Below are positions 1-64,000 of a stretch of 64,000 nt of DNA, piece after piece. The stretch lies in the NCBI RefSeq assembly GCF_015864665.1, contig NZ_JADYWU010000001.1, positions 620,001 through 684,000 of the forward strand, given 5' to 3'. Source of the DNA: Salinibacterium sp. SWN167 (lineage in GTDB: Bacteria > Actinomycetota > Actinomycetes > Actinomycetales > Microbacteriaceae). A program made the position numbers and the translations under genes. The first letter of the stretch is position 1. Every line of letters begins with the position of its first letter. Below the pieces are notes generated by a model. It was not told the origin of the DNA. It searched no databases and saw nothing but the letters and a program-made list of their open reading frames with translations.

Positions 1-1542
1 TTCGTCATCAACACCCCTTTCCGCGCGGCGTGGAAGGAATACCTCGGCAACGCAGCACTTCACGGCAAGGCAGCAACGGTCTTCGCCCAGCTCATCACCA
101 AGGACGTCAACCACGGCGTTCACGCGTTCTACGTTCCGCTGCGCGACGATAACGGACCGCTCCCCGGAGTCTCGACCGAAGATGATGGCCTCAAGGGTGG
201 TCTGAACGGAATCGACAACGGTCGTCTTCACTTCGACCACGTTCGCGTTCCTCGCACAAACCTCCTCAACCGCTACGGCAACGTTGACGAGAACGGCGAA
301 TACACCTCCGACATCGACAGCCCCGGCCGTCGCTTCTTCACGATGCTCGGCACGCTCGTGCAGGGCCGTGTTTCGCTCGATGGCGCCGCGGTGCTCGCGA
401 GCAAGCTGGCCTTGAACATCGCTATCAAGTACGGCTCGGAACGCCGCCAGTTCACGGCATCCAGCAGCACGAACGAAGAAGTGATTCTGGACTACCAGCG
501 TCACCAGCGTCGCCTGCTGCCGCGCCTGGCTCAGACCTACGCGATGTCGTTCGCGCACGAGGAGTTCCTCGACAAGTTCGATGGCGTTTTCTCGGGCCGC
601 ACCGACACCGATGCTGACCGTCAGGATCTCGAAACGATCGCGGCGGCGCTCAAGCCGCTCAGCACGTGGGCGGCCCTCGACACTCTGCAGGAGGCTCGCG
701 AGGCTTGCGGCGGTTCGGGCTTTATGGCCGAGAACCGTCTCACGCAGATGCGCGCTGACCTCGACGTTTATGCCACCTTCGAGGGCGATAACAACGTGCT
801 GCTTCAGCTCGTGGCTAAGCGCCTGCTCACCGATTACTCGCGCAAATTTGCGGGAGCGGATGCTGGCGCGATGGCCCACTACGTTGCCGACCAGGTCAAC
901 GAGGCCGCCGTCAACCGCACGGGTCTTCGCCGCTTCGCTCAGAACGTGGTGGACTTCGGTTCCACCGCCCGCTCGATCGGCTACGTTCGCGACACAGACT
1001 CCCAGCGCCAGCTGCTCACCGACCGCGTCGAAACGATGGTGGCGGATGTCGCGGGCAAGTTGCGTCCGGCCAGCAAGCTTCCGAAGGCTGAGGCTGCCGC
1101 TCTCTTCAACAGCCACCAGAACCAGCTCATCTTGACCGCGTACGCGCACGGTGAGCTGCTGCAGTGGGAAGCGTTCACTCGCGCTATTGAGAAGATCGAA
1201 GACAAGGACACCGCTCAGGTCATGACGTGGCTGCGCGACCTCTTCGGCTTCACGCTCATCGAGAAGAACCTCGCGTGGTACCTCATGCACGGTCGCATCT
1301 CCACTAACCGTGCTCAAGCCATCACCGACTACATCGATGACCGTCTGTTGCCGCGTTTGCGTCCGCAAGCTCTGGATCTCGTGGCCGCATTCGGCCTCAC
1401 CGACGAGCTGGTGCGCGCACCGATCGCCTCGGGCATCGAAGCCAAGCGCCAGAACGAGGCTCGCGACTACTACGCCGCGCGCCGGGAGTCGGGCGAAGAG
1501 CCCGTGCACGAGAAGGACCTGAAGCAGAAGAAGCGCCGCTAA
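1..1542 (+). CDS. Acyl-CoA oxidase / acyl-CoA dehydrogenase family (5' end outside window)
   Basis: The frame is open from base 1, so the gene begins before the window; 513 residues are visible. The visible part runs from the middle beta domain (HGVHAFYVPLRD, then GLKGGLNGIDNGRLHFDHVRVP) into the helical C-terminal region (QGRVSLDGAAVLASKLAL, YGSERRQF, EACGGSGFMAENR, FEGDNNVLLQLVAKRLL). These stretches are typical of FAD-dependent acyl-CoA oxidases, which make the 2-enoyl-CoA in beta-oxidation and pass electrons to oxygen. The C-terminal extension beyond a plain acyl-CoA dehydrogenase fits the oxidase form (about 650-700 residues in the family). The gene ends in a Lys/Arg-rich tail and is followed at once by a strong terminator. 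Confidence 0.9.
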   Translation, partial: FVINTPFRAAWKEYLGNAALHGKAATVFAQLITKDVNHGVHAFYVPLRDDNGPLPGVSTEDDGLKGGLNGIDNGRLHFDHVRVPRTNLLNRYGNVDENGEYTSDIDSPGRRFFTMLGTLVQGRVSLDGAAVLASKLALNIAIKYGSERRQFTASSSTNEEVILDYQRHQRRLLPRLAQTYAMSFAHEEFLDKFDGVFSGRTDTDADRQDLETIAAALKPLSTWAALDTLQEAREACGGSGFMAENRLTQMRADLDVYATFEGDNNVLLQLVAKRLLTDYSRKFAGADAGAMAHYVADQVNEAAVNRTGLRRFAQNVVDFGSTARSIGYVRDTDSQRQLLTDRVETMVADVAGKLRPASKLPKAEAAALFNSHQNQLILTAYAHGELLQWEAFTRAIEKIEDKDTAQVMTWLRDLFGFTLIEKNLAWYLMHGRISTNRAQAITDYIDDRLLPRLRPQALDLVAAFGLTDELVRAPIASGIEAKRQNEARDYYAARRESGEEPVHEKDLKQKKRR

Positions 1543-1556
1543 CAGCGCTGCTTGGC

Positions 1557-1603
1557 AGAAAAGGCTGCCGTCCCACAGCAGGTGTGGGGCGGCAGCCTTT
1601 TCT
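1557..1603 (+). terminator. Rho-independent terminator after the acyl-CoA oxidase gene
   Basis: A long inverted repeat with arms AGAAAAGGCTGCCG and CGGCAGCCTTTTCT, extended inside by CCCACA/TGTGGG, ends in a TTTT run on the plus strand. The A-rich left arm gives a T-rich tail on the minus strand too, so it may also stop transcription coming from the decayed gene at 1647. Confidence 0.85.
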
Positions 1604-1646
1604 CGTGCTCCGTCTCACGGCTATTCGTGTCTTTCAGCCGCTCGAG

Positions 1647-2556
1647 TTACAGCGAGACGGTGCGAAACCCGGCGTTACCCATCGAAGAATCTGGCGTGTT
1701 CTGCGAGCGAGCCGAGTTGCGGTACCGGTTGCAGTAGGAGATGTGACACAGGTAGCTGCCGCCGCGCAGCACTCGTACGGTGCCCACACGGGGGCCGACC
1801 GGGTTCTCGGTGGGGGAGTCGACAGCGAGCGTCGCGTAATAGCGAGCGTCGTATCAGTCGGCGCACCATTCCCAAACATTGCCGACCGTTTGGAAAAGTC
1901 CCTAGCCGTTGGGCTCGAAGCTGCGCACGGGCGCGGTAGTGAGGTATCCGTCGTCGAGGGTATTGGTGCGGGGGAAATCACCCTGGAAGATGTTGGTGCG
2001 CCAGCCGCCAGCATCCATTTCGTCATCGCCCCACGGGTGCTTGGCTTGATCGAGCCCACCGCGGGAAGCATAATCCCATTCCGCTTCGGTAGGCAGGCGT
2101 CGGCCAGCCCAGGCGCAATAGGCTTCGGCGTCATTGAAGCTGACGTGAGTTACCGGATGATCGCCTAAACCATCGATGGAGCTGTTGCGCCCGCCGGGGT
2201 GCTTCCAGCCGGCACCGTTGACGCCGAACCACCACGGTGCCCCTGCGGCCTGCCCCATAATGTCTTCTGCGGGGGCATCGACCGCGAGGTGGAACACCGC
2301 GGAGTAACCAAAAGTTTCTGCCTCGGTGAGGTAGCCGGTGGCATCCACGAAACGGGCGAAGTCATCATTGGTGACGCTCGTGACATCGATCGAAAAAGCG
2401 TCGACGGTCACCGGATGTTGCGGCACTTCGCCATCGGCTTCGTTACGGTCACCCGACGAATCGCCCATCACAAAAGTTCCGGCGGGGACGGTAGCTTGCT
2501 CGATGAGGTGTGCACGTGCAGTTGTCTCCGCAGCTTGAACTCGTTGTATCATCCAC
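1647..2556 (-). pseudogene. Decayed copy of formylglycine-generating enzyme (SUMF1/FGE family)
   Basis: The translation matches the intact paralogue at 6889-7920 along its length but carries several lesions. An in-frame TAG at 1902-1904 replaces the Tyr after FEPNG, and an in-frame TGA at 1854-1856 replaces the Trp of the paralogue's WCSDWYD. The rest of the frame continues to a natural TAA at 1647-1649 and still encodes the active-site stretch [11 protein letters not shown] with both cysteines. Near the 5' end the Cys-rich leader (CGDNCTCT) can be read from a GTG at 2556, but a deletion of about 40 codons then shifts it out of frame with the body. The longer reading frame that runs up to 2636 is therefore probably fortuitous. 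Several independent lesions argue against sequencing error or recoding. Confidence 0.85.
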
Positions 2557-2767
2557 CCTTCCGGCATATTGCTGCGGTGGAGGGTGCGGTACCGCGCGAC
2601 GGTGTTCTTGAATATTTTGTTTTCAGTCGTGCCCATCGAGCGAAATCGGTATCCCTAGAGTGCCGGAGTAAACATTCCTGACGGCGTTTCGGGCACGTCG
2701 CAACTGCTTAGTGCCATTGTGCTGAGGCAGAGCAGCGGTACCGAAATTTCAGTGCACGCTCACACGG

Positions 2768-3295
2768 CTAGGATGCCGGGGTGAAGAGGGACGCAGGGGG
2801 AACGGGAACGGAGCCCGGCCATGCTCCATACAGCGATTCCAGATCGCGTGCACTTGCGCCTATCCAGGGAGAGTCTCCATTGGGGATGGTCGTAAGCTTT
2901 CGGTCCAATCCCACAGCTTCATATGCGCCCTCGTAGTCCCATTCAACCGGCGCTCCGGACGCAGAAACTAGGCGAACATAGACTCCGGTTGGGTCATGGT
3001 CGTTGACTGACCACCCCAACTGCCAGGCCCATTGCAGCACAGCCTCGTCTGCGGCATCTGCCACGACAACATCATCGGCGATCTCAATTTGCACCTCAAG
3101 GAAGTAGCTGCGGGTGAAACCGCTGAGCGAAGAAGAATATGTTGCGGAAGCATCTACTACGCCATCGGGGAGATCGGTGATGTTGCTGAGTTGTTCGGCG
3201 GACTGGCCTAGTTTCGGTGGAGTCACTGTGCAGCCTCCTAATGACGCTGTTCCGAGTATGAGCACGAGGGTTGCCGCGAAATAGCGTTTCAACAT
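2768..3295 (-). CDS. Putative lipoprotein, function unknown
   Basis: The 175-residue product starts with a typical lipoprotein signal: MLKRY, a hydrophobic stretch, and lipobox LGGC with the cysteine near residue 22. The mature part (TVTPPKLG onward) is predicted to sit outside the membrane. A low-charge beta-rich region with SLSGFTRSYFLEVQIEIADD is visible, but I recognise no family. It follows the alpha/beta hydrolase gene by 24 bases on the same strand, so the two are probably cotranscribed with the MFS gene upstream. Confidence 0.65.
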   Translation of the reverse strand: MLKRYFAATLVLILGTASLGGCTVTPPKLGQSAEQLSNITDLPDGVVDASATYSSSLSGFTRSYFLEVQIEIADDVVVADAADEAVLQWAWQLGWSVNDHDPTGVYVRLVSASGAPVEWDYEGAYEAVGLDRKLTTIPNGDSPWIGASARDLESLYGAWPGSVPVPPASLFTPAS

Positions 3296-3319
3296 CCAGA
3301 GACCATCTCGTGCATATCC

Positions 3320-4063
3320 TTATTTTCTCGCATGGTAATCCTCAATGACGCTATTGGAATCAAAGAACTGGTCAAACGATGCGCTAATCTTCGGGGGTAG
3401 GTCGTCGGCCATGCCGGCATAGAGAACAGCCTTGTGCGAGGTAATCGTCCCGCCGCCGTTGTCGGCCTCGATGGTCTCCCACTCTGCCGGGTTTCGAGCT
3501 CCGCCAAGTTTAGGAACCAGATCGCCCGTTGCCTCGTACGCCACCACATTGACATCTAAATCGATATCGAATCGGCCGATTTCTGCTCCGACGGTCAGGA
3601 CCTGCTTCACGTTCAAATCTTCGCCGTAGAGCTCGGCAAAAGCACCCGCAGTGATGCCGCCTTGGCTAAATCCCGCCACCATCACCGCTGGGGGGCGAGG
3701 AGCATCCGGGTTCTCCAAGTAGTACGCGTCGATGCTGGCGGTGAGAGCCTTATAGGATGCGTCCAATAAGTGGCTTTGGCCAGTCATGATGTTGAGGTTA
3801 CCCATGGCATCGTTGGGGATTAAGCTTCCCAGAGGGTTCCATTCTTGGGTGCTGGGGATCACTAATGTGAATGCTGGCGGGACAGATGTTGTGTGCGCCA
3901 CTCGAATCACGGCTTCATCTGCGCCACCCCGCGAATCAATCTGGCCCATCGTCAGAATCGTATTGCGCACACTGTCCAACTTGATGTCGCCATTTTCTGA
4001 CACATCGCCTTCGTTGACGTCAACACCGACGACCATCTGCTGCCGGGGTTGCGTCCGCGTCAC
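3320..4063 (-). CDS. Alpha/beta-hydrolase fold protein (cutinase/PE-PPE-like serine hydrolase)
   Basis: This 247-residue protein contains a nucleophile elbow GFSQG near residue 130 (preceded by PPAVMVAG), an Asp candidate in YEATGDLVPKLGG and a His candidate in TITSHKAVLYAG. That is a complete Ser-Asp-His set in the right order. The start is a GTG; an ATG nine codons downstream is an alternative. No signal peptide is visible, although relatives are often secreted, so the N-terminus may have been lost. It begins 5 bases after the stop of the MFS exporter gene, suggesting one operon. The substrate cannot be told from the sequence. Confidence 0.6.
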   Translation of the reverse strand: MTRTQPRQQMVVGVDVNEGDVSENGDIKLDSVRNTILTMGQIDSRGGADEAVIRVAHTTSVPPAFTLVIPSTQEWNPLGSLIPNDAMGNLNIMTGQSHLLDASYKALTASIDAYYLENPDAPRPPAVMVAGFSQGGITAGAFAELYGEDLNVKQVLTVGAEIGRFDIDLDVNVVAYEATGDLVPKLGGARNPAEWETIEADNGGGTITSHKAVLYAGMADDLPPKISASFDQFFDSNSVIEDYHARK

Positions 4064-4068
4064 GCAGG

Positions 4069-5700
4069 TTAGGCCTCGCCGGATTTTTCGGGCGACGTCT
4101 CGGCTCGGGCCTCGCCGTCGCCCTCAGCATCGTCGTCGCCTCGACGTCCACTGTCGAGGCGGAGGCTCGCGAGGAACCCGAACGCCAGGAAGCCGGCAGC
4201 CGCGAATGCGGAATACCGTGTCGAGTCGGTGAAGGCCTGGCGGGCGTCGGCTGCGGCATCCGGAGACTGAGCATCGAGCGCGCTGATGCCGGTGCCCGCG
4301 GAGTCGACGACGAGATCAACAATCTGAGTGCGGGCTTCGGCGGGGATGTCGGCGCGGTCGGCGAGCTTGGCGTCGAGCCCCGTGCCGAGGCTCGAGAAGA
4401 GCACGGTTCCGAGAATCGCGATGCCCAGCGCGGAGCCGATTTGCCGGGCGGTGCTTTGGGTTCCCGAACCCTGGCCCGACTGGCTGAGCGGCACGTCCTT
4501 GAGCACCACGCTCGTGAGCTGGGCTGTAGCGAGACCGACGCCGAAACCGTAGATGAACAGGCCGGGGGCGATGTGCCACCACACGGCATCGGGACTCAGC
4601 GCGAAAGCAACAATCAGCACGCCCACAATCTCGGCGCCGATGCCCACGCGCACGATCGTGACGGGGGTGACCTTGTTGCCGAACGCGCCTGCGAAACCGC
4701 TCGCGACGAACGATCCAATGGCGAGAGCGAGGATGACGAGGCCCGTCTGGAGGGCGTCGTAGCCGAGGACGTTTTGTAACCACAGCGGCAGCGAGAGGAT
4801 GATGCCGAACTCGCCGAGCGCGACGATCATCGCGGCAATGTTTCCGTTGCGGAATGACGGGATCTTCAGCAGCCCGAACGCGAGCATCGTGGACTTGCCG
4901 GCACGTTCGCGAGCGAAACCCCAGCGCACAAACACGACGCCGCTCACGAGAGCGAGCGCGAAAGCGAACGGGATGGGGGAGACATCCAACGTCCAGAAAT
5001 CGGGAGGGGTGTCGCTGAAGAACCAGCCGTAGCTGCGGCCCTCAATGAGAGCGAAGACGAGCGACGCGAACAGCACGACGGAGAGAAGCGCGCCCACGAC
5101 ATCCACTCGTCGCTGGGCAGACGGCTCTTTCGATTCGGTCGCATAGATCAGAACGCCGATGACGATGATGATGCCGAGGGGCACGTTGATGCCGAAGGCC
5201 CAGCGCCACGAGTAATAGGTCGTGAGCCAGCCGCCGAGGAGCGGGCCAACAGCGGCCATTCCGCCGATCGTGGAACCCCAGACGGCAAAGGCGATGGCAC
5301 GTTCCCGACCGCGGAAGGTGGCGTTGATGATCGACAGCGACGAGGGGAGGATCATCGCCCCGCCGATGCCCTGCACGAGGCGGGAGGCAATCAAGTACTC
5401 GCCGGTCGTCGCCGTCGCCGCCAAGATCGACGAGAGCGCGAAGATGACGACGCCGATGAGAAGAACGCGGCGGCGACCGTAGCGATCAGCGAGCGTGCCG
5501 AACACGAGCAGTAGGGCAGCAAAGACGAGCGTGTAGCTCTCTTGCACCCACTGCACCTGCGTGGAGTTGAGATCGAGATCTTCGACGACCGAGGGGATCG
5601 CCACGTTGACGATCGTCGAGTCGACGATGATCAGCGCCACCGCAATGCTGATGAAAAGAAGCCCTAGCCAGCGCTTGCGGGAGGCGCGAACGTCGTTCAC
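4069..5700 (-). CDS. MFS drug:H+ exporter, DHA2 (EmrB/QacA) family, 14 membrane segments
   Basis: The 543-residue product has the hallmarks of DHA2 exporters: motif D1-like IIVDSTIVNVAIPSV in the first segment, motif A as FGTLADRYGRRRVL in the loop between segments 2 and 3, and motif C-like GGAMILPSSLSIINATF/GPLLGGWL further on. About 14 hydrophobic segments span residues 12-520, followed by an acidic hydrophilic tail. Such proteins export lipophilic cations, drugs or metabolites using the proton gradient. The GTG start overlaps the TAG of the TspO-like gene by one base, which suggests translational coupling. No TetR or MarR regulator lies next to it. Confidence 0.85.
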   Translation of the reverse strand: MNDVRASRKRWLGLLFISIAVALIIVDSTIVNVAIPSVVEDLDLNSTQVQWVQESYTLVFAALLLVFGTLADRYGRRRVLLIGVVIFALSSILAATATTGEYLIASRLVQGIGGAMILPSSLSIINATFRGRERAIAFAVWGSTIGGMAAVGPLLGGWLTTYYSWRWAFGINVPLGIIIVIGVLIYATESKEPSAQRRVDVVGALLSVVLFASLVFALIEGRSYGWFFSDTPPDFWTLDVSPIPFAFALALVSGVVFVRWGFARERAGKSTMLAFGLLKIPSFRNGNIAAMIVALGEFGIILSLPLWLQNVLGYDALQTGLVILALAIGSFVASGFAGAFGNKVTPVTIVRVGIGAEIVGVLIVAFALSPDAVWWHIAPGLFIYGFGVGLATAQLTSVVLKDVPLSQSGQGSGTQSTARQIGSALGIAILGTVLFSSLGTGLDAKLADRADIPAEARTQIVDLVVDSAGTGISALDAQSPDAAADARQAFTDSTRYSAFAAAGFLAFGFLASLRLDSGRRGDDDAEGDGEARAETSPEKSGEA

Positions 5701-6494
5701 TAGATGTTCTGTTCAGCGCGAAGTCGTGTAATCGCAAACACTGCGGAACTCACGAGAATTGCCGCAACAGCCACTATCGCGGCAATAGCGGTGGGCTGTG
5801 AGATCAGGTCGCCGGTGAGACGTGCCACGGCAACCCACGCGAGACCCCAGCTGAGCGAGAGTGACGGGGCGAAGTGCGCGCGACCACGAGCGGCGAGCGC
5901 GATTCCGACGGCGCCAGCCACGAAGACAACGGCAACGCCCCAGACGTCTTGGGAGATGCCAAAGCCATCGAAGCCGATCGCGTTGAGCCACGCGGCAATG
6001 TTGGCCGCTGTCGCGACGCACACCCAACCTAGGTAAAGACCGACGGTGCCATCGGTGATGATCGCATCCACTGCGCCTGCCGCCGGTAGCTTCACGGTGA
6101 TCAGGTAGGCGCGAATCAGGACGATCAGCAGCAGAATGATCACGGGAACGCTGAGCGCGAGCATGTCGAACTGGATCGACAGAATCCACGCGGCATTGAG
6201 TACGAGGGATGCGGCCACCCAGTAGCCAACGCGGCGGTGAAGTTCGGTGCTGGTCTGCTTGGGGAGCATCTGCCACACTGCATAGGCTACGAGCCCAAAG
6301 TAGATGACGCTCCAGATCGTGAAAGCGGAGCCGGCGGGCGCAATTACCGTCGCATCAGCACTGAGTGCTCCACCCGCGACTTCCTGTACGGGAGTTCCAC
6401 CATATGCTCCGGAGCCAACAAACGCTCCGATAAGGGCAAAGGTCGCGCTCGCCGCCACCGTAATTTGCCGGACTACATCTCTGGATTCGCGCAT
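5700..6494 (-). CDS. TspO/MBR-related (tryptophan-rich sensory protein) membrane protein
   Basis: The 264-residue protein is almost entirely membrane-embedded, with about eight hydrophobic segments. FTIWSVIYFGLVAYAVWQ and LYLGWVCVATAANIAAW resemble conserved stretches of the TspO/MBR family, which binds tetrapyrroles and cholesterol-like ligands. Canonical TspO has about 160 residues and five segments; this is the longer form found in actinobacteria, with an extra C-terminal block. ATG start preceded by GGAGAACGTC. The stop codon overlaps the start of the MFS exporter gene. The assignment rests on motif resemblance only. Confidence 0.6.
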   Translation of the reverse strand: MRESRDVVRQITVAASATFALIGAFVGSGAYGGTPVQEVAGGALSADATVIAPAGSAFTIWSVIYFGLVAYAVWQMLPKQTSTELHRRVGYWVAASLVLNAAWILSIQFDMLALSVPVIILLLIVLIRAYLITVKLPAAGAVDAIITDGTVGLYLGWVCVATAANIAAWLNAIGFDGFGISQDVWGVAVVFVAGAVGIALAARGRAHFAPSLSLSWGLAWVAVARLTGDLISQPTAIAAIVAVAAILVSSAVFAITRLRAEQNI

Positions 6495-6708
6495 GACGTT
6501 CTCCTTCAGTTGGCTCTAAGCCTAGAACTCCTGAGGCGGAGTCAACCGAAGAATCGCTGAAATGTGGGTGTCACTCAGGTGCCGGTGCGCGATGAAGATG
6601 GCAAGTCATGCAGGGTGCGCACAGCAATCGCGCGTGCGAAAGTGGCGCGTGCGCACGTCGGACATCGGACGTTCCACAATCGCGCTTGGTGCGCGGTAGT
6701 GGTGCGTT

Positions 6709-6840
6709 TTAGTTGAAGCCGGCGAGCAGGCTAGGCACAGCAAGGTTCACGAGCAGAAGGACACCGGTCAGGGCAACAATTACGCCCGTCACAATGAGCA
6801 CTGCCTTACCCAGAACGGTGATGGTGGAGATAAAAGTCAT
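6709..6840 (-). CDS. Small single-span membrane peptide (43 aa), unknown
   Basis: A short ATG-initiated frame encodes MTFISTITVLGKAVLIVTG followed by a hydrophobic stretch and ends SLLAGFN. Nearly all of it forms one long or two short hydrophobic helices. It lies alone between the FGE gene (its ATG is 49 bases past the FGE stop, same strand) and the TspO-like gene. Its coding nature is supported only by the clean start, its amphipathic composition and its location, so treat it as a candidate. Confidence 0.4.
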   Translation of the reverse strand: MTFISTITVLGKAVLIVTGVIVALTGVLLLVNLAVPSLLAGFN

Positions 6841-6888
6841 GCTCTAAGGATATCGGAGCGGATGGCTCGGCGGTAAAGCGATCGCGAG

Positions 6889-7920
6889 CTAGAGCGCCAC
6901 AGTGCGGAACCCCGCGTTGCCCATCGATGAGTCAGGCGTGTTCTGCGAGCGCGCTGAGTTGCGGTAGCGGTTGCAGTACGAGATGTGGCACAGGTAGCTG
7001 CCGCCGCGCAGCACACGCACGGAGCCTTCGCTGGGGCCGGCAGGATTGAGAGTGGGGGCGTCGACAGGCAGCGTCGCGTAGTAGTTCGCGTCGTACCAGT
7101 CTGAGCACCATTCCCAGACGTTGCCCACCGTTTGGAAGAGTCCGTAGCCGTTGGGCTCGAAGCTGCGCACTGGGGCAGTCGTGAGGTAACCATCATCGAG
7201 AGTGTTAGTGCGGGGAAAATCGCCCTGGAAGATGTTGGTGCGCCAGCCGCCGGCATCCATCTCTTCGTCACCCCACGGGTATTTGGCCTGGTCGAGGCCG
7301 CCGCGTGAGGCGTACTCCCACTCGGCCTCGGTGGGCAGGCGTCGGCCCGCCCAGGCGCAATACGCTTCGGCGTCGTTGAAACTGATGTGAACGGCGGGAT
7401 GATCGCCCAAGCCCTCGATCGAAGAGTTGCGCCCGCCGGGATGCTTCCAGTCGGCACCCGTCACGCCGAACCACCACGGAGCTCCGGCGGCCCGCCCCAT
7501 AATGTCTCCCTCAGGGGCGTCGACAGCGAGATGGAAAACCGCTGAATTGTCAAAAGTTTCGGCTTCGGTGAGGTAGCCCGTGGCCTCTACGAATCGTGCG
7601 AAGTCGTCGTTGGTGACGCTCGTGACATCGATTGAGAAAGCGCTCAGGGTGACCGGATGCTGCGGCACTTCGCCATCGGCGGCGTTGCGGTCGCCCGAGG
7701 AGTCGCCCATCACGAAGGTGCCGGCGGGTATTGCGGCCTGCTTGATGAGGTGGTTGCCGGCTTCGGGAGTCAGTGGCGCGGATGCGGCGGGCGGGTCGGC
7801 AGTTACTGCTGAGGATGACGCGGGCGGTGCTGCCAGCGGCATACCGAGAGGTGCTGCGGAACTACGCTGGGGAGTGCAGGTGCAGCTGTCTCCGCAGCCT
7901 GAGTTTGAAGCGTCATCCAT
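6889..7920 (-). CDS. Formylglycine-generating enzyme (sulfatase-activating oxidase)
   Basis: The 343-residue protein shows the FGE-sulfatase fold from about residue 60 on: IPAGTFVMGDSSGDRNAADGE, NDDFARFVEATGYLTEAE, GRRLPTEAEWEYASRGG, and the catalytic region [11 protein letters not shown] followed by [15 protein letters not shown]. Cys311 and Cys316 have the five-residue spacing of the copper-binding cysteines of known aerobic FGEs, so an active oxidase converting a sulfatase cysteine to formylglycine is likely. The N-terminus (residues 1-56) is an added leader with GCGDSCTCT and an Ala/Pro-rich linker. No sulfatase with a CxPxR motif is visible in the window, so its substrate must be encoded elsewhere. 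A decayed duplicate lies 4.3 kb away. Confidence 0.92.
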   Translation of the reverse strand: MDDASNSGCGDSCTCTPQRSSAAPLGMPLAAPPASSSAVTADPPAASAPLTPEAGNHLIKQAAIPAGTFVMGDSSGDRNAADGEVPQHPVTLSAFSIDVTSVTNDDFARFVEATGYLTEAETFDNSAVFHLAVDAPEGDIMGRAAGAPWWFGVTGADWKHPGGRNSSIEGLGDHPAVHISFNDAEAYCAWAGRRLPTEAEWEYASRGGLDQAKYPWGDEEMDAGGWRTNIFQGDFPRTNTLDDGYLTTAPVRSFEPNGYGLFQTVGNVWEWCSDWYDANYYATLPVDAPTLNPAGPSEGSVRVLRGGSYLCHISYCNRYRNSARSQNTPDSSMGNAGFRTVAL

Positions 7921-7959
7921 CGTTCCAGCCTACGCCCGTGGGGTTTCGTCGCCTGCGAG

Positions 7960-8370
7960 TTATTCCGGGGCGGGAGCGGGAGCCGCTGGGCGAGCCGCCG
8001 GGGTTCGCCGCGGAAGCTTGAGAATCGCGTAGACCGCAACGACGCTCAGAATCATATTCACCCAGTTGATCTCGTATTCTGCCTTCGGAAAGTACTGCGC
8101 TGCGAAGGCGACAAGCCCCCGAAGTGCGAGCGCCCATATATTGATAGCCAGAAAACCCTTGCGGGCCCATTCGTTCCCGCGGCCCACTTGAATAAGCAGC
8201 AAAAGCCCGATCACGCCGGAGGTGATCAATCCGGCTTCCGGATCGTTGAGAGGGAAGAACCCCCACACGATTGCTAGTACTTGAGTGGCGATAGCGACGC
8301 GCAACCAGGGGAATGAGCCCTCGTCATCCGCCGCTATTTCCGACGTCGGTTCGGGAGTCGTGTCTGTCAC
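7960..8370 (-). CDS. Small integral membrane protein, unknown
   Basis: The GTG at 8370 is chosen as the start (VTDTTPEP onward, 136 residues) because GGAAAG lies about 9 bases upstream; a TTG at 8439 would add 23 residues. About four hydrophobic segments follow a short acidic N-terminus (FPWLRVAIATQVLAIVWGFF, then AGLITSGVIGLLLLIQVG and two more), with an Ala/Pro-rich cytoplasmic tail. No family recognised. It lies 39 bases upstream of the FGE gene on the same strand and may be cotranscribed. Confidence 0.6.
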   Translation of the reverse strand: MTDTTPEPTSEIAADDEGSFPWLRVAIATQVLAIVWGFFPLNDPEAGLITSGVIGLLLLIQVGRGNEWARKGFLAINIWALALRGLVAFAAQYFPKAEYEINWVNMILSVVAVYAILKLPRRTPAARPAAPAPAPE

Positions 8371-8470
8371 GTTCGAATCTTTCCATGTGCCAACCGCGGG
8401 TGCTATCTCCGGCGTCGCCCCAAGTCGAGGGGTAGACAATCTACTGATGGTGCGTTGATGCGTTCAGCCA

Positions 8471-8543
8471 GCCCATAGACATGCCCCATAGACATGCCCC
8501 ATAGACATGCCCCATAGACATGCCCCATAGACATGCCTCATAG
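8471..8543. repeat. 13-bp tandem repeat, five copies plus a partial one
   Basis: The unit CCCCATAGACATG is repeated at 8471-8483 (first base G), 8484-8496, 8497-8509, 8510-8522 and 8523-8535, followed by a degenerate partial copy up to 8543. Because 13 is not a multiple of three and each copy carries an ATG and a TAG, the array presents start codons in all frames just before the lipoprotein gene at 8533. Confidence 0.95.
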
Positions 8544-9164
8544 CGTCGAAGACTCGCCCTTCGAGGTTTGGATGTCATCATGCGCCTCACTGCTCGCTCG
8601 CTCGCTCACCTTCGCCGCTACCGTCGCGGTCAGTGTTCTGGCACTGGCCTCGTGTTCCGGCAGCTCGGCATCGGACACCGCCACAACCACGGTCGAATCG
8701 GCGGCGCCGGCCGAAACGGCGGAGTCATCTGGCGAACTGCAGGAGTTCACTGCCGATGTCTGGGCCGATAACTGGTTTGAGATGTATGTGAATGTGAGCT
8801 CGTTGGCGAAGACTCGGTTCCGATTACCACTGAGCGTTCTTTCAACAAGGAGACGTTCACCTTCATGGCGAGCTATTCGTTGACGATCGTGATTGAGGCG
8901 AAAGACTTCAAGGAGACCGACTCCGGTATTGAGTACATCGGTCTCGCTAATCAGCAGATGGGCGATGGTGGTCTGATTGCCCAAGTGACGGATGTCGCAG
9001 ACGACTGGTTCGCGACTGACTTCGATTCCCGCTCCTGGAACTCCGCGGGTGTTTTCAGCGCAGCCGAGGTCAGCCCCAAGGATGGCTATAACGAGGTCTC
9101 TTGGGATTCCTCAGCAGAACTCATCGGGGGAACAAGCCTCACGCAAGACAACACGAAGATCTAA
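8533..9164 (+). pseudogene. Lipoprotein gene interrupted by a one-base frameshift
   Basis: The first part (from an ATG at 8533 or, more plausibly, 8572) encodes a lipoprotein signal, LTFAATVAVSVLALASCSG, then a Thr/Ala/Glu-rich linker and DVWADNWFEMYVN. The sense then continues in another frame as ELVGEDSVPITTERSFNKET and on to the stop at 9164 (IEYIGLANQQMGDGG, GYNEVSWDSSAEL). Adding one base near 8794 would restore MYVNGELVGED, so a single-base deletion is the simplest explanation. A second possible shift lies at four GCTC units (8592-8607), because an ATG at 8580 (MRLTARSL) would join the signal peptide if one unit were lost. It is either a pseudogene, a contingency locus or a sequencing error. 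Function unknown; an extracellular ligand-binding protein is plausible. Confidence 0.65.
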
Positions 9165-9293
9165 TCCCCACGCCTAGTGACCGACTAGTAGCGAACAGCC
9201 AGCCATCAATTGGATTTCCGCGACGTTGATTTTGCCTTGACGTCTGAAATCAATTGGTGCTGCTGCCGAAGCGGCCTGCTCTGGGCGTGACTC

Positions 9294-9968
9294 TTACTCG
9301 CTGGAGATTCGATTAGACGACGGCTTCGAAGAATGAACTGTGCTGGAGCTGTGCTGCCCCAAGCTAGTGAGCAACCCGAACCTCGCGAGATGCGTGATTG
9401 CTTGCGTGCGCGTGCGCACGCCGAGCTTGGCATAAATCGACCCAAGTCGGCGGTAGGCAGAGCGCTCTGATAGACAGATATCCGAGGCGAGCGACTGTAC
9501 GCTATCTCCTCCGGCGAGCCGCCGAAGCCAAGAGAGTTCCTCGGCCGTGATTCCGTATTCTTCCAAGTCGGGGCCATTGCGGGCGAGGTCACGAGCGATT
9601 GCGGTCGGAAGTAGGCACATGTCCTCAAGTGAGGCGGTCACGCACCGAGTGATCGCGGCAGCGCTCGACATGCGCCTTACAGGGTAGACCCGACCGCGTC
9701 GCAGTAGCTCGGCGAATATATCGACGGATGCAGAGTCGACGAGCACCACGATCGGAGCTGCGAGGTTACCGCGCCGGACTCGGTCAAGATCAGACAAACC
9801 GAAGGTGCCGGTCAGGGAGACTACGAGCGCTCGGTCGCTACTGCCGCGGAGAAATGAAGCAGGGTCAGGCGGGCTGTCGATCACATCGAAGCCTTCCGCC
9901 TCCAGCGAAACTTCCAGCTCTCGCCGCACCATTGTCAGCGGGTCAATCACGCCAACAACAGTCCGCAT
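9294..9968 (-). CDS. LuxR-type transcriptional regulator with degenerate receiver domain, linked to the contractile-particle operon
   Basis: I use the ATG at 9968 (MRTVVGVIDP, 224 residues); the frame can be read up to 10100 but that extension is not protein-like. The N-terminal 120 residues have the alternating pattern of a response-regulator receiver (VVGVIDPLTMVRRELE, ALVVSLTG, APIVVLVDSA). The position of the phospho-accepting Asp appears to be Ser in ALVVSLTG, and the usual Lys region reads YPVRRMS, so phosphorylation is unlikely. A LuxR/GerE helix-turn-helix follows (ITAEELSWLRRLAGG, SDICLSERSAYRRLGSIYAK, LGVRTRTQAITH). The gene is divergent from the contractile operon, which it probably controls. 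Confidence 0.75.
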   Translation of the reverse strand: MRTVVGVIDPLTMVRRELEVSLEAEGFDVIDSPPDPASFLRGSSDRALVVSLTGTFGLSDLDRVRRGNLAAPIVVLVDSASVDIFAELLRRGRVYPVRRMSSAAAITRCVTASLEDMCLLPTAIARDLARNGPDLEEYGITAEELSWLRRLAGGDSVQSLASDICLSERSAYRRLGSIYAKLGVRTRTQAITHLARFGLLTSLGQHSSSTVHSSKPSSNRISSE

Positions 9969-10151
9969 GAGCCCAACTCCCCCTGATTTCGGTGGCGTCC
10001 CTCGTCTTGTGGACTTCCCCCACGGTGCGAGTTTAGCTCGTGTCGGTATTCCGATGTAAGGACTGAACTCTAATCTGTTGTGGGCCTTCATCGCGGTCAT
10101 GTCTCTGAGGATGTCAATTTTGGCGCCTACGAGTCACCACATGGCGGCTGG

Positions 10152-10167
10152 TTGACAGGGTTTGTCA
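10152..10167. promoter_or_regulatory. Inverted repeat in the divergent region before the contractile operon
   Basis: TGACA-GGGTT-TGTCA is a perfect 5-bp inverted repeat 36 bases before the first gene of the operon. TTGACA at 10152 could be a -35 box, though I see no convincing -10. It is a candidate operator for the LuxR-type regulator; the rest of 9969-10203 shows no other clear structure. Confidence 0.35.
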
Positions 10168-10203
10168 TAGACCCGCGCGAACGGTCACGCTCACAATGAA
10201 CGC

Positions 10204-11154
10204 GTGGACTTCTACGGAAAACAAGTGCTTGCGCTCGCCTCTCCCGCAAGCGCCGAAAGCCTGTTCACGGCGGAGCGGGCACGATCAATCTTGCACGCGG
10301 CATACTCGCTGAGGAGTGTAGCCGTCTCATCCGTGGATCTCGTGCGTGTGAAACGAGCAAGCGTTCTGGGAGCGACGCCATTGGGTGCGCAGGGTCAATT
10401 CTCGGTGACGGTCCCGGGCCAGGGTGGGTCGTGGGAGGGTCAACTGCGGATACTGCGCGACGAGTCGGCGCCAGCATTCGATTCAGAACTGAGAGTGGTG
10501 ATCTCCGCTTCCGCTCGAACAGCAACAACCGCGGTCACGGATGTGCGCACGACCAACTTGTCCGCAGATCTCACTATGGGAGCGGTCGATTCAAGAATCA
10601 TGGCAGATGATGGCGCGCTGCCGACCGACCCGGGTGCCCTTGAAGAACGTCGCCGTGTGGCGCTCGTGTCTGTGCTTCTCGACCGTTTCGAACGCCCCGA
10701 AGACTGGGACGCCGAACACTTTTGGAGGGAACAATCTGGGCGTGACCTAACTGAAGTGGTCGAGCGCTACAGTTCTCCGCGAGCCACTCTCGCGGCAGCT
10801 ATCGATCTTGTTGTGGAGCCGGATGCCGCGCCGAGGTCGATTGACTTCACCTTAGATCTGAGTGTGCTCGTTGTTCCATCGCCCTTCGAAGATTTGCGGA
10901 GCACCATCGATACGATTCGCCGCTGTCGCGGCGCGCTCGCCGCTAGTGCCAGCCAGTCGGAACCTGTCGCGGGCGCAGTATTGCGCGGACCCGTTCCTGT
11001 TGCAGTTGTATTCGAAAGCGGCGCTCTTGATGACGCTGATTTGCCGATTCTCGCCGGGGCGAACCCGACGAATGCGGCTGGGCGGAGAACTGCCCGACTA
11101 GAGGCGCTCAACGACCGTCTGGCATCCGCAGGCGTGGCTTTCGTACCCGTCTAA
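10204..11154 (+). CDS. First gene of the contractile-particle operon, unknown function
   Basis: The GTG-initiated 316-residue protein begins MDFYGKQVLALASPASAES and has no signal peptide or membrane segment. It looks alpha/beta with a beta-rich middle (GQFSVTVPGQGGSWEGQL, ELRVVISASART) and a C-terminal part with LDLSVLVVPSPFEDLRSTID. I do not recognise a family. Its position directly before the sheath gene would suit a tail-terminator, cap or assembly factor, but that is inference from location only. No good ribosome binding site precedes the GTG. The sheath gene follows after 54 bases. Confidence 0.6.
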   Translation: MDFYGKQVLALASPASAESLFTAERARSILHAAYSLRSVAVSSVDLVRVKRASVLGATPLGAQGQFSVTVPGQGGSWEGQLRILRDESAPAFDSELRVVISASARTATTAVTDVRTTNLSADLTMGAVDSRIMADDGALPTDPGALEERRRVALVSVLLDRFERPEDWDAEHFWREQSGRDLTEVVERYSSPRATLAAAIDLVVEPDAAPRSIDFTLDLSVLVVPSPFEDLRSTIDTIRRCRGALAASASQSEPVAGAVLRGPVPVAVVFESGALDDADLPILAGANPTNAAGRRTARLEALNDRLASAGVAFVPV

Positions 11155-11208
11155 CCAGTCACCCCCGAAAAGCGCAACCAACGAAGAAGACATCAAAGGA
11201 GAAGTCAC

Positions 11209-12381
11209 ATGGTCCTGGCGGCCTACCCCTATATCAAGGTAACGATCGATACCCGTGGGCTCCAACCGCGGGCCACGCGGGCAGTCGGCAATATCGGTAT
11301 CGTCGGCAGCACCGGCGGCGCTGGATCGGCGACGCCCAACCTGCCACTTCTGGTGACATCTGAACAGGACGCTCGAGTTGCTTTTGCAACTACGAATCCT
11401 GCGGGCGCGATTGCGGCGTCTGGGCGTTTGTATAAGTCGGTTGCGACGCTTCTGCGTCAGGATCCGGCGCCCAGTCGTGTTTACGCAGTTCCGACCGATG
11501 ATTCCGGAGGCACCCCCGATTACTCATCCGCCCTCGTTGCACTTGAGGCAGCCGACGTGCAATTCGTGCTTCTCGCGGGAGAGTACGACGTTGATGCGTT
11601 GGGAGCTCTAGCTGATCACGTCGAGAACGTAAGCAACTCAGGAAAACGACGGATCGCTGTTGCTGCAGTTGACCCCGAGCTCGATACCTCAGGCGCTGAT
11701 AACTACGCCGCGGGGGTCGAAGCGGAGTACGGCTCGATCAAGTCGGATTCGTCTCGCATGTTGCTCGTAGCTGCGCGCACAGGAACAGATGCGGACGGAG
11801 TGCACGGTGACGCGGCCGCCGCAGCCTGTGGCACGGTGGCGGGGTACGCCCCTCACATCAGCATCCTTATGAAGCAAGTGCGCGGGCTCGATATTGCGCT
11901 TCAAGACCAATTCTCCGCTTCTGATATCTCGCAGTTATCGGAAGGATTCATTGTGCCGATCATCGACCCGGAACTCATCGTCGGGGATGGCCTCTATCTC
12001 GGAGCGGGGCGAGCGTACACCTCCAACACGGAGCAGCTCTATATCGACATCGTGCGGGTTCTCGACGACATCGAGTACCGACTCAAAGCGGGGCTAATCG
12101 GCGCGATCGGCAATGTCCGCATCGACCGCCTTGGTATTCAGACGCTCACGAGTCGGCTGGACGGCATCCTTGCGCCGCTCAAGTCAGGCCGAGTTATCGA
12201 CGACTACTCGATCTACATTCCGATAGTCCCCACACTCGCCAAAGAAGAAGCAGATCGTTCCCCTGGAGAAGCGACGGTACTCACCGACACGCGTCTTAAT
12301 CGAACCGTGGAGGTCTTGTTGTCAGTGACCTACGCCGGCTCCATCCACACGCTCGACGTCCAGCTCGCACTCAAGGCCTGA
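11209..12381 (+). CDS. Contractile tail sheath protein
   Basis: ATG preceded by AAAGGAG at 11195. The 390-residue protein starts with a sheath-like N-terminus (AAYPYIKVTIDTRGLQP, then VGNIGIVGSTGGAG). It carries a variable middle domain and ends with the conserved inter-subunit domain: GNVRIDRLGIQTLTSRLDGI, RVIDDYSIYIPIVPT, DTRLNRTVEVLLSV, YAGSIHTLDVQLAL. Sheath subunits polymerise around the tube and contract to drive it into a target. The length is at the short end for eCIS and R-type pyocin sheaths (about 350-500). A single sheath gene is present, while many eCIS carry two or three. The tube gene follows after 10 bases. Confidence 0.85.
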   Translation: MVLAAYPYIKVTIDTRGLQPRATRAVGNIGIVGSTGGAGSATPNLPLLVTSEQDARVAFATTNPAGAIAASGRLYKSVATLLRQDPAPSRVYAVPTDDSGGTPDYSSALVALEAADVQFVLLAGEYDVDALGALADHVENVSNSGKRRIAVAAVDPELDTSGADNYAAGVEAEYGSIKSDSSRMLLVAARTGTDADGVHGDAAAAACGTVAGYAPHISILMKQVRGLDIALQDQFSASDISQLSEGFIVPIIDPELIVGDGLYLGAGRAYTSNTEQLYIDIVRVLDDIEYRLKAGLIGAIGNVRIDRLGIQTLTSRLDGILAPLKSGRVIDDYSIYIPIVPTLAKEEADRSPGEATVLTDTRLNRTVEVLLSVTYAGSIHTLDVQLALKA

Positions 12382-12391
12382 GGAGGTCATC

Positions 12392-12841
12392 ATGGAATCC
12401 ACTTGGAAGAACACTCGTCTTGCCGTATTCGTCGGCACCACAATGATCACGCCGGTAGATACTTTTACACCGTCGTTCTCGCTGAACACCGAGACGATAC
12501 ATAGCCTCGAAGCCACGCATGTCGGCTACGTCGCGAACCCAGAGTCGTTCACTTTCTCCGTATCGGTCAAAGCGATTGGTGGGGGTGCGGCGCATCTGAT
12601 GAACCTAGCGATGACAGGCACGGAGTTCTCGGTCGGGCTTTACCGTCAAGCAGATTCTTCTCCTGATGAATGGGACTTCGAGCAAATTTTGCTGGAAAAG
12701 TGCATCATTACTTCGGCAAATCCGTCGAACGCGACAACGAACGGAGCGCCCAACGCAACCTTCTCGGGTGTGGCGCGTAAGGCCGGCGCAACGCTAGTCG
12801 GAGAGTCGGATGCCGTGTCGCTGCCGGTGTTTGAGCCGTGA
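12392..12841 (+). CDS. Tail tube protein
   Basis: Strong ribosome binding site AGGAGG at 12381-12386, overlapping the sheath stop codon. The 149-residue, beta-rich protein (PVDTFTPSFSLNTETIHSL, PESFTFSVSVKAIGGGAAHL, GVARKAGATLVGESDAVSLPVF) has the size, position and character of the tube subunit of contractile tails and phage-tail-like particles. Only one tube gene is present, unlike the two or three tube paralogues of Afp/PVC-type systems. The stop overlaps the GTG start of the next gene by four bases. Confidence 0.75.
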   Translation: MESTWKNTRLAVFVGTTMITPVDTFTPSFSLNTETIHSLEATHVGYVANPESFTFSVSVKAIGGGAAHLMNLAMTGTEFSVGLYRQADSSPDEWDFEQILLEKCIITSANPSNATTNGAPNATFSGVARKAGATLVGESDAVSLPVFEP

Positions 12842-13104
12842 TCAATATTCTGAACGGCGATGTTGGTGAGAGCAGGCCGGCGCTATATGTCGATTCCACC
12901 GGACTCGCTGTCGTGCACGAGGGGGAGTGGGTGCTGCCCGCTGAAGGTGCCGCAGCAAAGCTCTCCGCTGCAGAGCCCGGCATCGTCGTAGAAGTACCGA
13001 TCGAGATAATTATCTCGATGCCCGTTAGCGATGCAGATCGTCGGGCGATTGCGGATCTGGTGCTCGGCGAACTGCGAGATGCCCTCGATGCGGAGGTTCG
13101 CTGA
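12838..13104 (+). CDS. Small contractile-operon protein (88 aa), possible assembly chaperone
   Basis: GTG start in a GTGA overlap with the tube gene. The protein contains AVVHEGEWVLPAEGAAAKL, which resembles the HEGEyVLP motif seen near the ends of some phage tape-measure proteins, and an acidic helical end (DADRRAIADLVLGELRDALD). Its place between tube and tape-measure candidate is where phages encode the tail assembly chaperones, but no sequence match to those is evident. Confidence 0.5.
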   Translation: MINILNGDVGESRPALYVDSTGLAVVHEGEWVLPAEGAAAKLSAAEPGIVVEVPIEIIISMPVSDADRRAIADLVLGELRDALDAEVR

Positions 13105-13107
13105 AAA

Positions 13108-16100
13108 ATGCTCGCCCGCATGCCCATTCTGCTCCGTATCCCGGCGCATCCTGACGATGAACAGGTTGCGGCAATCGAGGACGGTATAGCGAAGGCTGCC
13201 ACGACTGCACTTCGGCAGTTGCAGAAGCGAGGCGGTGCAAGAGATCGCGTGATTTTCAGGCCGGCCTTTTCGACGAGGCCGGAAGCCCCAGTGGAATCTG
13301 CTGTTCGCAGCGGGCTTGCTCGGCACGGTGATATCGCCCACTCAGTTGCGGCAAAGCTCGAGATCGTGTCCTCGACACAGGGCGGTAGTGGGCCTGTGCG
13401 CGAAAAACGCCGTGAAGACAGAGTCCAGAACGATGGAAGCTCCTATCTAATCCCGTTCTACGACGACGGTGAAGACGGCGAGGTAGAAGCGGTCGAGCGG
13501 AGCACGAGCGATTTTCCAACTCGGGCAGAAGTCCGTCAGGCTCTGCGTCAAAGAGTGGCGGACGGGGTTGCGCACCCGGGTTACTACGGTGGCGTGGTTA
13601 CCCCGAATGGAATCGTATTGATGCTGACATGGTATTGCGGCACGACGGGAATCGAGCAGTTCTGGGAAGGGCAGACCGATTTTTTAGACCTGAATTGGAC
13701 GGGAGATTCCCTCAGTGTTCGCGATTCCTCTAAGCGCGCCAGTTGGAGCCCGGGAGACACCGTGACTATGGAGTCGCGGGGCCCGATCGATGCAGAAGCT
13801 CTTGTTGACGCCGCGATCTCGAGAGGCATTGTTGGTTTCCGTGCGGAAGACCGAGAGCGGCTGACAGCTGAAGCTTTCGCGGACCGTCGGCGACTGCTTA
13901 TCGCAGAGATATCAGAGCGGACGCAAGGAAGCGTATTGGTTCGTGTGACCAGTTCCGCTGGTTCGTCAAATTTTGTTGGTGGCGCCATCTTTTCGTCCCG
14001 TTATATCCACGTCGCAGTAGGGAACACTGAAATTCCCGAGAACGAAGGCGAAGGGACAGGCTCTGGTGGTGCGGCTGAGACGGCAAACGGCGACGAGGTC
14101 AACGGCGGCTTTGCGGGTACCGGCGACGGAACAGACGGTGGCAGACGCGGTGGTCCGCTTGGCGACGCAAGCAACCCAGAGGAAGAGAGAACACGGTGGC
14201 CTCGGCGGGGTAGCGCGGAGAGCCAGCGATGCGAGCCCTACGAAGAAGAGAAGTCGCTAGAACAAATAGCGGCGACGCGGCCGGAAATCAGTGCGCGCCT
14301 CGCTGAACGCATTGTCGCCATCGCCAGCGCGCTCGAGATTGACCAGTGCAACTATGCCGGGCATTTCGCGATATCTGCCGCGCGTGCGATCGGAGCGATT
14401 GCTCACAGTATCGGGCTGGCTGCCAGACAGAATGCGGGCACAGCTACCGTCATTGCACGGCCTAACGGCGGAGGTAATAACGGCGTTATCGATATCGAAG
14501 TCGAGGTGACCCCAGGGCTGTTGTACCTCAAGGCGCTCGCCGATCTGGTCGCTGAAGTAGAAGCGTTCTACCAGCTTGTGCACTCGCTGTATACAGGGAT
14601 GGGAGATCGAGGGGCTGTGCAGTACGCGACCAGCTGGGGTATCGACTTTCTAATCGAAGCGAGCGACAGTCTTGAGGCGAGCTGCGCGCATCTCTTCGCT
14701 GAAACCTGCCGAGTGGTGCTCATGCAGCAACTCGAGTCGACGAGGGAGACCTTGGCCAACCGGAGCGGTTCTGGCCTCGATGACACCGTTCGGCACTTCG
14801 ATTCTGCACTTGGCATCCTTGGTGAACGTATCGTCGCAACTGAGCTTCTCCAGCGAGCCCTGCGCCGAAGCGGCCAGCTGGGGAGAACCGGAAGTGCGTC
14901 GGACATTCTGAGTGCTCCTGTGCCTCCAACGCCACGAGACCACTACTCCGAGATCGGTTATTCGCCGCCGCGTCCCTACGTGCTTGCTCCAATAACCGAA
15001 GCAGAGCGACTCGCGCTGGTCGATGGTGCGCACGTTGTTCAGCAGACCGAAGGCCGTCGGATCCAATGGCGCGATCGGCTGTGGACTCACGCCGACCTCG
15101 ACGAGCACAAGCAGCGCCAGCGCGCATTCCTCAATCAAATAGACCCCCTCTTCTTTCAAGTGGATGATCTGGTGGCTGTGCATGCGCGAGTGCTTCGCGA
15201 TGGCAGTGCCCGTCCGTACCTCGTCGAATTGCTTCGACGGCTCGTTCGCGCGAACGCGAATATTGCGGCTGAAGTTCGCGATGCGGACGATGGAATGTGG
15301 TTTGCCGTGGAGACGTCTCAATATGTAGAGGCGCAGGGAGGCTATAGCGAGCTCGGTACTCGCTACGCGATGCACGGCATTCACGGCCTTGCGGATTCTG
15401 AATTACGCCTACACATCGGCAGAGCGCGCTACATCTATAACCGCGGGGTTGACTTGGCCGTGGGGCGGAAAGCGCGGCACGATCTTGCAGGAACGATTCT
15501 CGAGACCGGCTTCATCATCGTGCTTGCTGTGGTGTGTGCCCCTCTCGGAGCGGTGGCCGCAGGCGCAATTGTGGGAATGGCGAGCCTCGGCTTTGCTGCG
15601 CGCGACGTACTTAATGCTGCCGACCGCGAAGAGCTCTATCGATCGCTGGAAGACCCCGAGGCGGTTCTGTCGTGGCAGGAGGTGCAGCTCGAATGGATGA
15701 TGGCGACGCTCAGCGTAGCCTTCTCAATTTTTGACGTTGCAGCCGTCGGCAGGGCAGTGCGTGCGGGAGTCGTGCCGTTGAAAAGTGCCGTGCGGGGAGG
15801 GACTCGAGAGACCATTCGGCTCGAGTACCAGAAGGTCTTGCGGAATCTCGCAGAAGGGGCTCTCGAACATGCGATTCGTCAAGCAGCAACCGATGTCGTG
15901 ATGCAGGTCATCATGTCTGAGCTCATGCCCGTGGTACTGGCCCCCGTAATCGCCGAAGTTGGACAACGCGCGGCGGTTGAACACGGTCTCGACGTCGACG
16001 TTTCAGGAATTCTTGAGACTTCCGGGATCGATGTTTCGATGATCTCCGCAGATCCTGACTCGCGCGAGGCGATTGACTCGATGCGCGAGGCGGATACAGC

Positions 16101-16131
16101 GTTCGCGGCCGAGGAAAGCGGGACGCGATGA
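13108..16131 (+). CDS. Large (1007 aa) contractile-operon protein: tape-measure candidate or cargo
   Basis: Starts 3 bases after the previous gene and ends in an ATGA overlap with the nuclease-like gene. Three regions can be seen. Residues 1-310 are alpha/beta with QLQKRGGARDRVIFRPAFST and HPGYYGGVVTPNGIVLMLTW. Residues about 310-375 are a Gly/Asp/Glu/Arg-rich low-complexity linker. Residues 380-1007 are mostly helical, with a strongly hydrophobic stretch GFIIVLAVVCAPLGAVAAGA followed by IVGMASLGFAARDVL. A long helical protein with a membrane-active segment, placed right after the tube, fits a tape measure, but the folded N-terminus and linker would also suit a modular effector. I recognise no family. 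Confidence 0.6.
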   Translation: MLARMPILLRIPAHPDDEQVAAIEDGIAKAATTALRQLQKRGGARDRVIFRPAFSTRPEAPVESAVRSGLARHGDIAHSVAAKLEIVSSTQGGSGPVREKRREDRVQNDGSSYLIPFYDDGEDGEVEAVERSTSDFPTRAEVRQALRQRVADGVAHPGYYGGVVTPNGIVLMLTWYCGTTGIEQFWEGQTDFLDLNWTGDSLSVRDSSKRASWSPGDTVTMESRGPIDAEALVDAAISRGIVGFRAEDRERLTAEAFADRRRLLIAEISERTQGSVLVRVTSSAGSSNFVGGAIFSSRYIHVAVGNTEIPENEGEGTGSGGAAETANGDEVNGGFAGTGDGTDGGRRGGPLGDASNPEEERTRWPRRGSAESQRCEPYEEEKSLEQIAATRPEISARLAERIVAIASALEIDQCNYAGHFAISAARAIGAIAHSIGLAARQNAGTATVIARPNGGGNNGVIDIEVEVTPGLLYLKALADLVAEVEAFYQLVHSLYTGMGDRGAVQYATSWGIDFLIEASDSLEASCAHLFAETCRVVLMQQLESTRETLANRSGSGLDDTVRHFDSALGILGERIVATELLQRALRRSGQLGRTGSASDILSAPVPPTPRDHYSEIGYSPPRPYVLAPITEAERLALVDGAHVVQQTEGRRIQWRDRLWTHADLDEHKQRQRAFLNQIDPLFFQVDDLVAVHARVLRDGSARPYLVELLRRLVRANANIAAEVRDADDGMWFAVETSQYVEAQGGYSELGTRYAMHGIHGLADSELRLHIGRARYIYNRGVDLAVGRKARHDLAGTILETGFIIVLAVVCAPLGAVAAGAIVGMASLGFAARDVLNAADREELYRSLEDPEAVLSWQEVQLEWMMATLSVAFSIFDVAAVGRAVRAGVVPLKSAVRGGTRETIRLEYQKVLRNLAEGALEHAIRQAATDVVMQVIMSELMPVVLAPVIAEVGQRAAVEHGLDVDVSGILETSGIDVSMISADPDSREAIDSMREADTAFAAEESGTR

Positions 16132-17594
16132 CTAGGCCGCGCTTTGCTCCCCTTGATATTCCTAGATTGCGTGGGCGCGCAGCTCCTCTGGTGAATTCTC
16201 TCATTGACCGCAGCCCGGAGTGGCGAGCGCTCTCTGATGCCCTCGATGGGATGCTTGCTCCGCCGAGGGGTGAGGGGCGAGCTGCACTCGGAGATATCGC
16301 AGATAACGCTATCGGCGCTGTGATTCGCGACTACCGCGAAACGATGAACGGGACGATGTCGATCATTGACTCAAGCTTGGGGAAGCTTCTTGGCGACGTC
16401 GCGGCTCTCCGGCGTCGCAGGGAAGGAGGAGGGCGTGCACCCGAAGCCGTTGCGGCAGACATGCAAGCACTCTCGACCGCACTTTCTGATGTTCGGACCC
16501 TTCGGCAGCACGTCACTGAGGCGTTGGCTGATACCAATGGCCCCCTCGTGGCTAGCCTCAGACATGAGATCGCTGATGCACTGGGGATTGCGGTCGCGCA
16601 AGGTAACCCCGTAAACCTTGCCGGCTCGCCAGCAGCCAGAGCGAGCGCTCGTCGATCGCGTGATCTCGCAGCCTCGGTTACGGCCCGTGGCGGCGTCATC
16701 ATGTCTGGCCAGACCGCGGGCACCAACGGGATCTCGAATATCCATGGCGCACGTGACGCCAATGGCGCGACTGTTTACGTCGTAGAGGGGGAAATTTTCA
16801 AATCGGTTCCACGCGCGGAAGCTCCGAACTACCAAAATCGTCTCGAATCAGCGCGACGAGTTGGTTTGCCTGGTTATGAGCGAGCGCATCTGTGGGGCCC
16901 AGGATTCGGAGATGAAGCGGCAGACGGCATTATGTATGCGCCGCGTGGAGTCAACCAGATCTTGCAAAATCTCGGTGTCGAAGGAGTTATCCGCCAGAGC
17001 GCCGAGCAGGCGAGAGCGATGGGCGGCCGGCTGCTCGTCGAAGCGCGCGCGGTATCGCATCCACCAGGAGCCCGAGGGCTTCCGCCAGGATTCGTCGGTG
17101 ATGCCTTGGCGCGTGTCGAGTACCACGTTGTATTGGAGTTCCCCGATGGCACACGGCAACCGCAATACACCGTAGGAATCGATGTCGACACTCAGGGCCG
17201 GTTTACAGTCGATGCTCCCTCACATGACCACCACATGGTCGGGCCCGACAGCAGATTTGAAGTGGAAGGAGTGGAGCTTCCGCCACGTCCTGACGCGTCT
17301 TTCGGGCGTTTCGACCCATCCACTGGGCGTTATGATCCAGCCTTTGCCCATCCCGTCGACATTAACCAGTGGGATCTTGACGTGCGGGAGGTTAAGCGAC
17401 TTCCCGGTATTGGGGATGCATTAGCTGAACGTATCGTCGCTTTCGTTCGCCGTGAGCGCCCCATTACCTCGCTGGATCGACTTTTAGAGATTCCGGGTAT
17501 TGGGCCAAGCACAATCGCGGGATTTGAACCTCCGCAAGGATCCGGCCTCCCTGGTCTTATTGACTTCAGGCCAGCGAATGGAGATGCACGATGA
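16128..17594 (+). CDS. Candidate particle effector: polymorphic-toxin-like nuclease with C-terminal helix-hairpin-helix
   Basis: The 488-residue protein has a helical N-terminal half (about 1-190) suited to packing in or on the particle. A toxin-like domain (about 190-400) centred on YERAHLWGPGFGDEAADGIM, with His254, Trp256, Asp262 and Glu263, follows; then APRGVNQILQN and RVEYHVVLEFPDG. This arrangement resembles a toxin type found at the C-termini of Rhs/WapA-like polymorphic toxins. Residues 419-466 form a ComEA-type double helix-hairpin-helix (VKRLPGIGDALAERIVAF and LLEIPGIGPSTIAGF), which binds DNA. I infer a DNA-targeting toxin. It overlaps both neighbours by ATGA, so it is made in step with structural subunits. 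No immunity gene is recognised beside it. Confidence 0.7.
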   Translation: MTRPRFAPLDIPRLRGRAAPLVNSLIDRSPEWRALSDALDGMLAPPRGEGRAALGDIADNAIGAVIRDYRETMNGTMSIIDSSLGKLLGDVAALRRRREGGGRAPEAVAADMQALSTALSDVRTLRQHVTEALADTNGPLVASLRHEIADALGIAVAQGNPVNLAGSPAARASARRSRDLAASVTARGGVIMSGQTAGTNGISNIHGARDANGATVYVVEGEIFKSVPRAEAPNYQNRLESARRVGLPGYERAHLWGPGFGDEAADGIMYAPRGVNQILQNLGVEGVIRQSAEQARAMGGRLLVEARAVSHPPGARGLPPGFVGDALARVEYHVVLEFPDGTRQPQYTVGIDVDTQGRFTVDAPSHDHHMVGPDSRFEVEGVELPPRPDASFGRFDPSTGRYDPAFAHPVDINQWDLDVREVKRLPGIGDALAERIVAFVRRERPITSLDRLLEIPGIGPSTIAGFEPPQGSGLPGLIDFRPANGDAR

Positions 17595-18148
17595 GCAACC
17601 GTACGCGGATTGACGATTTCATTTCCGGTGTCGCTTCCCCCGATGTGCTGAACCAAAATTGGGAGGATTTCTGGGCAGACCACCCGGTACCGCCCTCTGC
17701 CATTCTCACGGATCTGGTCGTCTGGGTGCCTCTGTTTGCGGTCGAGAGGATGAGTCTTACTGAGACGTACCGGATGCCGCCGGTGGGCAGCGCGGGTCTT
17801 CGCGCCGCAGTGGGAAACTCGGATGACAAGGTGCTGCTGTCGGGCTTGCTCATTGGCGAGCTGCGGTTTGCGTGGAAGCAAAGGCTTGAACTGCTGGCGG
17901 ATTTTTCTCGACGCGGTGGCTCATTCGGCATGCTTTCGGGGGGTGCAACCAACGGGCTCTTCCTCGTGACGAAAATGGCGGTGAAGCTCGATATGCAAGT
18001 AACGAGCCTGACGTTCACTGCTTCCGCACAACGGCGCGACGCGCTCGAAGTCTCCATCGGTTTACAACACGTGCCGCGACCGGGAATGCAGCATCTCCTA
18101 GTCGACGCGGGGGCGGCTGCAGCAAGCACAACATTGGAGTTCCTATGA
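17591..18148 (+). CDS. Contractile-operon protein (185 aa), possible baseplate/hub adaptor
   Basis: ATGA overlaps with both neighbours. The protein has LSLTETYRMPPVGSAGL, then GLLIGELRFAWKQRLELLAD, a Gly-rich turn, and LVTKMAVKLDMQVTSLTFTA followed by a beta strand pair ending QHVPRPG. The order (strand, helix with Arg/Leu, then two or three strands) recalls small baseplate proteins that sit between the tape measure and the hub in contractile tails. That comparison is structural intuition from the sequence pattern, not a match. Function otherwise unknown. Confidence 0.5.
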   Translation: MSNRTRIDDFISGVASPDVLNQNWEDFWADHPVPPSAILTDLVVWVPLFAVERMSLTETYRMPPVGSAGLRAAVGNSDDKVLLSGLLIGELRFAWKQRLELLADFSRRGGSFGMLSGGATNGLFLVTKMAVKLDMQVTSLTFTASAQRRDALEVSIGLQHVPRPGMQHLLVDAGAAAASTTLEFL

Positions 18149-18675
18149 ATGCGACGCTGCCTGAGGGTTTTACTCGGCTCGCCATCGATGCGCGTCGGCC
18201 GCTACCGCTGTCCGCTACCGTACGCGTCAACGCAGGCTCGTTTCGCCTCATCCTCGTTGCGACACCCGATGATGTTGCCGGGATTGTGGCCCGGCCGTTG
18301 GACTCGCCATGGTTCGACGGAGCCGAGCGCCGAGTGCCGAGCGCCCTAAGAAGTTCCACTATTGCCTCGGCATTGCATGCGGGAGCCGCATCGATGCCAG
18401 AAGGGATACGCCCCACAGCTGTGGTCGTGTCGGCGACCGGAGTGCTCTGGGCCAGACCTGTCGTCATGGGGCGTATCCAGCACGTTGTTGAGAGCGCGGG
18501 CGCAGGGCATCTGTTTGACATTGCCATCGCGGCTTGCGAACTCCGCAGCGCTTCTCTCGTCGCTCCGGCCAACGTCGGAGCCGAGATCAATATCGGTGTG
18601 CGTGATGTGTCTGTCGGCAGTATCTCTCCCACGTCGGAGGGCGCACGGAAGGACCCTTATGACAGCCTTCGCTAG
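18145..18675 (+). CDS. Contractile-operon protein (176 aa), unknown
   Basis: Begins in an ATGA overlap and ends 17 bases inside the hub gene. It is beta-rich (LSATVRVNAGSFRLILVATP, TAVVVSATGVLWARPVVMG, GAEINIGVRDVSVGSISP) with no cysteine cluster, signal or membrane segment. Placed just before the hub gene, it may be a baseplate component. An immunity role for the nuclease two genes upstream is possible but has no sequence support. Confidence 0.5.
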   Translation: MNATLPEGFTRLAIDARRPLPLSATVRVNAGSFRLILVATPDDVAGIVARPLDSPWFDGAERRVPSALRSSTIASALHAGAASMPEGIRPTAVVVSATGVLWARPVVMGRIQHVVESAGAGHLFDIAIAACELRSASLVAPANVGAEINIGVRDVSVGSISPTSEGARKDPYDSLR

Positions 18676-20539
18676 TGGAACGGATCGGTCGCTAATCGGT
18701 TTTGATGCAGGGTGGCGGGCGGTGTTCTTCAAGGATCTCTCTGGCCGCCCCGATCGCACTGAAGCTGAACCGCTAACGCTGACACGAAGTGGATATGACG
18801 CTCAGGTGAGGGTCGCTCGCACCTCGGCGTTGCGTGCAGCGACATTCGAGTTGACCGTGGACGGCCTCTCCCGCGAAGTCTTCGGAAGGATCATCTCTGA
18901 AGAGCGGATGTTCGTTGAGATCTCTCTAGGGTGGCGTGACGTTGCGGATACGGCGGGAGGGGCATTCGGGGCCGCTATCGAATCGATGTTCAACAGTGGC
19001 GATGGAACGCTGCGCACTGTCGTTGTCGGCAGGATTCTTGATGTTTCTAAAAGCGCGGGCGACTTCCTCGACCGAACGACGTTCCGGGGGATCGGTGAAG
19101 GCTTTCATCGACTAGCGGGAGCCGGAGCATTCAACGTCGAGTTGCGTAGCGGCTGGACGGCAGTCGAAGCGATCAACGCGATAGCGGCACCGTTGCTCGA
19201 CAGGGTGGTTACGCACGGCGACGGAGACCTTCCGGCGCTCGTTCAACTGCAAGCTCCTGCGGTGGATGCCAGTGCCTTGAATGCCGTCGCCGATTTGGCC
19301 TCCCGCGGACATGCGGATGGAGACGACCGCACGGTGCCGGTGTTCTTCCGGCTGGACTCGGATGATGATCCCGCTGTAGAGATCCTCCACGTCGGGCATT
19401 GGGCGGAACCTTTCGCGGAAGCGCACCACCTCGAACCGGGAAATGGTCTCGCCGAGGTCTCCCCAGTTCTCGCTCAGCGTGCGCCAGGAAACCAAGGGAG
19501 CCCATTCGCCGCTCAGGATGCCGCTGCGCTCGAGTATGACCTAGTTCTCCTCGGCCGTGCGGATATTGATGTCGCAGACGTAGTGTCCTTCGAAATTGAC
19601 GAGCTCACGGGCGGAGGGGGTGTCGATTCCGTTATCGAGTCCGTTGGTTTTTCTTTGCCGGGGGGAGATTCGGAACCTGTGTTCGATGTCGTCTCGGTCG
19701 AACATACTCTCGGGCCAGACTCTGGCTTTGTTACACGGTTGCACGTTGCGCCGCATCCGACGGAACCGACGAGGAGTCAGCACGATCAAACGAGCGCCGC
19801 GCGTGCGATCGCCTCGAGGATGTCGGCTGAGCGGCGCTCTATCGAATTGCGGATGTGGGAAATCGGAGTTGTGTCCAAGCAGTTTGCCAAGACCGAGGAA
19901 TCGGACGGGCGGACTTATCACGCACAACGGCGCAACATCGAGGCTGGGCTGGAACCGAGCGTGTCAGACAATCGCATCGTCGATGCGCCCCTTCACCGCG
20001 ACGCGACTCCGTTGCTCGCGCGGCCGTACTTGACCCCGTTCGCCTGGAAGAAGGCCGGGCTAGTTATGCCGCACTACCCAGGCACTCGTGTTGTCGACCT
20101 GCACTACCGTGGCCTTACTCAAGTGGGGGCAATCGCCGGTTGCCTGTGGCCAGAAGGATATGAGCCTCCAGCCCACAACGGTGATTGGTGGCTTTGCCTG
20201 CCTACCGGAGTCAGCGAGATCGACTCGACTGACGATGCGAGTCGGGTCGCGGATCCGCCAGACACAATGCGAGGGTCGCATGACCTCATCGACGCCGACG
20301 GTGCGCGGGCGATCCACGTAGCGGGCTTTCGGATCACCATCGGTGAAAGCTCGATGCCACCGCTGGGGGAACGCCCAACGGATCCGCCGCAGGGCCGGCT
20401 TGAGATCACGCACGACCAAGGAAACGCTCGAATAATCATCGATGAGAGCGGAAATATAGAGATTGCAACTGACGCAAAACTCACTTTTCGAGCGGACACT
20501 ATCGAGGCTCACGTCGCAACGAAGTTCGAGGTGATCTGA
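18659..20539 (+). CDS. Tail hub protein (VgrG/gpD-gp27-like)
   Basis: The ATG at 18659 (MTAFASGTDRSLIGFDAGWR) is chosen over the much longer upstream frame, which only shadows the previous gene; this gives 626 residues. The N-terminal 350 residues have hub features: paired beta domains with TLTRSGYDAQVRVARTSALR, GWRDVADTAGG, VVVGRILDVSKS, GWTAVEAINAIAAPLL. The C-terminal part (KKAGLVMPHYPGTRVVDLHY, then GNARIIIDESGNIEIATDAK) looks like the OB-fold and start of the spike beta-helix seen in VgrG and gp5. So hub and spike base are fused in one chain. Its stop overlaps the start of the tip gene by one base. Confidence 0.75.
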   Translation: MTAFASGTDRSLIGFDAGWRAVFFKDLSGRPDRTEAEPLTLTRSGYDAQVRVARTSALRAATFELTVDGLSREVFGRIISEERMFVEISLGWRDVADTAGGAFGAAIESMFNSGDGTLRTVVVGRILDVSKSAGDFLDRTTFRGIGEGFHRLAGAGAFNVELRSGWTAVEAINAIAAPLLDRVVTHGDGDLPALVQLQAPAVDASALNAVADLASRGHADGDDRTVPVFFRLDSDDDPAVEILHVGHWAEPFAEAHHLEPGNGLAEVSPVLAQRAPGNQGSPFAAQDAAALEYDLVLLGRADIDVADVVSFEIDELTGGGGVDSVIESVGFSLPGGDSEPVFDVVSVEHTLGPDSGFVTRLHVAPHPTEPTRSQHDQTSAARAIASRMSAERRSIELRMWEIGVVSKQFAKTEESDGRTYHAQRRNIEAGLEPSVSDNRIVDAPLHRDATPLLARPYLTPFAWKKAGLVMPHYPGTRVVDLHYRGLTQVGAIAGCLWPEGYEPPAHNGDWWLCLPTGVSEIDSTDDASRVADPPDTMRGSHDLIDADGARAIHVAGFRITIGESSMPPLGERPTDPPQGRLEITHDQGNARIIIDESGNIEIATDAKLTFRADTIEAHVATKFEVI

Positions 20540-20904
20540 TGGGCAAGTTGGTCCTCACGAAGAGTTCGCTGCTCGTGTGCTCCCACCCGACACCGGGGGT
20601 GGGTATCGCGAACAACGGTTTAGCGTCGTCTCTTATCGTCGGTGGATCTCCCGCTCTCCTGGTGGGAGACCTCGTTGGGGCCAGCGTGGCAGGGTGCACC
20701 CAAGCGACCTCAAACACGACAAAGCCTTGCACGATAGTTGTGACAGTCGCGGCAGGGAGCGCAGCCACCAAGCTGACCGTGGGAGGGCTTGCTGTGCTGT
20801 TTGATTCCGCCGCAGGAATCACCGATGGCCTGCCCGTCGTCGTTCCTCCCGCCACCAATTTCTCAGTGAGTGACGCCAAGCAATCCAAGCTCAGGACGGT
20901 ATAG
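20539..20904 (+). CDS. PAAR-like spike tip protein
   Basis: The 121-residue protein directly follows the hub gene (TGATG overlap). It is short, Gly/Val/Ala-rich and made of repeating strand-turn units (SLIVGGSPALLVGDLVGASV, AAGSAATKLTVGGLAVLFDS), with two cysteines (Cys14 and Cys53) and a His that could bind metal, plus a third Cys in KPCTIVV. Size and position fit the tip that sharpens the spike in contractile injection systems. The assignment is by context and composition. Confidence 0.6.
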   Translation: MGKLVLTKSSLLVCSHPTPGVGIANNGLASSLIVGGSPALLVGDLVGASVAGCTQATSNTTKPCTIVVTVAAGSAATKLTVGGLAVLFDSAAGITDGLPVVVPPATNFSVSDAKQSKLRTV

Positions 20905-20907
20905 ATC

Positions 20908-21354
20908 ATGGACTCCACCCAGCAAGCCCGAGTGCTCGGAAGAACGTTCGGTCTCGAAGAGGTAGCGCCCGGAGCGCGAATAGGACTCGATCTCGCTCTC
21001 GATTCGACAGCCGGCGGACGCGACCTCAGGATCGAAACGGGCGCCGACGCTCTGGCCCAAGACCTCAAAGTTGCCTTGCTCACGCCGCTTGGCGGCGATG
21101 TGCTTCATCGGCGGTTTGGTTTTGAGGGGCTAACAGCCCTCACACGAGGTGGCGGGGCACGGCTCAGCGAAGAGTTGTTGCGCCTAGCGACCATGCGAGT
21201 GATAGCCGCAGACTCACGTATTGCGGCCGTGCTCAATGTTCGGGTTGTCCGTGACGACCCTGGGCGGCGGTTGTGGCGGATCGAAGTGCAAGCGCGGACT
21301 GTGACTGATCAAGTGATCGATGTGACGTGGGAAGAGGTGGGTTCTGATGGCTGA
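20908..21354 (+). CDS. Baseplate wedge protein, gp25/gpW-like
   Basis: The 148-residue protein carries the gp25-like core: TGADALAQDLKVALLTPLGG, GDVLHRRFGFEG and SEELLRLATMRVIAADSRIA, ending with a strand pair around RLWRIEVQARTVTDQ. In T4, P2 (gpW), pyocins and T6SS (TssE) this subunit links baseplate to sheath. The PLGGD-RFGFEG spacing is characteristic. It overlaps the J-like gene by eight bases. Confidence 0.8.
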   Translation: MDSTQQARVLGRTFGLEEVAPGARIGLDLALDSTAGGRDLRIETGADALAQDLKVALLTPLGGDVLHRRFGFEGLTALTRGGGARLSEELLRLATMRVIAADSRIAAVLNVRVVRDDPGRRLWRIEVQARTVTDQVIDVTWEEVGSDG

Positions 21355-22735
21355 TTTAGCTACCGATCTGGAGGCATTAGTCCGTTCAAGCGAGCGGGGT
21401 AAGGAGTTCGGGATTACGGCGAATGGTTTCGTGCCGAAACCCCTCGGGAGACTCGTTGACGAGAAGCTCGCGGCCGCTCGGGTCCTCTTCGGAGATGACA
21501 TCGACCTCACAGCCGGGTCAGCGGTCCGAAAGGTTCTTGAGCTGATGTGTGTCGAGGAACTGAGGTGCTGGGAGCATCTCGACTCCTATTCCGGAAACAC
21601 GAGTGTTGTCACAGCCGAGGGCAGCTTCCTCAGCGGGCTGGGGGAGGAATTGGGCATTTCTCGGCCGTACCGGCGTGCAGTCGGCACCGTCACCATCTCA
21701 CTCGCAACCGACTTACCTAGCTCCGATCCTGAGTTGGTGCTCGAGCGCGGCACTCGACTGCTTAGCGGCGGGGGGCACGACTATTTCATCGGGGAACGTG
21801 TGGAGCTAGTGAATACCCGTCGTTCCGCGCTGGTCCCCGTTATTGCCTTCGTCCCGGGTCCGGCGCAGAATCTCAATGCTTCGAGTCCTGATCAACTTAT
21901 TGCGCAGTTCAACCAATACGATCATCGGAGCGACAGAGTCCGTTCCATCGAGTCGAGGCTTGGTGAGCCGATCGTGGAGATTGATCATGGCGAACCAACA
22001 ACGGGTGGCGAGCTCGTGTGGTCCGATGAGGAATATCGTGATCTCCTTCTGGCCTACCCCCGCAACATCTGGAGCCCGGACGCGATTAGGATCGCTGTCT
22101 CGCTTGTTCCCGGCGTACGTCAGGTACTTGTCAAAGACCTCTACGGAGGGCTGGACATCAACCAGTCAATCTTCGGCAATTTCAGTTTTGTTGAGCGACT
22201 CTTCTCGCAGGAGAGGTCACTGGCTTCACCGTACTTCTTTACCATCGTCGTGGCGCCGGGGGATGGAGCGATTTGGCTAGGACCGAGCCAGTTGAAAGCT
22301 CGCGTTGAGGCAGCTGTCGATGAAATTCGACCCATCGGCATCTTCCCCCGGGTCGAGGAAGCGAGCCAGATTGCTGTGTCGCTGACCTGCGACTTGGCTG
22401 TCGAGGGACTTCCTGTGCCTTCGGGCGATCCTGCAGCCGTCAACGAGAGTGAGCAGGCTAAGGCGCTCAAACAGCGCATACTCAACCGAATCCGACGCTA
22501 CGTCTCAGGGCTGCAAATAGCGGAGGCAGTGCGCTTCGCCGAAGTCTTGTGGGCAATCATGGAGGAGCCCGGCGTCACGAACTGTACCAACCTGCGGCTG
22601 CGGCGCTTCCCTGCCAGCGTCGGCTCCACCACTGCTGAGACATTCGATATCGCGGCATGCGGGAGTGACTTGTCAATCGGCGAGTCTGAAGTTGCGGTTC
22701 TCGTCGAGGACCTTGATCCACTGCGGATTCTCTGA
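21347..22735 (+). CDS. Baseplate wedge protein, gpJ/gp6-like
   Basis: The 462-residue protein has a J-like N-terminus (FVPKPLGRLVDEKLAAARVL, FGDDIDLTAGSAVRKVLELM, then GSFLSGLGEELGISRPYRRA) and a beta-rich middle with ADL-type strands and ERGTRLLSGGGHDYF. The C-terminal region (IAVSLVPGVRQVLVKDLYGG, FFTIVVAPGDGAIW, LKQRILNRIRRYVSGLQIAE) matches the order in baseplate J proteins. In known tails it forms the wedge ring with gp25 and the I protein. TGATG overlap with the next gene. Confidence 0.8.
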   Translation: MADLATDLEALVRSSERGKEFGITANGFVPKPLGRLVDEKLAAARVLFGDDIDLTAGSAVRKVLELMCVEELRCWEHLDSYSGNTSVVTAEGSFLSGLGEELGISRPYRRAVGTVTISLATDLPSSDPELVLERGTRLLSGGGHDYFIGERVELVNTRRSALVPVIAFVPGPAQNLNASSPDQLIAQFNQYDHRSDRVRSIESRLGEPIVEIDHGEPTTGGELVWSDEEYRDLLLAYPRNIWSPDAIRIAVSLVPGVRQVLVKDLYGGLDINQSIFGNFSFVERLFSQERSLASPYFFTIVVAPGDGAIWLGPSQLKARVEAAVDEIRPIGIFPRVEEASQIAVSLTCDLAVEGLPVPSGDPAAVNESEQAKALKQRILNRIRRYVSGLQIAEAVRFAEVLWAIMEEPGVTNCTNLRLRRFPASVGSTTAETFDIAACGSDLSIGESEVAVLVEDLDPLRIL

Positions 22736-25023
22736 TGACGCGGCTACTCGATGCAGACGTTTTCGCGTCGGCGAAAGCGGCACTTCCTGTGCCCTACAAC
22801 GGCGGCGTCGGCGGCGATGCGATCGCCATCGTTGACGGGACCCTTGCCGTTACCGCGTCGCATCGCCACCCCACATTGTTGCTCTGCCTTCGTCGACCGC
22901 TTGTTGACGAACGCCTTGTCGTCTCTATCGTGGTGGGTGAACAGCGTCACCCAGATGTTGTATTCGGCGCTTATAGCCACGAGGGAACCGCTTTGCCGGC
23001 CGTGGCCCCTACTACGACTGCGGATCTCTCGGGACCTTTCACCGTTCATGTAACCGTGAGATATCAGGGCGGCGATGCGGCTTTCTCGGGTACCTCGCCG
23101 GAGGAGCCCGCACTGCAATCTCCGGATGTCGAGGAGCTTCTTGAGGGACGTTTAGTCACGGGAGTGCTTGGCAAGCTCGCTGTGATTGGTGCATTAGAGA
23201 AACAGCGGCTCATTGCGCAGGCCCGCGAAGTCGCTGCGAGCCGTTCGCTGGATCTTGCTCGGCGCCATTCCCTCGATGTGCTTGGCGTGGAACTCGGAGT
23301 TCCCAGGCGGACCGACATCGATGAAGCGGATGACGCTTACCGCGCCCGTCTGGCGATCTTTAGAGCATTCCGGCTTTCGACTCCCGGCGGTTTCGCGAAT
23401 GCGCTCAATGGTCCTGGAGATCCTGAAGGTGCCAACCGAGGGCTTCCTGCGTTAGCTGGCGTCAAGCACCGGTTTGACATTATTGAGCAGATCAACCCGC
23501 TCAGCGTTGCCCTCAAACTCGTTGAGGTCGGCGATGGCTCGTCGCTCAACGACTTTCATAAGAAATTGCGCCGGAACCATCTCGTCGACCTTCTGCATCG
23601 GGCGCCAACGCAACTTCCTCCCGCGCGACGGGTTGAATGGGAAGCGGATCGCGCAACTATTCGCTCTGAAGTTATCGTTCCCGCGGGGGATTCCGCTCGA
23701 TACCTTCATCCGGGTGCGGCTCGTTGTCTCGCTATTGCTGTGCGGTTGATGCGAGGAGTCGGCATTTCGGATCAGATTTCGCTCAACAAAGCTCATGATC
23801 CTCAGGCGGGGTCCGAGTTCGAGCTCGGGCTAGGAATCGTCGCAGGGAAGTTGACGCAAGAGCAGCTCAAGACGCTTGTCGAAAGAATTCCCGAAGTCGC
23901 ACGATCCGAACGTGTCGAGGACCCCAATGTTGCCCTTGCAGCAGATATGCACCCTCGGCCGGTCGAGGACGATCCCCTAGGGGCATGGTTCTTCAATGCG
24001 TGTGGATTCGTTACTGTCGTCGAGCATTCCACGAAGGAAGTCCTCTTGTCTCCGTTCCCGATGCATGGATTGAGCATCGAGGGGCCCGGCAGGCTCGACC
24101 CCGGCGACTCGGTGAGGCTTCGAGCTCGCTATGTCAGTGCGTCTAGCGGAGGCGTCCACGTTTTGGCGGCACAGGCTCGACAGCGGGTCGAAGGTGCTTT
24201 CGCGGTCGGCGAGCAGCTGCGTCTGATGTCGATCGTCGACGGGGCACAACTGACAGAGATCGTCGAGTCAATCGCTGGTGATGCTCCTGATGCTCCTGTT
24301 GCTTTCGCGCCCTTGGTCAAGGCCGGAATCGTAGCTAGGGACAGCGCCGCTCAGGCAACGAGCCTCTTAGGCGCGGCGGACCTCGACCTTGCCGTTGCGT
24401 TTCTCTGGAAGCGCGAAGAGGTCGTGGGCACACGAGGTGACGACAGCCTTGTGAAACACGTCTCGGAGCTGTCTCGGGTGCTGACCGACGGTGGCTTTTC
24501 CTCGGTCGTTGGGTTGTCGAGTGCCTCGAGTGATTCGCTTGTCTTGGTTGCTTCCGTCGCCCAGCTACCTGGGTCGCTTTCGGTCCCTGGCGAACCGCCA
24601 GCTGCTGCGTACTGGTGGACAGAGACAGCGATTATCTCGGGTCCACACTCTGTACAGCGACATCCGTGTGGAATATCCGCTGACGGATCTACTTCTGTGC
24701 GGGTTCGCGCACGCGCTGAGGGGATCGGTCTCGTCGCTGTCGTTGGCTACCATCGGGTCGGTTTGGCAGATCCCTATGGGGTGCGAATCACCCTCGCGGA
24801 CCCCGAAGCGCTGCTCACCGCAGAGCAGTACGGCTACGTCATGAACCTGTTGGGGGCGTTTTGCCCCATAGGAATAGAGATCAACACATTCGACCTGCGG
24901 CGTGCGCACGTCGACGCGGATGGCGACGGCGAGTCCGAGTGGCTTACTTCTCGCGCCTCCCGCAGTTACCACCAATACCGCCAAGTCCGTTGGTCGCGCC
25001 GTTCGGCCGATCGCACACCATAA
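22735..25023 (+). CDS. Baseplate protein in the gpI position, enlarged (762 aa)
   Basis: Directly follows the J-like gene, as gpI does in phages and pyocins, but is three to four times longer than gpI. LARRHSLDVLGVELGVPRRT and ADDAYRARLAIFRAFRLSTP near residues 175-230 resemble the gpI-type region that docks to J. An N-terminal beta domain and several C-terminal domains, among them SIEGPGRLDPGDSVRLRARY and EQYGYVMNLLGAFCPIGIEI, are added. It may combine wedge and peripheral baseplate or fibre-attachment functions. No signal peptide. Confidence 0.6.
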   Translation: MTRLLDADVFASAKAALPVPYNGGVGGDAIAIVDGTLAVTASHRHPTLLLCLRRPLVDERLVVSIVVGEQRHPDVVFGAYSHEGTALPAVAPTTTADLSGPFTVHVTVRYQGGDAAFSGTSPEEPALQSPDVEELLEGRLVTGVLGKLAVIGALEKQRLIAQAREVAASRSLDLARRHSLDVLGVELGVPRRTDIDEADDAYRARLAIFRAFRLSTPGGFANALNGPGDPEGANRGLPALAGVKHRFDIIEQINPLSVALKLVEVGDGSSLNDFHKKLRRNHLVDLLHRAPTQLPPARRVEWEADRATIRSEVIVPAGDSARYLHPGAARCLAIAVRLMRGVGISDQISLNKAHDPQAGSEFELGLGIVAGKLTQEQLKTLVERIPEVARSERVEDPNVALAADMHPRPVEDDPLGAWFFNACGFVTVVEHSTKEVLLSPFPMHGLSIEGPGRLDPGDSVRLRARYVSASSGGVHVLAAQARQRVEGAFAVGEQLRLMSIVDGAQLTEIVESIAGDAPDAPVAFAPLVKAGIVARDSAAQATSLLGAADLDLAVAFLWKREEVVGTRGDDSLVKHVSELSRVLTDGGFSSVVGLSSASSDSLVLVASVAQLPGSLSVPGEPPAAAYWWTETAIISGPHSVQRHPCGISADGSTSVRVRARAEGIGLVAVVGYHRVGLADPYGVRITLADPEALLTAEQYGYVMNLLGAFCPIGIEINTFDLRRAHVDADGDGESEWLTSRASRSYHQYRQVRWSRRSADRTP

Positions 25024-25033
25024 GGAGAACCTG

Positions 25034-26302
25034 ATGGCCATCGAGATAAACAAAGAAGCAATTTTCGTCGACGGCGTATCGACCGTCGCTATCGCCGATG
25101 GGCTAATCGCGGCGGGGATGCAGAACACCGAGGTCATGAACCTCATCGGGCACATGCTCGTGGGCTACGTCGGGGGCAAAGGGAAACCCGCGTTTCGGTT
25201 CACCACGGAGGTCGAGGCCACCGATGAGCGCTGCAGGGCTACGTTCGAGCGGTCATTTGAACACACCGATTGGGTAGATGGCGTCAGCCGGGTCCAAGCG
25301 GGACTCACCCCTGAGGAACTCGGCTTCAACGCTCGTTTTCATGCCCTTGAGGCCGACCTCGATGGAGTGTCCGAACAATTCTCTGCACTGTCAGGGTGCG
25401 TTCGGGCGCTACGAGCCGATTTGGTCGGAGTCGTGGGTGAGCTTGAAGCCAAAATCACTGACATGGATCGTCAGATCCAGGACCTCAAGTCTGGATCCAG
25501 CACAGGTAACACCGCGACGATTCGACCGGGCGCGTGGGAGTACCTGGGCAGTGCAAATATCGGAGAACAATCCGTCATCGTTTCCCGGCTTGGAGACGAG
25601 ATCATGATGTCCGAGGTGCAAAAGGAGATGATCACGGGGGGAAAAGTGTTCAAAGGGGGGTCGGCGACGGTTGTTGCGGGAACAGAGCCATTCCCGGTCG
25701 ATCCGGGTCGTCTCGGCAGCTTCGTTATAGATACGGATGGGCGCGAAGTTGTCATGCCTGCGGACAGTCTTGTCATCAATGCCGATCGTCTCGCCACATC
25801 ATCAGGTCGTCCCCTCGCGGTTGAGGATCTCAATCGCTTTACATCCATTGTCGAAGAACGGCTGGGCGGTGTGGCTGGTGAACGTACGGTTGGTTCCGTT
25901 CGGGCCAACGGCGACGCCTTGGTCGTCGCCCTCACCGACGGGGTCTCGGAAAGTGAAAGTCTCACCGACGCGGGCCTCGTCAACCTAGTGACGGAACGGG
26001 TGTTGGCGGGCGCGAGCGCTTCCGAGAGGGACTCGCTGCGCGACTCTGTATTGCGGGCGGATGTCGCCGATCGTAGCGGAGGCGCGCTTATGTCGAGTGG
26101 CGTGGTCGGGCTGGCATCCGTATCGGAGACGGATGCCGATGTTTTAGGCGCGGCAGGCTTCGGGCGGATAGGAACCCTCGCAGGCGCCACAGTCAAAGAT
26201 GTGATTAATGCCGTGGAAGCTTCCGGCGGTCAACTCGACGAGAGTCGTGTGCGTGCTGCTGTTACGGGAGCCAGAGTGGCCCGCGCTCTCCGCAGTCGTT
26301 AG
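25034..26302 (+). CDS. Last protein of the contractile operon, fibre-like candidate
   Basis: The ATG at 25034 is chosen (422 residues) because AAGGAG lies 8 bases upstream; the longer upstream frame overlaps the previous gene. Residues 1-90 form a small domain (VDGVSTVAIADGLIAAGMQN). Residues about 100-150 are a coiled coil (LEADLDGVSEQFSALSGCVR and LVGVVGELEAKITDMDRQIQ). A beta-rich domain (GEQSVIVSRLGDEIMMSE, PVDPGRLGSFVIDTDGREVV) and a helical C-terminus follow. A trimerising coiled coil followed by beta domains at the operon end fits a receptor-binding fibre, but no homology is recognised. Confidence 0.6.
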   Translation: MAIEINKEAIFVDGVSTVAIADGLIAAGMQNTEVMNLIGHMLVGYVGGKGKPAFRFTTEVEATDERCRATFERSFEHTDWVDGVSRVQAGLTPEELGFNARFHALEADLDGVSEQFSALSGCVRALRADLVGVVGELEAKITDMDRQIQDLKSGSSTGNTATIRPGAWEYLGSANIGEQSVIVSRLGDEIMMSEVQKEMITGGKVFKGGSATVVAGTEPFPVDPGRLGSFVIDTDGREVVMPADSLVINADRLATSSGRPLAVEDLNRFTSIVEERLGGVAGERTVGSVRANGDALVVALTDGVSESESLTDAGLVNLVTERVLAGASASERDSLRDSVLRADVADRSGGALMSSGVVGLASVSETDADVLGAAGFGRIGTLAGATVKDVINAVEASGGQLDESRVRAAVTGARVARALRSR

Positions 26303-26403
26303 AGCGAAAGGGATTGGCGTCGAATTACACCTTCGTCGAGTTCGTGCGCGACCAAAACTTTTCGTAATGCACGACAAGCTCTGACGAAGGCTGGCCTGAG
26401 CGC

Positions 26404-26450
26404 TCGAAAACGAAAATGACCCTCGCCCGGTAGAAGCCCGGGAAAGGGTC
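26404..26450 (-). terminator. Terminator of the tRNA cluster
   Basis: Reading the minus strand, GACCCTTTCCCGGGCTTC pairs with CCGGGCGAGGGTC and is followed by ATTTTCGTTTTCG. It lies 3 bases past the tRNA-Phe gene. It also faces the end of the contractile operon, but lacks a T run on the plus strand. Confidence 0.75.
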
Positions 26451-26453
26451 AAG

Positions 26454-26526
26454 TGGCTCCGACGGGCGTCGATCCCGTGACCTCACGATTTTCAGTCGTG
26501 CGCTCTACCAACTGAGCTACAGAGCC
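26454..26526 (-). tRNA. tRNA-Phe (anticodon GAA)
   Basis: The reverse complement starts GGCTCTGTAGCTCAGTTGGT, has anticodon stem-loop CACGA-CTGAAAA-TCGTG (anticodon GAA) and ends CGGAGCCA. The 73-nt cloverleaf has a 7-bp acceptor stem with one G-T pair. CCA is not encoded. Confidence 0.95.
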
Positions 26527-26605
26527 GTAAGAGTTTCCTCCTACGCGCAAGAGTTGCCCCTTGCTACAGAAAAAGCCCCTCCTTGCGAAGAGGCTTTCTG
26601 TTTTG

Positions 26606-26679
26606 CGACCCTGACCGGACTTGAACCGGCGACCTCCGCCGTGACAGGGCGGCGCGCTAACCAACTGCGCTACAGGGCC
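26606..26679 (-). tRNA. tRNA-Asp (anticodon GTC)
   Basis: The reverse complement starts GGCCCTGTAGCGCAGTTGGT, with anticodon loop CCGCC-CTGTCAC-GGCGG (GTC), T-arm GGTTCAAGTCC and acceptor end CAGGGTCG. 74 nt; CCA is not encoded. Confidence 0.95.
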
Positions 26680-26703
26680 AAGCTATTAAATTCTGTGTGT
26701 GTC

Positions 26704-26779
26704 TGGTGACCCCAACGGGATTCGAACCCGTGCTGCCGCCGTGAAAGGGCGGTGTCCTAGGCCACTAAACGATGGGGCC
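26704..26779 (-). tRNA. tRNA-Glu (anticodon TTC)
   Basis: The reverse complement starts GGCCCCATCGTTTAGTGGCC, with anticodon loop CCGCC-CTTTCAC-GGCGG (TTC), T-arm GGTTCGAATCC and ends GGGGTCACCA, so CCA is encoded here, unlike in its two neighbours. Confidence 0.95.
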
Positions 26780-26941
26780 TCGAAGTCACAGAACTTCTTA
26801 GCTACCGAGGGAAAAGCATACGGTGCGTTTCGTGATTTACCAAACTGAGAAGCAAACTATTTTGTATCTCGCGAAACGCTTTTTCCCAACAGGCTTAAAT
26901 GTACCTGACTCTGAGGCGTTCAGATACTACGTTCATTAAAT

Positions 26942-26973
26942 GGTTGAGACTTTTGGGCCAGGTGTCGTTAGCG
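26942..26973 (+). promoter_or_regulatory. Promoter element upstream of the first M23 peptidase gene
   Basis: GGTTGAGACTTTTGGG followed by TGTCGTTAGCG is nearly identical to the element at 28369-28400 before the paralogous gene. TTGAGA as -35 and GTTAGC or TTAGCG 17-18 bases further as -10 fit a sigma-70-type promoter. The rest of 26780-27037 holds no gene that I can see. Confidence 0.55.
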
Positions 26974-27037
26974 CGGGTGCACTTTCCCCGTGTGGCTACG
27001 GGCTCTCAACCCACGACCGATAACGCTGAGGGGAATA

Positions 27038-28312
27038 ATGAAGGTCATGCATGCGAGTCGGGGAACCACGGCAACGCGAGCGTTTCGCTCGATAGCGTTC
27101 CGCGTCGTTGGTTTTACTGCCGCGCTTAGCCTCGTTGTCGGCGTGAGCGTCGTTGCCGGCACGAGCCAGGCTGCCTTCGCCGATGACTACCCCACCTGGA
27201 GCGATGTCACCGAGGCCCGCGATGATGAAGCCGCAACCAAAAAGGTTGTAGAGCGCATCGAGGCGGCACTCGTTCAACTCGAGGCTGACGCTGCAGCTGC
27301 CCAGAAAGATGCCGAAGAAAAGGGCAACATCTGGCAAGAGGCCGATACGAAGTACCAGGCCAAGGCAGCCCAGACCGCAACTTTGCAAGAGCAAGCGGAT
27401 GCCGCAAGCGCCGAAGCTGACGAAGCTGAGACGCGCATCGGTGAGCTTGCGTCGCGGCTCGTGCGTGCCGGTGGTGGCGACGTGACCACTAGCCTTTTGG
27501 CCAATTCGCAGGACGCGGATGCGCTGCTCTACAACCTGGGGATGTCGTCGAAGATCTCGCAGCAGACATCCGCTCTATTTGAGCGTGCCGTTCAGGCTCG
27601 CAACACAGCGCAGTCGCTGACGGATGCTGCTGAGGTTGCTCGCGCTGAGCTCGAGATCCTCAAGATCGCTGCTGAAGAGGCTTTTGCTGAGGCTCAAGCC
27701 GCCGCTCAGGCCGCCGAGGAAGCTCTCGCCGAGCAGCAGGAGCGCAAGATTGAGTTTGACGCTCAACTCGCCGCGCTGACTTCTGCGCGCAAGTCAACTG
27801 AAGACAGCTATCTAGAGGGCGTGCGTGAGCGCGAAGCTGCCCGTGCTGCTGCAGCAGCTGCTGCACAGGTTCCGAACTTGGACGCGGGTGAAATCAGTCT
27901 GAGCGGTTGGGCTCGCCCCGCCGGCGGATACATCACGTCGGTGTATGGCTACAGCTCGAATTACGGGTCCAAATTCCATAAGGGAACCGATATCGGTGCT
28001 GCTTGTGGTGCTGGCATTTACGCGGCGTCGAGCGGAACCGTTGTCTATGCCGGTTATGGCTGGAATGGCGGGTACGGAAACTACATCATCATTGAGCACG
28101 CTGGTGGAGTGCGCACCGCGTATGGCCACATCGTCGACGGCGGCATTCAGGTTTCTTCTGGGCAGAGTGTGGCCGTCGGAACGAAGATCGCCAGCGTGGG
28201 CTCGACCGGAAACTCCACCGGATGCCACCTTCACTTTGAGGTGCGCCCCAACGGCTGGGATACGACGAACCCGGTGCCGTTCATGGCCGGGCAAGGCATC
28301 CAACTCGGCTAA
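27038..28312 (+). CDS. Secreted M23 peptidoglycan endopeptidase with N-terminal coiled coil (paralogue 1)
   Basis: The ATG at 27038 is chosen (MKVMHASRGTTATRAFR, 424 residues) because GAGGGG lies 7 bases upstream and the paralogue starts at the same place. A long Sec signal peptide (cleavage near SQAAFA-DDYP) is followed by a coiled coil of about 200 residues (Ala/Glu/Gln-rich heptads). A LytM/M23 domain ends the protein: FHKGTDIGAACG with the zinc ligands His and Asp, and CHLHFEVRPNG with the HxH. All catalytic residues are present, so it should cut peptide cross-links. It resembles the RipA/EnvC-like hydrolases used in cell separation. Confidence 0.88.
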   Translation: MKVMHASRGTTATRAFRSIAFRVVGFTAALSLVVGVSVVAGTSQAAFADDYPTWSDVTEARDDEAATKKVVERIEAALVQLEADAAAAQKDAEEKGNIWQEADTKYQAKAAQTATLQEQADAASAEADEAETRIGELASRLVRAGGGDVTTSLLANSQDADALLYNLGMSSKISQQTSALFERAVQARNTAQSLTDAAEVARAELEILKIAAEEAFAEAQAAAQAAEEALAEQQERKIEFDAQLAALTSARKSTEDSYLEGVREREAARAAAAAAAQVPNLDAGEISLSGWARPAGGYITSVYGYSSNYGSKFHKGTDIGAACGAGIYAASSGTVVYAGYGWNGGYGNYIIIEHAGGVRTAYGHIVDGGIQVSSGQSVAVGTKIASVGSTGNSTGCHLHFEVRPNGWDTTNPVPFMAGQGIQLG

Positions 28313-28368
28313 AGCCTCAGAACGCGCTCCCGCTGAGGAAAACCTTGCGAAGCGCGCATTCAACAAAA

Positions 28369-28400
28369 GGTTGAGACTTTTGGGTCGCATGTTGTTAGTG
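28369..28400 (+). promoter_or_regulatory. Promoter element upstream of the second M23 peptidase gene
   Basis: GGTTGAGACTTTTGGG then TGTTGTTAGTG repeats the element at 26942-26973 at almost the same distance from its start codon, while the flanking intergenic bases differ. This conservation suggests a shared regulator or sigma factor. Confidence 0.55.
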
Positions 28401-28464
28401 TGGTCAATGTTATTCGTGTGACTAATGGCCATTAGTCGGCGCTCAATAATGTTTAGGGGAACAA

Positions 28465-29805
28465 TTGAAGGTCATGCATGCGAGTCGGGGGACCGCAGCA
28501 AAGCGTACGCTTCGCTCACAATCTTTTCGGGTAATCAGTTTCGTCGCGGCGCTCAGCCTTGTCGTCGGTGTCAGCGTTGTTGCGGGAAGTAGCCAGGCTG
28601 CTTTCGCCGATGACTACCCCACGTGGAGCGAAGTCACTGAGGCCCGAAACAACGAAGCGGCGACTCAAAAGGTCGTCGACCGCATCAAGGCCGCACTGAT
28701 TGAACTCGAAGCTCACGCCGTCGCCACTCAAAAGGATGCCGAAGAAAAAGGCAACATTTGGCAAGAGGCAGACACGAAGTACCAAGCGAAGGCCGCACAG
28801 ACCGAAACTCTGCAAGAGCAAGCGGATGACGCAAGCGCCGAAGCCGATGACGCTGAGCAGCGCATCGGTGAGCTTGCTGCGCGGCTCGTGCGTGCCGGTG
28901 GCGGAGACGTCACCACGAACCTCCTCGCCAACTCGCAGGACGCAGACGCGCTGCTCTACAACCTGGGGATGTCGTCGAAGATCTCGCAGCAGACATCCGC
29001 TCTGTTTGATCGTGCCGTTCAAGCTCGTAACACGGCGCAGTCGCTGAGCGATGCTGCCGAAGTGGCTCGCGCCGAACTCGAAGTTCTGAAGATCGCCGCC
29101 GAGAAAGCGTTTGAGGAAGCTCAAGCTGCAGCAGCTGCAGCGGAAACCGCAGTAGCTGAGCAGCAGGAACGCAAGGCTGAGTTCGACGCCCAGCTTGCTG
29201 CGCTCACTGCCGAGCGCGTAGTAACCGAAGCCGACTACCAGGCTGGCGTCAAGAAACGCGAAGAAGAACGCATCGCCGCCGAGAAGGCAGCTGCTGCGAA
29301 GGCTGCTGCTGCCGCCGCGGCTGCTGCTGCTGCAGCCGCTCAGAGCGGTGGCTCTACCGGTGGTGCAAGTTCAGGTTCAGGCTCCTCGAGCGCCAACGGC
29401 TGGACTAAGCCCGCTTATGGCTACATCACGTCGGTGTACGGCTACAGCTCGAACTACGGTTCGAGCTTCCACAAGGGAACCGATATCGGTGCCAGTTGTG
29501 GCTCACCGATCTACGCCGCATCAAGCGGGACTGTCGTCTATGCCGGTTATGGCTGGAATGGCGGCTACGGCAACTACATCATCATCGAACACGCTGGTGG
29601 AGTGCGCACTGCCTACGGTCACATTGTTGCTGGCGGAATCAACGTCTCGTACGGTCAGAGTGTGGCCGTCGGAACGAAGATCGCCAGCGTGGGCTCGACC
29701 GGAAACTCCACCGGTTGCCACCTCCACTTTGAGGTTCGTCCCAACGGCTGGGACACTACGAACCCCGTCACATTCATGTCAGGTAAGGGCGTTAGCCTCG
29801 GCTAA
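28465..29805 (+). CDS. Secreted M23 peptidoglycan endopeptidase with N-terminal coiled coil (paralogue 2)
   Basis: Paralogue of the preceding gene with the same architecture: signal peptide, coiled coil, then M23 domain with FHKGTDIGASCG and CHLHFEVRPNG. It differs by an Ala-run and Ser/Gly-rich linker (AAAAAAAAAAAAAQSGG, GASSGSGSSSANG) before the catalytic domain, which would give a longer reach. The start is TTG at 28465 (TTGAAGGTCATGCATGCG), matching the ATGAAGGTCATGCATGCG of paralogue 1, with AGGGGA upstream; the ATG to TTG change may lower expression. The pair arose by tandem duplication. Confidence 0.88.
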   Translation: MKVMHASRGTAAKRTLRSQSFRVISFVAALSLVVGVSVVAGSSQAAFADDYPTWSEVTEARNNEAATQKVVDRIKAALIELEAHAVATQKDAEEKGNIWQEADTKYQAKAAQTETLQEQADDASAEADDAEQRIGELAARLVRAGGGDVTTNLLANSQDADALLYNLGMSSKISQQTSALFDRAVQARNTAQSLSDAAEVARAELEVLKIAAEKAFEEAQAAAAAAETAVAEQQERKAEFDAQLAALTAERVVTEADYQAGVKKREEERIAAEKAAAAKAAAAAAAAAAAAAQSGGSTGGASSGSGSSSANGWTKPAYGYITSVYGYSSNYGSSFHKGTDIGASCGSPIYAASSGTVVYAGYGWNGGYGNYIIIEHAGGVRTAYGHIVAGGINVSYGQSVAVGTKIASVGSTGNSTGCHLHFEVRPNGWDTTNPVTFMSGKGVSLG

Positions 29806-29856
29806 AGTCTGACCACACGCGTGAGGCAACGAGGTCTCTCGCAGAGGGAGCACGCC

Positions 29857-30675
29857 ATGCACTCAGTCGCCGGACTCGTTGTTGTGATTACGGGCGCTGC
29901 CCGCGGAATGGGCGAGATCTATGCGCAGCGCGCTGTCGCTGAGGGTGCTGCGAAAGTAGTGCTGCTCGACGTCGATGCCACGGCTCTGGATGTCGCGGCG
30001 GCCGCTCTGCGCGCTGCGGGCGGTTCCGTCAGCAGTTACGTTGTCGATCTCTCGTCCCGCACCGCAATCGAGTCCGTCGCCGACCGTATCCGCGCCGAAG
30101 TGGGAACCCCACACGTGCTCATCAACAACGCGGGCATCGTACGCAGCGGTTACTTCTGGGAGCACGACGCTGTTCGCGATATCGAAGCGACCATGCAGAT
30201 CAATACCCTCGCGGCGATGTACCTCTCGCGCGAACTGCTGCCGGCGATGATCGAGGGTGGAGAGCCAAGCCGCATCCTCAACATTGCGTCGGCGGCCGGA
30301 ACTCTCTCGAATCCGAACATGAGTGTCTACGCGGCATCCAAGTGGGCGATGATCGGCTGGAGCGATTCGCTGCGCCTTGAACTGACCAAGGCGGGCCACG
30401 CGCAGATCGCCGTAACAACGTTCGCGCCCAGCTACATCAGCACCGGGATGTTTGCCGGCGTCCGAGGCCCGCTGTGGACCCCCATCATGACTCCCGAGAA
30501 AGCCACCGCCGCAGCGTGGTCGGCGATGCTCCGCGGCAAACCACTGCTCATGAAGCCGTGGACGGTCGGACTCGCTCGCGGGCTCAAAGGGCTGCTGCCG
30601 ACGCGCGCTTGGGATTTCGTGGCCGGTCGCGTCTTCAAGGTCTATAACTCGATGGACGAGTTCACCGGGCGCTGA
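29857..30675 (+). CDS. Short-chain dehydrogenase/reductase
   Basis: The ATG at 29857 (MHSVAGLVVVITGAARGMG, 272 residues) follows GAGGGAG by 6 bases; an upstream GTG at 29821 is less likely. Cofactor motif TGAARGMG at 12-19, NNAG near residue 90, the catalytic Ser in NIASAAG and YAASK for the Tyr/Lys pair define a classical SDR with NAD(P) binding. The C-terminal region (KPLLMKPWTVGLARGLKGLL, then FVAGRVFKVYNSMDEFTGR) is shared with SDRs of actinobacterial lipid metabolism. Substrate unknown. Confidence 0.85.
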   Translation: MHSVAGLVVVITGAARGMGEIYAQRAVAEGAAKVVLLDVDATALDVAAAALRAAGGSVSSYVVDLSSRTAIESVADRIRAEVGTPHVLINNAGIVRSGYFWEHDAVRDIEATMQINTLAAMYLSRELLPAMIEGGEPSRILNIASAAGTLSNPNMSVYAASKWAMIGWSDSLRLELTKAGHAQIAVTTFAPSYISTGMFAGVRGPLWTPIMTPEKATAAAWSAMLRGKPLLMKPWTVGLARGLKGLLPTRAWDFVAGRVFKVYNSMDEFTGR

Positions 30676-30712
30676 GCGAGCCGGGCGCTGAGCCGCCCTA
30701 CTCGGTTAAACG

Positions 30713-30744
30713 CCGATGGCGAATGCCTGAGCATCCGCCATCGG
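30713..30744. terminator. Hairpin between convergent genes (weak terminator candidate)
   Basis: CCGATGGCG and CGCCATCGG form a perfect 9-bp stem around a 14-base loop, between the SDR gene and the convergent ppa gene. There is no T run, so termination is only probable from the position. Confidence 0.4.
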
Positions 30745-30795
30745 GGTGACGCGCGCGATACGTAAGCACCGTGCGCGAGGAGTGCTTGGTGCTGC

Positions 30796-31287
30796 CTAGT
30801 GGCCTTCGGCCTTGAGCTTCTCGAAGCCAGCGAGAACGATCGCCTCAGCTTCTGCGGCGTCGCCCCAACCGTCGATCTTGACCCACTTGCCGGGCTCGAG
30901 GTCTTTGTAGTGCTCGAAGAAGTGCTCGATCTCTTTGCGCGTGAACTCAGGCACATCGTTCAGGTCCTGAATGTGCGACCAGCGCGGGTCTTTCGCCTGA
31001 ACGCAAATGACCTTGGAGTCGATGCCGCCATCGTCGCTCATGTTGAGCACAGCGACCGGGCGAACCGAAATGCCCACACCGGGGAAGGTGGGGGCATCGA
31101 GAAGAATCAGGGCGTCTACGGGGTCACCGTCGAGGCCGAGAGTGTTCTCGAAGAAGCCATAGTCGGTGGGGTATGCGAAGGTCGTGAACAGGTAACGGTC
31201 AAGAAAAACGCGACCAGTTACGTGGTCAACTTCGTACTTGTTCCGGCTTCCGCGCGGAATCTCAACGACAACGTCGTATGCGGCCAT
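30796..31287 (-). CDS. ppa: Inorganic pyrophosphatase, family I
   Basis: The 163-residue protein shows the family signature DGDPVDAL within [20 protein letters not shown], the N-terminal [20 protein letters not shown] and the C-terminal [20 protein letters not shown]. It hydrolyses the pyrophosphate released by polymer synthesis, in the cytoplasm, with Mg2+ held by the Asp residues of the signature. Length is normal for the bacterial hexameric enzyme. Divergent from tilS. Confidence 0.97.
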
Positions 31288-31335
31288 CTAGGTGCTCCTA
31301 AGAAAATTATGGGGTTGCTGCAATAACGTTACTGG

Positions 31336-32379
31336 ATGCACTCCGAACGGCGCCCCCGTCTTACGCCCGCAATTGCTGATGTTCGGCGTGCTGTGCGCAC
31401 TGCGCTTGGCGCGTTACCGGTCTCCGCAGACTCAGCGGCGGGCACTGCGGGCTCAGAACCGCTCGTTCTTGTCGCCCTCAGCGGCGGCCCCGACTCGCTC
31501 GCGCTGGCGGCGGCGACGGCCTTCGAAGCGTCCAAGGCCGGCATGCGAGCCGGTGCCGTGATCGTCAATCACAACCTCCAAGACGGGGCTGCGGATGTTG
31601 CAGCCGCCGCCGCACAGCAGGCTCGCGACCTCGGGCTCGACCCCGTTGACATCCGCTCGGTACTCGTTGGTGACGCGGGAGGCCCCGAATCTGCCGCCCG
31701 TGACGCGCGCTACGCGGCGCTCGCCGCTGCCGCCGCCGAGCACGGCGCCATTCGCGTGCTGCTCGGCCACACCCTCGACGACCAGGCCGAAACCGTGCTG
31801 CTGGGCCTCGCCCGCGGCAGCGGAGCGGGCAGCCTCAAAGGCATGGCAATCGACACCGGCCAGTACCTGCGGCCACTGCTGGCTGTGCCGCGAACCACGA
31901 CCGTTCAGTGCTGCGAAGACTCTGGAATCGTGGCGTGGAATGACCCGCACAACCTCGATACCTCGTACACGCGAGTGCGGGTTCGGCAGACTGTTTTGCC
32001 GCTGCTGGAAAGTGAACTGGGGCCCGGCATCCGCGACGCCTTAGTGCGCACGGCCGACCAAGCGCGCGAAGATGCCGAAGCACTCGACCATTTTGCCGAA
32101 GAAATGGCCGAAGATTTGGCCGAGATTTCGGAGGCCGGAATCTCGCTGCCGGTGCGCGCGCTTGCGGCCAATCCTGCCGCGCTACGCCAGCGTTTGATTA
32201 GGTTGGCGGTGGCTAGCGACTTTCATGTGTCGCTCAGCCGCACCCACACTCTGGAGATCGCGCGCCTTGTCACCGACTGGAAGGGGCAGGGACCGATCGA
32301 CGTTCCCGGCGTTAGGGTTGAACGACGAGAGAACCTTCTCCACTTTTCGGCCCACAGTGAGGAACGCGATGCAGTTTAG
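31336..32379 (+). CDS. tilS: tRNA(Ile)-lysidine synthetase
   Basis: The 347-residue protein has the PP-loop [12 protein letters not shown] for ATP binding and the family signature [20 protein letters not shown]. It modifies C34 of tRNA-Ile(CAU) with lysine so that it reads AUA. The C-terminal domain is short, as in other actinobacterial TilS. The end overlaps the hpt start by 11 bases, a pairing conserved in Actinobacteria, usually followed by ftsH as here (with one gene inserted). Confidence 0.95.
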
Positions 32380-32920
32380 CGATGTCGAAGGAGACCTCAG
32401 CGAGGTCCTTCTGACCCAGGAAGAGATCCACGAGAAGATCGCCGTGATGGCGCGTCAGATCGAGATCGACTACGCCGGCGAGAAGGTGCTGCTGGTTGGC
32501 GTGCTTCGCGGTGCCGTCATGGTGATGGCCGACCTGGCTCGCGAATTGGCTCTGCCCATCGAGATGGACTGGATGGCCGTCTCCTCGTACGGCGCCGGCA
32601 CGCAGTCCTCGGGTGTCGTTCGCATCCTCAAAGACCTCGACAGCGACCTCGAGGGCCGCAAGGTTCTTATCGTCGAAGACATCATCGACTCGGGCCTTAC
32701 GCTCTCGTGGTTGCTCGGCAACCTCCGCAGCCGCGGCGCTGCCTCGGTAGAGATCTGCACCCTGCTGCGTAAGCCGGATGCCGCCAAGGTCGAAGTTGAC
32801 GTCAAGTACGTAGGCTTCGACATCCCGAACGCCTTCGTGGTGGGGTACGGCCTCGACTTTGCCGAGAAGTACCGCAACCTTCGCGGAATCGCAGTGCTCG
32901 CTCCCCACGTGTACGCGTAG
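32369..32920 (+). CDS. hpt: Hypoxanthine phosphoribosyltransferase
   Basis: The ATG at 32369 ([20 protein letters not shown], 183 residues) is the family-like start; the frame is open further upstream inside tilS. The PRPP-binding motif [14 protein letters not shown] and the first loop [17 protein letters not shown] are intact, as is [13 protein letters not shown]. It salvages hypoxanthine and guanine to nucleotides. Confidence 0.95.
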
Positions 32921-32930
32921 GGCCGGCTGA

Positions 32931-34364
32931 ATGCGGGCGAAGGCAGCAATTGATCAGGCGTCCGACGAGATCGTTGGGCTGTTCGAGAATCGGGTAGCCG
33001 AGCAGAAGGCTCCAGCATCATTCTTCGCGGTCTTTGGACCCGATGGCATCGGGTTGGAGGGCGGCTACGGCGAGAAGGTTCTCGGCGAGGGCAACGCTCC
33101 CGACCGCGACACGGTGTTCCGTATCGCGTCGTGCACCAAGAGCTTCACTTGCACGATGTTGCTGATGCTGCGCGACCGCGGCCAGCTCACCCTTGATGCG
33201 CCGATCACTGACTTTGTTCCGACGTTCACTCCGCTTGAGCCAGCGGCTGCTCCCGTGACGCCCAGCATCCGTCAGCTCATGACGATGTCGGCGGGGTTCC
33301 CGACCGATAACCCGTGGGGCGACCGCGTGGAGGAAATGACGCGGGCCGAACTCGACGAGTTCATGGCGACGGGCATCCGCTATTCCAGCTTGCCCGGCAC
33401 TCGCTTTGAGTACTCGAACCTCGGCTACGCCCTGCTCGGTGAAGTCATTGCCGAGATCACGGGGCGCCCGTACATCGAGGCGATCGCGGCCGAAATTCTC
33501 GCGCCGCTCGGTCTCACCTCGACGACCTTTGCCGAAGACCCGGATGCCGATACCGCCCGCGGTTACCGGCTCGCGAATGGGCAGTGGCAGGTTCAGCCGT
33601 TCACCGGACCCGGAGTCTTCTCCTCCATGGGTGGTTTGTTTTCCAGCGCGACCGACCTAGTTCGCTGGTCGCTGTGGCTCGCCGGTGCCCTCGATCCCGA
33701 AGACGCCTCCGACGGACCGCTGTCTGCGGCCAGTCGCCGCGAACTTCAGCAGATTCAGCGTGCCGTGCCGACGGGCCTGTCGAAAACCGCCGAGTTCTCG
33801 GAGCCGACAGCGCACGGGTACGGCTACGGGCTGTTCATCGATGAGGGCACGACGAAGATCGTGTCGCACTCAGGCGGCTACCCGGGCGTGAGCGCCCATA
33901 TGCGCTGGCATGCGCCAACCGGGCTCGGCATCGTGGCGTTCGAGAATGGCACGTTTGCGGCATCCTCGATCCCGGCAACTCAGGCTTTGCAGGCTGCGTT
34001 GAATGCGTACGGCGAGCTGACGACGCCAGCTCCGGCCTGGCCCGAAACTCTGGCCGCTCGCGACGTGTTCGATGGGCTCATTCGCGAGTGGGATACCCCG
34101 ACCGCGAATGCGCTTGCGGCAGTAAACCTCGCGCTCGATGTTCCGTGGGAAGAGCGCATCGCTGGCATTGCGAAAGCGATTGCTGAGGTGGGGCCGCTCA
34201 CCGGTGCGCCGCTCACTGAATTGCCCCGCACCCTCAGCGACACCCCTGCCGTGGCCAACTGGACGATCGATGGCGAACGCGGTCGCATCAAGTGCCACAT
34301 CTTGATGAGCCCCGAACTGCCACCCCGCGTGCAGACCTTCGCAGTCACCACCGAAACCGACTAA
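32931..34364 (+). CDS. Serine hydrolase of the beta-lactamase/class C family
   Basis: The 477-residue protein has the nucleophile motif SCTK in FRIASCTKSFTC, the YSN motif in FEYSNLGYALLGEV, and a likely third motif HSGGYPG (in IVSHSGGYPGVSAHMRW) in place of KTG. No signal peptide is visible, so it is likely cytoplasmic: a peptidase, esterase or amidase rather than a beta-lactamase. A C-terminal extra domain of about 120 residues (FDGLIREWDTPTANALAAVN onward) follows. It is inserted between hpt and ftsH, which are neighbours in many relatives. Starts 10 bases past hpt. Confidence 0.8.
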   Translation: MRAKAAIDQASDEIVGLFENRVAEQKAPASFFAVFGPDGIGLEGGYGEKVLGEGNAPDRDTVFRIASCTKSFTCTMLLMLRDRGQLTLDAPITDFVPTFTPLEPAAAPVTPSIRQLMTMSAGFPTDNPWGDRVEEMTRAELDEFMATGIRYSSLPGTRFEYSNLGYALLGEVIAEITGRPYIEAIAAEILAPLGLTSTTFAEDPDADTARGYRLANGQWQVQPFTGPGVFSSMGGLFSSATDLVRWSLWLAGALDPEDASDGPLSAASRRELQQIQRAVPTGLSKTAEFSEPTAHGYGYGLFIDEGTTKIVSHSGGYPGVSAHMRWHAPTGLGIVAFENGTFAASSIPATQALQAALNAYGELTTPAPAWPETLAARDVFDGLIREWDTPTANALAAVNLALDVPWEERIAGIAKAIAEVGPLTGAPLTELPRTLSDTPAVANWTIDGERGRIKCHILMSPELPPRVQTFAVTTETD

Positions 34365-34491
34365 CCGCCGAGACCTCGCGCGGACCGCATTACGCCGAGG
34401 GCAAACATGCAGTGGTCTTGCAGCGCGATAACGGTAACCTTGCAGCACGTTTCTTCAGAGAGAGGCACTGGGTCGCCCGACCCGGAACATC

Positions 34492-36492
34492 ATGGATTTT
34501 AAGCGCATCTTCCGCGGCCCCATTCCGTACATCATCATCGGTATCGCCGCCGTCTCCATCGCCGCGAGCCTTCTCCTCGGCGAGGGCTACAAAGAGATCA
34601 CCACGCAAGAGGGTCTCGACCTTCTTCAGGGATCGACGGTGTCCTCCGCCACGATCATCGACGGCGAGCAGCGCGTCGACCTCGAGCTTTCCAAAGCCGA
34701 CGGCGACAACGGCACGAAGGTGCAGTTCTACTACGTAGCGCCCCGGGGCACCGAGATCGTCTCGGCGATCAACGGTGCTGACGTCTCCGAGTTCAACGAC
34801 CAAGTTCCTCAAGAGAACTTCTTCGTCTCCTTCCTCTCGATCATGCTGCCGTTCCTCATCATCGGCATCATCTTCTTCTTCATCTTCAGCCGCATGCAGG
34901 GTGGCGGCGGCAAGGTCATGCAGTTCGGCAAGTCGAAGGCCAAGCTCGTCGGTAAAGACAGCCCGCAGGCCACTTTTGCGGATGTCGCTGGTGCTGACGA
35001 GGCCATCGAAGAACTCGAAGAAATCAAAGACTTCCTGAAGGAACCGGCCAAGTTCTTGGCTGTTGGCGCCCGCATTCCGAAGGGCGTACTGCTGTACGGC
35101 CCTCCCGGAACCGGTAAGACCCTGCTGGCCAAGGCCACCGCGGGGGAAGCTGGCGTGCCGTTCTACACAATCTCTGGTTCTGACTTCGTTGAAATGTTCG
35201 TGGGTGTCGGTGCAAGCCGTGTTCGTGACCTCTTCGAACAGGCCAAACAGAATGCTCCCGCAATCATCTTCATCGACGAGATCGATGCTGTCGGTCGTCA
35301 CCGTGGTGCCGGAATCGGTGGCGGCAACGATGAGCGCGAGCAGACTCTCAACCAGTTGCTGGTTGAGATGGATGGCTTCGACGTGAACGCCAACGTGATC
35401 CTCATCGCTGCAACGAACCGTCCGGACGTACTCGACCCCGCGCTTCTGCGCCCCGGTCGTTTCGACCGCCAGATCGGTGTGGATGCTCCCGACAAGATCG
35501 GCCGCAAACAGATTCTCGAAGTGCACGCCAAGGGCAAGCCCATGGCCGAGGGCGTTGACCTCGAAGTGCTCGCTCGTAAGACGCCAGGCTTCACCGGTGC
35601 TGACCTCGCGAACGTGCTCAACGAAGCAGCCTTGCTGACTGCGCGCTCCAACGCGCAGCTCATCGACAACCGTGCCCTCGACGAGGCAGTTGACCGTGTC
35701 ATGGCTGGCCCTCAGCGTCGTTCGCGACTCATGAACGACAAAGAGAAGCTCGTCACGGCGTACCACGAGGGTGGTCACGCGGTTGCTGCCGCCTCGATGC
35801 GCAACACCGACCCCGTCACGAAGATCACCATTCTTCCTCGCGGCCGTGCCCTCGGCTACACGATGGTCATGCCGCTCGAAGACAAGTACTCCGTCTCGCG
35901 TAACGAGTTGCTCGATCAGCTCGCCTACGCGATGGGTGGCCGGGTTGCGGAAGAAATCGTGTTCCACGACCCGACGACCGGTGCATCCAACGACATTGAG
36001 AAGGCCACGTCAATTGCTCGCCGTATGGTCACCGAATACGGCATGAGTGCCCGAGTCGGTTCCGTGAAGCTGGGCAGTGCATCGAGTGAACCCTTCATGG
36101 GTCGCGACATGAGTTCGAGCCGCGAATACTCCGACGAGCTCGCCAAGATCATTGACGAAGAAGTTCGCCTGCTGATCGAGAAAGCTCACGACGAGGCATG
36201 GCAGATGCTCAACGAGAACCGCAAGGTGCTCGACAAGATCGCGCTTGAGCTGATGGAGAAAGAGACTCTCGACCACGTCGAGCTGGACAAGATCTTCAAG
36301 GGAATCGCCAAGCTTCCCGAGCGCCCCCAGTGGCTCTCGAGTGACGCGCGTCCGGTGTCGCAGTTGCCTCCCATCAAGGTCCCCAAGAAGAAGGTGGCGA
36401 AGGCTGACGCTAGCGACAGCGACGAAAGCACCCCCTCGAAGCCGGCACGCACCCCACGGCCACGTAAGTCGCCCGGGGTAGCAACGGCCTAG
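34492..36492 (+). CDS. ftsH: ATP-dependent membrane zinc metalloprotease FtsH
   Basis: Two N-terminal membrane segments (about 11-29 and 105-125) flank an extracytoplasmic domain. The AAA domain has Walker A GPPGTGKT at residue 203, Walker [12 protein letters not shown] and the second-region GRFDRQI arginine finger. The zinc site HEGGH begins at residue 425. The Lys/Pro-rich tail is normal for Actinobacteria. FtsH degrades misfolded membrane proteins and short-lived regulators. The GTP cyclohydrolase gene follows after 7 bases. Confidence 0.97.
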
Positions 36493-36499
36493 GGACACC

Positions 36500-37084
36500 A
36501 TGTCGATCGACCTCGCACGCATTGAAGCTGCGGTAGCCGAGATTTTGGCTGCAGTCGGCGAAGACCCTGCCCGGGCAGGCCTCACCGCCACCCCGCGAAG
36601 GGTCGCCGAGGCGTACTCCGAGTTCTTTGCGGGCAACGCGATCGACCCGCTTGTGCACCTCTCCGACAGCATCGAGTTCACTGCCAAGGCAGACCAGACC
36701 GGCGAATTGGTGCTCGTGCGCGACATCGAGTTCCGGTCAATGTGCGAACACCACTTGTTGCCGTTTCTGGGCGTCGCGCATGTCGCCTACGTTCCGGATG
36801 AACGAATCATCGGGTTGGGCAATATCGCTCGGGTCGTGGAGACCATTGCCGCGCGTGCCCAACTGCAAGAGCGGTTAACCGAGGAGATCACTGACGCGAT
36901 CAACGAGGGCTTGTCGCCGCGGGGTGTGCTGGTCGTGATCGACGCTGTTCACGGTTGTGTGTCTGCTCGCGGACCACGCCAAACGGCAAGCTCCACGGTC
37001 ACGTTGGCCTCTCGCGGTGTGCTCAGCGATCCCGTGGAGCGCGCAGAAGTGATGGCGCTCATCGGCCGAGGTGGCGATGCGTAG
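36500..37084 (+). CDS. folE: GTP cyclohydrolase I
   Basis: The 194-residue protein has the zinc-site motif FRSMCEHHLLPFLGVAHVAY and the later HGCVSARGPRQTAS, with ARAQLQERLTEEI between. It converts GTP to dihydroneopterin triphosphate, the first step of folate synthesis. It overlaps folP by 8-14 bases depending on the folP start. Confidence 0.96.
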   Translation: MSIDLARIEAAVAEILAAVGEDPARAGLTATPRRVAEAYSEFFAGNAIDPLVHLSDSIEFTAKADQTGELVLVRDIEFRSMCEHHLLPFLGVAHVAYVPDERIIGLGNIARVVETIAARAQLQERLTEEITDAINEGLSPRGVLVVIDAVHGCVSARGPRQTASSTVTLASRGVLSDPVERAEVMALIGRGGDA

Positions 37085-37904
37085 AAACCCTCGCGTGGCG
37101 GTTCCCCAAGTTATGGGCATCCTGAATGTCACGCCTGATTCTTTTAGCGACGGCGGCCAGTTCGAACACGTTGACGCCGCAATCGCGCGTGGCATCGAAC
37201 TGCGCAATCAGGGCGCGGATGTCGTCGATGTCGGCGGCGAATCGACTCGCCCTGGTGCGGAGCGGGTGTCTGCCGCGGCGGAACAGCAGCGCGTAATCCC
37301 GGTGATCAAGGCCCTCACGGCTGAAGGCGTGACCGTGAGCGTTGACACCATGAATGCCGAGACTGCACTGGCCGCGGCGACAGCGGGAGCATCCATTATC
37401 AACGATGTTTCCGGTGGGCTTGCTGACCCGGAAATGTACCGCACGGTTGCCGAAACGGATCTGCTTTATATCGCGATGCACTGGCGGGGGCACAGCACCA
37501 CGATGGGGCAACTCGCGCACTATGACGATGTCGTCGCGGATGTGCGCAGCGAGCTAAAGGCTCGACTGGCCGAGATGATGGTGTGGGGAGTGAAGCCCAC
37601 ACGGGTCGTGCTCGATCCGGGTCTCGGTTTTGCGAAAGACGCGCGCCACAACTGGGCGCTGCTAGCGCGCATCGACGAGATTGCATCACTCGGGCATCCG
37701 GTGCTCATTGGGGCATCACGCAAGCGCTTTCTCGCCAAAATGCTCCCCGCCGATGCGCCACCGGCCGACCGCGATCTTGCTACCGCGGTAATCAGCAACG
37801 TTGCCGCCGAAGCGGGGATGTGGGCCGTGCGCGTGCACGATGTCCCGTCAACGCAGGTGGCTCTTTCCGTCTATCGAGCGATGCAGAAGGGCAAGAAACG
37901 ATGA
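37071..37904 (+). CDS. folP: Dihydropteroate synthase
   Basis: The signature MGILNVTPDSFSDGG, then GADVVDVGGESTRPG and VLDPGLGFAKDARHNW, plus GASRKRF, are the pterin and p-aminobenzoate site elements. It joins dihydropterin pyrophosphate with p-aminobenzoate and is the sulfonamide target. GTG at 37071 or ATG at 37077 can start it. The stop overlaps the folB ATG (ATGA). Confidence 0.96.
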   Translation: MAMRRNPRVAVPQVMGILNVTPDSFSDGGQFEHVDAAIARGIELRNQGADVVDVGGESTRPGAERVSAAAEQQRVIPVIKALTAEGVTVSVDTMNAETALAAATAGASIINDVSGGLADPEMYRTVAETDLLYIAMHWRGHSTTMGQLAHYDDVVADVRSELKARLAEMMVWGVKPTRVVLDPGLGFAKDARHNWALLARIDEIASLGHPVLIGASRKRFLAKMLPADAPPADRDLATAVISNVAAEAGMWAVRVHDVPSTQVALSVYRAMQKGKKR

Positions 37905-38320
37905 ATCCCGCACTGGACGAAATCACTCTCACCGGCCTGCGCGCCACGGCCTTCCATGGCGTCTTCGACCACGAACGTCGTGACGGCCAAGTCTTCGTGA
38001 TTGACGCGACCGTGTATCTCGACTTCGCAGCTGCTGCGCGCACCGACGACCTCGACCGCACGATTCACTACGGTGTCTTGGCCGAAGAGATCGTCGCCGC
38101 CGTCGAGAGCAATCCCGTTGATCTCATCGAGACGGTTGCTGAACGCATCGCCGCCGTGGTGCTCGCGCATGAGGCCGCAGTGAGCACCAAGATCACGCTG
38201 CACAAACCAGAAGCGCCCATCACGGTGCCGTTCACTGATGTCTCGGTCACGATAACGCGCCAGCGTGCAGCTCGCGCCCAGACCGCCGGCTTCAGCGCAG
38301 AACCGCAGCCACTGCGATGA
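37901..38320 (+). CDS. folB: Dihydroneopterin aldolase
   Basis: The ATG at 37901 lies in an ATGA overlap with folP and gives 139 residues, the usual size. LTGLRATAFHGVFDHERRDG holds the substrate-site residues, and LIETVAERIAAVVL plus KPEAPITVPFTDVSVTITR complete the fold. The longer upstream frame is a shadow of folP. Confidence 0.95.
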   Translation: MNPALDEITLTGLRATAFHGVFDHERRDGQVFVIDATVYLDFAAAARTDDLDRTIHYGVLAEEIVAAVESNPVDLIETVAERIAAVVLAHEAAVSTKITLHKPEAPITVPFTDVSVTITRQRAARAQTAGFSAEPQPLR

Positions 38321-38847
38321 TGCGCCAGCAACGACTCCACGTCGAGTTGCCGGTGATGCTTGCCATTGGCAGCAATCTGGGCGACCGCGAAACTACTCTG
38401 CGCGATGCGGTGCACGCCATCAACCGCATCGACGGTGTGACCGTGGATGCCGCCTCCAGCATTGTGCAGACGCCGGCTCTGAAACTCTCGGGCATCGACC
38501 ACTCTGCGCCCGCGTATCTCAATGCGGTGGTGTTAGCGCGCAGTTCGCTTGAGCCCCACGCCCTCCTCGCCGAACTGCAGCACGTCGAAGCCGCGCATGG
38601 CCGTGTGCGCGATGAACGCTGGGGCGACCGCACCCTCGATATCGACATCATTTCTTTCGCGCACCTGCAGGTGGATGACGAACTGTTGACGATTCCGCAT
38701 CCGCGGGCCGCCGAACGATCGTTCGTGCTTGTGCCGCTGCTTCAGCTTGACCCGCACGCGCAGCTCGCCGGAATCGGAAGCGCGGCAGACGCCCTCGCGG
38801 GCATCGAGAACGACGCCACCGAGTTTGAGGCAGCGCCCCTGTGGTAG
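38317..38847 (+). CDS. folK: Hydroxymethyl-dihydropterin pyrophosphokinase
   Basis: ATGA overlap with folB. The protein has AIGSNLGDRETTLRDAVHAI for the ATP/pterin region and the signature RWGDRTLDIDIISF, then IPHPRAAERSFVLVPL. It pyrophosphorylates the product of FolB for FolP. Normal length. Confidence 0.96.
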   Translation: MMRQQRLHVELPVMLAIGSNLGDRETTLRDAVHAINRIDGVTVDAASSIVQTPALKLSGIDHSAPAYLNAVVLARSSLEPHALLAELQHVEAAHGRVRDERWGDRTLDIDIISFAHLQVDDELLTIPHPRAAERSFVLVPLLQLDPHAQLAGIGSAADALAGIENDATEFEAAPLW

Positions 38848-39329
38848 CCCGCACGTCAGCCGTGCACTTGGTGACCATAGCCGCGGCGGGAGCCGTCGTC
38901 GGCTGGTTGCTCGAAGTCGTGCTCACCGCATCCGGAAATCCGATTGTGACCCCCTCGGTCGCGTTGGCGGTCTCGCTGTTCTTGATCGCCGTGATCGTGG
39001 TCGTGCTGGCAGTACCGATCTACCGCTCATCACGCGGACTGCGTAAAGAACGTGTGAATCCCTTCTTCGCGCTGCGTGTTGTCGTGCTCGCGAAAGCATC
39101 GAGCTTCGCCGGGGCTCTGCTCGGGGGAACCGCCCTCGGCATCGCGGTCTACCTGCTGAGTCGCACCGTTTCTCCCGAAACTGGCGCCATCGCCACGAGC
39201 TTTGTCGTTTCGGCTGGCGCGATAGTGTTGCTGATCGCAGGATTGGTTGCCGAATATTTGTGCACCATCCCGCCAGATGATGACGACCCGTCATTGCGGA
39301 ACCCGATGGACCCCCAAGGAGCAGCGTGA
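38841..39329 (+). CDS. DUF3180 membrane protein
   Basis: The GTG start overlaps the folK end. The 162 residues hold four membrane segments (HLVTIAAAGAVVGWLLEVVL, LAVSLFLIAVIVVVLAVPIY, FAGALLGGTALGIAVYLL, VVSAGAIVLLIAGLVAEYL). The stretch GLRKERVNPFFALRVVVLAK is the conserved loop of the DUF3180 family, regularly found after folK in Actinobacteria. Function unknown. Confidence 0.9.
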   Translation: MVARTSAVHLVTIAAAGAVVGWLLEVVLTASGNPIVTPSVALAVSLFLIAVIVVVLAVPIYRSSRGLRKERVNPFFALRVVVLAKASSFAGALLGGTALGIAVYLLSRTVSPETGAIATSFVVSAGAIVLLIAGLVAEYLCTIPPDDDDPSLRNPMDPQGAA

Positions 39330-39811
39330 CCGAGCGACTCGATCTCCCCGGCGCCGAGTGGCGCGGCGTCTCCCGCAAGTACACGATCGTGGAAGCGGTC
39401 GGGTTGCTGATTACGGGCATCGTGCTGACCGTCGCCACCTCGATCCCCACCGTCCTGACCGGGATTCAGTGGCTTGCCGTGATTCCCGTTTCGCTTGGCA
39501 TCATCTTCATCATCAACATCGCGCTCACACCGCGACGCGTGCGGGCAATCGGGTACATGCTGCGCGAAGATGACCTAGTCTTTCGGCGCGGACTGATGTT
39601 CCGCCGCGTGGTTGCTGTGCCCTACGGCCGCATGCAGCTCGTCGACATCAACCGCGGACCCCTCGATCGCGCCGTTGGCCTCAGCGAACTCAAGTTCGTG
39701 ACGGCAGCGGCATCCACCGGGGTTGTCATCCCCGGCCTGCCCGAGCAGGACGCTGAGGAGTTGAGAGACAGGCTCGTCGCCCTGGCTGAAAGCCGCAGGG
39801 CCGGACTGTGA
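39326..39811 (+). CDS. PH domain-containing membrane protein (YdbS-like)
   Basis: ATG-type overlap with the previous gene (GTGA). Two membrane segments near residues 24-65 precede a bacterial PH domain (VRAIGYMLREDDLVFRRGLM, VVAVPYGRMQLVDINRGPLD, GLSELKFVTAAASTG). It pairs with the next, longer protein, as YdbS with YdbT. Confidence 0.88.
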   Translation: MTERLDLPGAEWRGVSRKYTIVEAVGLLITGIVLTVATSIPTVLTGIQWLAVIPVSLGIIFIINIALTPRRVRAIGYMLREDDLVFRRGLMFRRVVAVPYGRMQLVDINRGPLDRAVGLSELKFVTAAASTGVVIPGLPEQDAEELRDRLVALAESRRAGL

Positions 39812-41475
39812 GCGACCCGCGCGATCCCTTCGACCCCGGCGAGCCCGGCGTCCCTCTGGAGCCAGGCGTCCCTCTGGAGCCAGGCGAACCGCTCGGCCCC
39901 GTTGAGCTGAACGTGCCCGAGAGCGCCCGTCGCCTCGCCGATGGCGAATGGCATCGCCTGCACCCGGCCACTCCGTTCTTGCGCGGTGGCATCGCCTTCG
40001 TGGCCATTATCGGTGTCATCGTCGTGAACGCTCGCGATGTCTTTCTCGACGTCATTTTTGGTGGCGGCAGCCGTGAGCTGCGGTTCTTTGAACGTTTTGC
40101 CGAGTCCAGCCTCCTCATCTTGGCCATCCTCGCCGTAGTCGTCATCTTGCTTCTGAGCGTTGGCGGCTTCTATCTGTCGTGGCGGATGCACACCTTCCGC
40201 ATCACCGATGAGCTTGTGGAGGTGCGCAGCGGCATCCTCTTCCGCACCAACCGTCGCGGTCGACTCGACCGCATCCAGGGCATCAATATTTCGCGGCCGT
40301 TCTTGGCCCGCCTGTTCGGCGCAGCCAAACTTGAAGTGAATGTGGCCGGTCAAGACGCGAACGTTGAGTTGGCCTATCTGGGGTCCAAGGGCGCGGATGA
40401 TTTACGCCTCGCGATACTGCAGCTTGCCTCGGGCACGCGAGCGGCCGAAGCGGCCGCAATTGCAGGACCAGCCGCACTCCCCGGCGTCGGTGGCCTCGTC
40501 GAATCCCGGGTCAACGAACTTCTGGCCCCCGAGCTCGACCCGAACACGGCACCGCCCGAGTCGATCGTGCGCATCGGCATTCCGCGGCTCATCGGTTCGC
40601 TTCTGCTGAGCGGACCGACAGTCTTCGCGATTCTGGCGGCTATCGGCATCATCACCACTGTTATCACCACGGGCGATGTCGGCTGGATCTTCATTATTCT
40701 TCCCGGTTTTCTGGGGCTCGCCGGTTACCTCGGATCGCGGCTCACGCGGTCGTTGCGATATTCCATCGCGTCGACTGCAGACGGCATCCGAGTTGGGTAC
40801 GGCCTCCTCTCGACTACCAACGAGACGCTGCCACCCGGCCGCATTCACGCCGTTGAAGTCTCGCAGCCACTGATGTGGCGCCCCGCCGGCTGGTGGGAAA
40901 TCAAGATCAACACCGCCTCGCAAGCGGCAAGCTCAAGCAGCGCAACCGCGAAAACCACACTGCTCCCGGTCGGAGATATGGCCGACGTGCACCGCGTGCT
41001 GCAACTCATTCTGCCGAGCCTCGCTGACGCCAAGTCGCGTGAACTGCTCGAGTGCGGGCTCGCCGCTGGAGCCCACGACGACGACTACGTCACCTCGCCC
41101 AAGCGGGCGGCCTGGTTGCGCTGGTTCTCTTGGCGCCGCAACGGTTTCGTACTGATTTCGGATGCCGTAGCGCTGCGCAAGGGAGCCATCTGGCGTTCCC
41201 TCGTGCTTGTGCCGCAAGCCCGCATGCAGAGCGTCAGCATGAATGAGGGTCCGCTGCTGCGCCGGATGGGGCTCGCCGAGTTGCGGATTCACACGGTCGC
41301 TGGGCCGATTTCGGCCACCATCGGTGCGCTCGACCGCGACGATGTTGTGCGCTTCTTCGATGAGGTTGAGCACGCAGCCGTGCATGCCGCTGGAGTAGAC
41401 ACGAGTCATCGCTGGCGCAGTACCGGTGCGAACACCGAGTCCCCGGCACCAACAACCCCTGAGGGACAGGCGTAA
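39808..41475 (+). CDS. PH domain-containing membrane protein (YdbT-like), two PH repeats
   Basis: The 555-residue protein starts in a GTGA overlap. It has a Pro/Glu/Gly-rich N-terminus that includes a 6-residue repeat (VPLEPG twice), then two membrane-pair plus PH-domain units (LVEVRSGILFRTNRRGRLDR, then GIRVGYGLLSTTNETLPPGR) and a third PH-like end (ALRKGAIWRSLVLVPQARMQ). YdbS/YdbT-type pairs affect membrane stress and antimicrobial peptide tolerance in Bacillus; the role here is unknown. Confidence 0.88.
   Translation: MSDPRDPFDPGEPGVPLEPGVPLEPGEPLGPVELNVPESARRLADGEWHRLHPATPFLRGGIAFVAIIGVIVVNARDVFLDVIFGGGSRELRFFERFAESSLLILAILAVVVILLLSVGGFYLSWRMHTFRITDELVEVRSGILFRTNRRGRLDRIQGINISRPFLARLFGAAKLEVNVAGQDANVELAYLGSKGADDLRLAILQLASGTRAAEAAAIAGPAALPGVGGLVESRVNELLAPELDPNTAPPESIVRIGIPRLIGSLLLSGPTVFAILAAIGIITTVITTGDVGWIFIILPGFLGLAGYLGSRLTRSLRYSIASTADGIRVGYGLLSTTNETLPPGRIHAVEVSQPLMWRPAGWWEIKINTASQAASSSSATAKTTLLPVGDMADVHRVLQLILPSLADAKSRELLECGLAAGAHDDDYVTSPKRAAWLRWFSWRRNGFVLISDAVALRKGAIWRSLVLVPQARMQSVSMNEGPLLRRMGLAELRIHTVAGPISATIGALDRDDVVRFFDEVEHAAVHAAGVDTSHRWRSTGANTESPAPTTPEGQA
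39850..39885. repeat. 18-bp in-frame tandem repeat within the YdbT-like gene
   Basis: Two identical copies of GTCCCTCTGGAGCCAGGC sit head to tail and encode VPLEPG twice in the flexible N-terminal region. The length is a multiple of three, so copy-number changes would keep the frame. Confidence 0.9.
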
Positions 41476-42224
41476 TGGCGCAGGCGGCGGGCCGGCTCGG
41501 AATCGGCATCATTGGCGCGGGCAAAGTCGGCCCCATTCTTGGCGCAGCGCTCGCGGGCGCTGGCCACGCGATTGTGGGCATCGCCGCGACGTCTGAGCGC
41601 AACCTTGAGCGCGCTAGCGCGATCCTCCCCGACGTTCCGGTGCTCGATATCCCCACTCTTGTGGAACGCAGCGAGCTCGTGATTCTGGCGATTCCTGAGG
41701 CCGAGATCGAGTCCTTTGCGAAGGGTCTCGCCGATGCTGGAGTGTGGCAGCCGGGGCAACTTGTGCTGCACACCGCGCCTGGGCTCGGCTATCAGGCCTT
41801 GGCGTCGGTGCTGGCAGTGGGAGCGATTCCCCTGGCGCTGCATCCGGCCATGGTTTTCACGGGAACGAGTCTCGATCTCACGCGCTTGCACGAAGCGTAT
41901 TGCGCTGTCAGCGCGCCAACCCCGGTGTTGCCGATCGCGCAAGCGCTTGTCGTGGAGATGGGTGCCGAGCCGATTGTGATCGCTGAAAACGAGCGAGCTT
42001 CGTGGGCAGAAGCGGTGAGTACCGCCACCAGCTTCTCAGCAGCGATTGTCGGCCAATCCTTAGATTTGCTCGGCAGTGTTGGGGTGGATGACCCCGCTCG
42101 CGTCTTAGGGCCGCTGCTGCGTTCCTCGGTCGAGAGTGCGCTCACTCGCGCAACTGCGACTAGCATCGATGTTTCCTTGCTCGACCCCGAGCCGAGGCCC
42201 CATTCACAGGAGGACCCCTCGTGA
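41475..42224 (+). CDS. DUF2520/Rossmann-fold NAD(P) oxidoreductase beside panC
   Basis: The 249-residue protein has a dinucleotide motif GIGIIGAGKVGPILGAALAG, LVILAIPEAEIESFAKGLAD as in ketopantoate-reductase-like enzymes, and a helical C-terminal DUF2520 domain (HPAMVFTGTSLDLTRLHEAY). Its conserved place directly before panC suggests a link to pantothenate synthesis, possibly ketopantoate reduction. Ends in a GTGA overlap with panC. Confidence 0.85.
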   Translation: MAQAAGRLGIGIIGAGKVGPILGAALAGAGHAIVGIAATSERNLERASAILPDVPVLDIPTLVERSELVILAIPEAEIESFAKGLADAGVWQPGQLVLHTAPGLGYQALASVLAVGAIPLALHPAMVFTGTSLDLTRLHEAYCAVSAPTPVLPIAQALVVEMGAEPIVIAENERASWAEAVSTATSFSAAIVGQSLDLLGSVGVDDPARVLGPLLRSSVESALTRATATSIDVSLLDPEPRPHSQEDPS

Positions 42225-43090
42225 GTTCACACCCCCGCCCGCAAGTTATTGAGACCGTCGCCGGAATGCGCGACGTAGTAGCGCACGAGCGTGCCGCCGG
42301 CCGCAGCATTGCTCTGACGCCGACGTTGGGTGCCCTCCACCAGGGTCATCTCGCTCACGTTGAGCGTGCCGCAGAGCTCGCTGACGTGCGCATTGTGTCG
42401 ATCTTTGTGAACCCCACCCAGTTCGGTGCCGATGAAGATCTCGACAAGTATCCGCGCACCATGGATGCAGACCTCGACCTGCTCGGCGAACTGGGGGTGC
42501 CCTATGTCTTCGCCCCCAGCGTGGAGGAGATGTACCCGAAGGGGCCGTCTGCTCCCACTACGACCATTTCTGCCGGTCAGATCGGCGCGATGTTTGAGGG
42601 CAAGAGTCGCGCCGGCCACTTCGATGGAGTGCTCACGGTGGTCGCCAAGCTGCTCGCGATTACGACTCCCCAGTTCGTGACCTTCGGCCAGAAGGATGCC
42701 CAGCAGCTCTTTCTCGTTCGCCGTATGATCACCGACCTGAACATCCCGGTTCAGTTGGAAATCATCGAAACTGTGCGCGAAGAAGATGGCCTCGCGCTGT
42801 CGAGCCGTAACCAGTTCTTGGATGCCAGCCAGCGCCACGCAGCCGTCATTCTGTCGACGGCGTTGAAGGCTGCAAGCTCGGCCGCCGATAGCGGCCTCGA
42901 TGCCGTCATCGCCGCAGCGCAGGGAGCTCTCATGGGGGAGTCCGGGGTCGAACTCGACTACTTCACGATTGTCGACACTGAGACCTTCATGCCGGTGCCC
43001 GATGGCTACCGTGGTCCGGCCAGCGCACTCATCGCAGCGCGGGTGGGAGACACCCGCTTGATCGACAACTGGACCCTTTACGTCGGCTAG
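42221..43090 (+). CDS. panC: Pantoate--beta-alanine ligase
   Basis: The 289-residue protein has the nucleotidyl-transferase HxGH as TLGALHQGHLAHVERA, then SIFVNPTQFGADEDLDKYPR, SRAGHFDGVLTVVAKL, FGQKDAQQLFLVRRM and EEDGLALSSRNQFL. It makes pantothenate from pantoate and beta-alanine. It shares its upstream operon with the folate genes, a common actinobacterial arrangement. Confidence 0.97.
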   Translation: MSSHPRPQVIETVAGMRDVVAHERAAGRSIALTPTLGALHQGHLAHVERAAELADVRIVSIFVNPTQFGADEDLDKYPRTMDADLDLLGELGVPYVFAPSVEEMYPKGPSAPTTTISAGQIGAMFEGKSRAGHFDGVLTVVAKLLAITTPQFVTFGQKDAQQLFLVRRMITDLNIPVQLEIIETVREEDGLALSSRNQFLDASQRHAAVILSTALKAASSAADSGLDAVIAAAQGALMGESGVELDYFTIVDTETFMPVPDGYRGPASALIAARVGDTRLIDNWTLYVG

Positions 43091-43148
43091 TTTTCGCCTG
43101 CAATTTGGGGCGCTACAGCGTGGCGTTATCCCGGCTACGATTGAGGGC

Positions 43149-44648
43149 GTGAATGACGCCGCTAACACTCCAGACCCTACCGAGGCCGAAGTTTCTGAAC
43201 AGAAAGCTGTTCGGTTAGAGAAGCGTCAGCGACTCATCGATTCGGGCGCTGAGGCGTACCCGGTTGGGGTTGCCATCACCACGAGCATTCCGGCGGTTCG
43301 CGAGAAGTATCCGTCGCTTGAAGCGGATGACACCACGGGCGATGTTGTCGGCCTTGCTGGTCGCATCGTGCACCTCCGCAACACCGGCAAGCTGTGCTTT
43401 GCGTCGTTGCAGTCGGGCGACGGCCAGCGCATCCAGGTCATGGTTTCTCTCGGCGAAGTGGGCGACGAGTCGCTCGCTCTCTGGAAAGAACTTGTTGACC
43501 TCGGCGACCACCTCTTCGTGAGCGGCGAGATCATCTCGAGCCGTCGCGGTGAGCTGTCGGTCATGGTCAAGGAATGGAAGATCGCCGCCAAGGCCGTCTT
43601 GCCCCTCCCGAACCTCCACAAAGACTTGAGCGACGAACAGCGCGTTCGTAGCCGCTACCTCGACCTCATTGTTCGCGAACAGGCCCGCTTCACGGTGCGT
43701 GCCCGCGCCAAGGTCAACTCGAGCCTGCGCGCAACGTTCGCCGCGCACGACTACCTCGAAGTCGAAACGCCGATGCTGCAGACGATGCACGGTGGGGCAT
43801 CCGCTCGTCCGTTCATCACGAACTCGAACGCGTTCGACACCGACCTCTACCTGCGTATCGCGCCGGAACTGTTCTTGAAGCGTGCCGTCGTCGGTGGCAT
43901 TGAGCGCGTGTTTGAGATCAACCGCAACTTCCGCAACGAGGGCGCGGACTCCACGCACTCGCCCGAGTTCGCCATGGTCGAGGCCTACCAGGCCTACGGC
44001 GATTACAACCAAATGGCCGACCTCACGCAGGAGCTTGTTCAGAACTCGGCGGTTGCCGTCACCGGTTCCACGCTCGTTACGCTTTCCGATGGCACCGAGT
44101 ACGACCTCGGCGGCGATTGGGCGCGCATCTCCATGTACGACTCTCTCAACGAGACAGCCGGGCTCAGCATTACCCCACAGACGCCCGCCGCCGAGCTAAA
44201 GGTGCTGGCGGATGCCGTCGACATCGAGGTCACGCAGCCCACCCACGGCAAGTACGTTGAAGAGCTGTGGGAGCACTACGTGAAGCCGGGCCTCGACCGC
44301 CCCACGTTCGTCATGGATTTCCCCGTCGACACGAGCCCGCTCGTGCGCGACCACCGCACCATCGAAGGTGTTGTGGAGAAGTGGGACCTCTACATTCGTG
44401 GGTTCGAACTGGCCACCGGCTACTCCGAACTCGTCGACCCGGTTATCCAGCGTGAACGCTTCGTTGAGCAAGCACTCTTGGCTAGCCAAGGCGACGTCGA
44501 AGCGATGCGACTCGACGAAGACTTCATCCGCGCCCTCGAGCACGGCATGCCGCCGAGCGGTGGAATCGGTGTTGGCGTCGACCGTTTGCTGATGGCCATC
44601 ACTGGTCTCGGCATCCGCGAAACCATCCTTTTTCCGTTGGTTAAGTAA
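43149..44648 (+). CDS. lysS: Lysyl-tRNA synthetase, class II
   Basis: GTG start, 499 residues. The N-terminal OB-fold (GLAGRIVHLRNTGKLCFASL) is followed by class II motif 1 (VRARAKVNSSLRATFAAHDY, LEVETPMLQ), motif 2 (FEINRNFRNEGADSTHSPEF) and motif 3 (GGIGVGVDRLLMAITG). All catalytic elements are intact. There are 58 bases between panC and lysS, and a small membrane-protein gene begins 8 bases after its stop. Confidence 0.97.
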   Translation: MNDAANTPDPTEAEVSEQKAVRLEKRQRLIDSGAEAYPVGVAITTSIPAVREKYPSLEADDTTGDVVGLAGRIVHLRNTGKLCFASLQSGDGQRIQVMVSLGEVGDESLALWKELVDLGDHLFVSGEIISSRRGELSVMVKEWKIAAKAVLPLPNLHKDLSDEQRVRSRYLDLIVREQARFTVRARAKVNSSLRATFAAHDYLEVETPMLQTMHGGASARPFITNSNAFDTDLYLRIAPELFLKRAVVGGIERVFEINRNFRNEGADSTHSPEFAMVEAYQAYGDYNQMADLTQELVQNSAVAVTGSTLVTLSDGTEYDLGGDWARISMYDSLNETAGLSITPQTPAAELKVLADAVDIEVTQPTHGKYVEELWEHYVKPGLDRPTFVMDFPVDTSPLVRDHRTIEGVVEKWDLYIRGFELATGYSELVDPVIQRERFVEQALLASQGDVEAMRLDEDFIRALEHGMPPSGGIGVGVDRLLMAITGLGIRETILFPLVK

Positions 44649-44656
44649 GTACGGCA

Positions 44657-44815
44657 ATGACTGATCCTGTTCCCGGCGAGACTTCGGACGCCTCTGAGGC
44701 GCCAAAGAAGTCGACGATCACCCCGATGCGCATCGCGCTGTGGGTGCTCGTGGCGGGCGCAGGGCTCTTCATGGTGCTTACCGGCCTCGTCGGCGTACTC
44801 GTAAAGGCTCAGTAG
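44657..44815 (+). CDS. Small membrane protein (52 aa), unknown
   Basis: ATG start 8 bases after lysS. It encodes an acidic N-terminus (MTDPVPGETSDASEAPKKST) and one hydrophobic segment (IALWVLVAGAGLFMVLTGLV) ending VLVKAQ. Its stop overlaps the next GTG. Likely translated with lysS; no family known to me. Confidence 0.55.
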   Translation: MTDPVPGETSDASEAPKKSTITPMRIALWVLVAGAGLFMVLTGLVGVLVKAQ

Positions 44816-44904
44816 TGGATCGTAAATCTTCACGGCTCATCATGACTGTGACTCTCGTGGGACTTGTGGTTCTCATCGCTATTGTCACCTTCGTGAACGG
44901 TTAG
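44815..44904 (+). CDS. Very small membrane peptide (29 aa), unknown
   Basis: GTG start in a TAGTG overlap. The translation is MDRKSSRLIMTVTLVGLVVL followed by IAIVTFVNG: a basic N-terminus and one membrane helix. Support comes from the tight spacing between two other small membrane genes. Confidence 0.45.
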   Translation: MDRKSSRLIMTVTLVGLVVLIAIVTFVNG

Positions 44905-44913
44905 GCTAGAGAG

Positions 44914-45102
44914 GTGCCTCAAGAATATTGGTCGAACGCCCTCTTCTCCGTCATCCCGACGATTGCTATTGGCGCCATTTTCTGGATCGTCATGTCGGCC
45001 ATTATTCGTTCTGACCGCACCGAACGTGACAGCTACGCCAAGATCGAAGCCGAAGAGCGCGCCAAAGTAGCCGCTCAGGCAACGACAACCCCTTCGGCGT
45101 AA
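44914..45102 (+). CDS. Small membrane protein (62 aa), unknown
   Basis: GTG start 9 bases after the previous frame. One hydrophobic segment (NALFSVIPTIAIGAIFWIVM) is followed by a charged helix (RTERDSYAKIEAEERAKVAA). This topology is common in conserved actinobacterial proteins encoded after lysS. Function unknown. Confidence 0.6.
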   Translation: MPQEYWSNALFSVIPTIAIGAIFWIVMSAIIRSDRTERDSYAKIEAEERAKVAAQATTTPSA

Positions 45103-45155
45103 ACCTCAGCGGCTGACCGCAGGGGTTCTCTGCGTCGGACGGAAGAGGCCCCTGA

Positions 45156-45197
45156 GTCCGCGAGAAGAAGTTCTGCGTCCGCGAGAAGAAACTCTGC
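45156..45197. repeat. Two tandem 21-bp repeats between convergent genes
   Basis: GTCCGCGAGAAGAAGTTCTG-C and GTCCGCGAGAAGAAACTCTG-C follow each other directly, differing at two positions, just past the end of the LacI-family gene. No known function; possibly remains of a terminator region. Confidence 0.75.
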
Positions 45198-45198
45198 T

Positions 45199-46221
45199 TT
45201 AGGCTGAGCCGCGCAGCTTGATTTCGGTCGGCAGAATGCGACCGGGAGACTCGGGCGTGATGCCGTTCACAAGCTCCAACACCATGGATGCCGCTTCGCG
45301 CCCCAGGAGGTCGGCTGGCTGGCGCACCGTCGTGAGTTGGGGCTGGCACCGCATCGCCCAGTCGCTGTCGTCGAAGCCGACAATGCCGATGTCGCCTGGC
45401 ACTGAGCGCCCGCGTTCGCGCAGCACATCCATGGCGCCAGCAGCGAGAGCATCGGATGCCGCGAAAACTCCGTCGATATCGCCGGCGCGGTCGAGGAGGG
45501 CTTTCATTCCCTCAACGCCACTGGTGCGCGAGTAGAGCGGAAAATCGACAACCAGATTCTCGTCGAACTGGTCGCCCAGGGCATCCCGAAAGCCGGCTAG
45601 TCGTTCGCTACCGGAGTCGCGGTCGAGGGCTGCGGCAATCATGCCGATTTTCTTGCGGCCGGTGGAGAGCAGTTCGCGAGTGATGTCGCGGGCGGCACCG
45701 CGGTTGTCGATGCCGACGTAGGGCATTTCTGGTGCGCTCATGGGGTGGCCGACGAAGACGGCGGGGAGGCCGATGTGGGCGATGGCGTCGGCGATGGGGT
45801 CGTGTTCGCGGGCGGAGACGATGACGGCGCCGTCGACGAAGCCACCGCGCAGGTAGTCAGCAATGCGGGCGCTGTCGCGGTCGGAGCCGATGATGAGGCA
45901 AACGAGTTGGTAGTCGTCTTCAGAGAGACGATCGTTGGTGCCGAGAAGAATCGCGCCGATGTTGGGATCTTCGAGAAAGACGGAGTGGGGCTCATGCACG
46001 ATGAGCGCAATTGCTTTGGAACGCTGGGTGGCAAGGTTGCGGGCCGCCATATTGCGAACGTAGCCGACCTTGGCGATGGCTTTCTCGATGGCCTCTCGCG
46101 CGGAGTCAGAAACGTAAGGTTCGCCGTTGAGCATGCGGGAGACGGTGCCACGGGAGACGTTGGCCTCGGCCGCGACGTCGAAGATTGTCGCGCGGCGTGG
46201 TCGTGCCCCAGGTGTTGCCAT
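45199..46221 (-). CDS. LacI-family repressor of the galactoside locus
   Basis: The 340-residue protein has the LacI helix-turn-helix at the N-terminus (RATIFDVAAEANVSRGTVSR, then MLNGEPYVSDSAREAIEKAI) with the minor-groove hinge region, then a sugar-binding periplasmic-type domain (IALIVHEPHSVFLEDPNIGA, DGVFAASDALAAGAMDVLRE, GIVGFDDSDWAMRCQPQLTT). It is divergent from the beta-galactosidase operon and presumably represses it until a galactoside is present. Confidence 0.92.
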   Translation of the reverse strand: MATPGARPRRATIFDVAAEANVSRGTVSRMLNGEPYVSDSAREAIEKAIAKVGYVRNMAARNLATQRSKAIALIVHEPHSVFLEDPNIGAILLGTNDRLSEDDYQLVCLIIGSDRDSARIADYLRGGFVDGAVIVSAREHDPIADAIAHIGLPAVFVGHPMSAPEMPYVGIDNRGAARDITRELLSTGRKKIGMIAAALDRDSGSERLAGFRDALGDQFDENLVVDFPLYSRTSGVEGMKALLDRAGDIDGVFAASDALAAGAMDVLRERGRSVPGDIGIVGFDDSDWAMRCQPQLTTVRQPADLLGREAASMVLELVNGITPESPGRILPTEIKLRGSA

Positions 46222-46273
46222 AACCCCATGCTAGCGCTCTCACGGGTGCGGCACTGGCCCCGTTTCGCGGGAC

Positions 46274-46390
46274 TGTTCACGCTCACAGACACGCCGACCG
46301 CTTGACACAACGAATAAGGCTCGCTTAGTGTGTGAACGCTCCCAGAGATTGTCGCCAATTTTTGTGGGTGAGGTTCTGTGCACGTTCACA
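46274..46390 (+). promoter_or_regulatory. Promoter with three LacI-type operators before the galactoside operon
   Basis: Three 14-bp near-palindromes share the TGTGAACGNTCACA pattern: TGTTCACGCTCACA at 46274-46287, TGTGAACGCTCCCA at 46331-46344 and TGTGCACGTTCACA at 46377-46390. A promoter with TTGACA at 46302 and TTAGTG/TAGTGT 17-18 bases later lies between the first two, so the second operator covers the transcription start. Central CG is typical of LacI-family sites. Confidence 0.7.
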
Positions 46391-46456
46391 GAACTCGGAC
46401 AATTGTGAGTAGAACTGCTGACCCAGCAGCTGCACCCATCGCCAAAGGAGGCACGC

Positions 46457-48496
46457 GTGACCATACCCCGCGCAGATCGCGTCGCGAGCTGGTCACCCGA
46501 ATCCCTCGTGCTCGGTTGTGACTACAACCCCGAGCAGTGGTCCGAAGAAGTGTGGCAGCACGACGTCGCCCTCATGCAGCAGGCTGGGGTCACCCTCGTC
46601 GCGATCAACATCTTCGGCTGGGCCGAGATTGAGCCGCGAGCGGGAGAGTACAACTTCACTCGCCTCGACGCGATCATGGATCTGCTGCACTCTGCCGGCA
46701 TCCGGGTGAACCTGGGCACTGGCACCTCATCGCCGCCCGCGTGGCTTACGACGGCGCACCCCGATATTCTGCCCACCGCCGCCGATGGCACCCGTCGCTG
46801 GCAGGGCGGCCGCCAAGGGTGGTGCCCGAGTTCTCCCGAGTTCCGTACTGCGGCACTCGGTCTCGTTGCGAAGGTCGCCGAGCGCTACAGCGACCACCCT
46901 GCGCTCGCGATGTGGCACGTCTCGAACGAACTCGGATGCCACAACGCGCACTGCTACTGCGACACTTCTGCTGCCGCGTTCCGCGTCTGGTTGCAGTCGC
47001 GCTACGACACCATCGATGGGCTCAACGCCGCCTGGGGCACGACCTTCTGGAGCCAGCGCTACAGCGACTGGAACGAAGTGTTGCCGCCCCGCGCCACGCT
47101 CTCGTCGGCGAACCCTGCGCAACGCCTCGACTTCAACCGCTTCAGCTCCGACGAGCTCCTCGGCTACTACAAGGCCGAGGCGACACTGCTGCGCTCGCAG
47201 AGCAGCATCCCGGTGACCACGAACTTCATGGTGACCGCGCACATCCGCAGCCAAAACTACTGGCAGTGGGCGAGCGAAATGGATGTCATCGCTAACGATC
47301 ACTACCTCGATCACCGGCTGCCGCATCCGAACAATGAACTCTCGTTTGCTGCCGACCTCACTCGTGGGCTCGCCCAGGGCGAGCCGTGGATGCTCATGGA
47401 GCAGGCCAGCAGCGCGGTGAGCTGGCAGCCATACAACTTGGCGAAGCAGCCGGGTGAAATGCTTCGCAACACGTTGACGCACGTTGCTCGGGGAGCAGAC
47501 ACCGTCTGCTTTTTCCAGTGGCGAGCGTCACGACAAGGCGCCGAGAAATTTCATTCGGCTCTGCTCCCTCACGCTGGTACTGACACTGCTGTGTGGCGCG
47601 AGACCCTCGACCTGGGTGAGAAACTCCACTCCCTCGAGACTCTCGCGGGCACTCGGGTCGAGGCGTCCGTTGCCCTCGTCTTCAGCTGGGAATCCTGGTG
47701 GGCGGCCGAGGGCGACTCGCAGCCATCGTCTGCCGTGCGCTACCTCGAGCAGGTTCACGCGGCGTACAACGCTGCTAGCGCGAACGGCGTCACGGTCGAC
47801 ATCGTCGCCCCGGGTGCTGCGCTCGACGCCTACAAGCTCGTCATTGTTCCTAGCCTCTACCTCGTCGACGACGCGAGTGCGGCCGTCATCAGCGATTACG
47901 TTGCGGGCGGTGGCAACGCCGTTGTTACGTTCTTCTCCGGCATCGTGGACGAAACCGACGGCATCCGCCTCGATGCCACTGGCGATACCCCTCCCGGTGC
48001 CTTCAGCCACGTGCTTGGCGCCTGGACCGAACAGTTCATGCCTGTGAAGCCCGAAACGCGCCTCATGCTGAACGACGGCGGTAACGCGAGCATCTGGGCC
48101 GAGCACGTCCGCCCCACCACAGCGGATGTCGTTGCCGAGTTCGCGTCCGGCCCCATTCCTGGTGGCCCGGCCATCACTCGCAACCGTTTCGGTTCGGGAA
48201 CTGCGTGGTACGTGGCTACCGCGCTCGACGCCCCGAGCTTTGCCGACCTGATGGGCCGCGCACTCAACGAGGCCGGTGTCGAACAACTCGAACTCCCCGC
48301 CGGCGTCGAAGTGGTGACGCGATCAAACGCCACCGACCGCTTCCGTTTTGTGATTAACCACAGCGCGCATGAGATTTCTTTCCCCGCCGACGGCGCAGAA
48401 TTGTTGACGGAAACTGCAGTCACAGGTTCGGTGGCTGTTCCCGCTGGTGGCGTTCGCGTCATCCGCCTGACTGTCGAAGAAGGAGCAACGCGATGA
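46457..48496 (+). CDS. Beta-galactosidase, glycoside hydrolase family 42
   Basis: The 679-residue protein starts at GTG after AAAGGAGG. Family features include GCDYNPEQWSEEVWQHDVAL, the acid/base Glu158 in HVSNELGCHN and the nucleophile Glu315 in LMEQASS, with YNFTRLDAIMDLLHSAGIRV and the cysteine cluster CHNAHCYCD of the metal-binding GH42 type. Domains B (trimer-forming) and C follow. No signal peptide, so it acts in the cytoplasm on imported galactosides. ATGA overlap with the permease gene. Confidence 0.93.
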   Translation: MTIPRADRVASWSPESLVLGCDYNPEQWSEEVWQHDVALMQQAGVTLVAINIFGWAEIEPRAGEYNFTRLDAIMDLLHSAGIRVNLGTGTSSPPAWLTTAHPDILPTAADGTRRWQGGRQGWCPSSPEFRTAALGLVAKVAERYSDHPALAMWHVSNELGCHNAHCYCDTSAAAFRVWLQSRYDTIDGLNAAWGTTFWSQRYSDWNEVLPPRATLSSANPAQRLDFNRFSSDELLGYYKAEATLLRSQSSIPVTTNFMVTAHIRSQNYWQWASEMDVIANDHYLDHRLPHPNNELSFAADLTRGLAQGEPWMLMEQASSAVSWQPYNLAKQPGEMLRNTLTHVARGADTVCFFQWRASRQGAEKFHSALLPHAGTDTAVWRETLDLGEKLHSLETLAGTRVEASVALVFSWESWWAAEGDSQPSSAVRYLEQVHAAYNAASANGVTVDIVAPGAALDAYKLVIVPSLYLVDDASAAVISDYVAGGGNAVVTFFSGIVDETDGIRLDATGDTPPGAFSHVLGAWTEQFMPVKPETRLMLNDGGNASIWAEHVRPTTADVVAEFASGPIPGGPAITRNRFGSGTAWYVATALDAPSFADLMGRALNEAGVEQLELPAGVEVVTRSNATDRFRFVINHSAHEISFPADGAELLTETAVTGSVAVPAGGVRVIRLTVEEGATR

Positions 48497-49425
48497 CTAC
48501 AGACATTGCCACGCCCGCCACACCAAAAAAGGCGGTGACGAAGAAGATCCGGGTGAAGACTAAGGCCACGAATAACCGTGCAGCGGTGCTGTTCTTCATC
48601 GCGCCGTTCTCCATACTGTTCAGCCTGTTCTACATTTTGCCGATTCTGGTGGCGATCTATCAGTCGTTGCTGACGGTCGAGCGTGAAGGCACCTTCGGTA
48701 AGCCAACGGAGGTGTTCGGCGGTTTCGTGCAGTACGCACGAGTCTTCCAAGACTCCTCGTTCTGGGATTCCATTCTTCGGGTTCTCGGCTTCGGCATCGT
48801 TCAGGTGCCGGTCATGCTGGGGCTGGCGCTGCTGCTGGCGCTTCTGCTGGACTCGCCGCTGGTCAAGGGCAAGCGGTTCTTCCGTCTCGCCTTCTTCGCA
48901 CCGTATGCCGTGCCGGGTGTTATCGCCGCTGTCATGTGGGGCTTCCTTTACTCGCCCAACCTGTCGCCGTTCACCGCGATCACGAAAGAGATCAACTTCT
49001 TGGGCGCCGACCTTGTGCTCTGGTCGATCGCGAACGTTGTCACGTGGGTCTTCGTCGGCTACAACATGATCATCATCTACTCGGCGCTGCTGGCGATTCC
49101 GAGCGAGATTTACGAAGCAGCCCGCCTCGATGGGGCGTCGCAAGCTCGAATCGCGTGGTCGATCAAGATCCCGTTGATCACTCCGGCGATTACCCTCACC
49201 GCAATCTTCTCCATCATCGGAACTCTGCAGCTGCTCGCCGAGCCACAAGTGTTCAAGAGCTTCACGTCTGCTGTGACGAGCACCTACACCCCTAACTTGC
49301 TCATCTACTCGACAGCGTCGGTGCCGAACGTGAACCTCGCCGCAGCCTTCTCGGTGGTTCTCGCGCTCTTCACCTTCGCGCTCTCATTCACCGTGCTCAA
49401 GTTCACCCAGCGAAAGGCTGACTGA
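48493..49425 (+). CDS. Sugar ABC transporter permease (MalF/UgpA type)
   Basis: The 310-residue protein has a Lys-rich N-terminus, six membrane segments and the EAA loop EAARLDGASQARIAWSIKIP near residue 215, the ATPase contact. ATGA overlap upstream and one-base overlap with the partner permease. It belongs to the CUT1 group of oligosaccharide importers. Confidence 0.92.
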   Translation: MTTDIATPATPKKAVTKKIRVKTKATNNRAAVLFFIAPFSILFSLFYILPILVAIYQSLLTVEREGTFGKPTEVFGGFVQYARVFQDSSFWDSILRVLGFGIVQVPVMLGLALLLALLLDSPLVKGKRFFRLAFFAPYAVPGVIAAVMWGFLYSPNLSPFTAITKEINFLGADLVLWSIANVVTWVFVGYNMIIIYSALLAIPSEIYEAARLDGASQARIAWSIKIPLITPAITLTAIFSIIGTLQLLAEPQVFKSFTSAVTSTYTPNLLIYSTASVPNVNLAAAFSVVLALFTFALSFTVLKFTQRKAD

Positions 49426-50303
49426 TGAGTGCCACCAAAGCTCCCGTGAAGAAGCACAACGGTCCTCGCGAAAGCCTCTTCTCGCGTTCGGGTGCCATGC
49501 TCGTGATGGCAATCTGCACGTTCTACTTCCTGATTCCGATCTGGTGGCTTTTCGTCGCAGCGACGAAAGACCGTGGCGACTTCACCTCGTCTGCGCCGCT
49601 GTGGTTCGCTGACTTCAACCTGGTTGAGAACATCGTCAATCTGGCGAACTACCGCGATGGACTCTTCTTCCAGTGGATGCTCAACAGCATCCTTTACGCC
49701 GGAGCTGGTGCCGCCGTCGCGACGCTCTTCGCCACGATGATGGGTTATGCGCTAGCGAAGTACAGCTTCCGCGGCCGCGAAACGCTCTTCAACGTGGTGC
49801 TGGGTGGCGTGCTGGTTCCCGCAACGGCGCTCGCGCTTCCGTTGTTCTTGGTCTTCAGCCAGGTGGGCGCCACCAACACATTCTGGTCGGTGTTCTTGCC
49901 GAGTATCGTGAGCCCGTTCGGCGTCTACCTCGCTCGTATTTATGCGACCTCGAGTGTGCCAGACGAACTGGTCGAAGCTGCGCGCATCGATGGTTCCGGA
50001 GAAGTACGCACCTTCTTTACCGTTGCCACCCGACTCATGACGCCGGCAATGGTCACGATCTTCCTCTTCCAGTTCGTCACGATCTGGAACAACTTCTTCC
50101 TACCGCTCATCATGCTGCGCGACGAGAAGCTGTTCCCCGTGACGCTTGGTCTTTACATCTGGAATAGCCAAGTGAACCAGATCCCCGAAATTCGGGCATA
50201 CGTGATCATCGGCGCACTGCTGTCGATCATCCCGCTCATCATTGCTTTCCTCAGCCTGCAGCGCTTCTGGCGCAGCGGACTAGGAACCGGCGCACTCAAG
50301 TAG
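49425..50303 (+). CDS. Sugar ABC transporter permease (MalG/UgpE type)
   Basis: The 292-residue partner permease has six segments and the EAA loop EAARIDGSGEVRTFFTVATR. It starts in a TGATG overlap with the first permease gene. Together they form the membrane channel of the galactoside importer. Confidence 0.92.
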   Translation: MSATKAPVKKHNGPRESLFSRSGAMLVMAICTFYFLIPIWWLFVAATKDRGDFTSSAPLWFADFNLVENIVNLANYRDGLFFQWMLNSILYAGAGAAVATLFATMMGYALAKYSFRGRETLFNVVLGGVLVPATALALPLFLVFSQVGATNTFWSVFLPSIVSPFGVYLARIYATSSVPDELVEAARIDGSGEVRTFFTVATRLMTPAMVTIFLFQFVTIWNNFFLPLIMLRDEKLFPVTLGLYIWNSQVNQIPEIRAYVIIGALLSIIPLIIAFLSLQRFWRSGLGTGALK

Positions 50304-50378
50304 TCGCCCGCTCGACCACTCGGACTACCCCCGAGGGAAACCCCGCATCACAATCACAATCACTAGGAAGGTAATCGC

Positions 50379-51713
50379 ATGGCTAATCGCATAGCTCGCG
50401 CTGGAGGAGCATTGGTGCTCGTCTCCGCGCTCGCACTCTCAGCATGCTCCACCGGTGCAGGCACAGACGGTGGCACTGACGCCGCTGACGCGTGCACCCC
50501 GTCAGACGGACCCGTAACGCTCAGCTTCACCACATGGCTGCCCGGCATGGAAGATGCCGCAGCAATCTGGAACGAGCAGAACCCCGACATCCAAGTTGAG
50601 GTTCAGACGGGACCCAACGGTCTTGGCGGAACGTACAACAACTTCTTCAACCAGATCGAAGCCGGCAACGCGCCCGACCTTGGTCAGATTGAATACGACG
50701 CCCTGCCCAACTTCCGCGTACAAGACGGCGTTGTCAACATCGCCTCGTGTGAGGGAGTAATGGACGCTCAGGACGAGTTCATCGACTGGACCTGGAGCCA
50801 GGTCACCTTCGGTGAAGAAGACTCGGTCTACGCAATTCCGCAGGACACCGGCCCCGAGGCTCTGTTCTACCGTGCCGACCTGTTCGAAGCCGCTGGCATC
50901 GACATCCCCACCACGTGGGACGAATACGCAGAGGCTGCCGCGCAGATTCGTGAAGAGGGTGGCTACATCACCAACTTCTCACAGAGCGACATCAACGCCT
51001 TCGCCGGACTCGTCTGGCAGGCAGATGGCCAGTGGTTCGAAAACGACGGCGAAGCCTGGGACGTAACCCTTGACTCGCCCGAGTCGCTCAAGGTTGCTGA
51101 CTACTGGCAGGGACTGCTTGACGATGACCTCGTTGCCACCCTCCCGGCCTGGACCGACGAGTGGAACAACGGCTACAACTCCGGTGACGTCTGGAGCTGG
51201 GTTTCTGCAGTATGGGGTGCAAACTCCATCACGAGTGGTGCACCTGACACCGCAGGCAACTGGGCTGTAGCTCCGATGCCGCAGTGGAACGAAGGCGACT
51301 CTGCAGCCGGCAACTGGGGCGGATCGAGCACTGCTGTTCTCAAGGGAAGCGAACACCCCTACGAGGCGGCACAGTTCGCTCTCTGGTTGAACACCGACCC
51401 TGAGGCACTCGCCAGCATGAACGCAACGGCGAACATCTACCCCGCAACGAAGACCGGTGGCGACCTGCCGGCCTTCTCCGAAGGTCTCGACTTCTTCGGC
51501 GGACAGAACATCTACGACGTCTTCGCCGCTGCCGGCGCAGAAGTTAACCCTGACTTCACGTGGGGCCCGACTATGACGCAGGTGTACACGGATGTTGCTG
51601 ACGGATTCTCTGGCGCCATCTCTGGCTCAGGCACCCTCACGGATGCGTTGACCATCGGTCAGCAGAAGACAATCGACGCCATGAAGGCTGCCGCGATTGC
51701 TGTCAACGAATAA
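50379..51713 (+). CDS. Sugar-binding lipoprotein of the ABC importer
   Basis: ATG preceded by AGGAAGG. The 444-residue protein has a lipoprotein signal (ALVLVSALALSACSTG) and a family-1 extracellular solute-binding fold (TLSFTTWLPGMEDAAAIWNE, GNAPDLGQIEYDALPNF, YAIPQDTGPEALFYRADLFE, Trp-rich sites). It captures the oligosaccharide outside the membrane. No ATPase is encoded in the operon, so a shared MsmK-like ATPase probably powers it. Confidence 0.92.
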   Translation: MANRIARAGGALVLVSALALSACSTGAGTDGGTDAADACTPSDGPVTLSFTTWLPGMEDAAAIWNEQNPDIQVEVQTGPNGLGGTYNNFFNQIEAGNAPDLGQIEYDALPNFRVQDGVVNIASCEGVMDAQDEFIDWTWSQVTFGEEDSVYAIPQDTGPEALFYRADLFEAAGIDIPTTWDEYAEAAAQIREEGGYITNFSQSDINAFAGLVWQADGQWFENDGEAWDVTLDSPESLKVADYWQGLLDDDLVATLPAWTDEWNNGYNSGDVWSWVSAVWGANSITSGAPDTAGNWAVAPMPQWNEGDSAAGNWGGSSTAVLKGSEHPYEAAQFALWLNTDPEALASMNATANIYPATKTGGDLPAFSEGLDFFGGQNIYDVFAAAGAEVNPDFTWGPTMTQVYTDVADGFSGAISGSGTLTDALTIGQQKTIDAMKAAAIAVNE

Positions 51714-53877
51714 CACGAACGACATCGTTCACCTCCGTGCCGCGGGCACCAGCTTCGTGCTGGATGCTCGCGGCACGGGCGTGCCGTCGATCACGCACTG
51801 GGGTGCAGACCTCGGAGAACTTGACCACGACCAGCTCGCGGCGCTCGCAGATTCGCGCGAGCGTGCCCTGGGGCCGAGTTCCATCGACGAACCTTTCCGG
51901 CTGAGCATCGTTCCCTTGCTCGCCGAGGGCTGGACCGGGTTGCCCGGTCTTGAGGGCCGCCACGATCGGGCTGCCGGAGCAAGCGGTGGGCGTGTGCGTC
52001 GGCCGTCTCTGCAGGCCGCGAGCATCGAGCATCCGACCCCCGACCGTATCTCGGTCACGCTGGTCGACGACGAGGCCCTCAGCCTCACCATTGACTTTGA
52101 ACTGTCTGCCGCCGGAGTGCTGCGCAGCCGGTCACGATTGACCAACACCGCCGCCGAGGCTTTCGAGCTTTCATCGTTGGCCACTGTTTTTCCGCTCCCA
52201 CCGGTTGCGCGCGAGCGACTCGACTTCAGTGGAATTTGGGCGGCAGAACGCCAACCCCAGCGCTCCGCCATCGACTACGGAACCTGGCTGCGCGAGTCGC
52301 GCCACGGTCGCCGCGGTCACAACGATTCCTTCCTCACCGTGTCGGGAACACCCGGCTTTGGTTTCCGCCACGGTGAGGTTTGGGCAGTACACGCCGGAAC
52401 GAGCGGCGATACCCGCGTGTGGACTGATCGCCTTGCGCTCGGCTACACCACAGTGGGCATCGCCGAGCTGCTGGCTCCCGGCGAAGTTCGCCTCGCGACG
52501 GGCGACACCCACGAAACTCCGTGGGCCTACGCCGCGTGGTCGGATTCCGGCCTCGACGGGCTGAGCAACCGTTTTCATCACTGGTTCCGCAGCCTCCCCG
52601 CGCATCCCTCGACACCGCGCCCGCTCACCCTCAACACGTGGGAGGCCGTGTACTTCGACCACAACTTTGACCAGCTCGCAGCACTTGCGGATGCCGCAGC
52701 CGACGTCGGCGTTGAGCGTTTCGTTCTCGACGACGGCTGGATGACCGGCCGCACCGACGACAAGCGCGCGCTCGGCGACTGGACGGTGGATGCCACGTCA
52801 TGGCCCGAGGGTCTCGCTCCACTCGTTGACCGAGTGACAGCCAGCGGTATGCAATTCGGGTTGTGGGTCGAGCCCGAGATGGTGTCGCTCGACTCCGATC
52901 TTGCGCGCGAGCATCCGGAATGGATTCTGCGCGACGACGACCGGCCGCTGCCGAAGTCGTGGCGCAACCAGCACGTGCTCGATCTCGATAACCCTGCTGC
53001 GCGTGAGCATGTGCGCGATGCAATTGCGGCGCTGCTCGACGAGTACGCGATCAGCTACCTCAAGTGGGATATGAACCGTGATCTGCTCGGTGGCTCGGTG
53101 CACCGCCATGTCGCCGCAACGTATCTCCTCATGGACGAACTGCGCGAGCGTTACCCGCACGTCGAAATTGAGTCCTGCGCTTCGGGCGGTGCGCGAGTGG
53201 ATGCTGGCGTGCTCGAGCGCGTGCAGCGAGTGTGGCCCTCCGACACCAATGATGCGCACGACCGTTTCTCGATCATGCGCTGGACCAACCTGCTCGTGCC
53301 CTTCGAATACCTCGGATCGCATGTTGGCTCGTCGCCCGCGCACACCTCGGGGCGTTCACTGTCTCTGAGCTTCCGGCTCGCGACTGCGCTTATGGGCCAC
53401 TCGGGCATCGAGTGGGACCTCACCGCCGCGACTTGCGAAGAGCGAGATGCGCTGCGCACGTGGGCGGGCGTCTACCGTTCACTGCGCGGACTCATCCATT
53501 CGGGGCGCGTTGTGCGCAGCGAACTCAGCGCCGACCCGATCGTCACCGGAATTGTGGCGGATGACGCTACCGGTTCAACAGCTGATGCCGTGTTCTGGGT
53601 GACCAACCTCGTGACCCCCACCGACTCTGTACCCACCGCCCGGCGATTGCCCGGACTTGACCCGCACCGTCTGTACCGCATCACCCCCGTCGATGTGGGT
53701 GCGGAAGCGGCAACCTACCCGGGCACTGCGCCAGCGTGGTGGCACGACGGCGAGCTCACGCTGTCGGGCGCAGCGCTCGGGTCGGTTGGTCTCACTCTGC
53801 CGATTCTGCATCCTGATGAGGCGCTCGTATTGCGGGTGACTGCGGTCGGCGGAGAAAACGCGAGCGGTGCACTCTAG
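51697..53877 (+). CDS. Alpha-galactosidase, glycoside hydrolase family 36
   Basis: The 726-residue protein starts at a TTG at 51697 that overlaps the binding-protein gene by 17 bases; no other good in-frame start is near. Family features are FVLDDGWMTGRTDDKRALGD, the nucleophile Asp in YLKWDMNRDL, ESCASGGARVDAG and the acid/base Asp in WPSDTND. With GH42 downstream of the same importer, the operon should handle both alpha- and beta-linked galactosides, such as raffinose-type sugars and galacto-oligosaccharides. Confidence 0.92.
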   Translation: MLSTNNTNDIVHLRAAGTSFVLDARGTGVPSITHWGADLGELDHDQLAALADSRERALGPSSIDEPFRLSIVPLLAEGWTGLPGLEGRHDRAAGASGGRVRRPSLQAASIEHPTPDRISVTLVDDEALSLTIDFELSAAGVLRSRSRLTNTAAEAFELSSLATVFPLPPVARERLDFSGIWAAERQPQRSAIDYGTWLRESRHGRRGHNDSFLTVSGTPGFGFRHGEVWAVHAGTSGDTRVWTDRLALGYTTVGIAELLAPGEVRLATGDTHETPWAYAAWSDSGLDGLSNRFHHWFRSLPAHPSTPRPLTLNTWEAVYFDHNFDQLAALADAAADVGVERFVLDDGWMTGRTDDKRALGDWTVDATSWPEGLAPLVDRVTASGMQFGLWVEPEMVSLDSDLAREHPEWILRDDDRPLPKSWRNQHVLDLDNPAAREHVRDAIAALLDEYAISYLKWDMNRDLLGGSVHRHVAATYLLMDELRERYPHVEIESCASGGARVDAGVLERVQRVWPSDTNDAHDRFSIMRWTNLLVPFEYLGSHVGSSPAHTSGRSLSLSFRLATALMGHSGIEWDLTAATCEERDALRTWAGVYRSLRGLIHSGRVVRSELSADPIVTGIVADDATGSTADAVFWVTNLVTPTDSVPTARRLPGLDPHRLYRITPVDVGAEAATYPGTAPAWWHDGELTLSGAALGSVGLTLPILHPDEALVLRVTAVGGENASGAL

Positions 53878-53882
53878 CCGGT

Positions 53883-54839
53883 CTAGAGGCGCGGCCTCAG
53901 CCTGATCGTGGGCAGTTCCGGGGCGGGCAGCGGATGCCCATCACAGCTGGCCACGGTTCCGAAGCGGCCAGAGGGATTGCCGGCCTCGATCACGTCGGCC
54001 TGCCACTGCGCGCGGAACATCACGATCTCGTCGTGACTGCGCCCGATGAAGTTCCACCACATGATGATGGCCTCGCCGAGCGGTTCGCCGCCGAGTAGCA
54101 GGAGCCGAGTATCCGTCGCCGCCGTGATCGAGAGTTCGGTGAGGCCGGGAGCGAGATACGCGAGGTGATCTTCGGGCGTCTCGACATCAGCGATGGTCAC
54201 GTCGCCGGCATCCACGAGCACGCCGTGCTCGAAGGTGGCGTCGAGCGTGAGGGTGATGCTGGTGTCGGCGGGTACGTCGAGCTGCGCGCCGAGAAGCGGG
54301 GAGAAGACGCGGGCGGGAGATGAGACGCCGGCGAGTTCTCCGATGAAGACGCTCACGGTCGCGCCCTGATGCTCAAACGGCGTCGGCACGAAGTTCTCGA
54401 ACGCGGGCGCGGTGTCGCGGTGGGCGTTCGGCAGGGCGACCCAGAGCTGCGCACCATGGAGCAGCGTCGGCTCGGCGGGGGAGACCTCGGAGTGCGAAAT
54501 GCCGCGCCCGGCCGTCATGAGATTCAACTCTCCGGGCCGCACGGTTGCGAGACTGCCGACGCTATCGCTGTGCTCGATGTCGCCCGCGAAAAGCCAGCTG
54601 ACGGTTTGCAGGCCGGTATGCGGATGCGGCGGCACGTGCATCCGCGTCGTCTCAGGGCCGTAGTGGTCGACGAAGCACCACCCGCCGATGAGCGAGCGGG
54701 ACCGCTGCGGCAGCGTGCGCCTCACGTTCATCGCGCGTGGGCCGCCAAGGGGAACCTCGCGAGGCGAGAGCAACTGCACGCCAGTGCCGAGCTCGTTTTC
54801 ACACAGCACTTCGGCCGGGTTCTTCTCGGTGTTACTCAC
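53883..54839 (-). CDS. Pirin family protein
   Basis: The 318-residue bicupin has the pirin metal site: HPHTGL with His72 and His74, and GRGISHSE with His116 and Glu118. These hold iron in human pirin and in quercetinase-active homologues. A second cupin domain and the conserved GEPLGEAIIMWWNFIGRSHD follow. It lies 24 bases past the C39-like gene on the same strand. Cellular role unknown. Confidence 0.92.
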   Translation of the reverse strand: MSNTEKNPAEVLCENELGTGVQLLSPREVPLGGPRAMNVRRTLPQRSRSLIGGWCFVDHYGPETTRMHVPPHPHTGLQTVSWLFAGDIEHSDSVGSLATVRPGELNLMTAGRGISHSEVSPAEPTLLHGAQLWVALPNAHRDTAPAFENFVPTPFEHQGATVSVFIGELAGVSSPARVFSPLLGAQLDVPADTSITLTLDATFEHGVLVDAGDVTIADVETPEDHLAYLAPGLTELSITAATDTRLLLLGGEPLGEAIIMWWNFIGRSHDEIVMFRAQWQADVIEAGNPSGRFGTVASCDGHPLPAPELPTIRLRPRL

Positions 54840-54863
54840 GGCGGCTCCTGACCTCAGTGAGAG

Positions 54864-56024
54864 CTAGCGTGCCACAAAAATGACCCCGCGATAAGTGGGG
54901 TCGCCGAACGCGACCATCTGGTCGAGCACCGCGATCGAGACGGGCAGATCGTGGGAGTCGACCCAGGTCTCGCCCTGCTCGGCCGTGATCCACGGATCGT
55001 TGAGCAGAATGGTGTCGCCCTTCACCGAGTGAGCGACGACCCAGTGCGGGGTCGAGGCATCGTGCATGGGTTCTTCTTCGATCAACAGGATGGCGAGTTC
55101 GCCACCGGCAACGCGTTCGCTGATCTGCTGAATCGACAACGGAGCCGTGTGCTGCTGGATGCCGCGGCTCGCCGCTTCGGCCCGCGACTGCTCCTGCAGC
55201 TGCTCCCGGAACGTGCGCTCTTCGCCCTCATAGGTCTCGAGCAGTGTCGGTGCGGTCGTGTCGAGGTGCAGTTCGAGACTGATGGCAGAAGCCGACTGGG
55301 CGATCACATCGTGCACGGCGACGGCGAGACCGAGGGGTTCGCACGCCGGGAAATTGGTGGCCGAACGCCAGAACGCGAGTTCGCGTTCGCGGGCATCATC
55401 GTCTTCGGTGTCGGCAAAGGGCTCAAGGCCGAGGTGGCTGAGCGCTGTCATGGCGGCAACCGCGCCACACGTGAACAGCGTGGTCTGGCCGTAGTAGCGC
55501 AGCTGCTCGTGCGGCCAACCGCCGTGCCACAGCACGAATCCGCGCACGCCCTGCGTGCCGTCGGCCGAGGAGATCGGGGTGCGGAGTTCGGTAAAACCGA
55601 AGTCGGCGGCGAAAGCGGGGAGCTCGGCCTCAAGAGGGAGCTGCCATTTGAGGGCGGCATCGCCACGCTCCGCGGAAGCCGCGATCAGTTCGCCGAGAAG
55701 GCTCTGGGCAGCAGCATCGCTGTCGGCCCAGAGGTCAACGAGCTTCGTGTAGCGCGTGTTCGGGCGACCCGAGGTGAGGGCCGCTGCGCTGCCGGTGGGG
55801 GAGGCGAGCATCCATACCCGAGGGCTATAGGGCTCGCGATCGCGCTGCCATTCGGCGGCACGCTCGGTGCCGAGAGCCTCTGCGAGGTGCGTGGGAAGCT
55901 CGGCGGGCGCGAGCTGAACAACGGCAGTGCCGATCGTTGCATCAACAGCAGCGGTGGTGGTGTTCGAGGCGGCGGCGTCGGTCGTGTGTGTGGCGGCGGA
56001 GTCAGCAGGAGTGGAGGTGTCCAC
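54864..56024 (-). CDS. C39-like cysteine peptidase
   Basis: The GTG at 56024 is chosen (386 residues) because AAAGGA lies just upstream and the longer frame would overlap the ATPase gene by 85 bases. After an Ala/Thr-rich start comes an unassigned N-terminal half, then a papain-like domain: Cys in QTTLFTCGAVAAMTALSHLG, His in HWVVAHSVKGD and Asp in LLNDPW, the C39 order. It lies 41 bases downstream of a peptide importer ATPase, so it may process imported peptides; that is inference. No signal peptide. Confidence 0.75.
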   Translation of the reverse strand: MDTSTPADSAATHTTDAAASNTTTAAVDATIGTAVVQLAPAELPTHLAEALGTERAAEWQRDREPYSPRVWMLASPTGSAAALTSGRPNTRYTKLVDLWADSDAAAQSLLGELIAASAERGDAALKWQLPLEAELPAFAADFGFTELRTPISSADGTQGVRGFVLWHGGWPHEQLRYYGQTTLFTCGAVAAMTALSHLGLEPFADTEDDDARERELAFWRSATNFPACEPLGLAVAVHDVIAQSASAISLELHLDTTAPTLLETYEGEERTFREQLQEQSRAEAASRGIQQHTAPLSIQQISERVAGGELAILLIEEEPMHDASTPHWVVAHSVKGDTILLNDPWITAEQGETWVDSHDLPVSIAVLDQMVAFGDPTYRGVIFVAR

Positions 56025-56065
56025 GGGGTCCTTTCGGGGCGAGTCGGGCGCTTGTGGCGCCGAGC

Positions 56066-57718
56066 TCAGTGAGTGGGTGCTTCGTGAATGGACGCTGCGA
56101 CGAGCGCCTGAGTGTAGGGATGAGTCGGCGCGTTGAGCACGTCGTGGCACTGACCTGACTCGACGACTTCGCCGTACCGCAGCACGTACACGCGGTCGGC
56201 GAGCTGGCGCACCACGGCGAGGTCGTGCGAGATGAACAGGATCGAAAGGCCGAGTTCGACGCGCAGCTTCGCCAGCAGATCGAGAATCTGTTTCTGCACC
56301 GACACATCGAGCGCCGACACTGATTCGTCGCAGATCAGCAACTCTGGCTGAACAGCCAGAGCACGGGCAATGGCGACTCGTTGGCGTTGGCCGCCCGACA
56401 GCTCTGCTGGTCGCTTACTCGCGAAGTCGGTGGGCAGTTCAACCAACTGCAGCAGGCCATTGAGGTCGGATGCCGGACGACCCGCCACCCTCAACGCCAA
56501 CTTCAGCGACCGTCCGACACTGATCATCGGGTTGAGCGAGGAGTACGGATCCTGGAACACGATCTGCATCTGCTTCGGCGTGCGTGAAGCGCGGCCGGCG
56601 GCGAGGGCGACACCGTCGAACTCGATCACTCCGCTGGTCTCGTGCTCGAGCCCGGCAATGCACCGCGCGATTGTGGTCTTGCCCGAACCGCTCTCGCCGA
56701 CGATGCCGACGGTCTCGCCGCGGCCCACGGTGACGCTCACACCGTGCAGAACGGTCTTATCGCCGAAGCTCTTGGTGATGTCGGTGGCGGTGACGAGGTC
56801 GCCGATTGCTGAGTCGGCGTCTGCTACCGCAGCGGTCATGCCGACACCGGATGCCATACGCACGACCCCGGCCGAGCGATCGGTGAGTGAGGGGTCGGCT
56901 TCGATCAGCGCCCGAGTGTAGGGGTGGCTTGGCGCATTGAGCACGGAGCTCGTGACACCGCGCTCCACGATCTCGCCGTGGCGCATGACGAGCACGTGCT
57001 CGGCACGTCCGCGCACCATCCCGAGGTCGTGCGAGATGAGAAGGGCAGCCATGCCGCGCTTCTCTTGCAGGCCCCGAAGGAGGTCGAGAATCTCGCCCTG
57101 GTTGCTCGCGTCGAGAGCGGTGGTTGGCTCGTCGGCAATGAGCAGTTCGGGGTCGGTGGCGAGGGCCGCCGCGATGGCCACCCGTTGACGCATTCCCCCG
57201 GAGAGTTCGTGGGGGTAGGCGCGCGCGACATCCGCGGGCAGGTTCACTTCGGCCAGGCTCTGCGTGATGCGGGCGGTGCGTTCCTCACGGCTGAGGCGGG
57301 TCGCGCTCGCGGCATCGATCGTCATCCCGATTTGGGTGCCGCAGCGGTGCACGGGGCTCAGGCTCGTGAACGGATCCTGCAGCAGCAGTGAAATGCGGCG
57401 ACCTCGGGTCGCACGCCACACGGCATCCGTAGCGGGCAGTTCGATCGTTGCACTCGCAAGCTCGATGGTGCCGCGCGCGGTGAAGCCGGCAGGCAACAGC
57501 CCGGCGATGGCTTTGGCTGAGAGCGTCTTGCCGGAGCCCGATTCGCCGATGAGGGCGAGGGTTTCACCTGGCGCAATGGAGAAGTCGAAGGGGGCGACAA
57601 CAACGCCAGCCGGCCCGTCGATCGTGAGTCCGGTAACGGCCACCTGAGCGGTCGAGTCGATGCCGGAGCCCAAGCCGTCACCCGACGCGGGCACGTTTGT
57701 CATGCTGGTCTCGGTCAT
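56066..57718 (-). CDS. Oligopeptide ABC transporter ATPase, two fused ATPase domains (DppD-DppF type)
   Basis: The ATG at 57718 lies in an ATGA overlap with the permease gene and gives 550 residues; the frame open to 58300 is a shadow of that gene. Each half has a full ATPase: Walker A GESGSGKTLSA and GESGSGKTTIA, signature LSGGMRQRVAIA and LSGGQRQRVAIA, Walker B LLIADEPTTALD and LLICDESVSALD. Fusion of the two subunits is frequent in Actinobacteria. Confidence 0.93.
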   Translation of the reverse strand: MTETSMTNVPASGDGLGSGIDSTAQVAVTGLTIDGPAGVVVAPFDFSIAPGETLALIGESGSGKTLSAKAIAGLLPAGFTARGTIELASATIELPATDAVWRATRGRRISLLLQDPFTSLSPVHRCGTQIGMTIDAASATRLSREERTARITQSLAEVNLPADVARAYPHELSGGMRQRVAIAAALATDPELLIADEPTTALDASNQGEILDLLRGLQEKRGMAALLISHDLGMVRGRAEHVLVMRHGEIVERGVTSSVLNAPSHPYTRALIEADPSLTDRSAGVVRMASGVGMTAAVADADSAIGDLVTATDITKSFGDKTVLHGVSVTVGRGETVGIVGESGSGKTTIARCIAGLEHETSGVIEFDGVALAAGRASRTPKQMQIVFQDPYSSLNPMISVGRSLKLALRVAGRPASDLNGLLQLVELPTDFASKRPAELSGGQRQRVAIARALAVQPELLICDESVSALDVSVQKQILDLLAKLRVELGLSILFISHDLAVVRQLADRVYVLRYGEVVESGQCHDVLNAPTHPYTQALVAASIHEAPTH

Positions 57719-58572
57719 GAGCGTCCCGTTCTGGTCAAGTTTTGGCCGAGCCAGTCGCCCACAAGGTTTGCTGCCGAAGCGACGCCGATGATGAGCAGGG
57801 CTGGCACAAGAACCGCTGCCGGGTTGTCGATCATGATGGCGCGACCGTCGGTGAGCTGGCGCCCCCAATCGGCCGTGCCGGGGGCAACGCCGACGCCCAA
57901 GAACGACAGCGACGAGAAGGCTACGAGTGCGAACGCCACATTGAGCATCGAGTTGGTGATGATCAGCGACCACACGTTGGGCAGCACCTGCGTGAACATG
58001 ATGCGGGTCTTGGAGAGCGACAGCATTTGGGCTGCCTCCACGAAGGGGCGCGCGGCCTGCTCCATAACTCCGGCGCGCACAATGCGGATGTCCGAGGGCG
58101 AGAACAGCAGGATCAGCAGCAGCACGGTCATCCAATAGCCAGCGCCGAAGACGCCCGCGACGACGATGGCGGCCAGCAAGAGCGGCAGCGAGAACAGCAG
58201 GTCGGTCCAGCGGCCAATGATGAAGTCGATCGGTCCACGGAGGTAGCCCGCAACCGTGCCGAGCAGAATGCCGAGCAGCATCGACCCGAGGGCGACACAC
58301 ACCGGACCAACGAGGGCGGATGCCGCTCCCGCGATCGTCAGAGCAAGCACGTCACGACCGAGTTCGTCGGTGCCGAGAAGGTGACCAGGGCTGCCCGGGG
58401 GCAGCAACGAATCGAGAATCGACTGGGCTGTGGCATCCGGGGCAATCAGGTTGCCGAAGAGCACTAGGAAGGCGACGACGCCGAGCAGGGCGAGCGACAA
58501 CCAGACGGCCACCGGATGCCGGCGGCGCGACCGCGGAAGTTTAGCCAGAACGATGGCTTCGGTGCTGCTCAC
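57715..58572 (-). CDS. Oligopeptide ABC transporter permease (DppC type)
   Basis: The 285-residue protein has six membrane segments, an N-terminal OppC/DppC-like region (RRRHPVAVWLSLALLGVVAF) and the DppC loop GTDELGRDVLALTIAGAASA. The ATPase contact is near EAAQMLSLSKTRIMFTQVLP. ATGA overlaps on both sides. Confidence 0.92.
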   Translation of the reverse strand: MSSTEAIVLAKLPRSRRRHPVAVWLSLALLGVVAFLVLFGNLIAPDATAQSILDSLLPPGSPGHLLGTDELGRDVLALTIAGAASALVGPVCVALGSMLLGILLGTVAGYLRGPIDFIIGRWTDLLFSLPLLLAAIVVAGVFGAGYWMTVLLLILLFSPSDIRIVRAGVMEQAARPFVEAAQMLSLSKTRIMFTQVLPNVWSLIITNSMLNVAFALVAFSSLSFLGVGVAPGTADWGRQLTDGRAIMIDNPAAVLVPALLIIGVASAANLVGDWLGQNLTRTGRS

Positions 58573-59558
58573 TGAGCACTCTCCTTGGCGCGGATGCGGG
58601 GGTCGAGGAAGATGTAGGCAAGGTCGGCCAGCAGGGCGATGATCGCAATTGTCACGGCCACCAGCAGGGTGAGCGCTTGCACGACGGCGATGTCCTTGAA
58701 CAGCACGGAGCCTTGCAGCAGAGTGCCGAGGCCGGGCAGCGCGAACGTCGTTTCGGCGAGCACGGTGCCGCCGACCAAGAAAGTCAATACGAGGCTTGCG
58801 CCGGTGACGATCGGGATGGCGGCGTTGCGCAGGGCGATCAGATGCACTTGGCGGTCGGGCAGGCCCCGCGCGCGACCAAAGGTCACGTAGTCGCTTTCGA
58901 GTTCGCGCAGCATGGCGGTGCGGGTGAGTTTGAGGATGATGGCGCCGAGTCCCAAGGCCAGAGTGATGGCGGGCAGTATGAGGTGCCAGAGGGTGTCGAG
59001 GCCACCGTCGCCCGATCCGTAGACCGGAAAGATCGGCAGATAGAACGCGAAAGTATAGAGAAGGAGGAGGCCTACGGCAAAGGTGGGGGCGCTGAGGCCG
59101 ACGATTCCGAAGCCGGTAGCGAAGCGGTCGATCCAGCTTCCCGAACGAACGGCGCTCTGCACTCCGAGCGGAACGGCGACGATCACGGCAAGGAGGAACG
59201 CGAGTCCGCTGAGGGCGGCAGTGATGCCCAGGCGCGAGCCGATGACATTCGAGACCGAATCTTGCAGCCGAATGGACTGCCCAAAATCACCGGTGAGGGT
59301 GTTGCCCAACCAGATCAGGTACTGCATATACAGCGGCTGATCGAGATTGTATTGCGCACGGATCGCGGCGATGGCTTCCGGCGATGATGCCCGGTTGCCG
59401 AGCAGGTTCTTGACGATGTCACCGGGAGCGAGGTGCAGCATCGAGAACACAATGATGGACAGCACCAGCAGGATTCCGATGGTGCCGAGCACGCGCACCA
59501 CAAGCATGCGGCCCAAGGACCGTGCTTGTGATGCGCGTGCGATCGGGGTGGTTGTCAC
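58569..59558 (-). CDS. Oligopeptide ABC transporter permease (DppB type)
   Basis: The 329-residue protein has six segments, the DppB N-terminus (VVRVLGTIGILLVLSIIVFS, then MLHLAPGDIV), and TGDFGQSIRLQDSVSNVIGS. The loop FGRARGLPDRQVHLIALRNA contacts the ATPase. It follows the binding-protein gene by 3 bases and pairs with the DppC-type gene. Confidence 0.93.
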   Translation of the reverse strand: MTTTPIARASQARSLGRMLVVRVLGTIGILLVLSIIVFSMLHLAPGDIVKNLLGNRASSPEAIAAIRAQYNLDQPLYMQYLIWLGNTLTGDFGQSIRLQDSVSNVIGSRLGITAALSGLAFLLAVIVAVPLGVQSAVRSGSWIDRFATGFGIVGLSAPTFAVGLLLLYTFAFYLPIFPVYGSGDGGLDTLWHLILPAITLALGLGAIILKLTRTAMLRELESDYVTFGRARGLPDRQVHLIALRNAAIPIVTGASLVLTFLVGGTVLAETTFALPGLGTLLQGSVLFKDIAVVQALTLLVAVTIAIIALLADLAYIFLDPRIRAKESAQ

Positions 59559-59561
59559 AAA

Positions 59562-61157
59562 TTATCCAGCCGGAGTGAGCAGGGTCGGCCAGGACGAGAT
59601 GAACGCGAATGAGCTGTAGCTGCTCATGTCAATGTCGTTCGAGAACGCGGTGGCGGATTGTCCCCACCAGAGCGGAACGCTGATGATGTCTTCTGCCTGC
59701 AGCGTTTCGGCCTCGATGAGGAGGTCGATGCGAGCAGAGGGGTCAGTCTCGGCGCCAATGCGCTCGAATAGCGAGAGAACTTCGGGGTTCTCGTAGTTCG
59801 AGATGTTGTAGTCGCCGAGCATGTAGGTCGAGACTTCAGCGGGGTCGCCCAGGGTGGAGAAGTACCACATGAGGCCAACGCCGTAGCTGCTGTCTTGTTC
59901 GAGGCTCGCGAGCCATTCCTCGACGGGAACTTCGCGCACGTTCAGCGTGATGCCGATCTTGGAGAGGTTCTCGGCGAGCGACTGAGCCGCGGTGCCGAGC
60001 TGCGGTCCCGTGGAGGGGAACAGAATGTCGGTCTCGAAGCCATCCGGGTGATCGGAGGCTGCCAGTGCTGCCGCAGCCGCATCAAGGTCGAAGTCGTACT
60101 GCGGGATGGTCGCGAGCAGGTCGCGGGCATCATCGGCACTGTAGACACTTCCGAGGGATTCGGGGGTCGCGATGGCAGTAGCTACTTCGCCGTGGCCGCG
60201 CAGCAGCTTGTCGACGATCGTGGTGCGGTCAACACTGTGGGCGAAGGCTTCGCGCACCTTCGGGTCGTTGAACGGCTCGAGGGCGGTATTGAAGTACATG
60301 CCGACGTACGAGAGGTCGTTGACGTAGTCGACACGCATGTTGTCGAGGTCTTCCCACTGGGTCGACTGGGCGAGCGGCACGTTGAACGCCACATCGATGT
60401 CGCCAGACTGGGCAGCAAGAAGGCGGGTGCCCTCATCCGGGATGAACTTCACGTTGATGTTCTTCACCTCGGGAAGGTCGCCCCACCAGGTGTCAACGCG
60501 TTCGAAGTTCACGTGCGAGTCGGGAACAAACTCGGTGACCTTGTACGGGCCCGAGCCCAGAAGCAGGGCGCTGCTGGTACCGACTTCGCCGTTGTTCTCT
60601 TCCCAGAACTTTTGCGAAGTGATGAAGGCCGCGCCACCCGTGCTCATGTTGGCGGCGAATGCTGCATCAGGGGCAGAGAGGGTCACGGTGACTTCGAGGT
60701 CGCCGGTCTTCTCGACGCTCTCCACGCCACCCAAGTAGTACGAGAGGCCGGGCGAGCTGGTCTCGTCGCGCGCCTGCTCGAGGCTGAACACGACGTCGTC
60801 TGCGGTCACCGGGGTGCCGTCTTGGAACATCGCATCGTCGCGCAGCTCGTAGACGTAGGTCACGTCATCCGGCTGGTCCCACGATTCGGCAAGGCCGGGC
60901 TGCAGGGCGCCGTCGGCGTCGATCGAGACAAGACCTTCTTGAGTGATGGAGGCAATGTAGTAGTTGAGGATGCCGCTTTCGGCACCCACATAGAGGCTCG
61001 AGAGTGAGCCGGGCAGAGCCACCGTGATGGTGTCGATGTTGCCGTCGCCGGTGGGAGTGCTCGATGTGGCACAGCCCGCGAGCAGCAGGGCCGAGGCGGC
61101 GACGGCGACCGTGGAGGCCCGTGCCCCCTTTGCCAGGGTGGAATTAGTCGATCTCAT
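59562..61157 (-). CDS. Oligopeptide/nickel-type solute-binding lipoprotein (internal start)
   Basis: The ATG at 61157 (MRSTNSTLAKGARASTVAVA, 531 residues) gives a normal family member: lipobox LLAGC, then TITVALPGSLSSLYVGAESG, DDVVFSLEQARDETSSPGLS and the family-5 core YKVTEFVPDSHVNFERVDTW. GAAAGG lies about 15 bases upstream, a weak and distant ribosome binding site. It feeds the DppB/C and fused ATPase encoded downstream. It shares its frame with the LysR-type regulator. Confidence 0.8.
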   Translation of the reverse strand: MRSTNSTLAKGARASTVAVAASALLLAGCATSSTPTGDGNIDTITVALPGSLSSLYVGAESGILNYYIASITQEGLVSIDADGALQPGLAESWDQPDDVTYVYELRDDAMFQDGTPVTADDVVFSLEQARDETSSPGLSYYLGGVESVEKTGDLEVTVTLSAPDAAFAANMSTGGAAFITSQKFWEENNGEVGTSSALLLGSGPYKVTEFVPDSHVNFERVDTWWGDLPEVKNINVKFIPDEGTRLLAAQSGDIDVAFNVPLAQSTQWEDLDNMRVDYVNDLSYVGMYFNTALEPFNDPKVREAFAHSVDRTTIVDKLLRGHGEVATAIATPESLGSVYSADDARDLLATIPQYDFDLDAAAAALAASDHPDGFETDILFPSTGPQLGTAAQSLAENLSKIGITLNVREVPVEEWLASLEQDSSYGVGLMWYFSTLGDPAEVSTYMLGDYNISNYENPEVLSLFERIGAETDPSARIDLLIEAETLQAEDIISVPLWWGQSATAFSNDIDMSSYSSFAFISSWPTLLTPAG

Positions 61158-62234
61158 GCGAAGTTCGTGCCTTTCGGTGAGCGTTACAGGAGGTGTAAAG
61201 GGAGGGGATGCAAATTTCGCGCGTTGGAGGTGCGAGTGCTGTGACAGTGCCGCGCGGTCACTGTTGGTTTTCCGGGCCACCTCTCGCATGGCCAATAGCC
61301 GGAGGGCTACGGCGATGCTTGGAGTGTCGGCTGAGTCGTCGAGAGTGGTCGCATAGATGCGTCGACGAAGTTTGGGCTGCAGCTCGAGGGCCACGACGCC
61401 ATCGGGCAGGGTGGTGGTGGCGAGAGCAAGTTCGGAGAGAAAGGTGACGCCGATCCCGGATGCCACGAGCGCAAGGGCTGCGCCGGTGGTCGTCACATCG
61501 TGCCGCAGCGTGGGCTTCTCGCCGAGGGGGGTCGCGACGGCAACAAGCTGCTCGGTGCAGGTAGCCGGGCCGCCGATCCACGTGAACGGAAGAAGCCCCG
61601 CGACACTCGCTGACGCGCCGAGCTGATCGGCGGCGGCTTGAGGCACGATTGCGAGCACGTTTTCGGAGAGCAGGAAGCGCGAGCGCAGTCCCTCCGGGCT
61701 TGTGTGCGAGCTCGATGCGATGGTGTGGTCGCTTGCGTAGCGGTAGTCGAGGGCGATATCGGCGCGACCTTCGGCGACGGCGCTGAGGGCGGCATCCGGT
61801 GCTGCTTCGCTGAATTCGACGTGGATGCCCGGAAACTCGCGATCGAGGCGAGAGAGTAGCGGTGCGATGATGCTGGCGACGGCGGCGGGGAACGCGGCAA
61901 GCCGCACGGCGCCCCGGTCGAGACCGAGGTGCGCGGTGAGGTCGCTTGCGGCGGCGGTAACGGCGGCATCGATGCGGGGCGCGTGGCGGGCAAGCAGGGC
62001 GCCGGCTTCGGTGAGTTCCATGCCACGCGGCGTGCGGGCGACGAGGGCGATGTTCAGCCGGGCTTCGCTGCGCTTGAGGTGCTGGGTGATGGCGGGCTGG
62101 CTGAAACCAAGTCGGCGAGCGGCTGCCGAAACGCTACCGGTCTCTTGGATGGCAACGAGGATGCGCAGCATGTGGAGGTCGAGCGCACGCGTCAGTTCGT
62201 CAAGGGTGGCGGTGTCGTGCGGTGCGTCCTTCAT
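59562..62234 (-). CDS. Fused open frame: LysR-type regulator read through into oligopeptide-binding lipoprotein
   Basis: One 890-residue frame holds two complete proteins. Residues 1-312 are a LysR regulator: helix-turn-helix LVAIQETGSVSAAARRLGFS and QPAITQHLKRSEARL, then an effector domain (GAVRLAAFPAAVASIIAPLL, LVASGIGVTFLSELAL). Residues 313-359 (REVARKTNSD to RHELR) look like translated intergenic sequence. From residue 360 a lipoprotein signal with LLLAGCATSS begins the solute-binding protein. No stop codon separates them. Either the LysR stop was lost by mutation and the lipoprotein is mainly made from its own internal start, or both are translated and some fusion is made. A sequencing error hiding the LysR stop is the trivial explanation. 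Confidence 0.6.
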   Translation of the reverse strand: MKDAPHDTATLDELTRALDLHMLRILVAIQETGSVSAAARRLGFSQPAITQHLKRSEARLNIALVARTPRGMELTEAGALLARHAPRIDAAVTAAASDLTAHLGLDRGAVRLAAFPAAVASIIAPLLSRLDREFPGIHVEFSEAAPDAALSAVAEGRADIALDYRYASDHTIASSSHTSPEGLRSRFLLSENVLAIVPQAAADQLGASASVAGLLPFTWIGGPATCTEQLVAVATPLGEKPTLRHDVTTTGAALALVASGIGVTFLSELALATTTLPDGVVALELQPKLRRRIYATTLDDSADTPSIAVALRLLAMREVARKTNSDRAALSQHSHLQRAKFASPPFTPPVTLTERHELRMRSTNSTLAKGARASTVAVAASALLLAGCATSSTPTGDGNIDTITVALPGSLSSLYVGAESGILNYYIASITQEGLVSIDADGALQPGLAESWDQPDDVTYVYELRDDAMFQDGTPVTADDVVFSLEQARDETSSPGLSYYLGGVESVEKTGDLEVTVTLSAPDAAFAANMSTGGAAFITSQKFWEENNGEVGTSSALLLGSGPYKVTEFVPDSHVNFERVDTWWGDLPEVKNINVKFIPDEGTRLLAAQSGDIDVAFNVPLAQSTQWEDLDNMRVDYVNDLSYVGMYFNTALEPFNDPKVREAFAHSVDRTTIVDKLLRGHGEVATAIATPESLGSVYSADDARDLLATIPQYDFDLDAAAAALAASDHPDGFETDILFPSTGPQLGTAAQSLAENLSKIGITLNVREVPVEEWLASLEQDSSYGVGLMWYFSTLGDPAEVSTYMLGDYNISNYENPEVLSLFERIGAETDPSARIDLLIEAETLQAEDIISVPLWWGQSATAFSNDIDMSSYSSFAFISSWPTLLTPAG

Positions 62235-62286
62235 AACGACACCTTATGGGTAAACAGCACCTGCATAACGTTACAGAATGATTAAC
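62232..62286. promoter_or_regulatory. LysR-type operator candidates in the divergent region
   Basis: CATAA-N7-TTATG at 62232-62248 is a perfect inverted repeat containing the T-N11-A pattern of LysR sites, and it covers the regulator's own start codon. A second repeat, GTTA-N9-TAAC, starts at 62270. Together they suggest autoregulation. Confidence 0.4.
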
Positions 62287-62357
62287 TTTGGCTATGGGGC
62301 GCGACGCAGCCCTTTCGGGGGCGGGCCGAATCGCGACCGGAAAAGTACTCTTAAATC

Positions 62358-63425
62358 ATGACAAGTTCTCGACGCCTGCCCGCACTCCTCTCGGGCGCCG
62401 TAGCTCTTTCCCTCGTTTTGAGCGGTTGCTCACTGATCGAGCAGGCCGTGACCTCAGCAGGGGAGGGGGTAATTGCTCACGCTGCGCTGTCTCGGATGGT
62501 TTCAGAGCTGGCGGAACTAGAGGGTGTGAACGAGGCGTCGTACGACTACACGAGCGATTCCGCGTCAAGGAATGTGGGGGACGTCAGCGTGATAGCGACG
62601 CCGGAGGTCCACAGCGCCCAGCTGGAGCGAATTGCTGAACAATTTCGCGGGGGCTATACCGGTGTCGAGCAAGCCGCGTTCTTGCCGCGCTTCACACTGG
62701 AGCTCGCCGACAATCCGGCCGGAGCTCTAGAGACACAGGGTCTTCCTGAGTCTGCTGAAGCCTTTGTGGCAAATTTTGAGTTCTGGCGAGCGGTGTCCAC
62801 CGCAGCGGGGACCGAGCTCAGCGTAAACGTGCAGACCGTCGACGGCTTCGGCGGGAATTCACGCTCAGTTTTCGTTCCAGATGAATCAGATTTCGATGCG
62901 GCGGCAGACCGTGTCGTGGAAAATTACGCAGCGCTACAACAGCTCGCGAGCGAATCTGAGCCGAACCGCACGAGCTGGTTTGTGGCCGGCATTTATTCGC
63001 CAGAGGAACTCGCTCCGCTTGAGTTTGTGGAACTCGTTACCGATCTTCGCGCAGTGATCCCGTTGCGGGATAACTCGAAGGTTGGTGACTCAAGCTTTGG
63101 CGACGCGGACTATCCGGAAGGGTTCACGGCCACATGGGCAACCCCCGGAGTGCTTGACGGGATCTCCGAGATTTCTGTTTCGAGCAACGAGTATTCCGAT
63201 GAGGCGTGGCAGAAGGCACTTGCAGCTGCGACTCGCACTGGGCAGTTCGAGAACGTCAACTTTCTCTTTCGCGCGGGCGACCGCGGCTTCAGCTTCCATA
63301 CCTCCGCGTGTAGCGGATTAGTGGAGGCTGCTGCCAACGACGACATTTTCTTCCAGGCTGTTTCCTCCTCCGGAGCACAGCTTGCTCTCGGCGCTGGCCC
63401 CGGCGTGTGCTTCCCCGAGCAGTGA
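62358..63425 (+). CDS. Putative lipoprotein (355 aa), unknown
   Basis: ATG start, lipoprotein signal LLSGAVALSLVLSGCSLIEQ. The mature protein has two similar alpha/beta halves, with EASYDYTSDSASRNVGDVSV and NFEFWRAVSTAAGTELSVNV. A Cys pair near the end (TSACSGLVE and GPGVCFPEQ) could form a disulfide. The next gene encodes a related protein (FNYWRALEQALGAEL). No known family recognised. It is divergent from the LysR-type gene. Confidence 0.65.
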   Translation: MTSSRRLPALLSGAVALSLVLSGCSLIEQAVTSAGEGVIAHAALSRMVSELAELEGVNEASYDYTSDSASRNVGDVSVIATPEVHSAQLERIAEQFRGGYTGVEQAAFLPRFTLELADNPAGALETQGLPESAEAFVANFEFWRAVSTAAGTELSVNVQTVDGFGGNSRSVFVPDESDFDAAADRVVENYAALQQLASESEPNRTSWFVAGIYSPEELAPLEFVELVTDLRAVIPLRDNSKVGDSSFGDADYPEGFTATWATPGVLDGISEISVSSNEYSDEAWQKALAAATRTGQFENVNFLFRAGDRGFSFHTSACSGLVEAAANDDIFFQAVSSSGAQLALGAGPGVCFPEQ

Positions 63426-63477
63426 CGCCGATAGCGGTCCGGGGTGGCTTCGCGACGGCAAAAGAAGAGGATGAGCA

Positions 63478-64000
63478 TTGAGTTTTCAGCGGCGGATTGT
63501 GAGCGCACTGGCGGCGCTGTCGTTACTTGTTCCCGCGCTGGCGGGGTGCTCGTTCATGAACGATGACGCAACCGATCTTGACAGTGCCGGGCTGGTCGCG
63601 TCGTACGAGGAGTTCCTTGCCGAGAGTGCCACTCAACTAAGGGAAATTGAGGGCATCGGGGAAGTCTCGCAAGCCCCGATCTCGGGTGCGTTGTGGGATA
63701 GCTCCGTCATGATCGATGTCGAGGTGAGTGAGGAGTTCGCTGAGGCCCAAACGGTTGCCGTCGTCGAAACGCTGCGCCGGGTATCCGACAGCTATCCCTT
63801 GTACGGCATCCCGGTAGCGTTCACGATTCGGGTGGCGGGAGAATCCAGCGGTCGTTTTCGGGTGGCCGGCCTCGGACTTCACCCAGACTTCGTCATCAGC
63901 AACTTCAACTATTGGCGAGCGCTCGAGCAAGCGCTCGGCGCTGAGCTGACGATGGTGCTGTTAACCGACGACTACGACGAGGTTTCGTACGCGCGAATCA
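63478..64000 (+). CDS. Putative lipoprotein, related to the preceding one (3' end outside window)
   Basis: TTG start with GAAGAGG upstream; the frame is open to the window end (174 residues visible). Signal MSFQRRIVSALAALSLLVPA is followed by LAGCS. The body (QLREIEGIGEVSQAPISGAL, VMIDVEVSEEFAEAQTV, FVISNFNYWRALEQALGAEL) matches the layout of the preceding protein, so the two are tandem paralogues. Confidence 0.6.
   Translation, partial: MSFQRRIVSALAALSLLVPALAGCSFMNDDATDLDSAGLVASYEEFLAESATQLREIEGIGEVSQAPISGALWDSSVMIDVEVSEEFAEAQTVAVVETLRRVSDSYPLYGIPVAFTIRVAGESSGRFRVAGLGLHPDFVISNFNYWRALEQALGAELTMVLLTDDYDEVSYARI

Follow-up and report, generated by a model that had tools for sequence, protein, structure and literature searches.

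A distinct lineage of phage-tail-derived contractile injection systems with predicted nuclease-type cargo, represented by an operon in Salinibacterium sp. SWN167

In this work, we analysed a 64,000-nucleotide stretch of the Salinibacterium sp. SWN167 genome (the window) and find an operon that probably, at roughly 60% by our own estimate, encodes a phage-tail-derived contractile injection system (CIS) of a distinct, ATPase-less lineage that would deliver toxins of predicted nuclease type. Judged from sequence, a sheath, tube, baseplate and fibre set lies in tail order with a toxin-domain gene between the tube and baseplate genes, and a small protein resembles the tip of a phage tape measure and is matched by part of the cargo N termini of relatives. 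The toxin cargo thus appears to take the place of the tape measure.

The operon comprises 14 genes, all on the forward strand between positions 10204 and 26302 and spaced by −17 to +54 bases, as originally predicted. That it is a real CIS is borne out by PHROG and Pfam matches for the sheath, J, gp25 and I proteins and by synteny with relatives, through which the tube, hub, adaptor, plug, tip, fibre and first gene were identified. A conserved gene order accommodates all 14: up, sheath, tube, mini tape measure, cargo(s), adaptor, plug, hub, PAAR-like tip, gp25, J, I and fibre. The joint presence of sheath, tube, hub/spike and J-type baseplate genes places it among CISs in the broad sense, and synteny in 36 named loci excludes chance as the origin of the layout, although the relatives' genes were predicted by a simple script whose calls are poor in L017, L023, L043 and L051. 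With counterparts for 14 of 14 genes, the original prediction's statement that about half of them are unrecognisable no longer holds; its contractile particle of a separate lineage stands, whereas its confinement of that lineage to Microbacteriaceae falls on the distribution described below.

Directly 5′ of the sheath gene lies the 'up' protein (10204–11154), which has no Pfam match, is recognized by two profiles of relatives (up248, 4.7e-22; up274, 2.3e-10) and might, at a guess, be a tail terminator. The single sheath (11209–12381) matches PF04984 at an E value of 3.8e-4, below the curated cut-off, a PHROG sheath profile at 2.4e-5 and, weakly by phmmer, the pyocin sheath 3j9q (0.0039); it shares 35–56% identity with 15 other sheaths of the lineage, and its AlphaFold2 model has a mean pLDDT of 87. 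The tube, also single copy (12392–12841), has no meaningful Pfam match and is recognized by its place after the sheath and by 29–61% identity to 17 lineage members. Among the 36 loci, all have one sheath and 35 have one tube; none has two, unless a second tube is very diverged.

Downstream of the cargo genes, the putative baseplate adaptor (17591–18148; 29–53% identity to 16 lineage members) would sit at the tube end, and one relative's adaptor weakly matches Dit_like (0.029) and P2 GpU (0.13). It is followed by a plug-position baseplate protein (18145–18675; plug profile of 10 relatives, 2e-12) and a VgrG-like hub/spike (18659–20539, a start preferable to 18362; hub profile of 34 relatives, 1e-98), for which the lineage profile matches the Gp5/VgrG OB-fold protein 9gtr_q in the PDB at 5.9e-8. 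The PAAR/DUF4280-like tip (20539–20904) matches the tip profile of 27 relatives at 8.2e-25; DUF4280 is weak in one relative's tip (0.022), and a pooled scan of 23 proteins gave a PAAR motif in a single member, not singled out, at 1.3e-4. Next come a gp25-like sheath initiator or wedge protein (20908–21354; phrog_975, 7.4e-6; Sheath_initiator at 0.0011 in a relative), baseplate J (21347–22735; Baseplate_J, 3.5e-7; phrog_6, 1.1e-29), an I-position protein (22735–25023; phrog_1160, 5.2e-4; lineage profile, 5.7e-27) and the tail fibre (25034–26302, a start preferable to 24902). The fibre matches a profile of seven relatives at residues 70–129 (1.1e-15), its N-terminal part being conserved and the remainder different, and it also follows the I gene in extended relatives.

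The most distinctive part of the operon lies between tube and adaptor, where the original prediction had overlooked two payload genes, one with a toxin domain, and the tape-measure-tip likeness of a small gene. This small gene (12838–13104) encodes an 88-residue protein, s88, which we call a mini tape measure for its likeness to the C-terminal end of tape-measure proteins in phages. The window s88 matches positions 301–365 of 367 of phrog_36427, a profile of unknown function, at 0.0036, and the s88 of relative L045 matches two tape-measure profiles, phrog_15478 (365–422 of 456; 1.7e-5) and phrog_10030 (2007–2074 of 2105; 0.013), so that all three matches fall near C-terminal ends. Most members are weak against tape measures: phrog_15478 is matched at E 0.1 or better by 4 of 20, 5 of 10 have no tape-measure match at E 1, a tblastn search of phages with two members returned nothing, and the s88 profile has no match in the PDB.

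When the s88 profile was run against 935 proteins (a total that includes duplicates), the only matches other than s88 were 10 proteins, each a cargo or a stand-alone module (E 1.6e-5 to 0.083), with every match lying within residues 2–46; reversed sequences gave none. The first cargo of the window, a large carrier (13108–16131) with homologues in L018 and L025 (2e-110 and 1e-114), is unmatched by this profile at E 0.1, and all 10 direct matches belong to the other of two cargo N-terminal families, which align with each other at 95.7%. As the window carrier is one of the 12 seeds of the cargo N-terminal profile, its match there arises by construction, and the link from s88 to the carrier therefore runs through relatives. 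The carrier has an N-terminal tandem module, a helical body and hydrophobic segments at 791, 810 and 930; AlphaFold2 models beta-beta-alpha twice in residues 1–90, at a pLDDT of roughly 50–75. It has no confident PDB fold, and the whole model (mean pLDDT 58) is not a single long helix, which speaks against our main reading.

The second cargo gene (16128–17594) encodes a helical N terminus, by appearance, followed by an Ntox4 domain (7.5e-23, residues 248–344) and a C-terminal helix-hairpin-helix (HHH_3, 1.7e-9), and no immunity gene is visible between it and the adaptor gene. Among 30 cargo or companion proteins of the lineage (28 whole proteins out of 61 listed, and 2 partial), we found AHH in five, Ntox4 in three and Tox-REase-9 in one. 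A gene of at least 400 codons lies between tube/s88 and the baseplate genes in 27 of the 34 loci that reach the latter (26 of 33 without L043, where the gene calls are too fragmented for counting). The remaining seven of the 34 lack cargo at the tape-measure position, again a point against the main reading, and in six of them there is a g349 gene, a large gene following the fibre, or both.

On this basis, we infer a mode of action in which s88 and the N-terminal module of the cargo would dock on the hub/adaptor complex during assembly, the cargo occupying the tube lumen in place of a phage tape measure. Fibre binding to a target would then trigger sheath contraction and drive the tip, the carrier and the Ntox4 protein into the target, where the toxin may cross the membrane with the aid of the carrier's hydrophobic segments. 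More tentatively, and possible rather than probable in our judgement, the tape measure may have been dismantled, its tip kept as a separate protein of about 50–105 residues while tip-bearing toxin cargo fills the tube and sets its length, the payload serving as the ruler. If true, this would account for how cargo is loaded when neither an ATPase nor an eCIS_core domain is present.

The same genes could be read as an R-type tailocin that kills by membrane puncture, one of the two large genes being a diverged tape measure and the other an accessory gene. The operon shares with pyocins and diffocins a single sheath and tube and the lack of a detectable ATPase, its large gene is in the tape-measure position of what we take to be a P2-like order, and the PDB entries closest to the lineage J profile are phage, diffocin (CD1371) and pyocin (PA0618) wedge proteins. 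Yet toxin domains occur in the operons of several relatives, the tip is PAAR-like and the hub VgrG-like, and carriers, represented by one cargo alignment (A2), match no tape-measure PHROG. Nor do domain and PHROG scans of the 14 genes reveal any holin or endolysin, or any ATPase, capsid, portal, terminase or integrase domain; there is no lysis gene in the operon, in contrast to R-type tailocin clusters. Two M23 peptidase genes lie just outside (27038–28312 and 28474–29805), but these do not count as lysis genes of the operon, because the region is present in same-genus genomes that do not have it. We consider the tailocin reading unlikely, and favour the toxin-delivering CIS.

The relatives of this CIS span Actinobacteria, Paraburkholderia, Bradyrhizobium, Cyanobacteria, planctomycetes and others, whereas among 398 Microbacteriaceae genomes only the operon's own is positive, apart from one weak, non-syntenic match. 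It is absent from all nine same-genus genomes and forms an apparent island with a LuxR-type regulator, adjoining a tRNA-Phe gene (about 9157–26412, edges approximate). At the right edge, all four same-genus genomes compared realign from 26413; at the left, alignment stops at 9156 (L091), 8432 (L090) or 7932 (L089), and L092 has no match in the stretch compared. The insertion is not clean, as a 155-residue gene without a match in the window occupies the junction in L090–L092. The cluster was apparently acquired, and the divergent regulator (9294–10100, reverse strand; GerE, 1.2e-4, just under the Pfam cut-off), which has comparable neighbours near some relatives' loci, likely controls it. Such an isolated occurrence beside a tRNA gene would also suit a prophage tail that has been domesticated or is decaying and no longer has a function. 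However, all 14 reading frames are open and tightly spaced, one core gene set is conserved between phyla, and pattern-based scans of viral contigs yield no relatives, which makes this reading very unlikely.

How this system relates to known ones can be judged from its gene content and its sheath. The original view that it fits neither the eCIS nor the pyocin-type set is upheld, as the 14 genes include no ATPase, second tube or lysis gene; they also contain none of the TssJLM or ClpV domains that would be expected of a type VI secretion system. Extending the operons of 14 relatives in the 3′ direction gave no ATPase candidate in a Walker-A screen, the pattern matching only in a few structural or cargo proteins. 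In the genome of the operon, the closest PF00004 (AAA family) match is at 35086, within a 666-residue open reading frame (34492–36492) that we presume to be FtsH-like. No LysM match was found in the proteins scanned, and a diverged plug or adaptor could fill that role. Comparison of sheath profiles supports a separate lineage: the lineage profile aligns with eCIS-type sheaths at 10.6% probability and with Mu-type sheaths at 2.5%, whereas these two, labelled by us from characteristic motifs and, for some, from nearness to eCIS_core, align with each other at 93.5%. The operon shares with canonical eCISs (Afp, PVC and the Streptomyces coelicolor CIS) a VgrG-like hub, a PAAR-like tip and the plan of a headless, toxin-delivering tail, but differs in three hallmarks of that class, an AAA+ ATPase in the cluster, at least two tube paralogues and an eCIS-type sheath. 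It also differs in eCIS_core (DUF4157), which is absent from the window cargo, from the 30 cargo or companion proteins at E 0.01 and from 11 of 18 genomes including its own, the other seven carrying it away from the CIS locus.

Tape-measure-related CIS effectors as such are already published. Tme of the S. davawensis CIS is a large nuclease effector of this kind, encoded just upstream of the baseplate genes in clusters scattered across phyla (PMC11126660), and the operon shares its position, a predicted nuclease payload and the multi-phylum spread. It could accordingly belong to the Tme group, or be a plain reduced eCIS. However, Tme carries DUF4157, which is absent from the cargo here, and the operon has two cargo genes and a separate mini tape measure. 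Five Tme-type Streptomyces clusters, chosen by ORF length among the eCIS_core matches listed (ORFs above 2,000 residues; the S. davawensis sheath is not among them), all combine a sheath of eCIS type (5e-84 to 6e-120) with a candidate ATPase, a Walker-A protein of 667–749 residues, and, J genes left aside, none matches the lineage sheath or cargo profiles, although the tip profile matches in four of the five. This reading is largely refuted, and we hold it to be highly improbable. Sle1 of the S. lividans SLP system, whose partner Sle2 carries DUF4157, is likewise tape-measure related (PMC13277306) and resembles the cargo here in being helical, with a predicted transmembrane hairpin, a variable C terminus and a second-gene partner; unlike the cargo genes here, the sle genes immediately precede the structural genes and run in the reverse direction. 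We found no description of the present ATPase-less lineage or of the mini tape measure in the literature.

Published censuses may have overlooked such clusters because of their criteria: one required at least 10 core genes including one eCIS-specific core gene and removed loci near phage domains (PMC8213781), and another set clusters that have a fibre and a tape measure but lack an ATPase apart as phage or R-type (PMC12210884). For the question of how CISs select and load their effectors, the lineage hints that neither an ATPase nor eCIS_core may be needed. It also provides a possible loading tag recognizable at the sequence level, a tape-measure-tip module common to a small structural protein and some of the cargo.

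We found at least 36 distinct loci of this lineage by searching the species collection with a sheath alignment, a lower bound since the scan was pattern based. Hosts include Streptomyces, Kitasatospora, Amycolatopsis, Protofrankia, Phytohabitans, Actinomycetospora, Microlunatus, Arthrobacter and Nonomuraea, as well as Paraburkholderia, Bradyrhizobium, Xanthobacteraceae, Ectothiorhodospiraceae, Nodosilinea, Leptolyngbya, Aquisphaera and an archaeal MAG. The lineage is rare: it occurs in 3/394 genomes of the class, the 3.0-Mb genome of Salinibacterium sp. SWN167 counted, and within the family only in that genome (1/398), besides one weak non-syntenic match. A J search in 396 genomes of the order returned three syntenic clusters besides that of SWN167, from Cellulomonas alba, Cellulomonas sp. 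JH27-2 and Kineosporia rhizophila. Pattern-based scans of viral contigs gave no match to the lineage, and phage records gave none with the sheath and six weak ones with J (E ~ 0.06).

In the window, the contractile injection system (CIS) is encoded by 14 forward-strand genes (10204–26302) with intergenic gaps of −17 to +54 bases. The sheath, gp25, J and the I-position protein were identified through direct matches, and the remaining genes were named through relatives. Family profiles recovered the hub (1e-98), I (5.7e-27), tip (8.2e-25), up (4.7e-22), fibre (1.1e-15) and plug (2e-12), the sheath, tube, s88, adaptor, gp25 and J were tied to their families with phmmer, and the carrier and toxin with single-sequence profiles. 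J is similar to wedge proteins of phage, diffocin and pyocin.

The regulator (LuxR-type, 9294–10100, minus strand) and the operon are most likely parts of one acquired ~17-kb segment, because same-genus alignments break at its edges and the sheath is absent from all nine same-genus genomes searched. Alignment to the window restarts at 26413 in four same-genus genomes, 40 bases past the 3′ end of tRNA-Phe, and in the closest (L091, 96% identity on the right) the left alignment stops at 9156. The segment is not a clean insertion: at this junction L090, L091 and L092 carry a gene of 155 aa without a counterpart in the window. No integrase was found among the operon proteins. In L091 the matching variable spot (4856–15513) differs in gene content and includes genes that look like transporter genes; the tRNA-Phe site may therefore be a hot spot for insertions. 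Beside the tRNAs lie two tandem M23 peptidase genes (26990–29805), in a region that same-genus genomes lacking the island also conserve. Judging by cross-matches when the relatives are aligned, the two seem highly similar in DNA. Upstream of the island is a gene for an FGE-sulfatase-type protein (6889–7920, 4.7e-78); the relatives' stretch matching it also aligns with 1639–2510, and the gene may therefore be duplicated.

All 36 loci have one sheath, 35 have one tube and none has two. The small s88 gene, a putative mini tape measure of 88 aa in the window (12838–13104), was called in 31/36, a count that misses L023 (C. alba), in which it is present and was dropped by the gene caller. Among the 34 loci extending to baseplate genes, 27 carry a gene of at least 400 aa between tube/s88 and the baseplate set (26/33 without the broken L043). 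The other seven have no such gene; six of these have g349, a large gene downstream of the fibre, or both, and in L041 neither family was recognised. In the 14 loci with a 3′ extension, the genes after J encode the I protein and the fibre; the fibre of L072 is called on the opposite strand. In Cellulomonas sp. JH27-2 and Kineosporia (L009/L015, L011/L016), the large gene (1387, 1336 aa) is placed after the fibre, preceded by a conserved gene of 329–349 aa.

A Walker-A screen of the operons of those 14 extended loci gave no ATPase candidate; the motif turns up in flanking genes and a handful of structural or cargo proteins, occurrences taken as chance or unrelated. Directly upstream of the Amycolatopsis clusters (L026, L027) lies a minus-strand gene of 947–951 aa with a Walker-A pattern (~6200–9060). 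The lineage sheath was rejected as eCIS-type or Mu-type, labels of our own, as the profiles do not align (10.6% and 2.5% probability); those two types align with each other at 93.5% probability. The effector domain eCIS_core (DUF4157) was not found in 11/18 genomes, SWN167 among them, and is present in seven, never at the lineage locus and in four of them within a few kb of a PF04984 sheath elsewhere in the genome; it occurs in 226/343 Streptomyces genomes. Five Streptomyces places with very long ORFs, among the matches listed, served for comparison: in each, the sheath is of eCIS type and a Walker-A protein is encoded upstream of the long ORF. Lineage profiles gave no match there apart from the tip, which matches in four. 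That CIS effectors can derive from the tape measure is already known in principle from PMC11126660 (Tme) and PMC13277306 (Sle1); our literature search found no description of an ATPase-less CIS lineage whose mini tape measure is a protein of its own.

The window s88 matches the last part (301–365 of 367, E 0.0036) of phrog_36427, a phage profile of unknown function. Of 20 s88 members in relatives, four match phrog_15478, a tape-measure profile, at the E 0.1 level (best 1.7e-5). One matches a second tape-measure profile, phrog_10030 (0.013), and in both profiles the match lies close to the C-terminal end. The cargo N-terminus resembles the C-terminal half of s88: searched against 935 proteins (duplicates included), the s88 profile matched ten proteins, either cargo or stand-alone modules, always inside residues 2–46, and no other non-s88 protein at E up to 0.1, with 0 matches in a reversed-sequence control. 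All ten fall in one cargo family, and the window carrier belongs to the other; the two are joined by profile–profile alignment (95.7%), and the carrier's family gives weak reciprocal matches to s88 (best 3.4e-4). The window carrier is tied to s88 only through these families. In some Streptomyces and Kitasatospora clusters (L033, L035, L040, L043), the cargo N-terminal module is its own gene of 66–79 aa directly before the large cargo gene.

The carrier (13108–16131, 1007 aa) has homologues in Streptomyces and Actinomycetospora (32% identity across the alignment) and hydrophobic segments at 791, 810 and 930. Its AlphaFold2 model (mean pLDDT 58) predicts two β-β-α units in residues 1–90, then a helical body, and a fold search matched no known fold. 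Just downstream, gene 16128–17594 encodes an Ntox4 domain (7.5e-23) and a helix-hairpin-helix domain; it overlaps the adaptor gene by 4 bases, with no immunity gene between them. Across 30 cargo or companion proteins (28 whole ones out of 61 listed, plus two partial), toxin domains comprised AHH (n = 5), Ntox4 (n = 3) and Tox-REase-9 (n = 1). On our best reading, the cargo would occupy the tube in place of a tape measure, held there by the N-terminal module that it shares with s88, and would be injected upon contraction.
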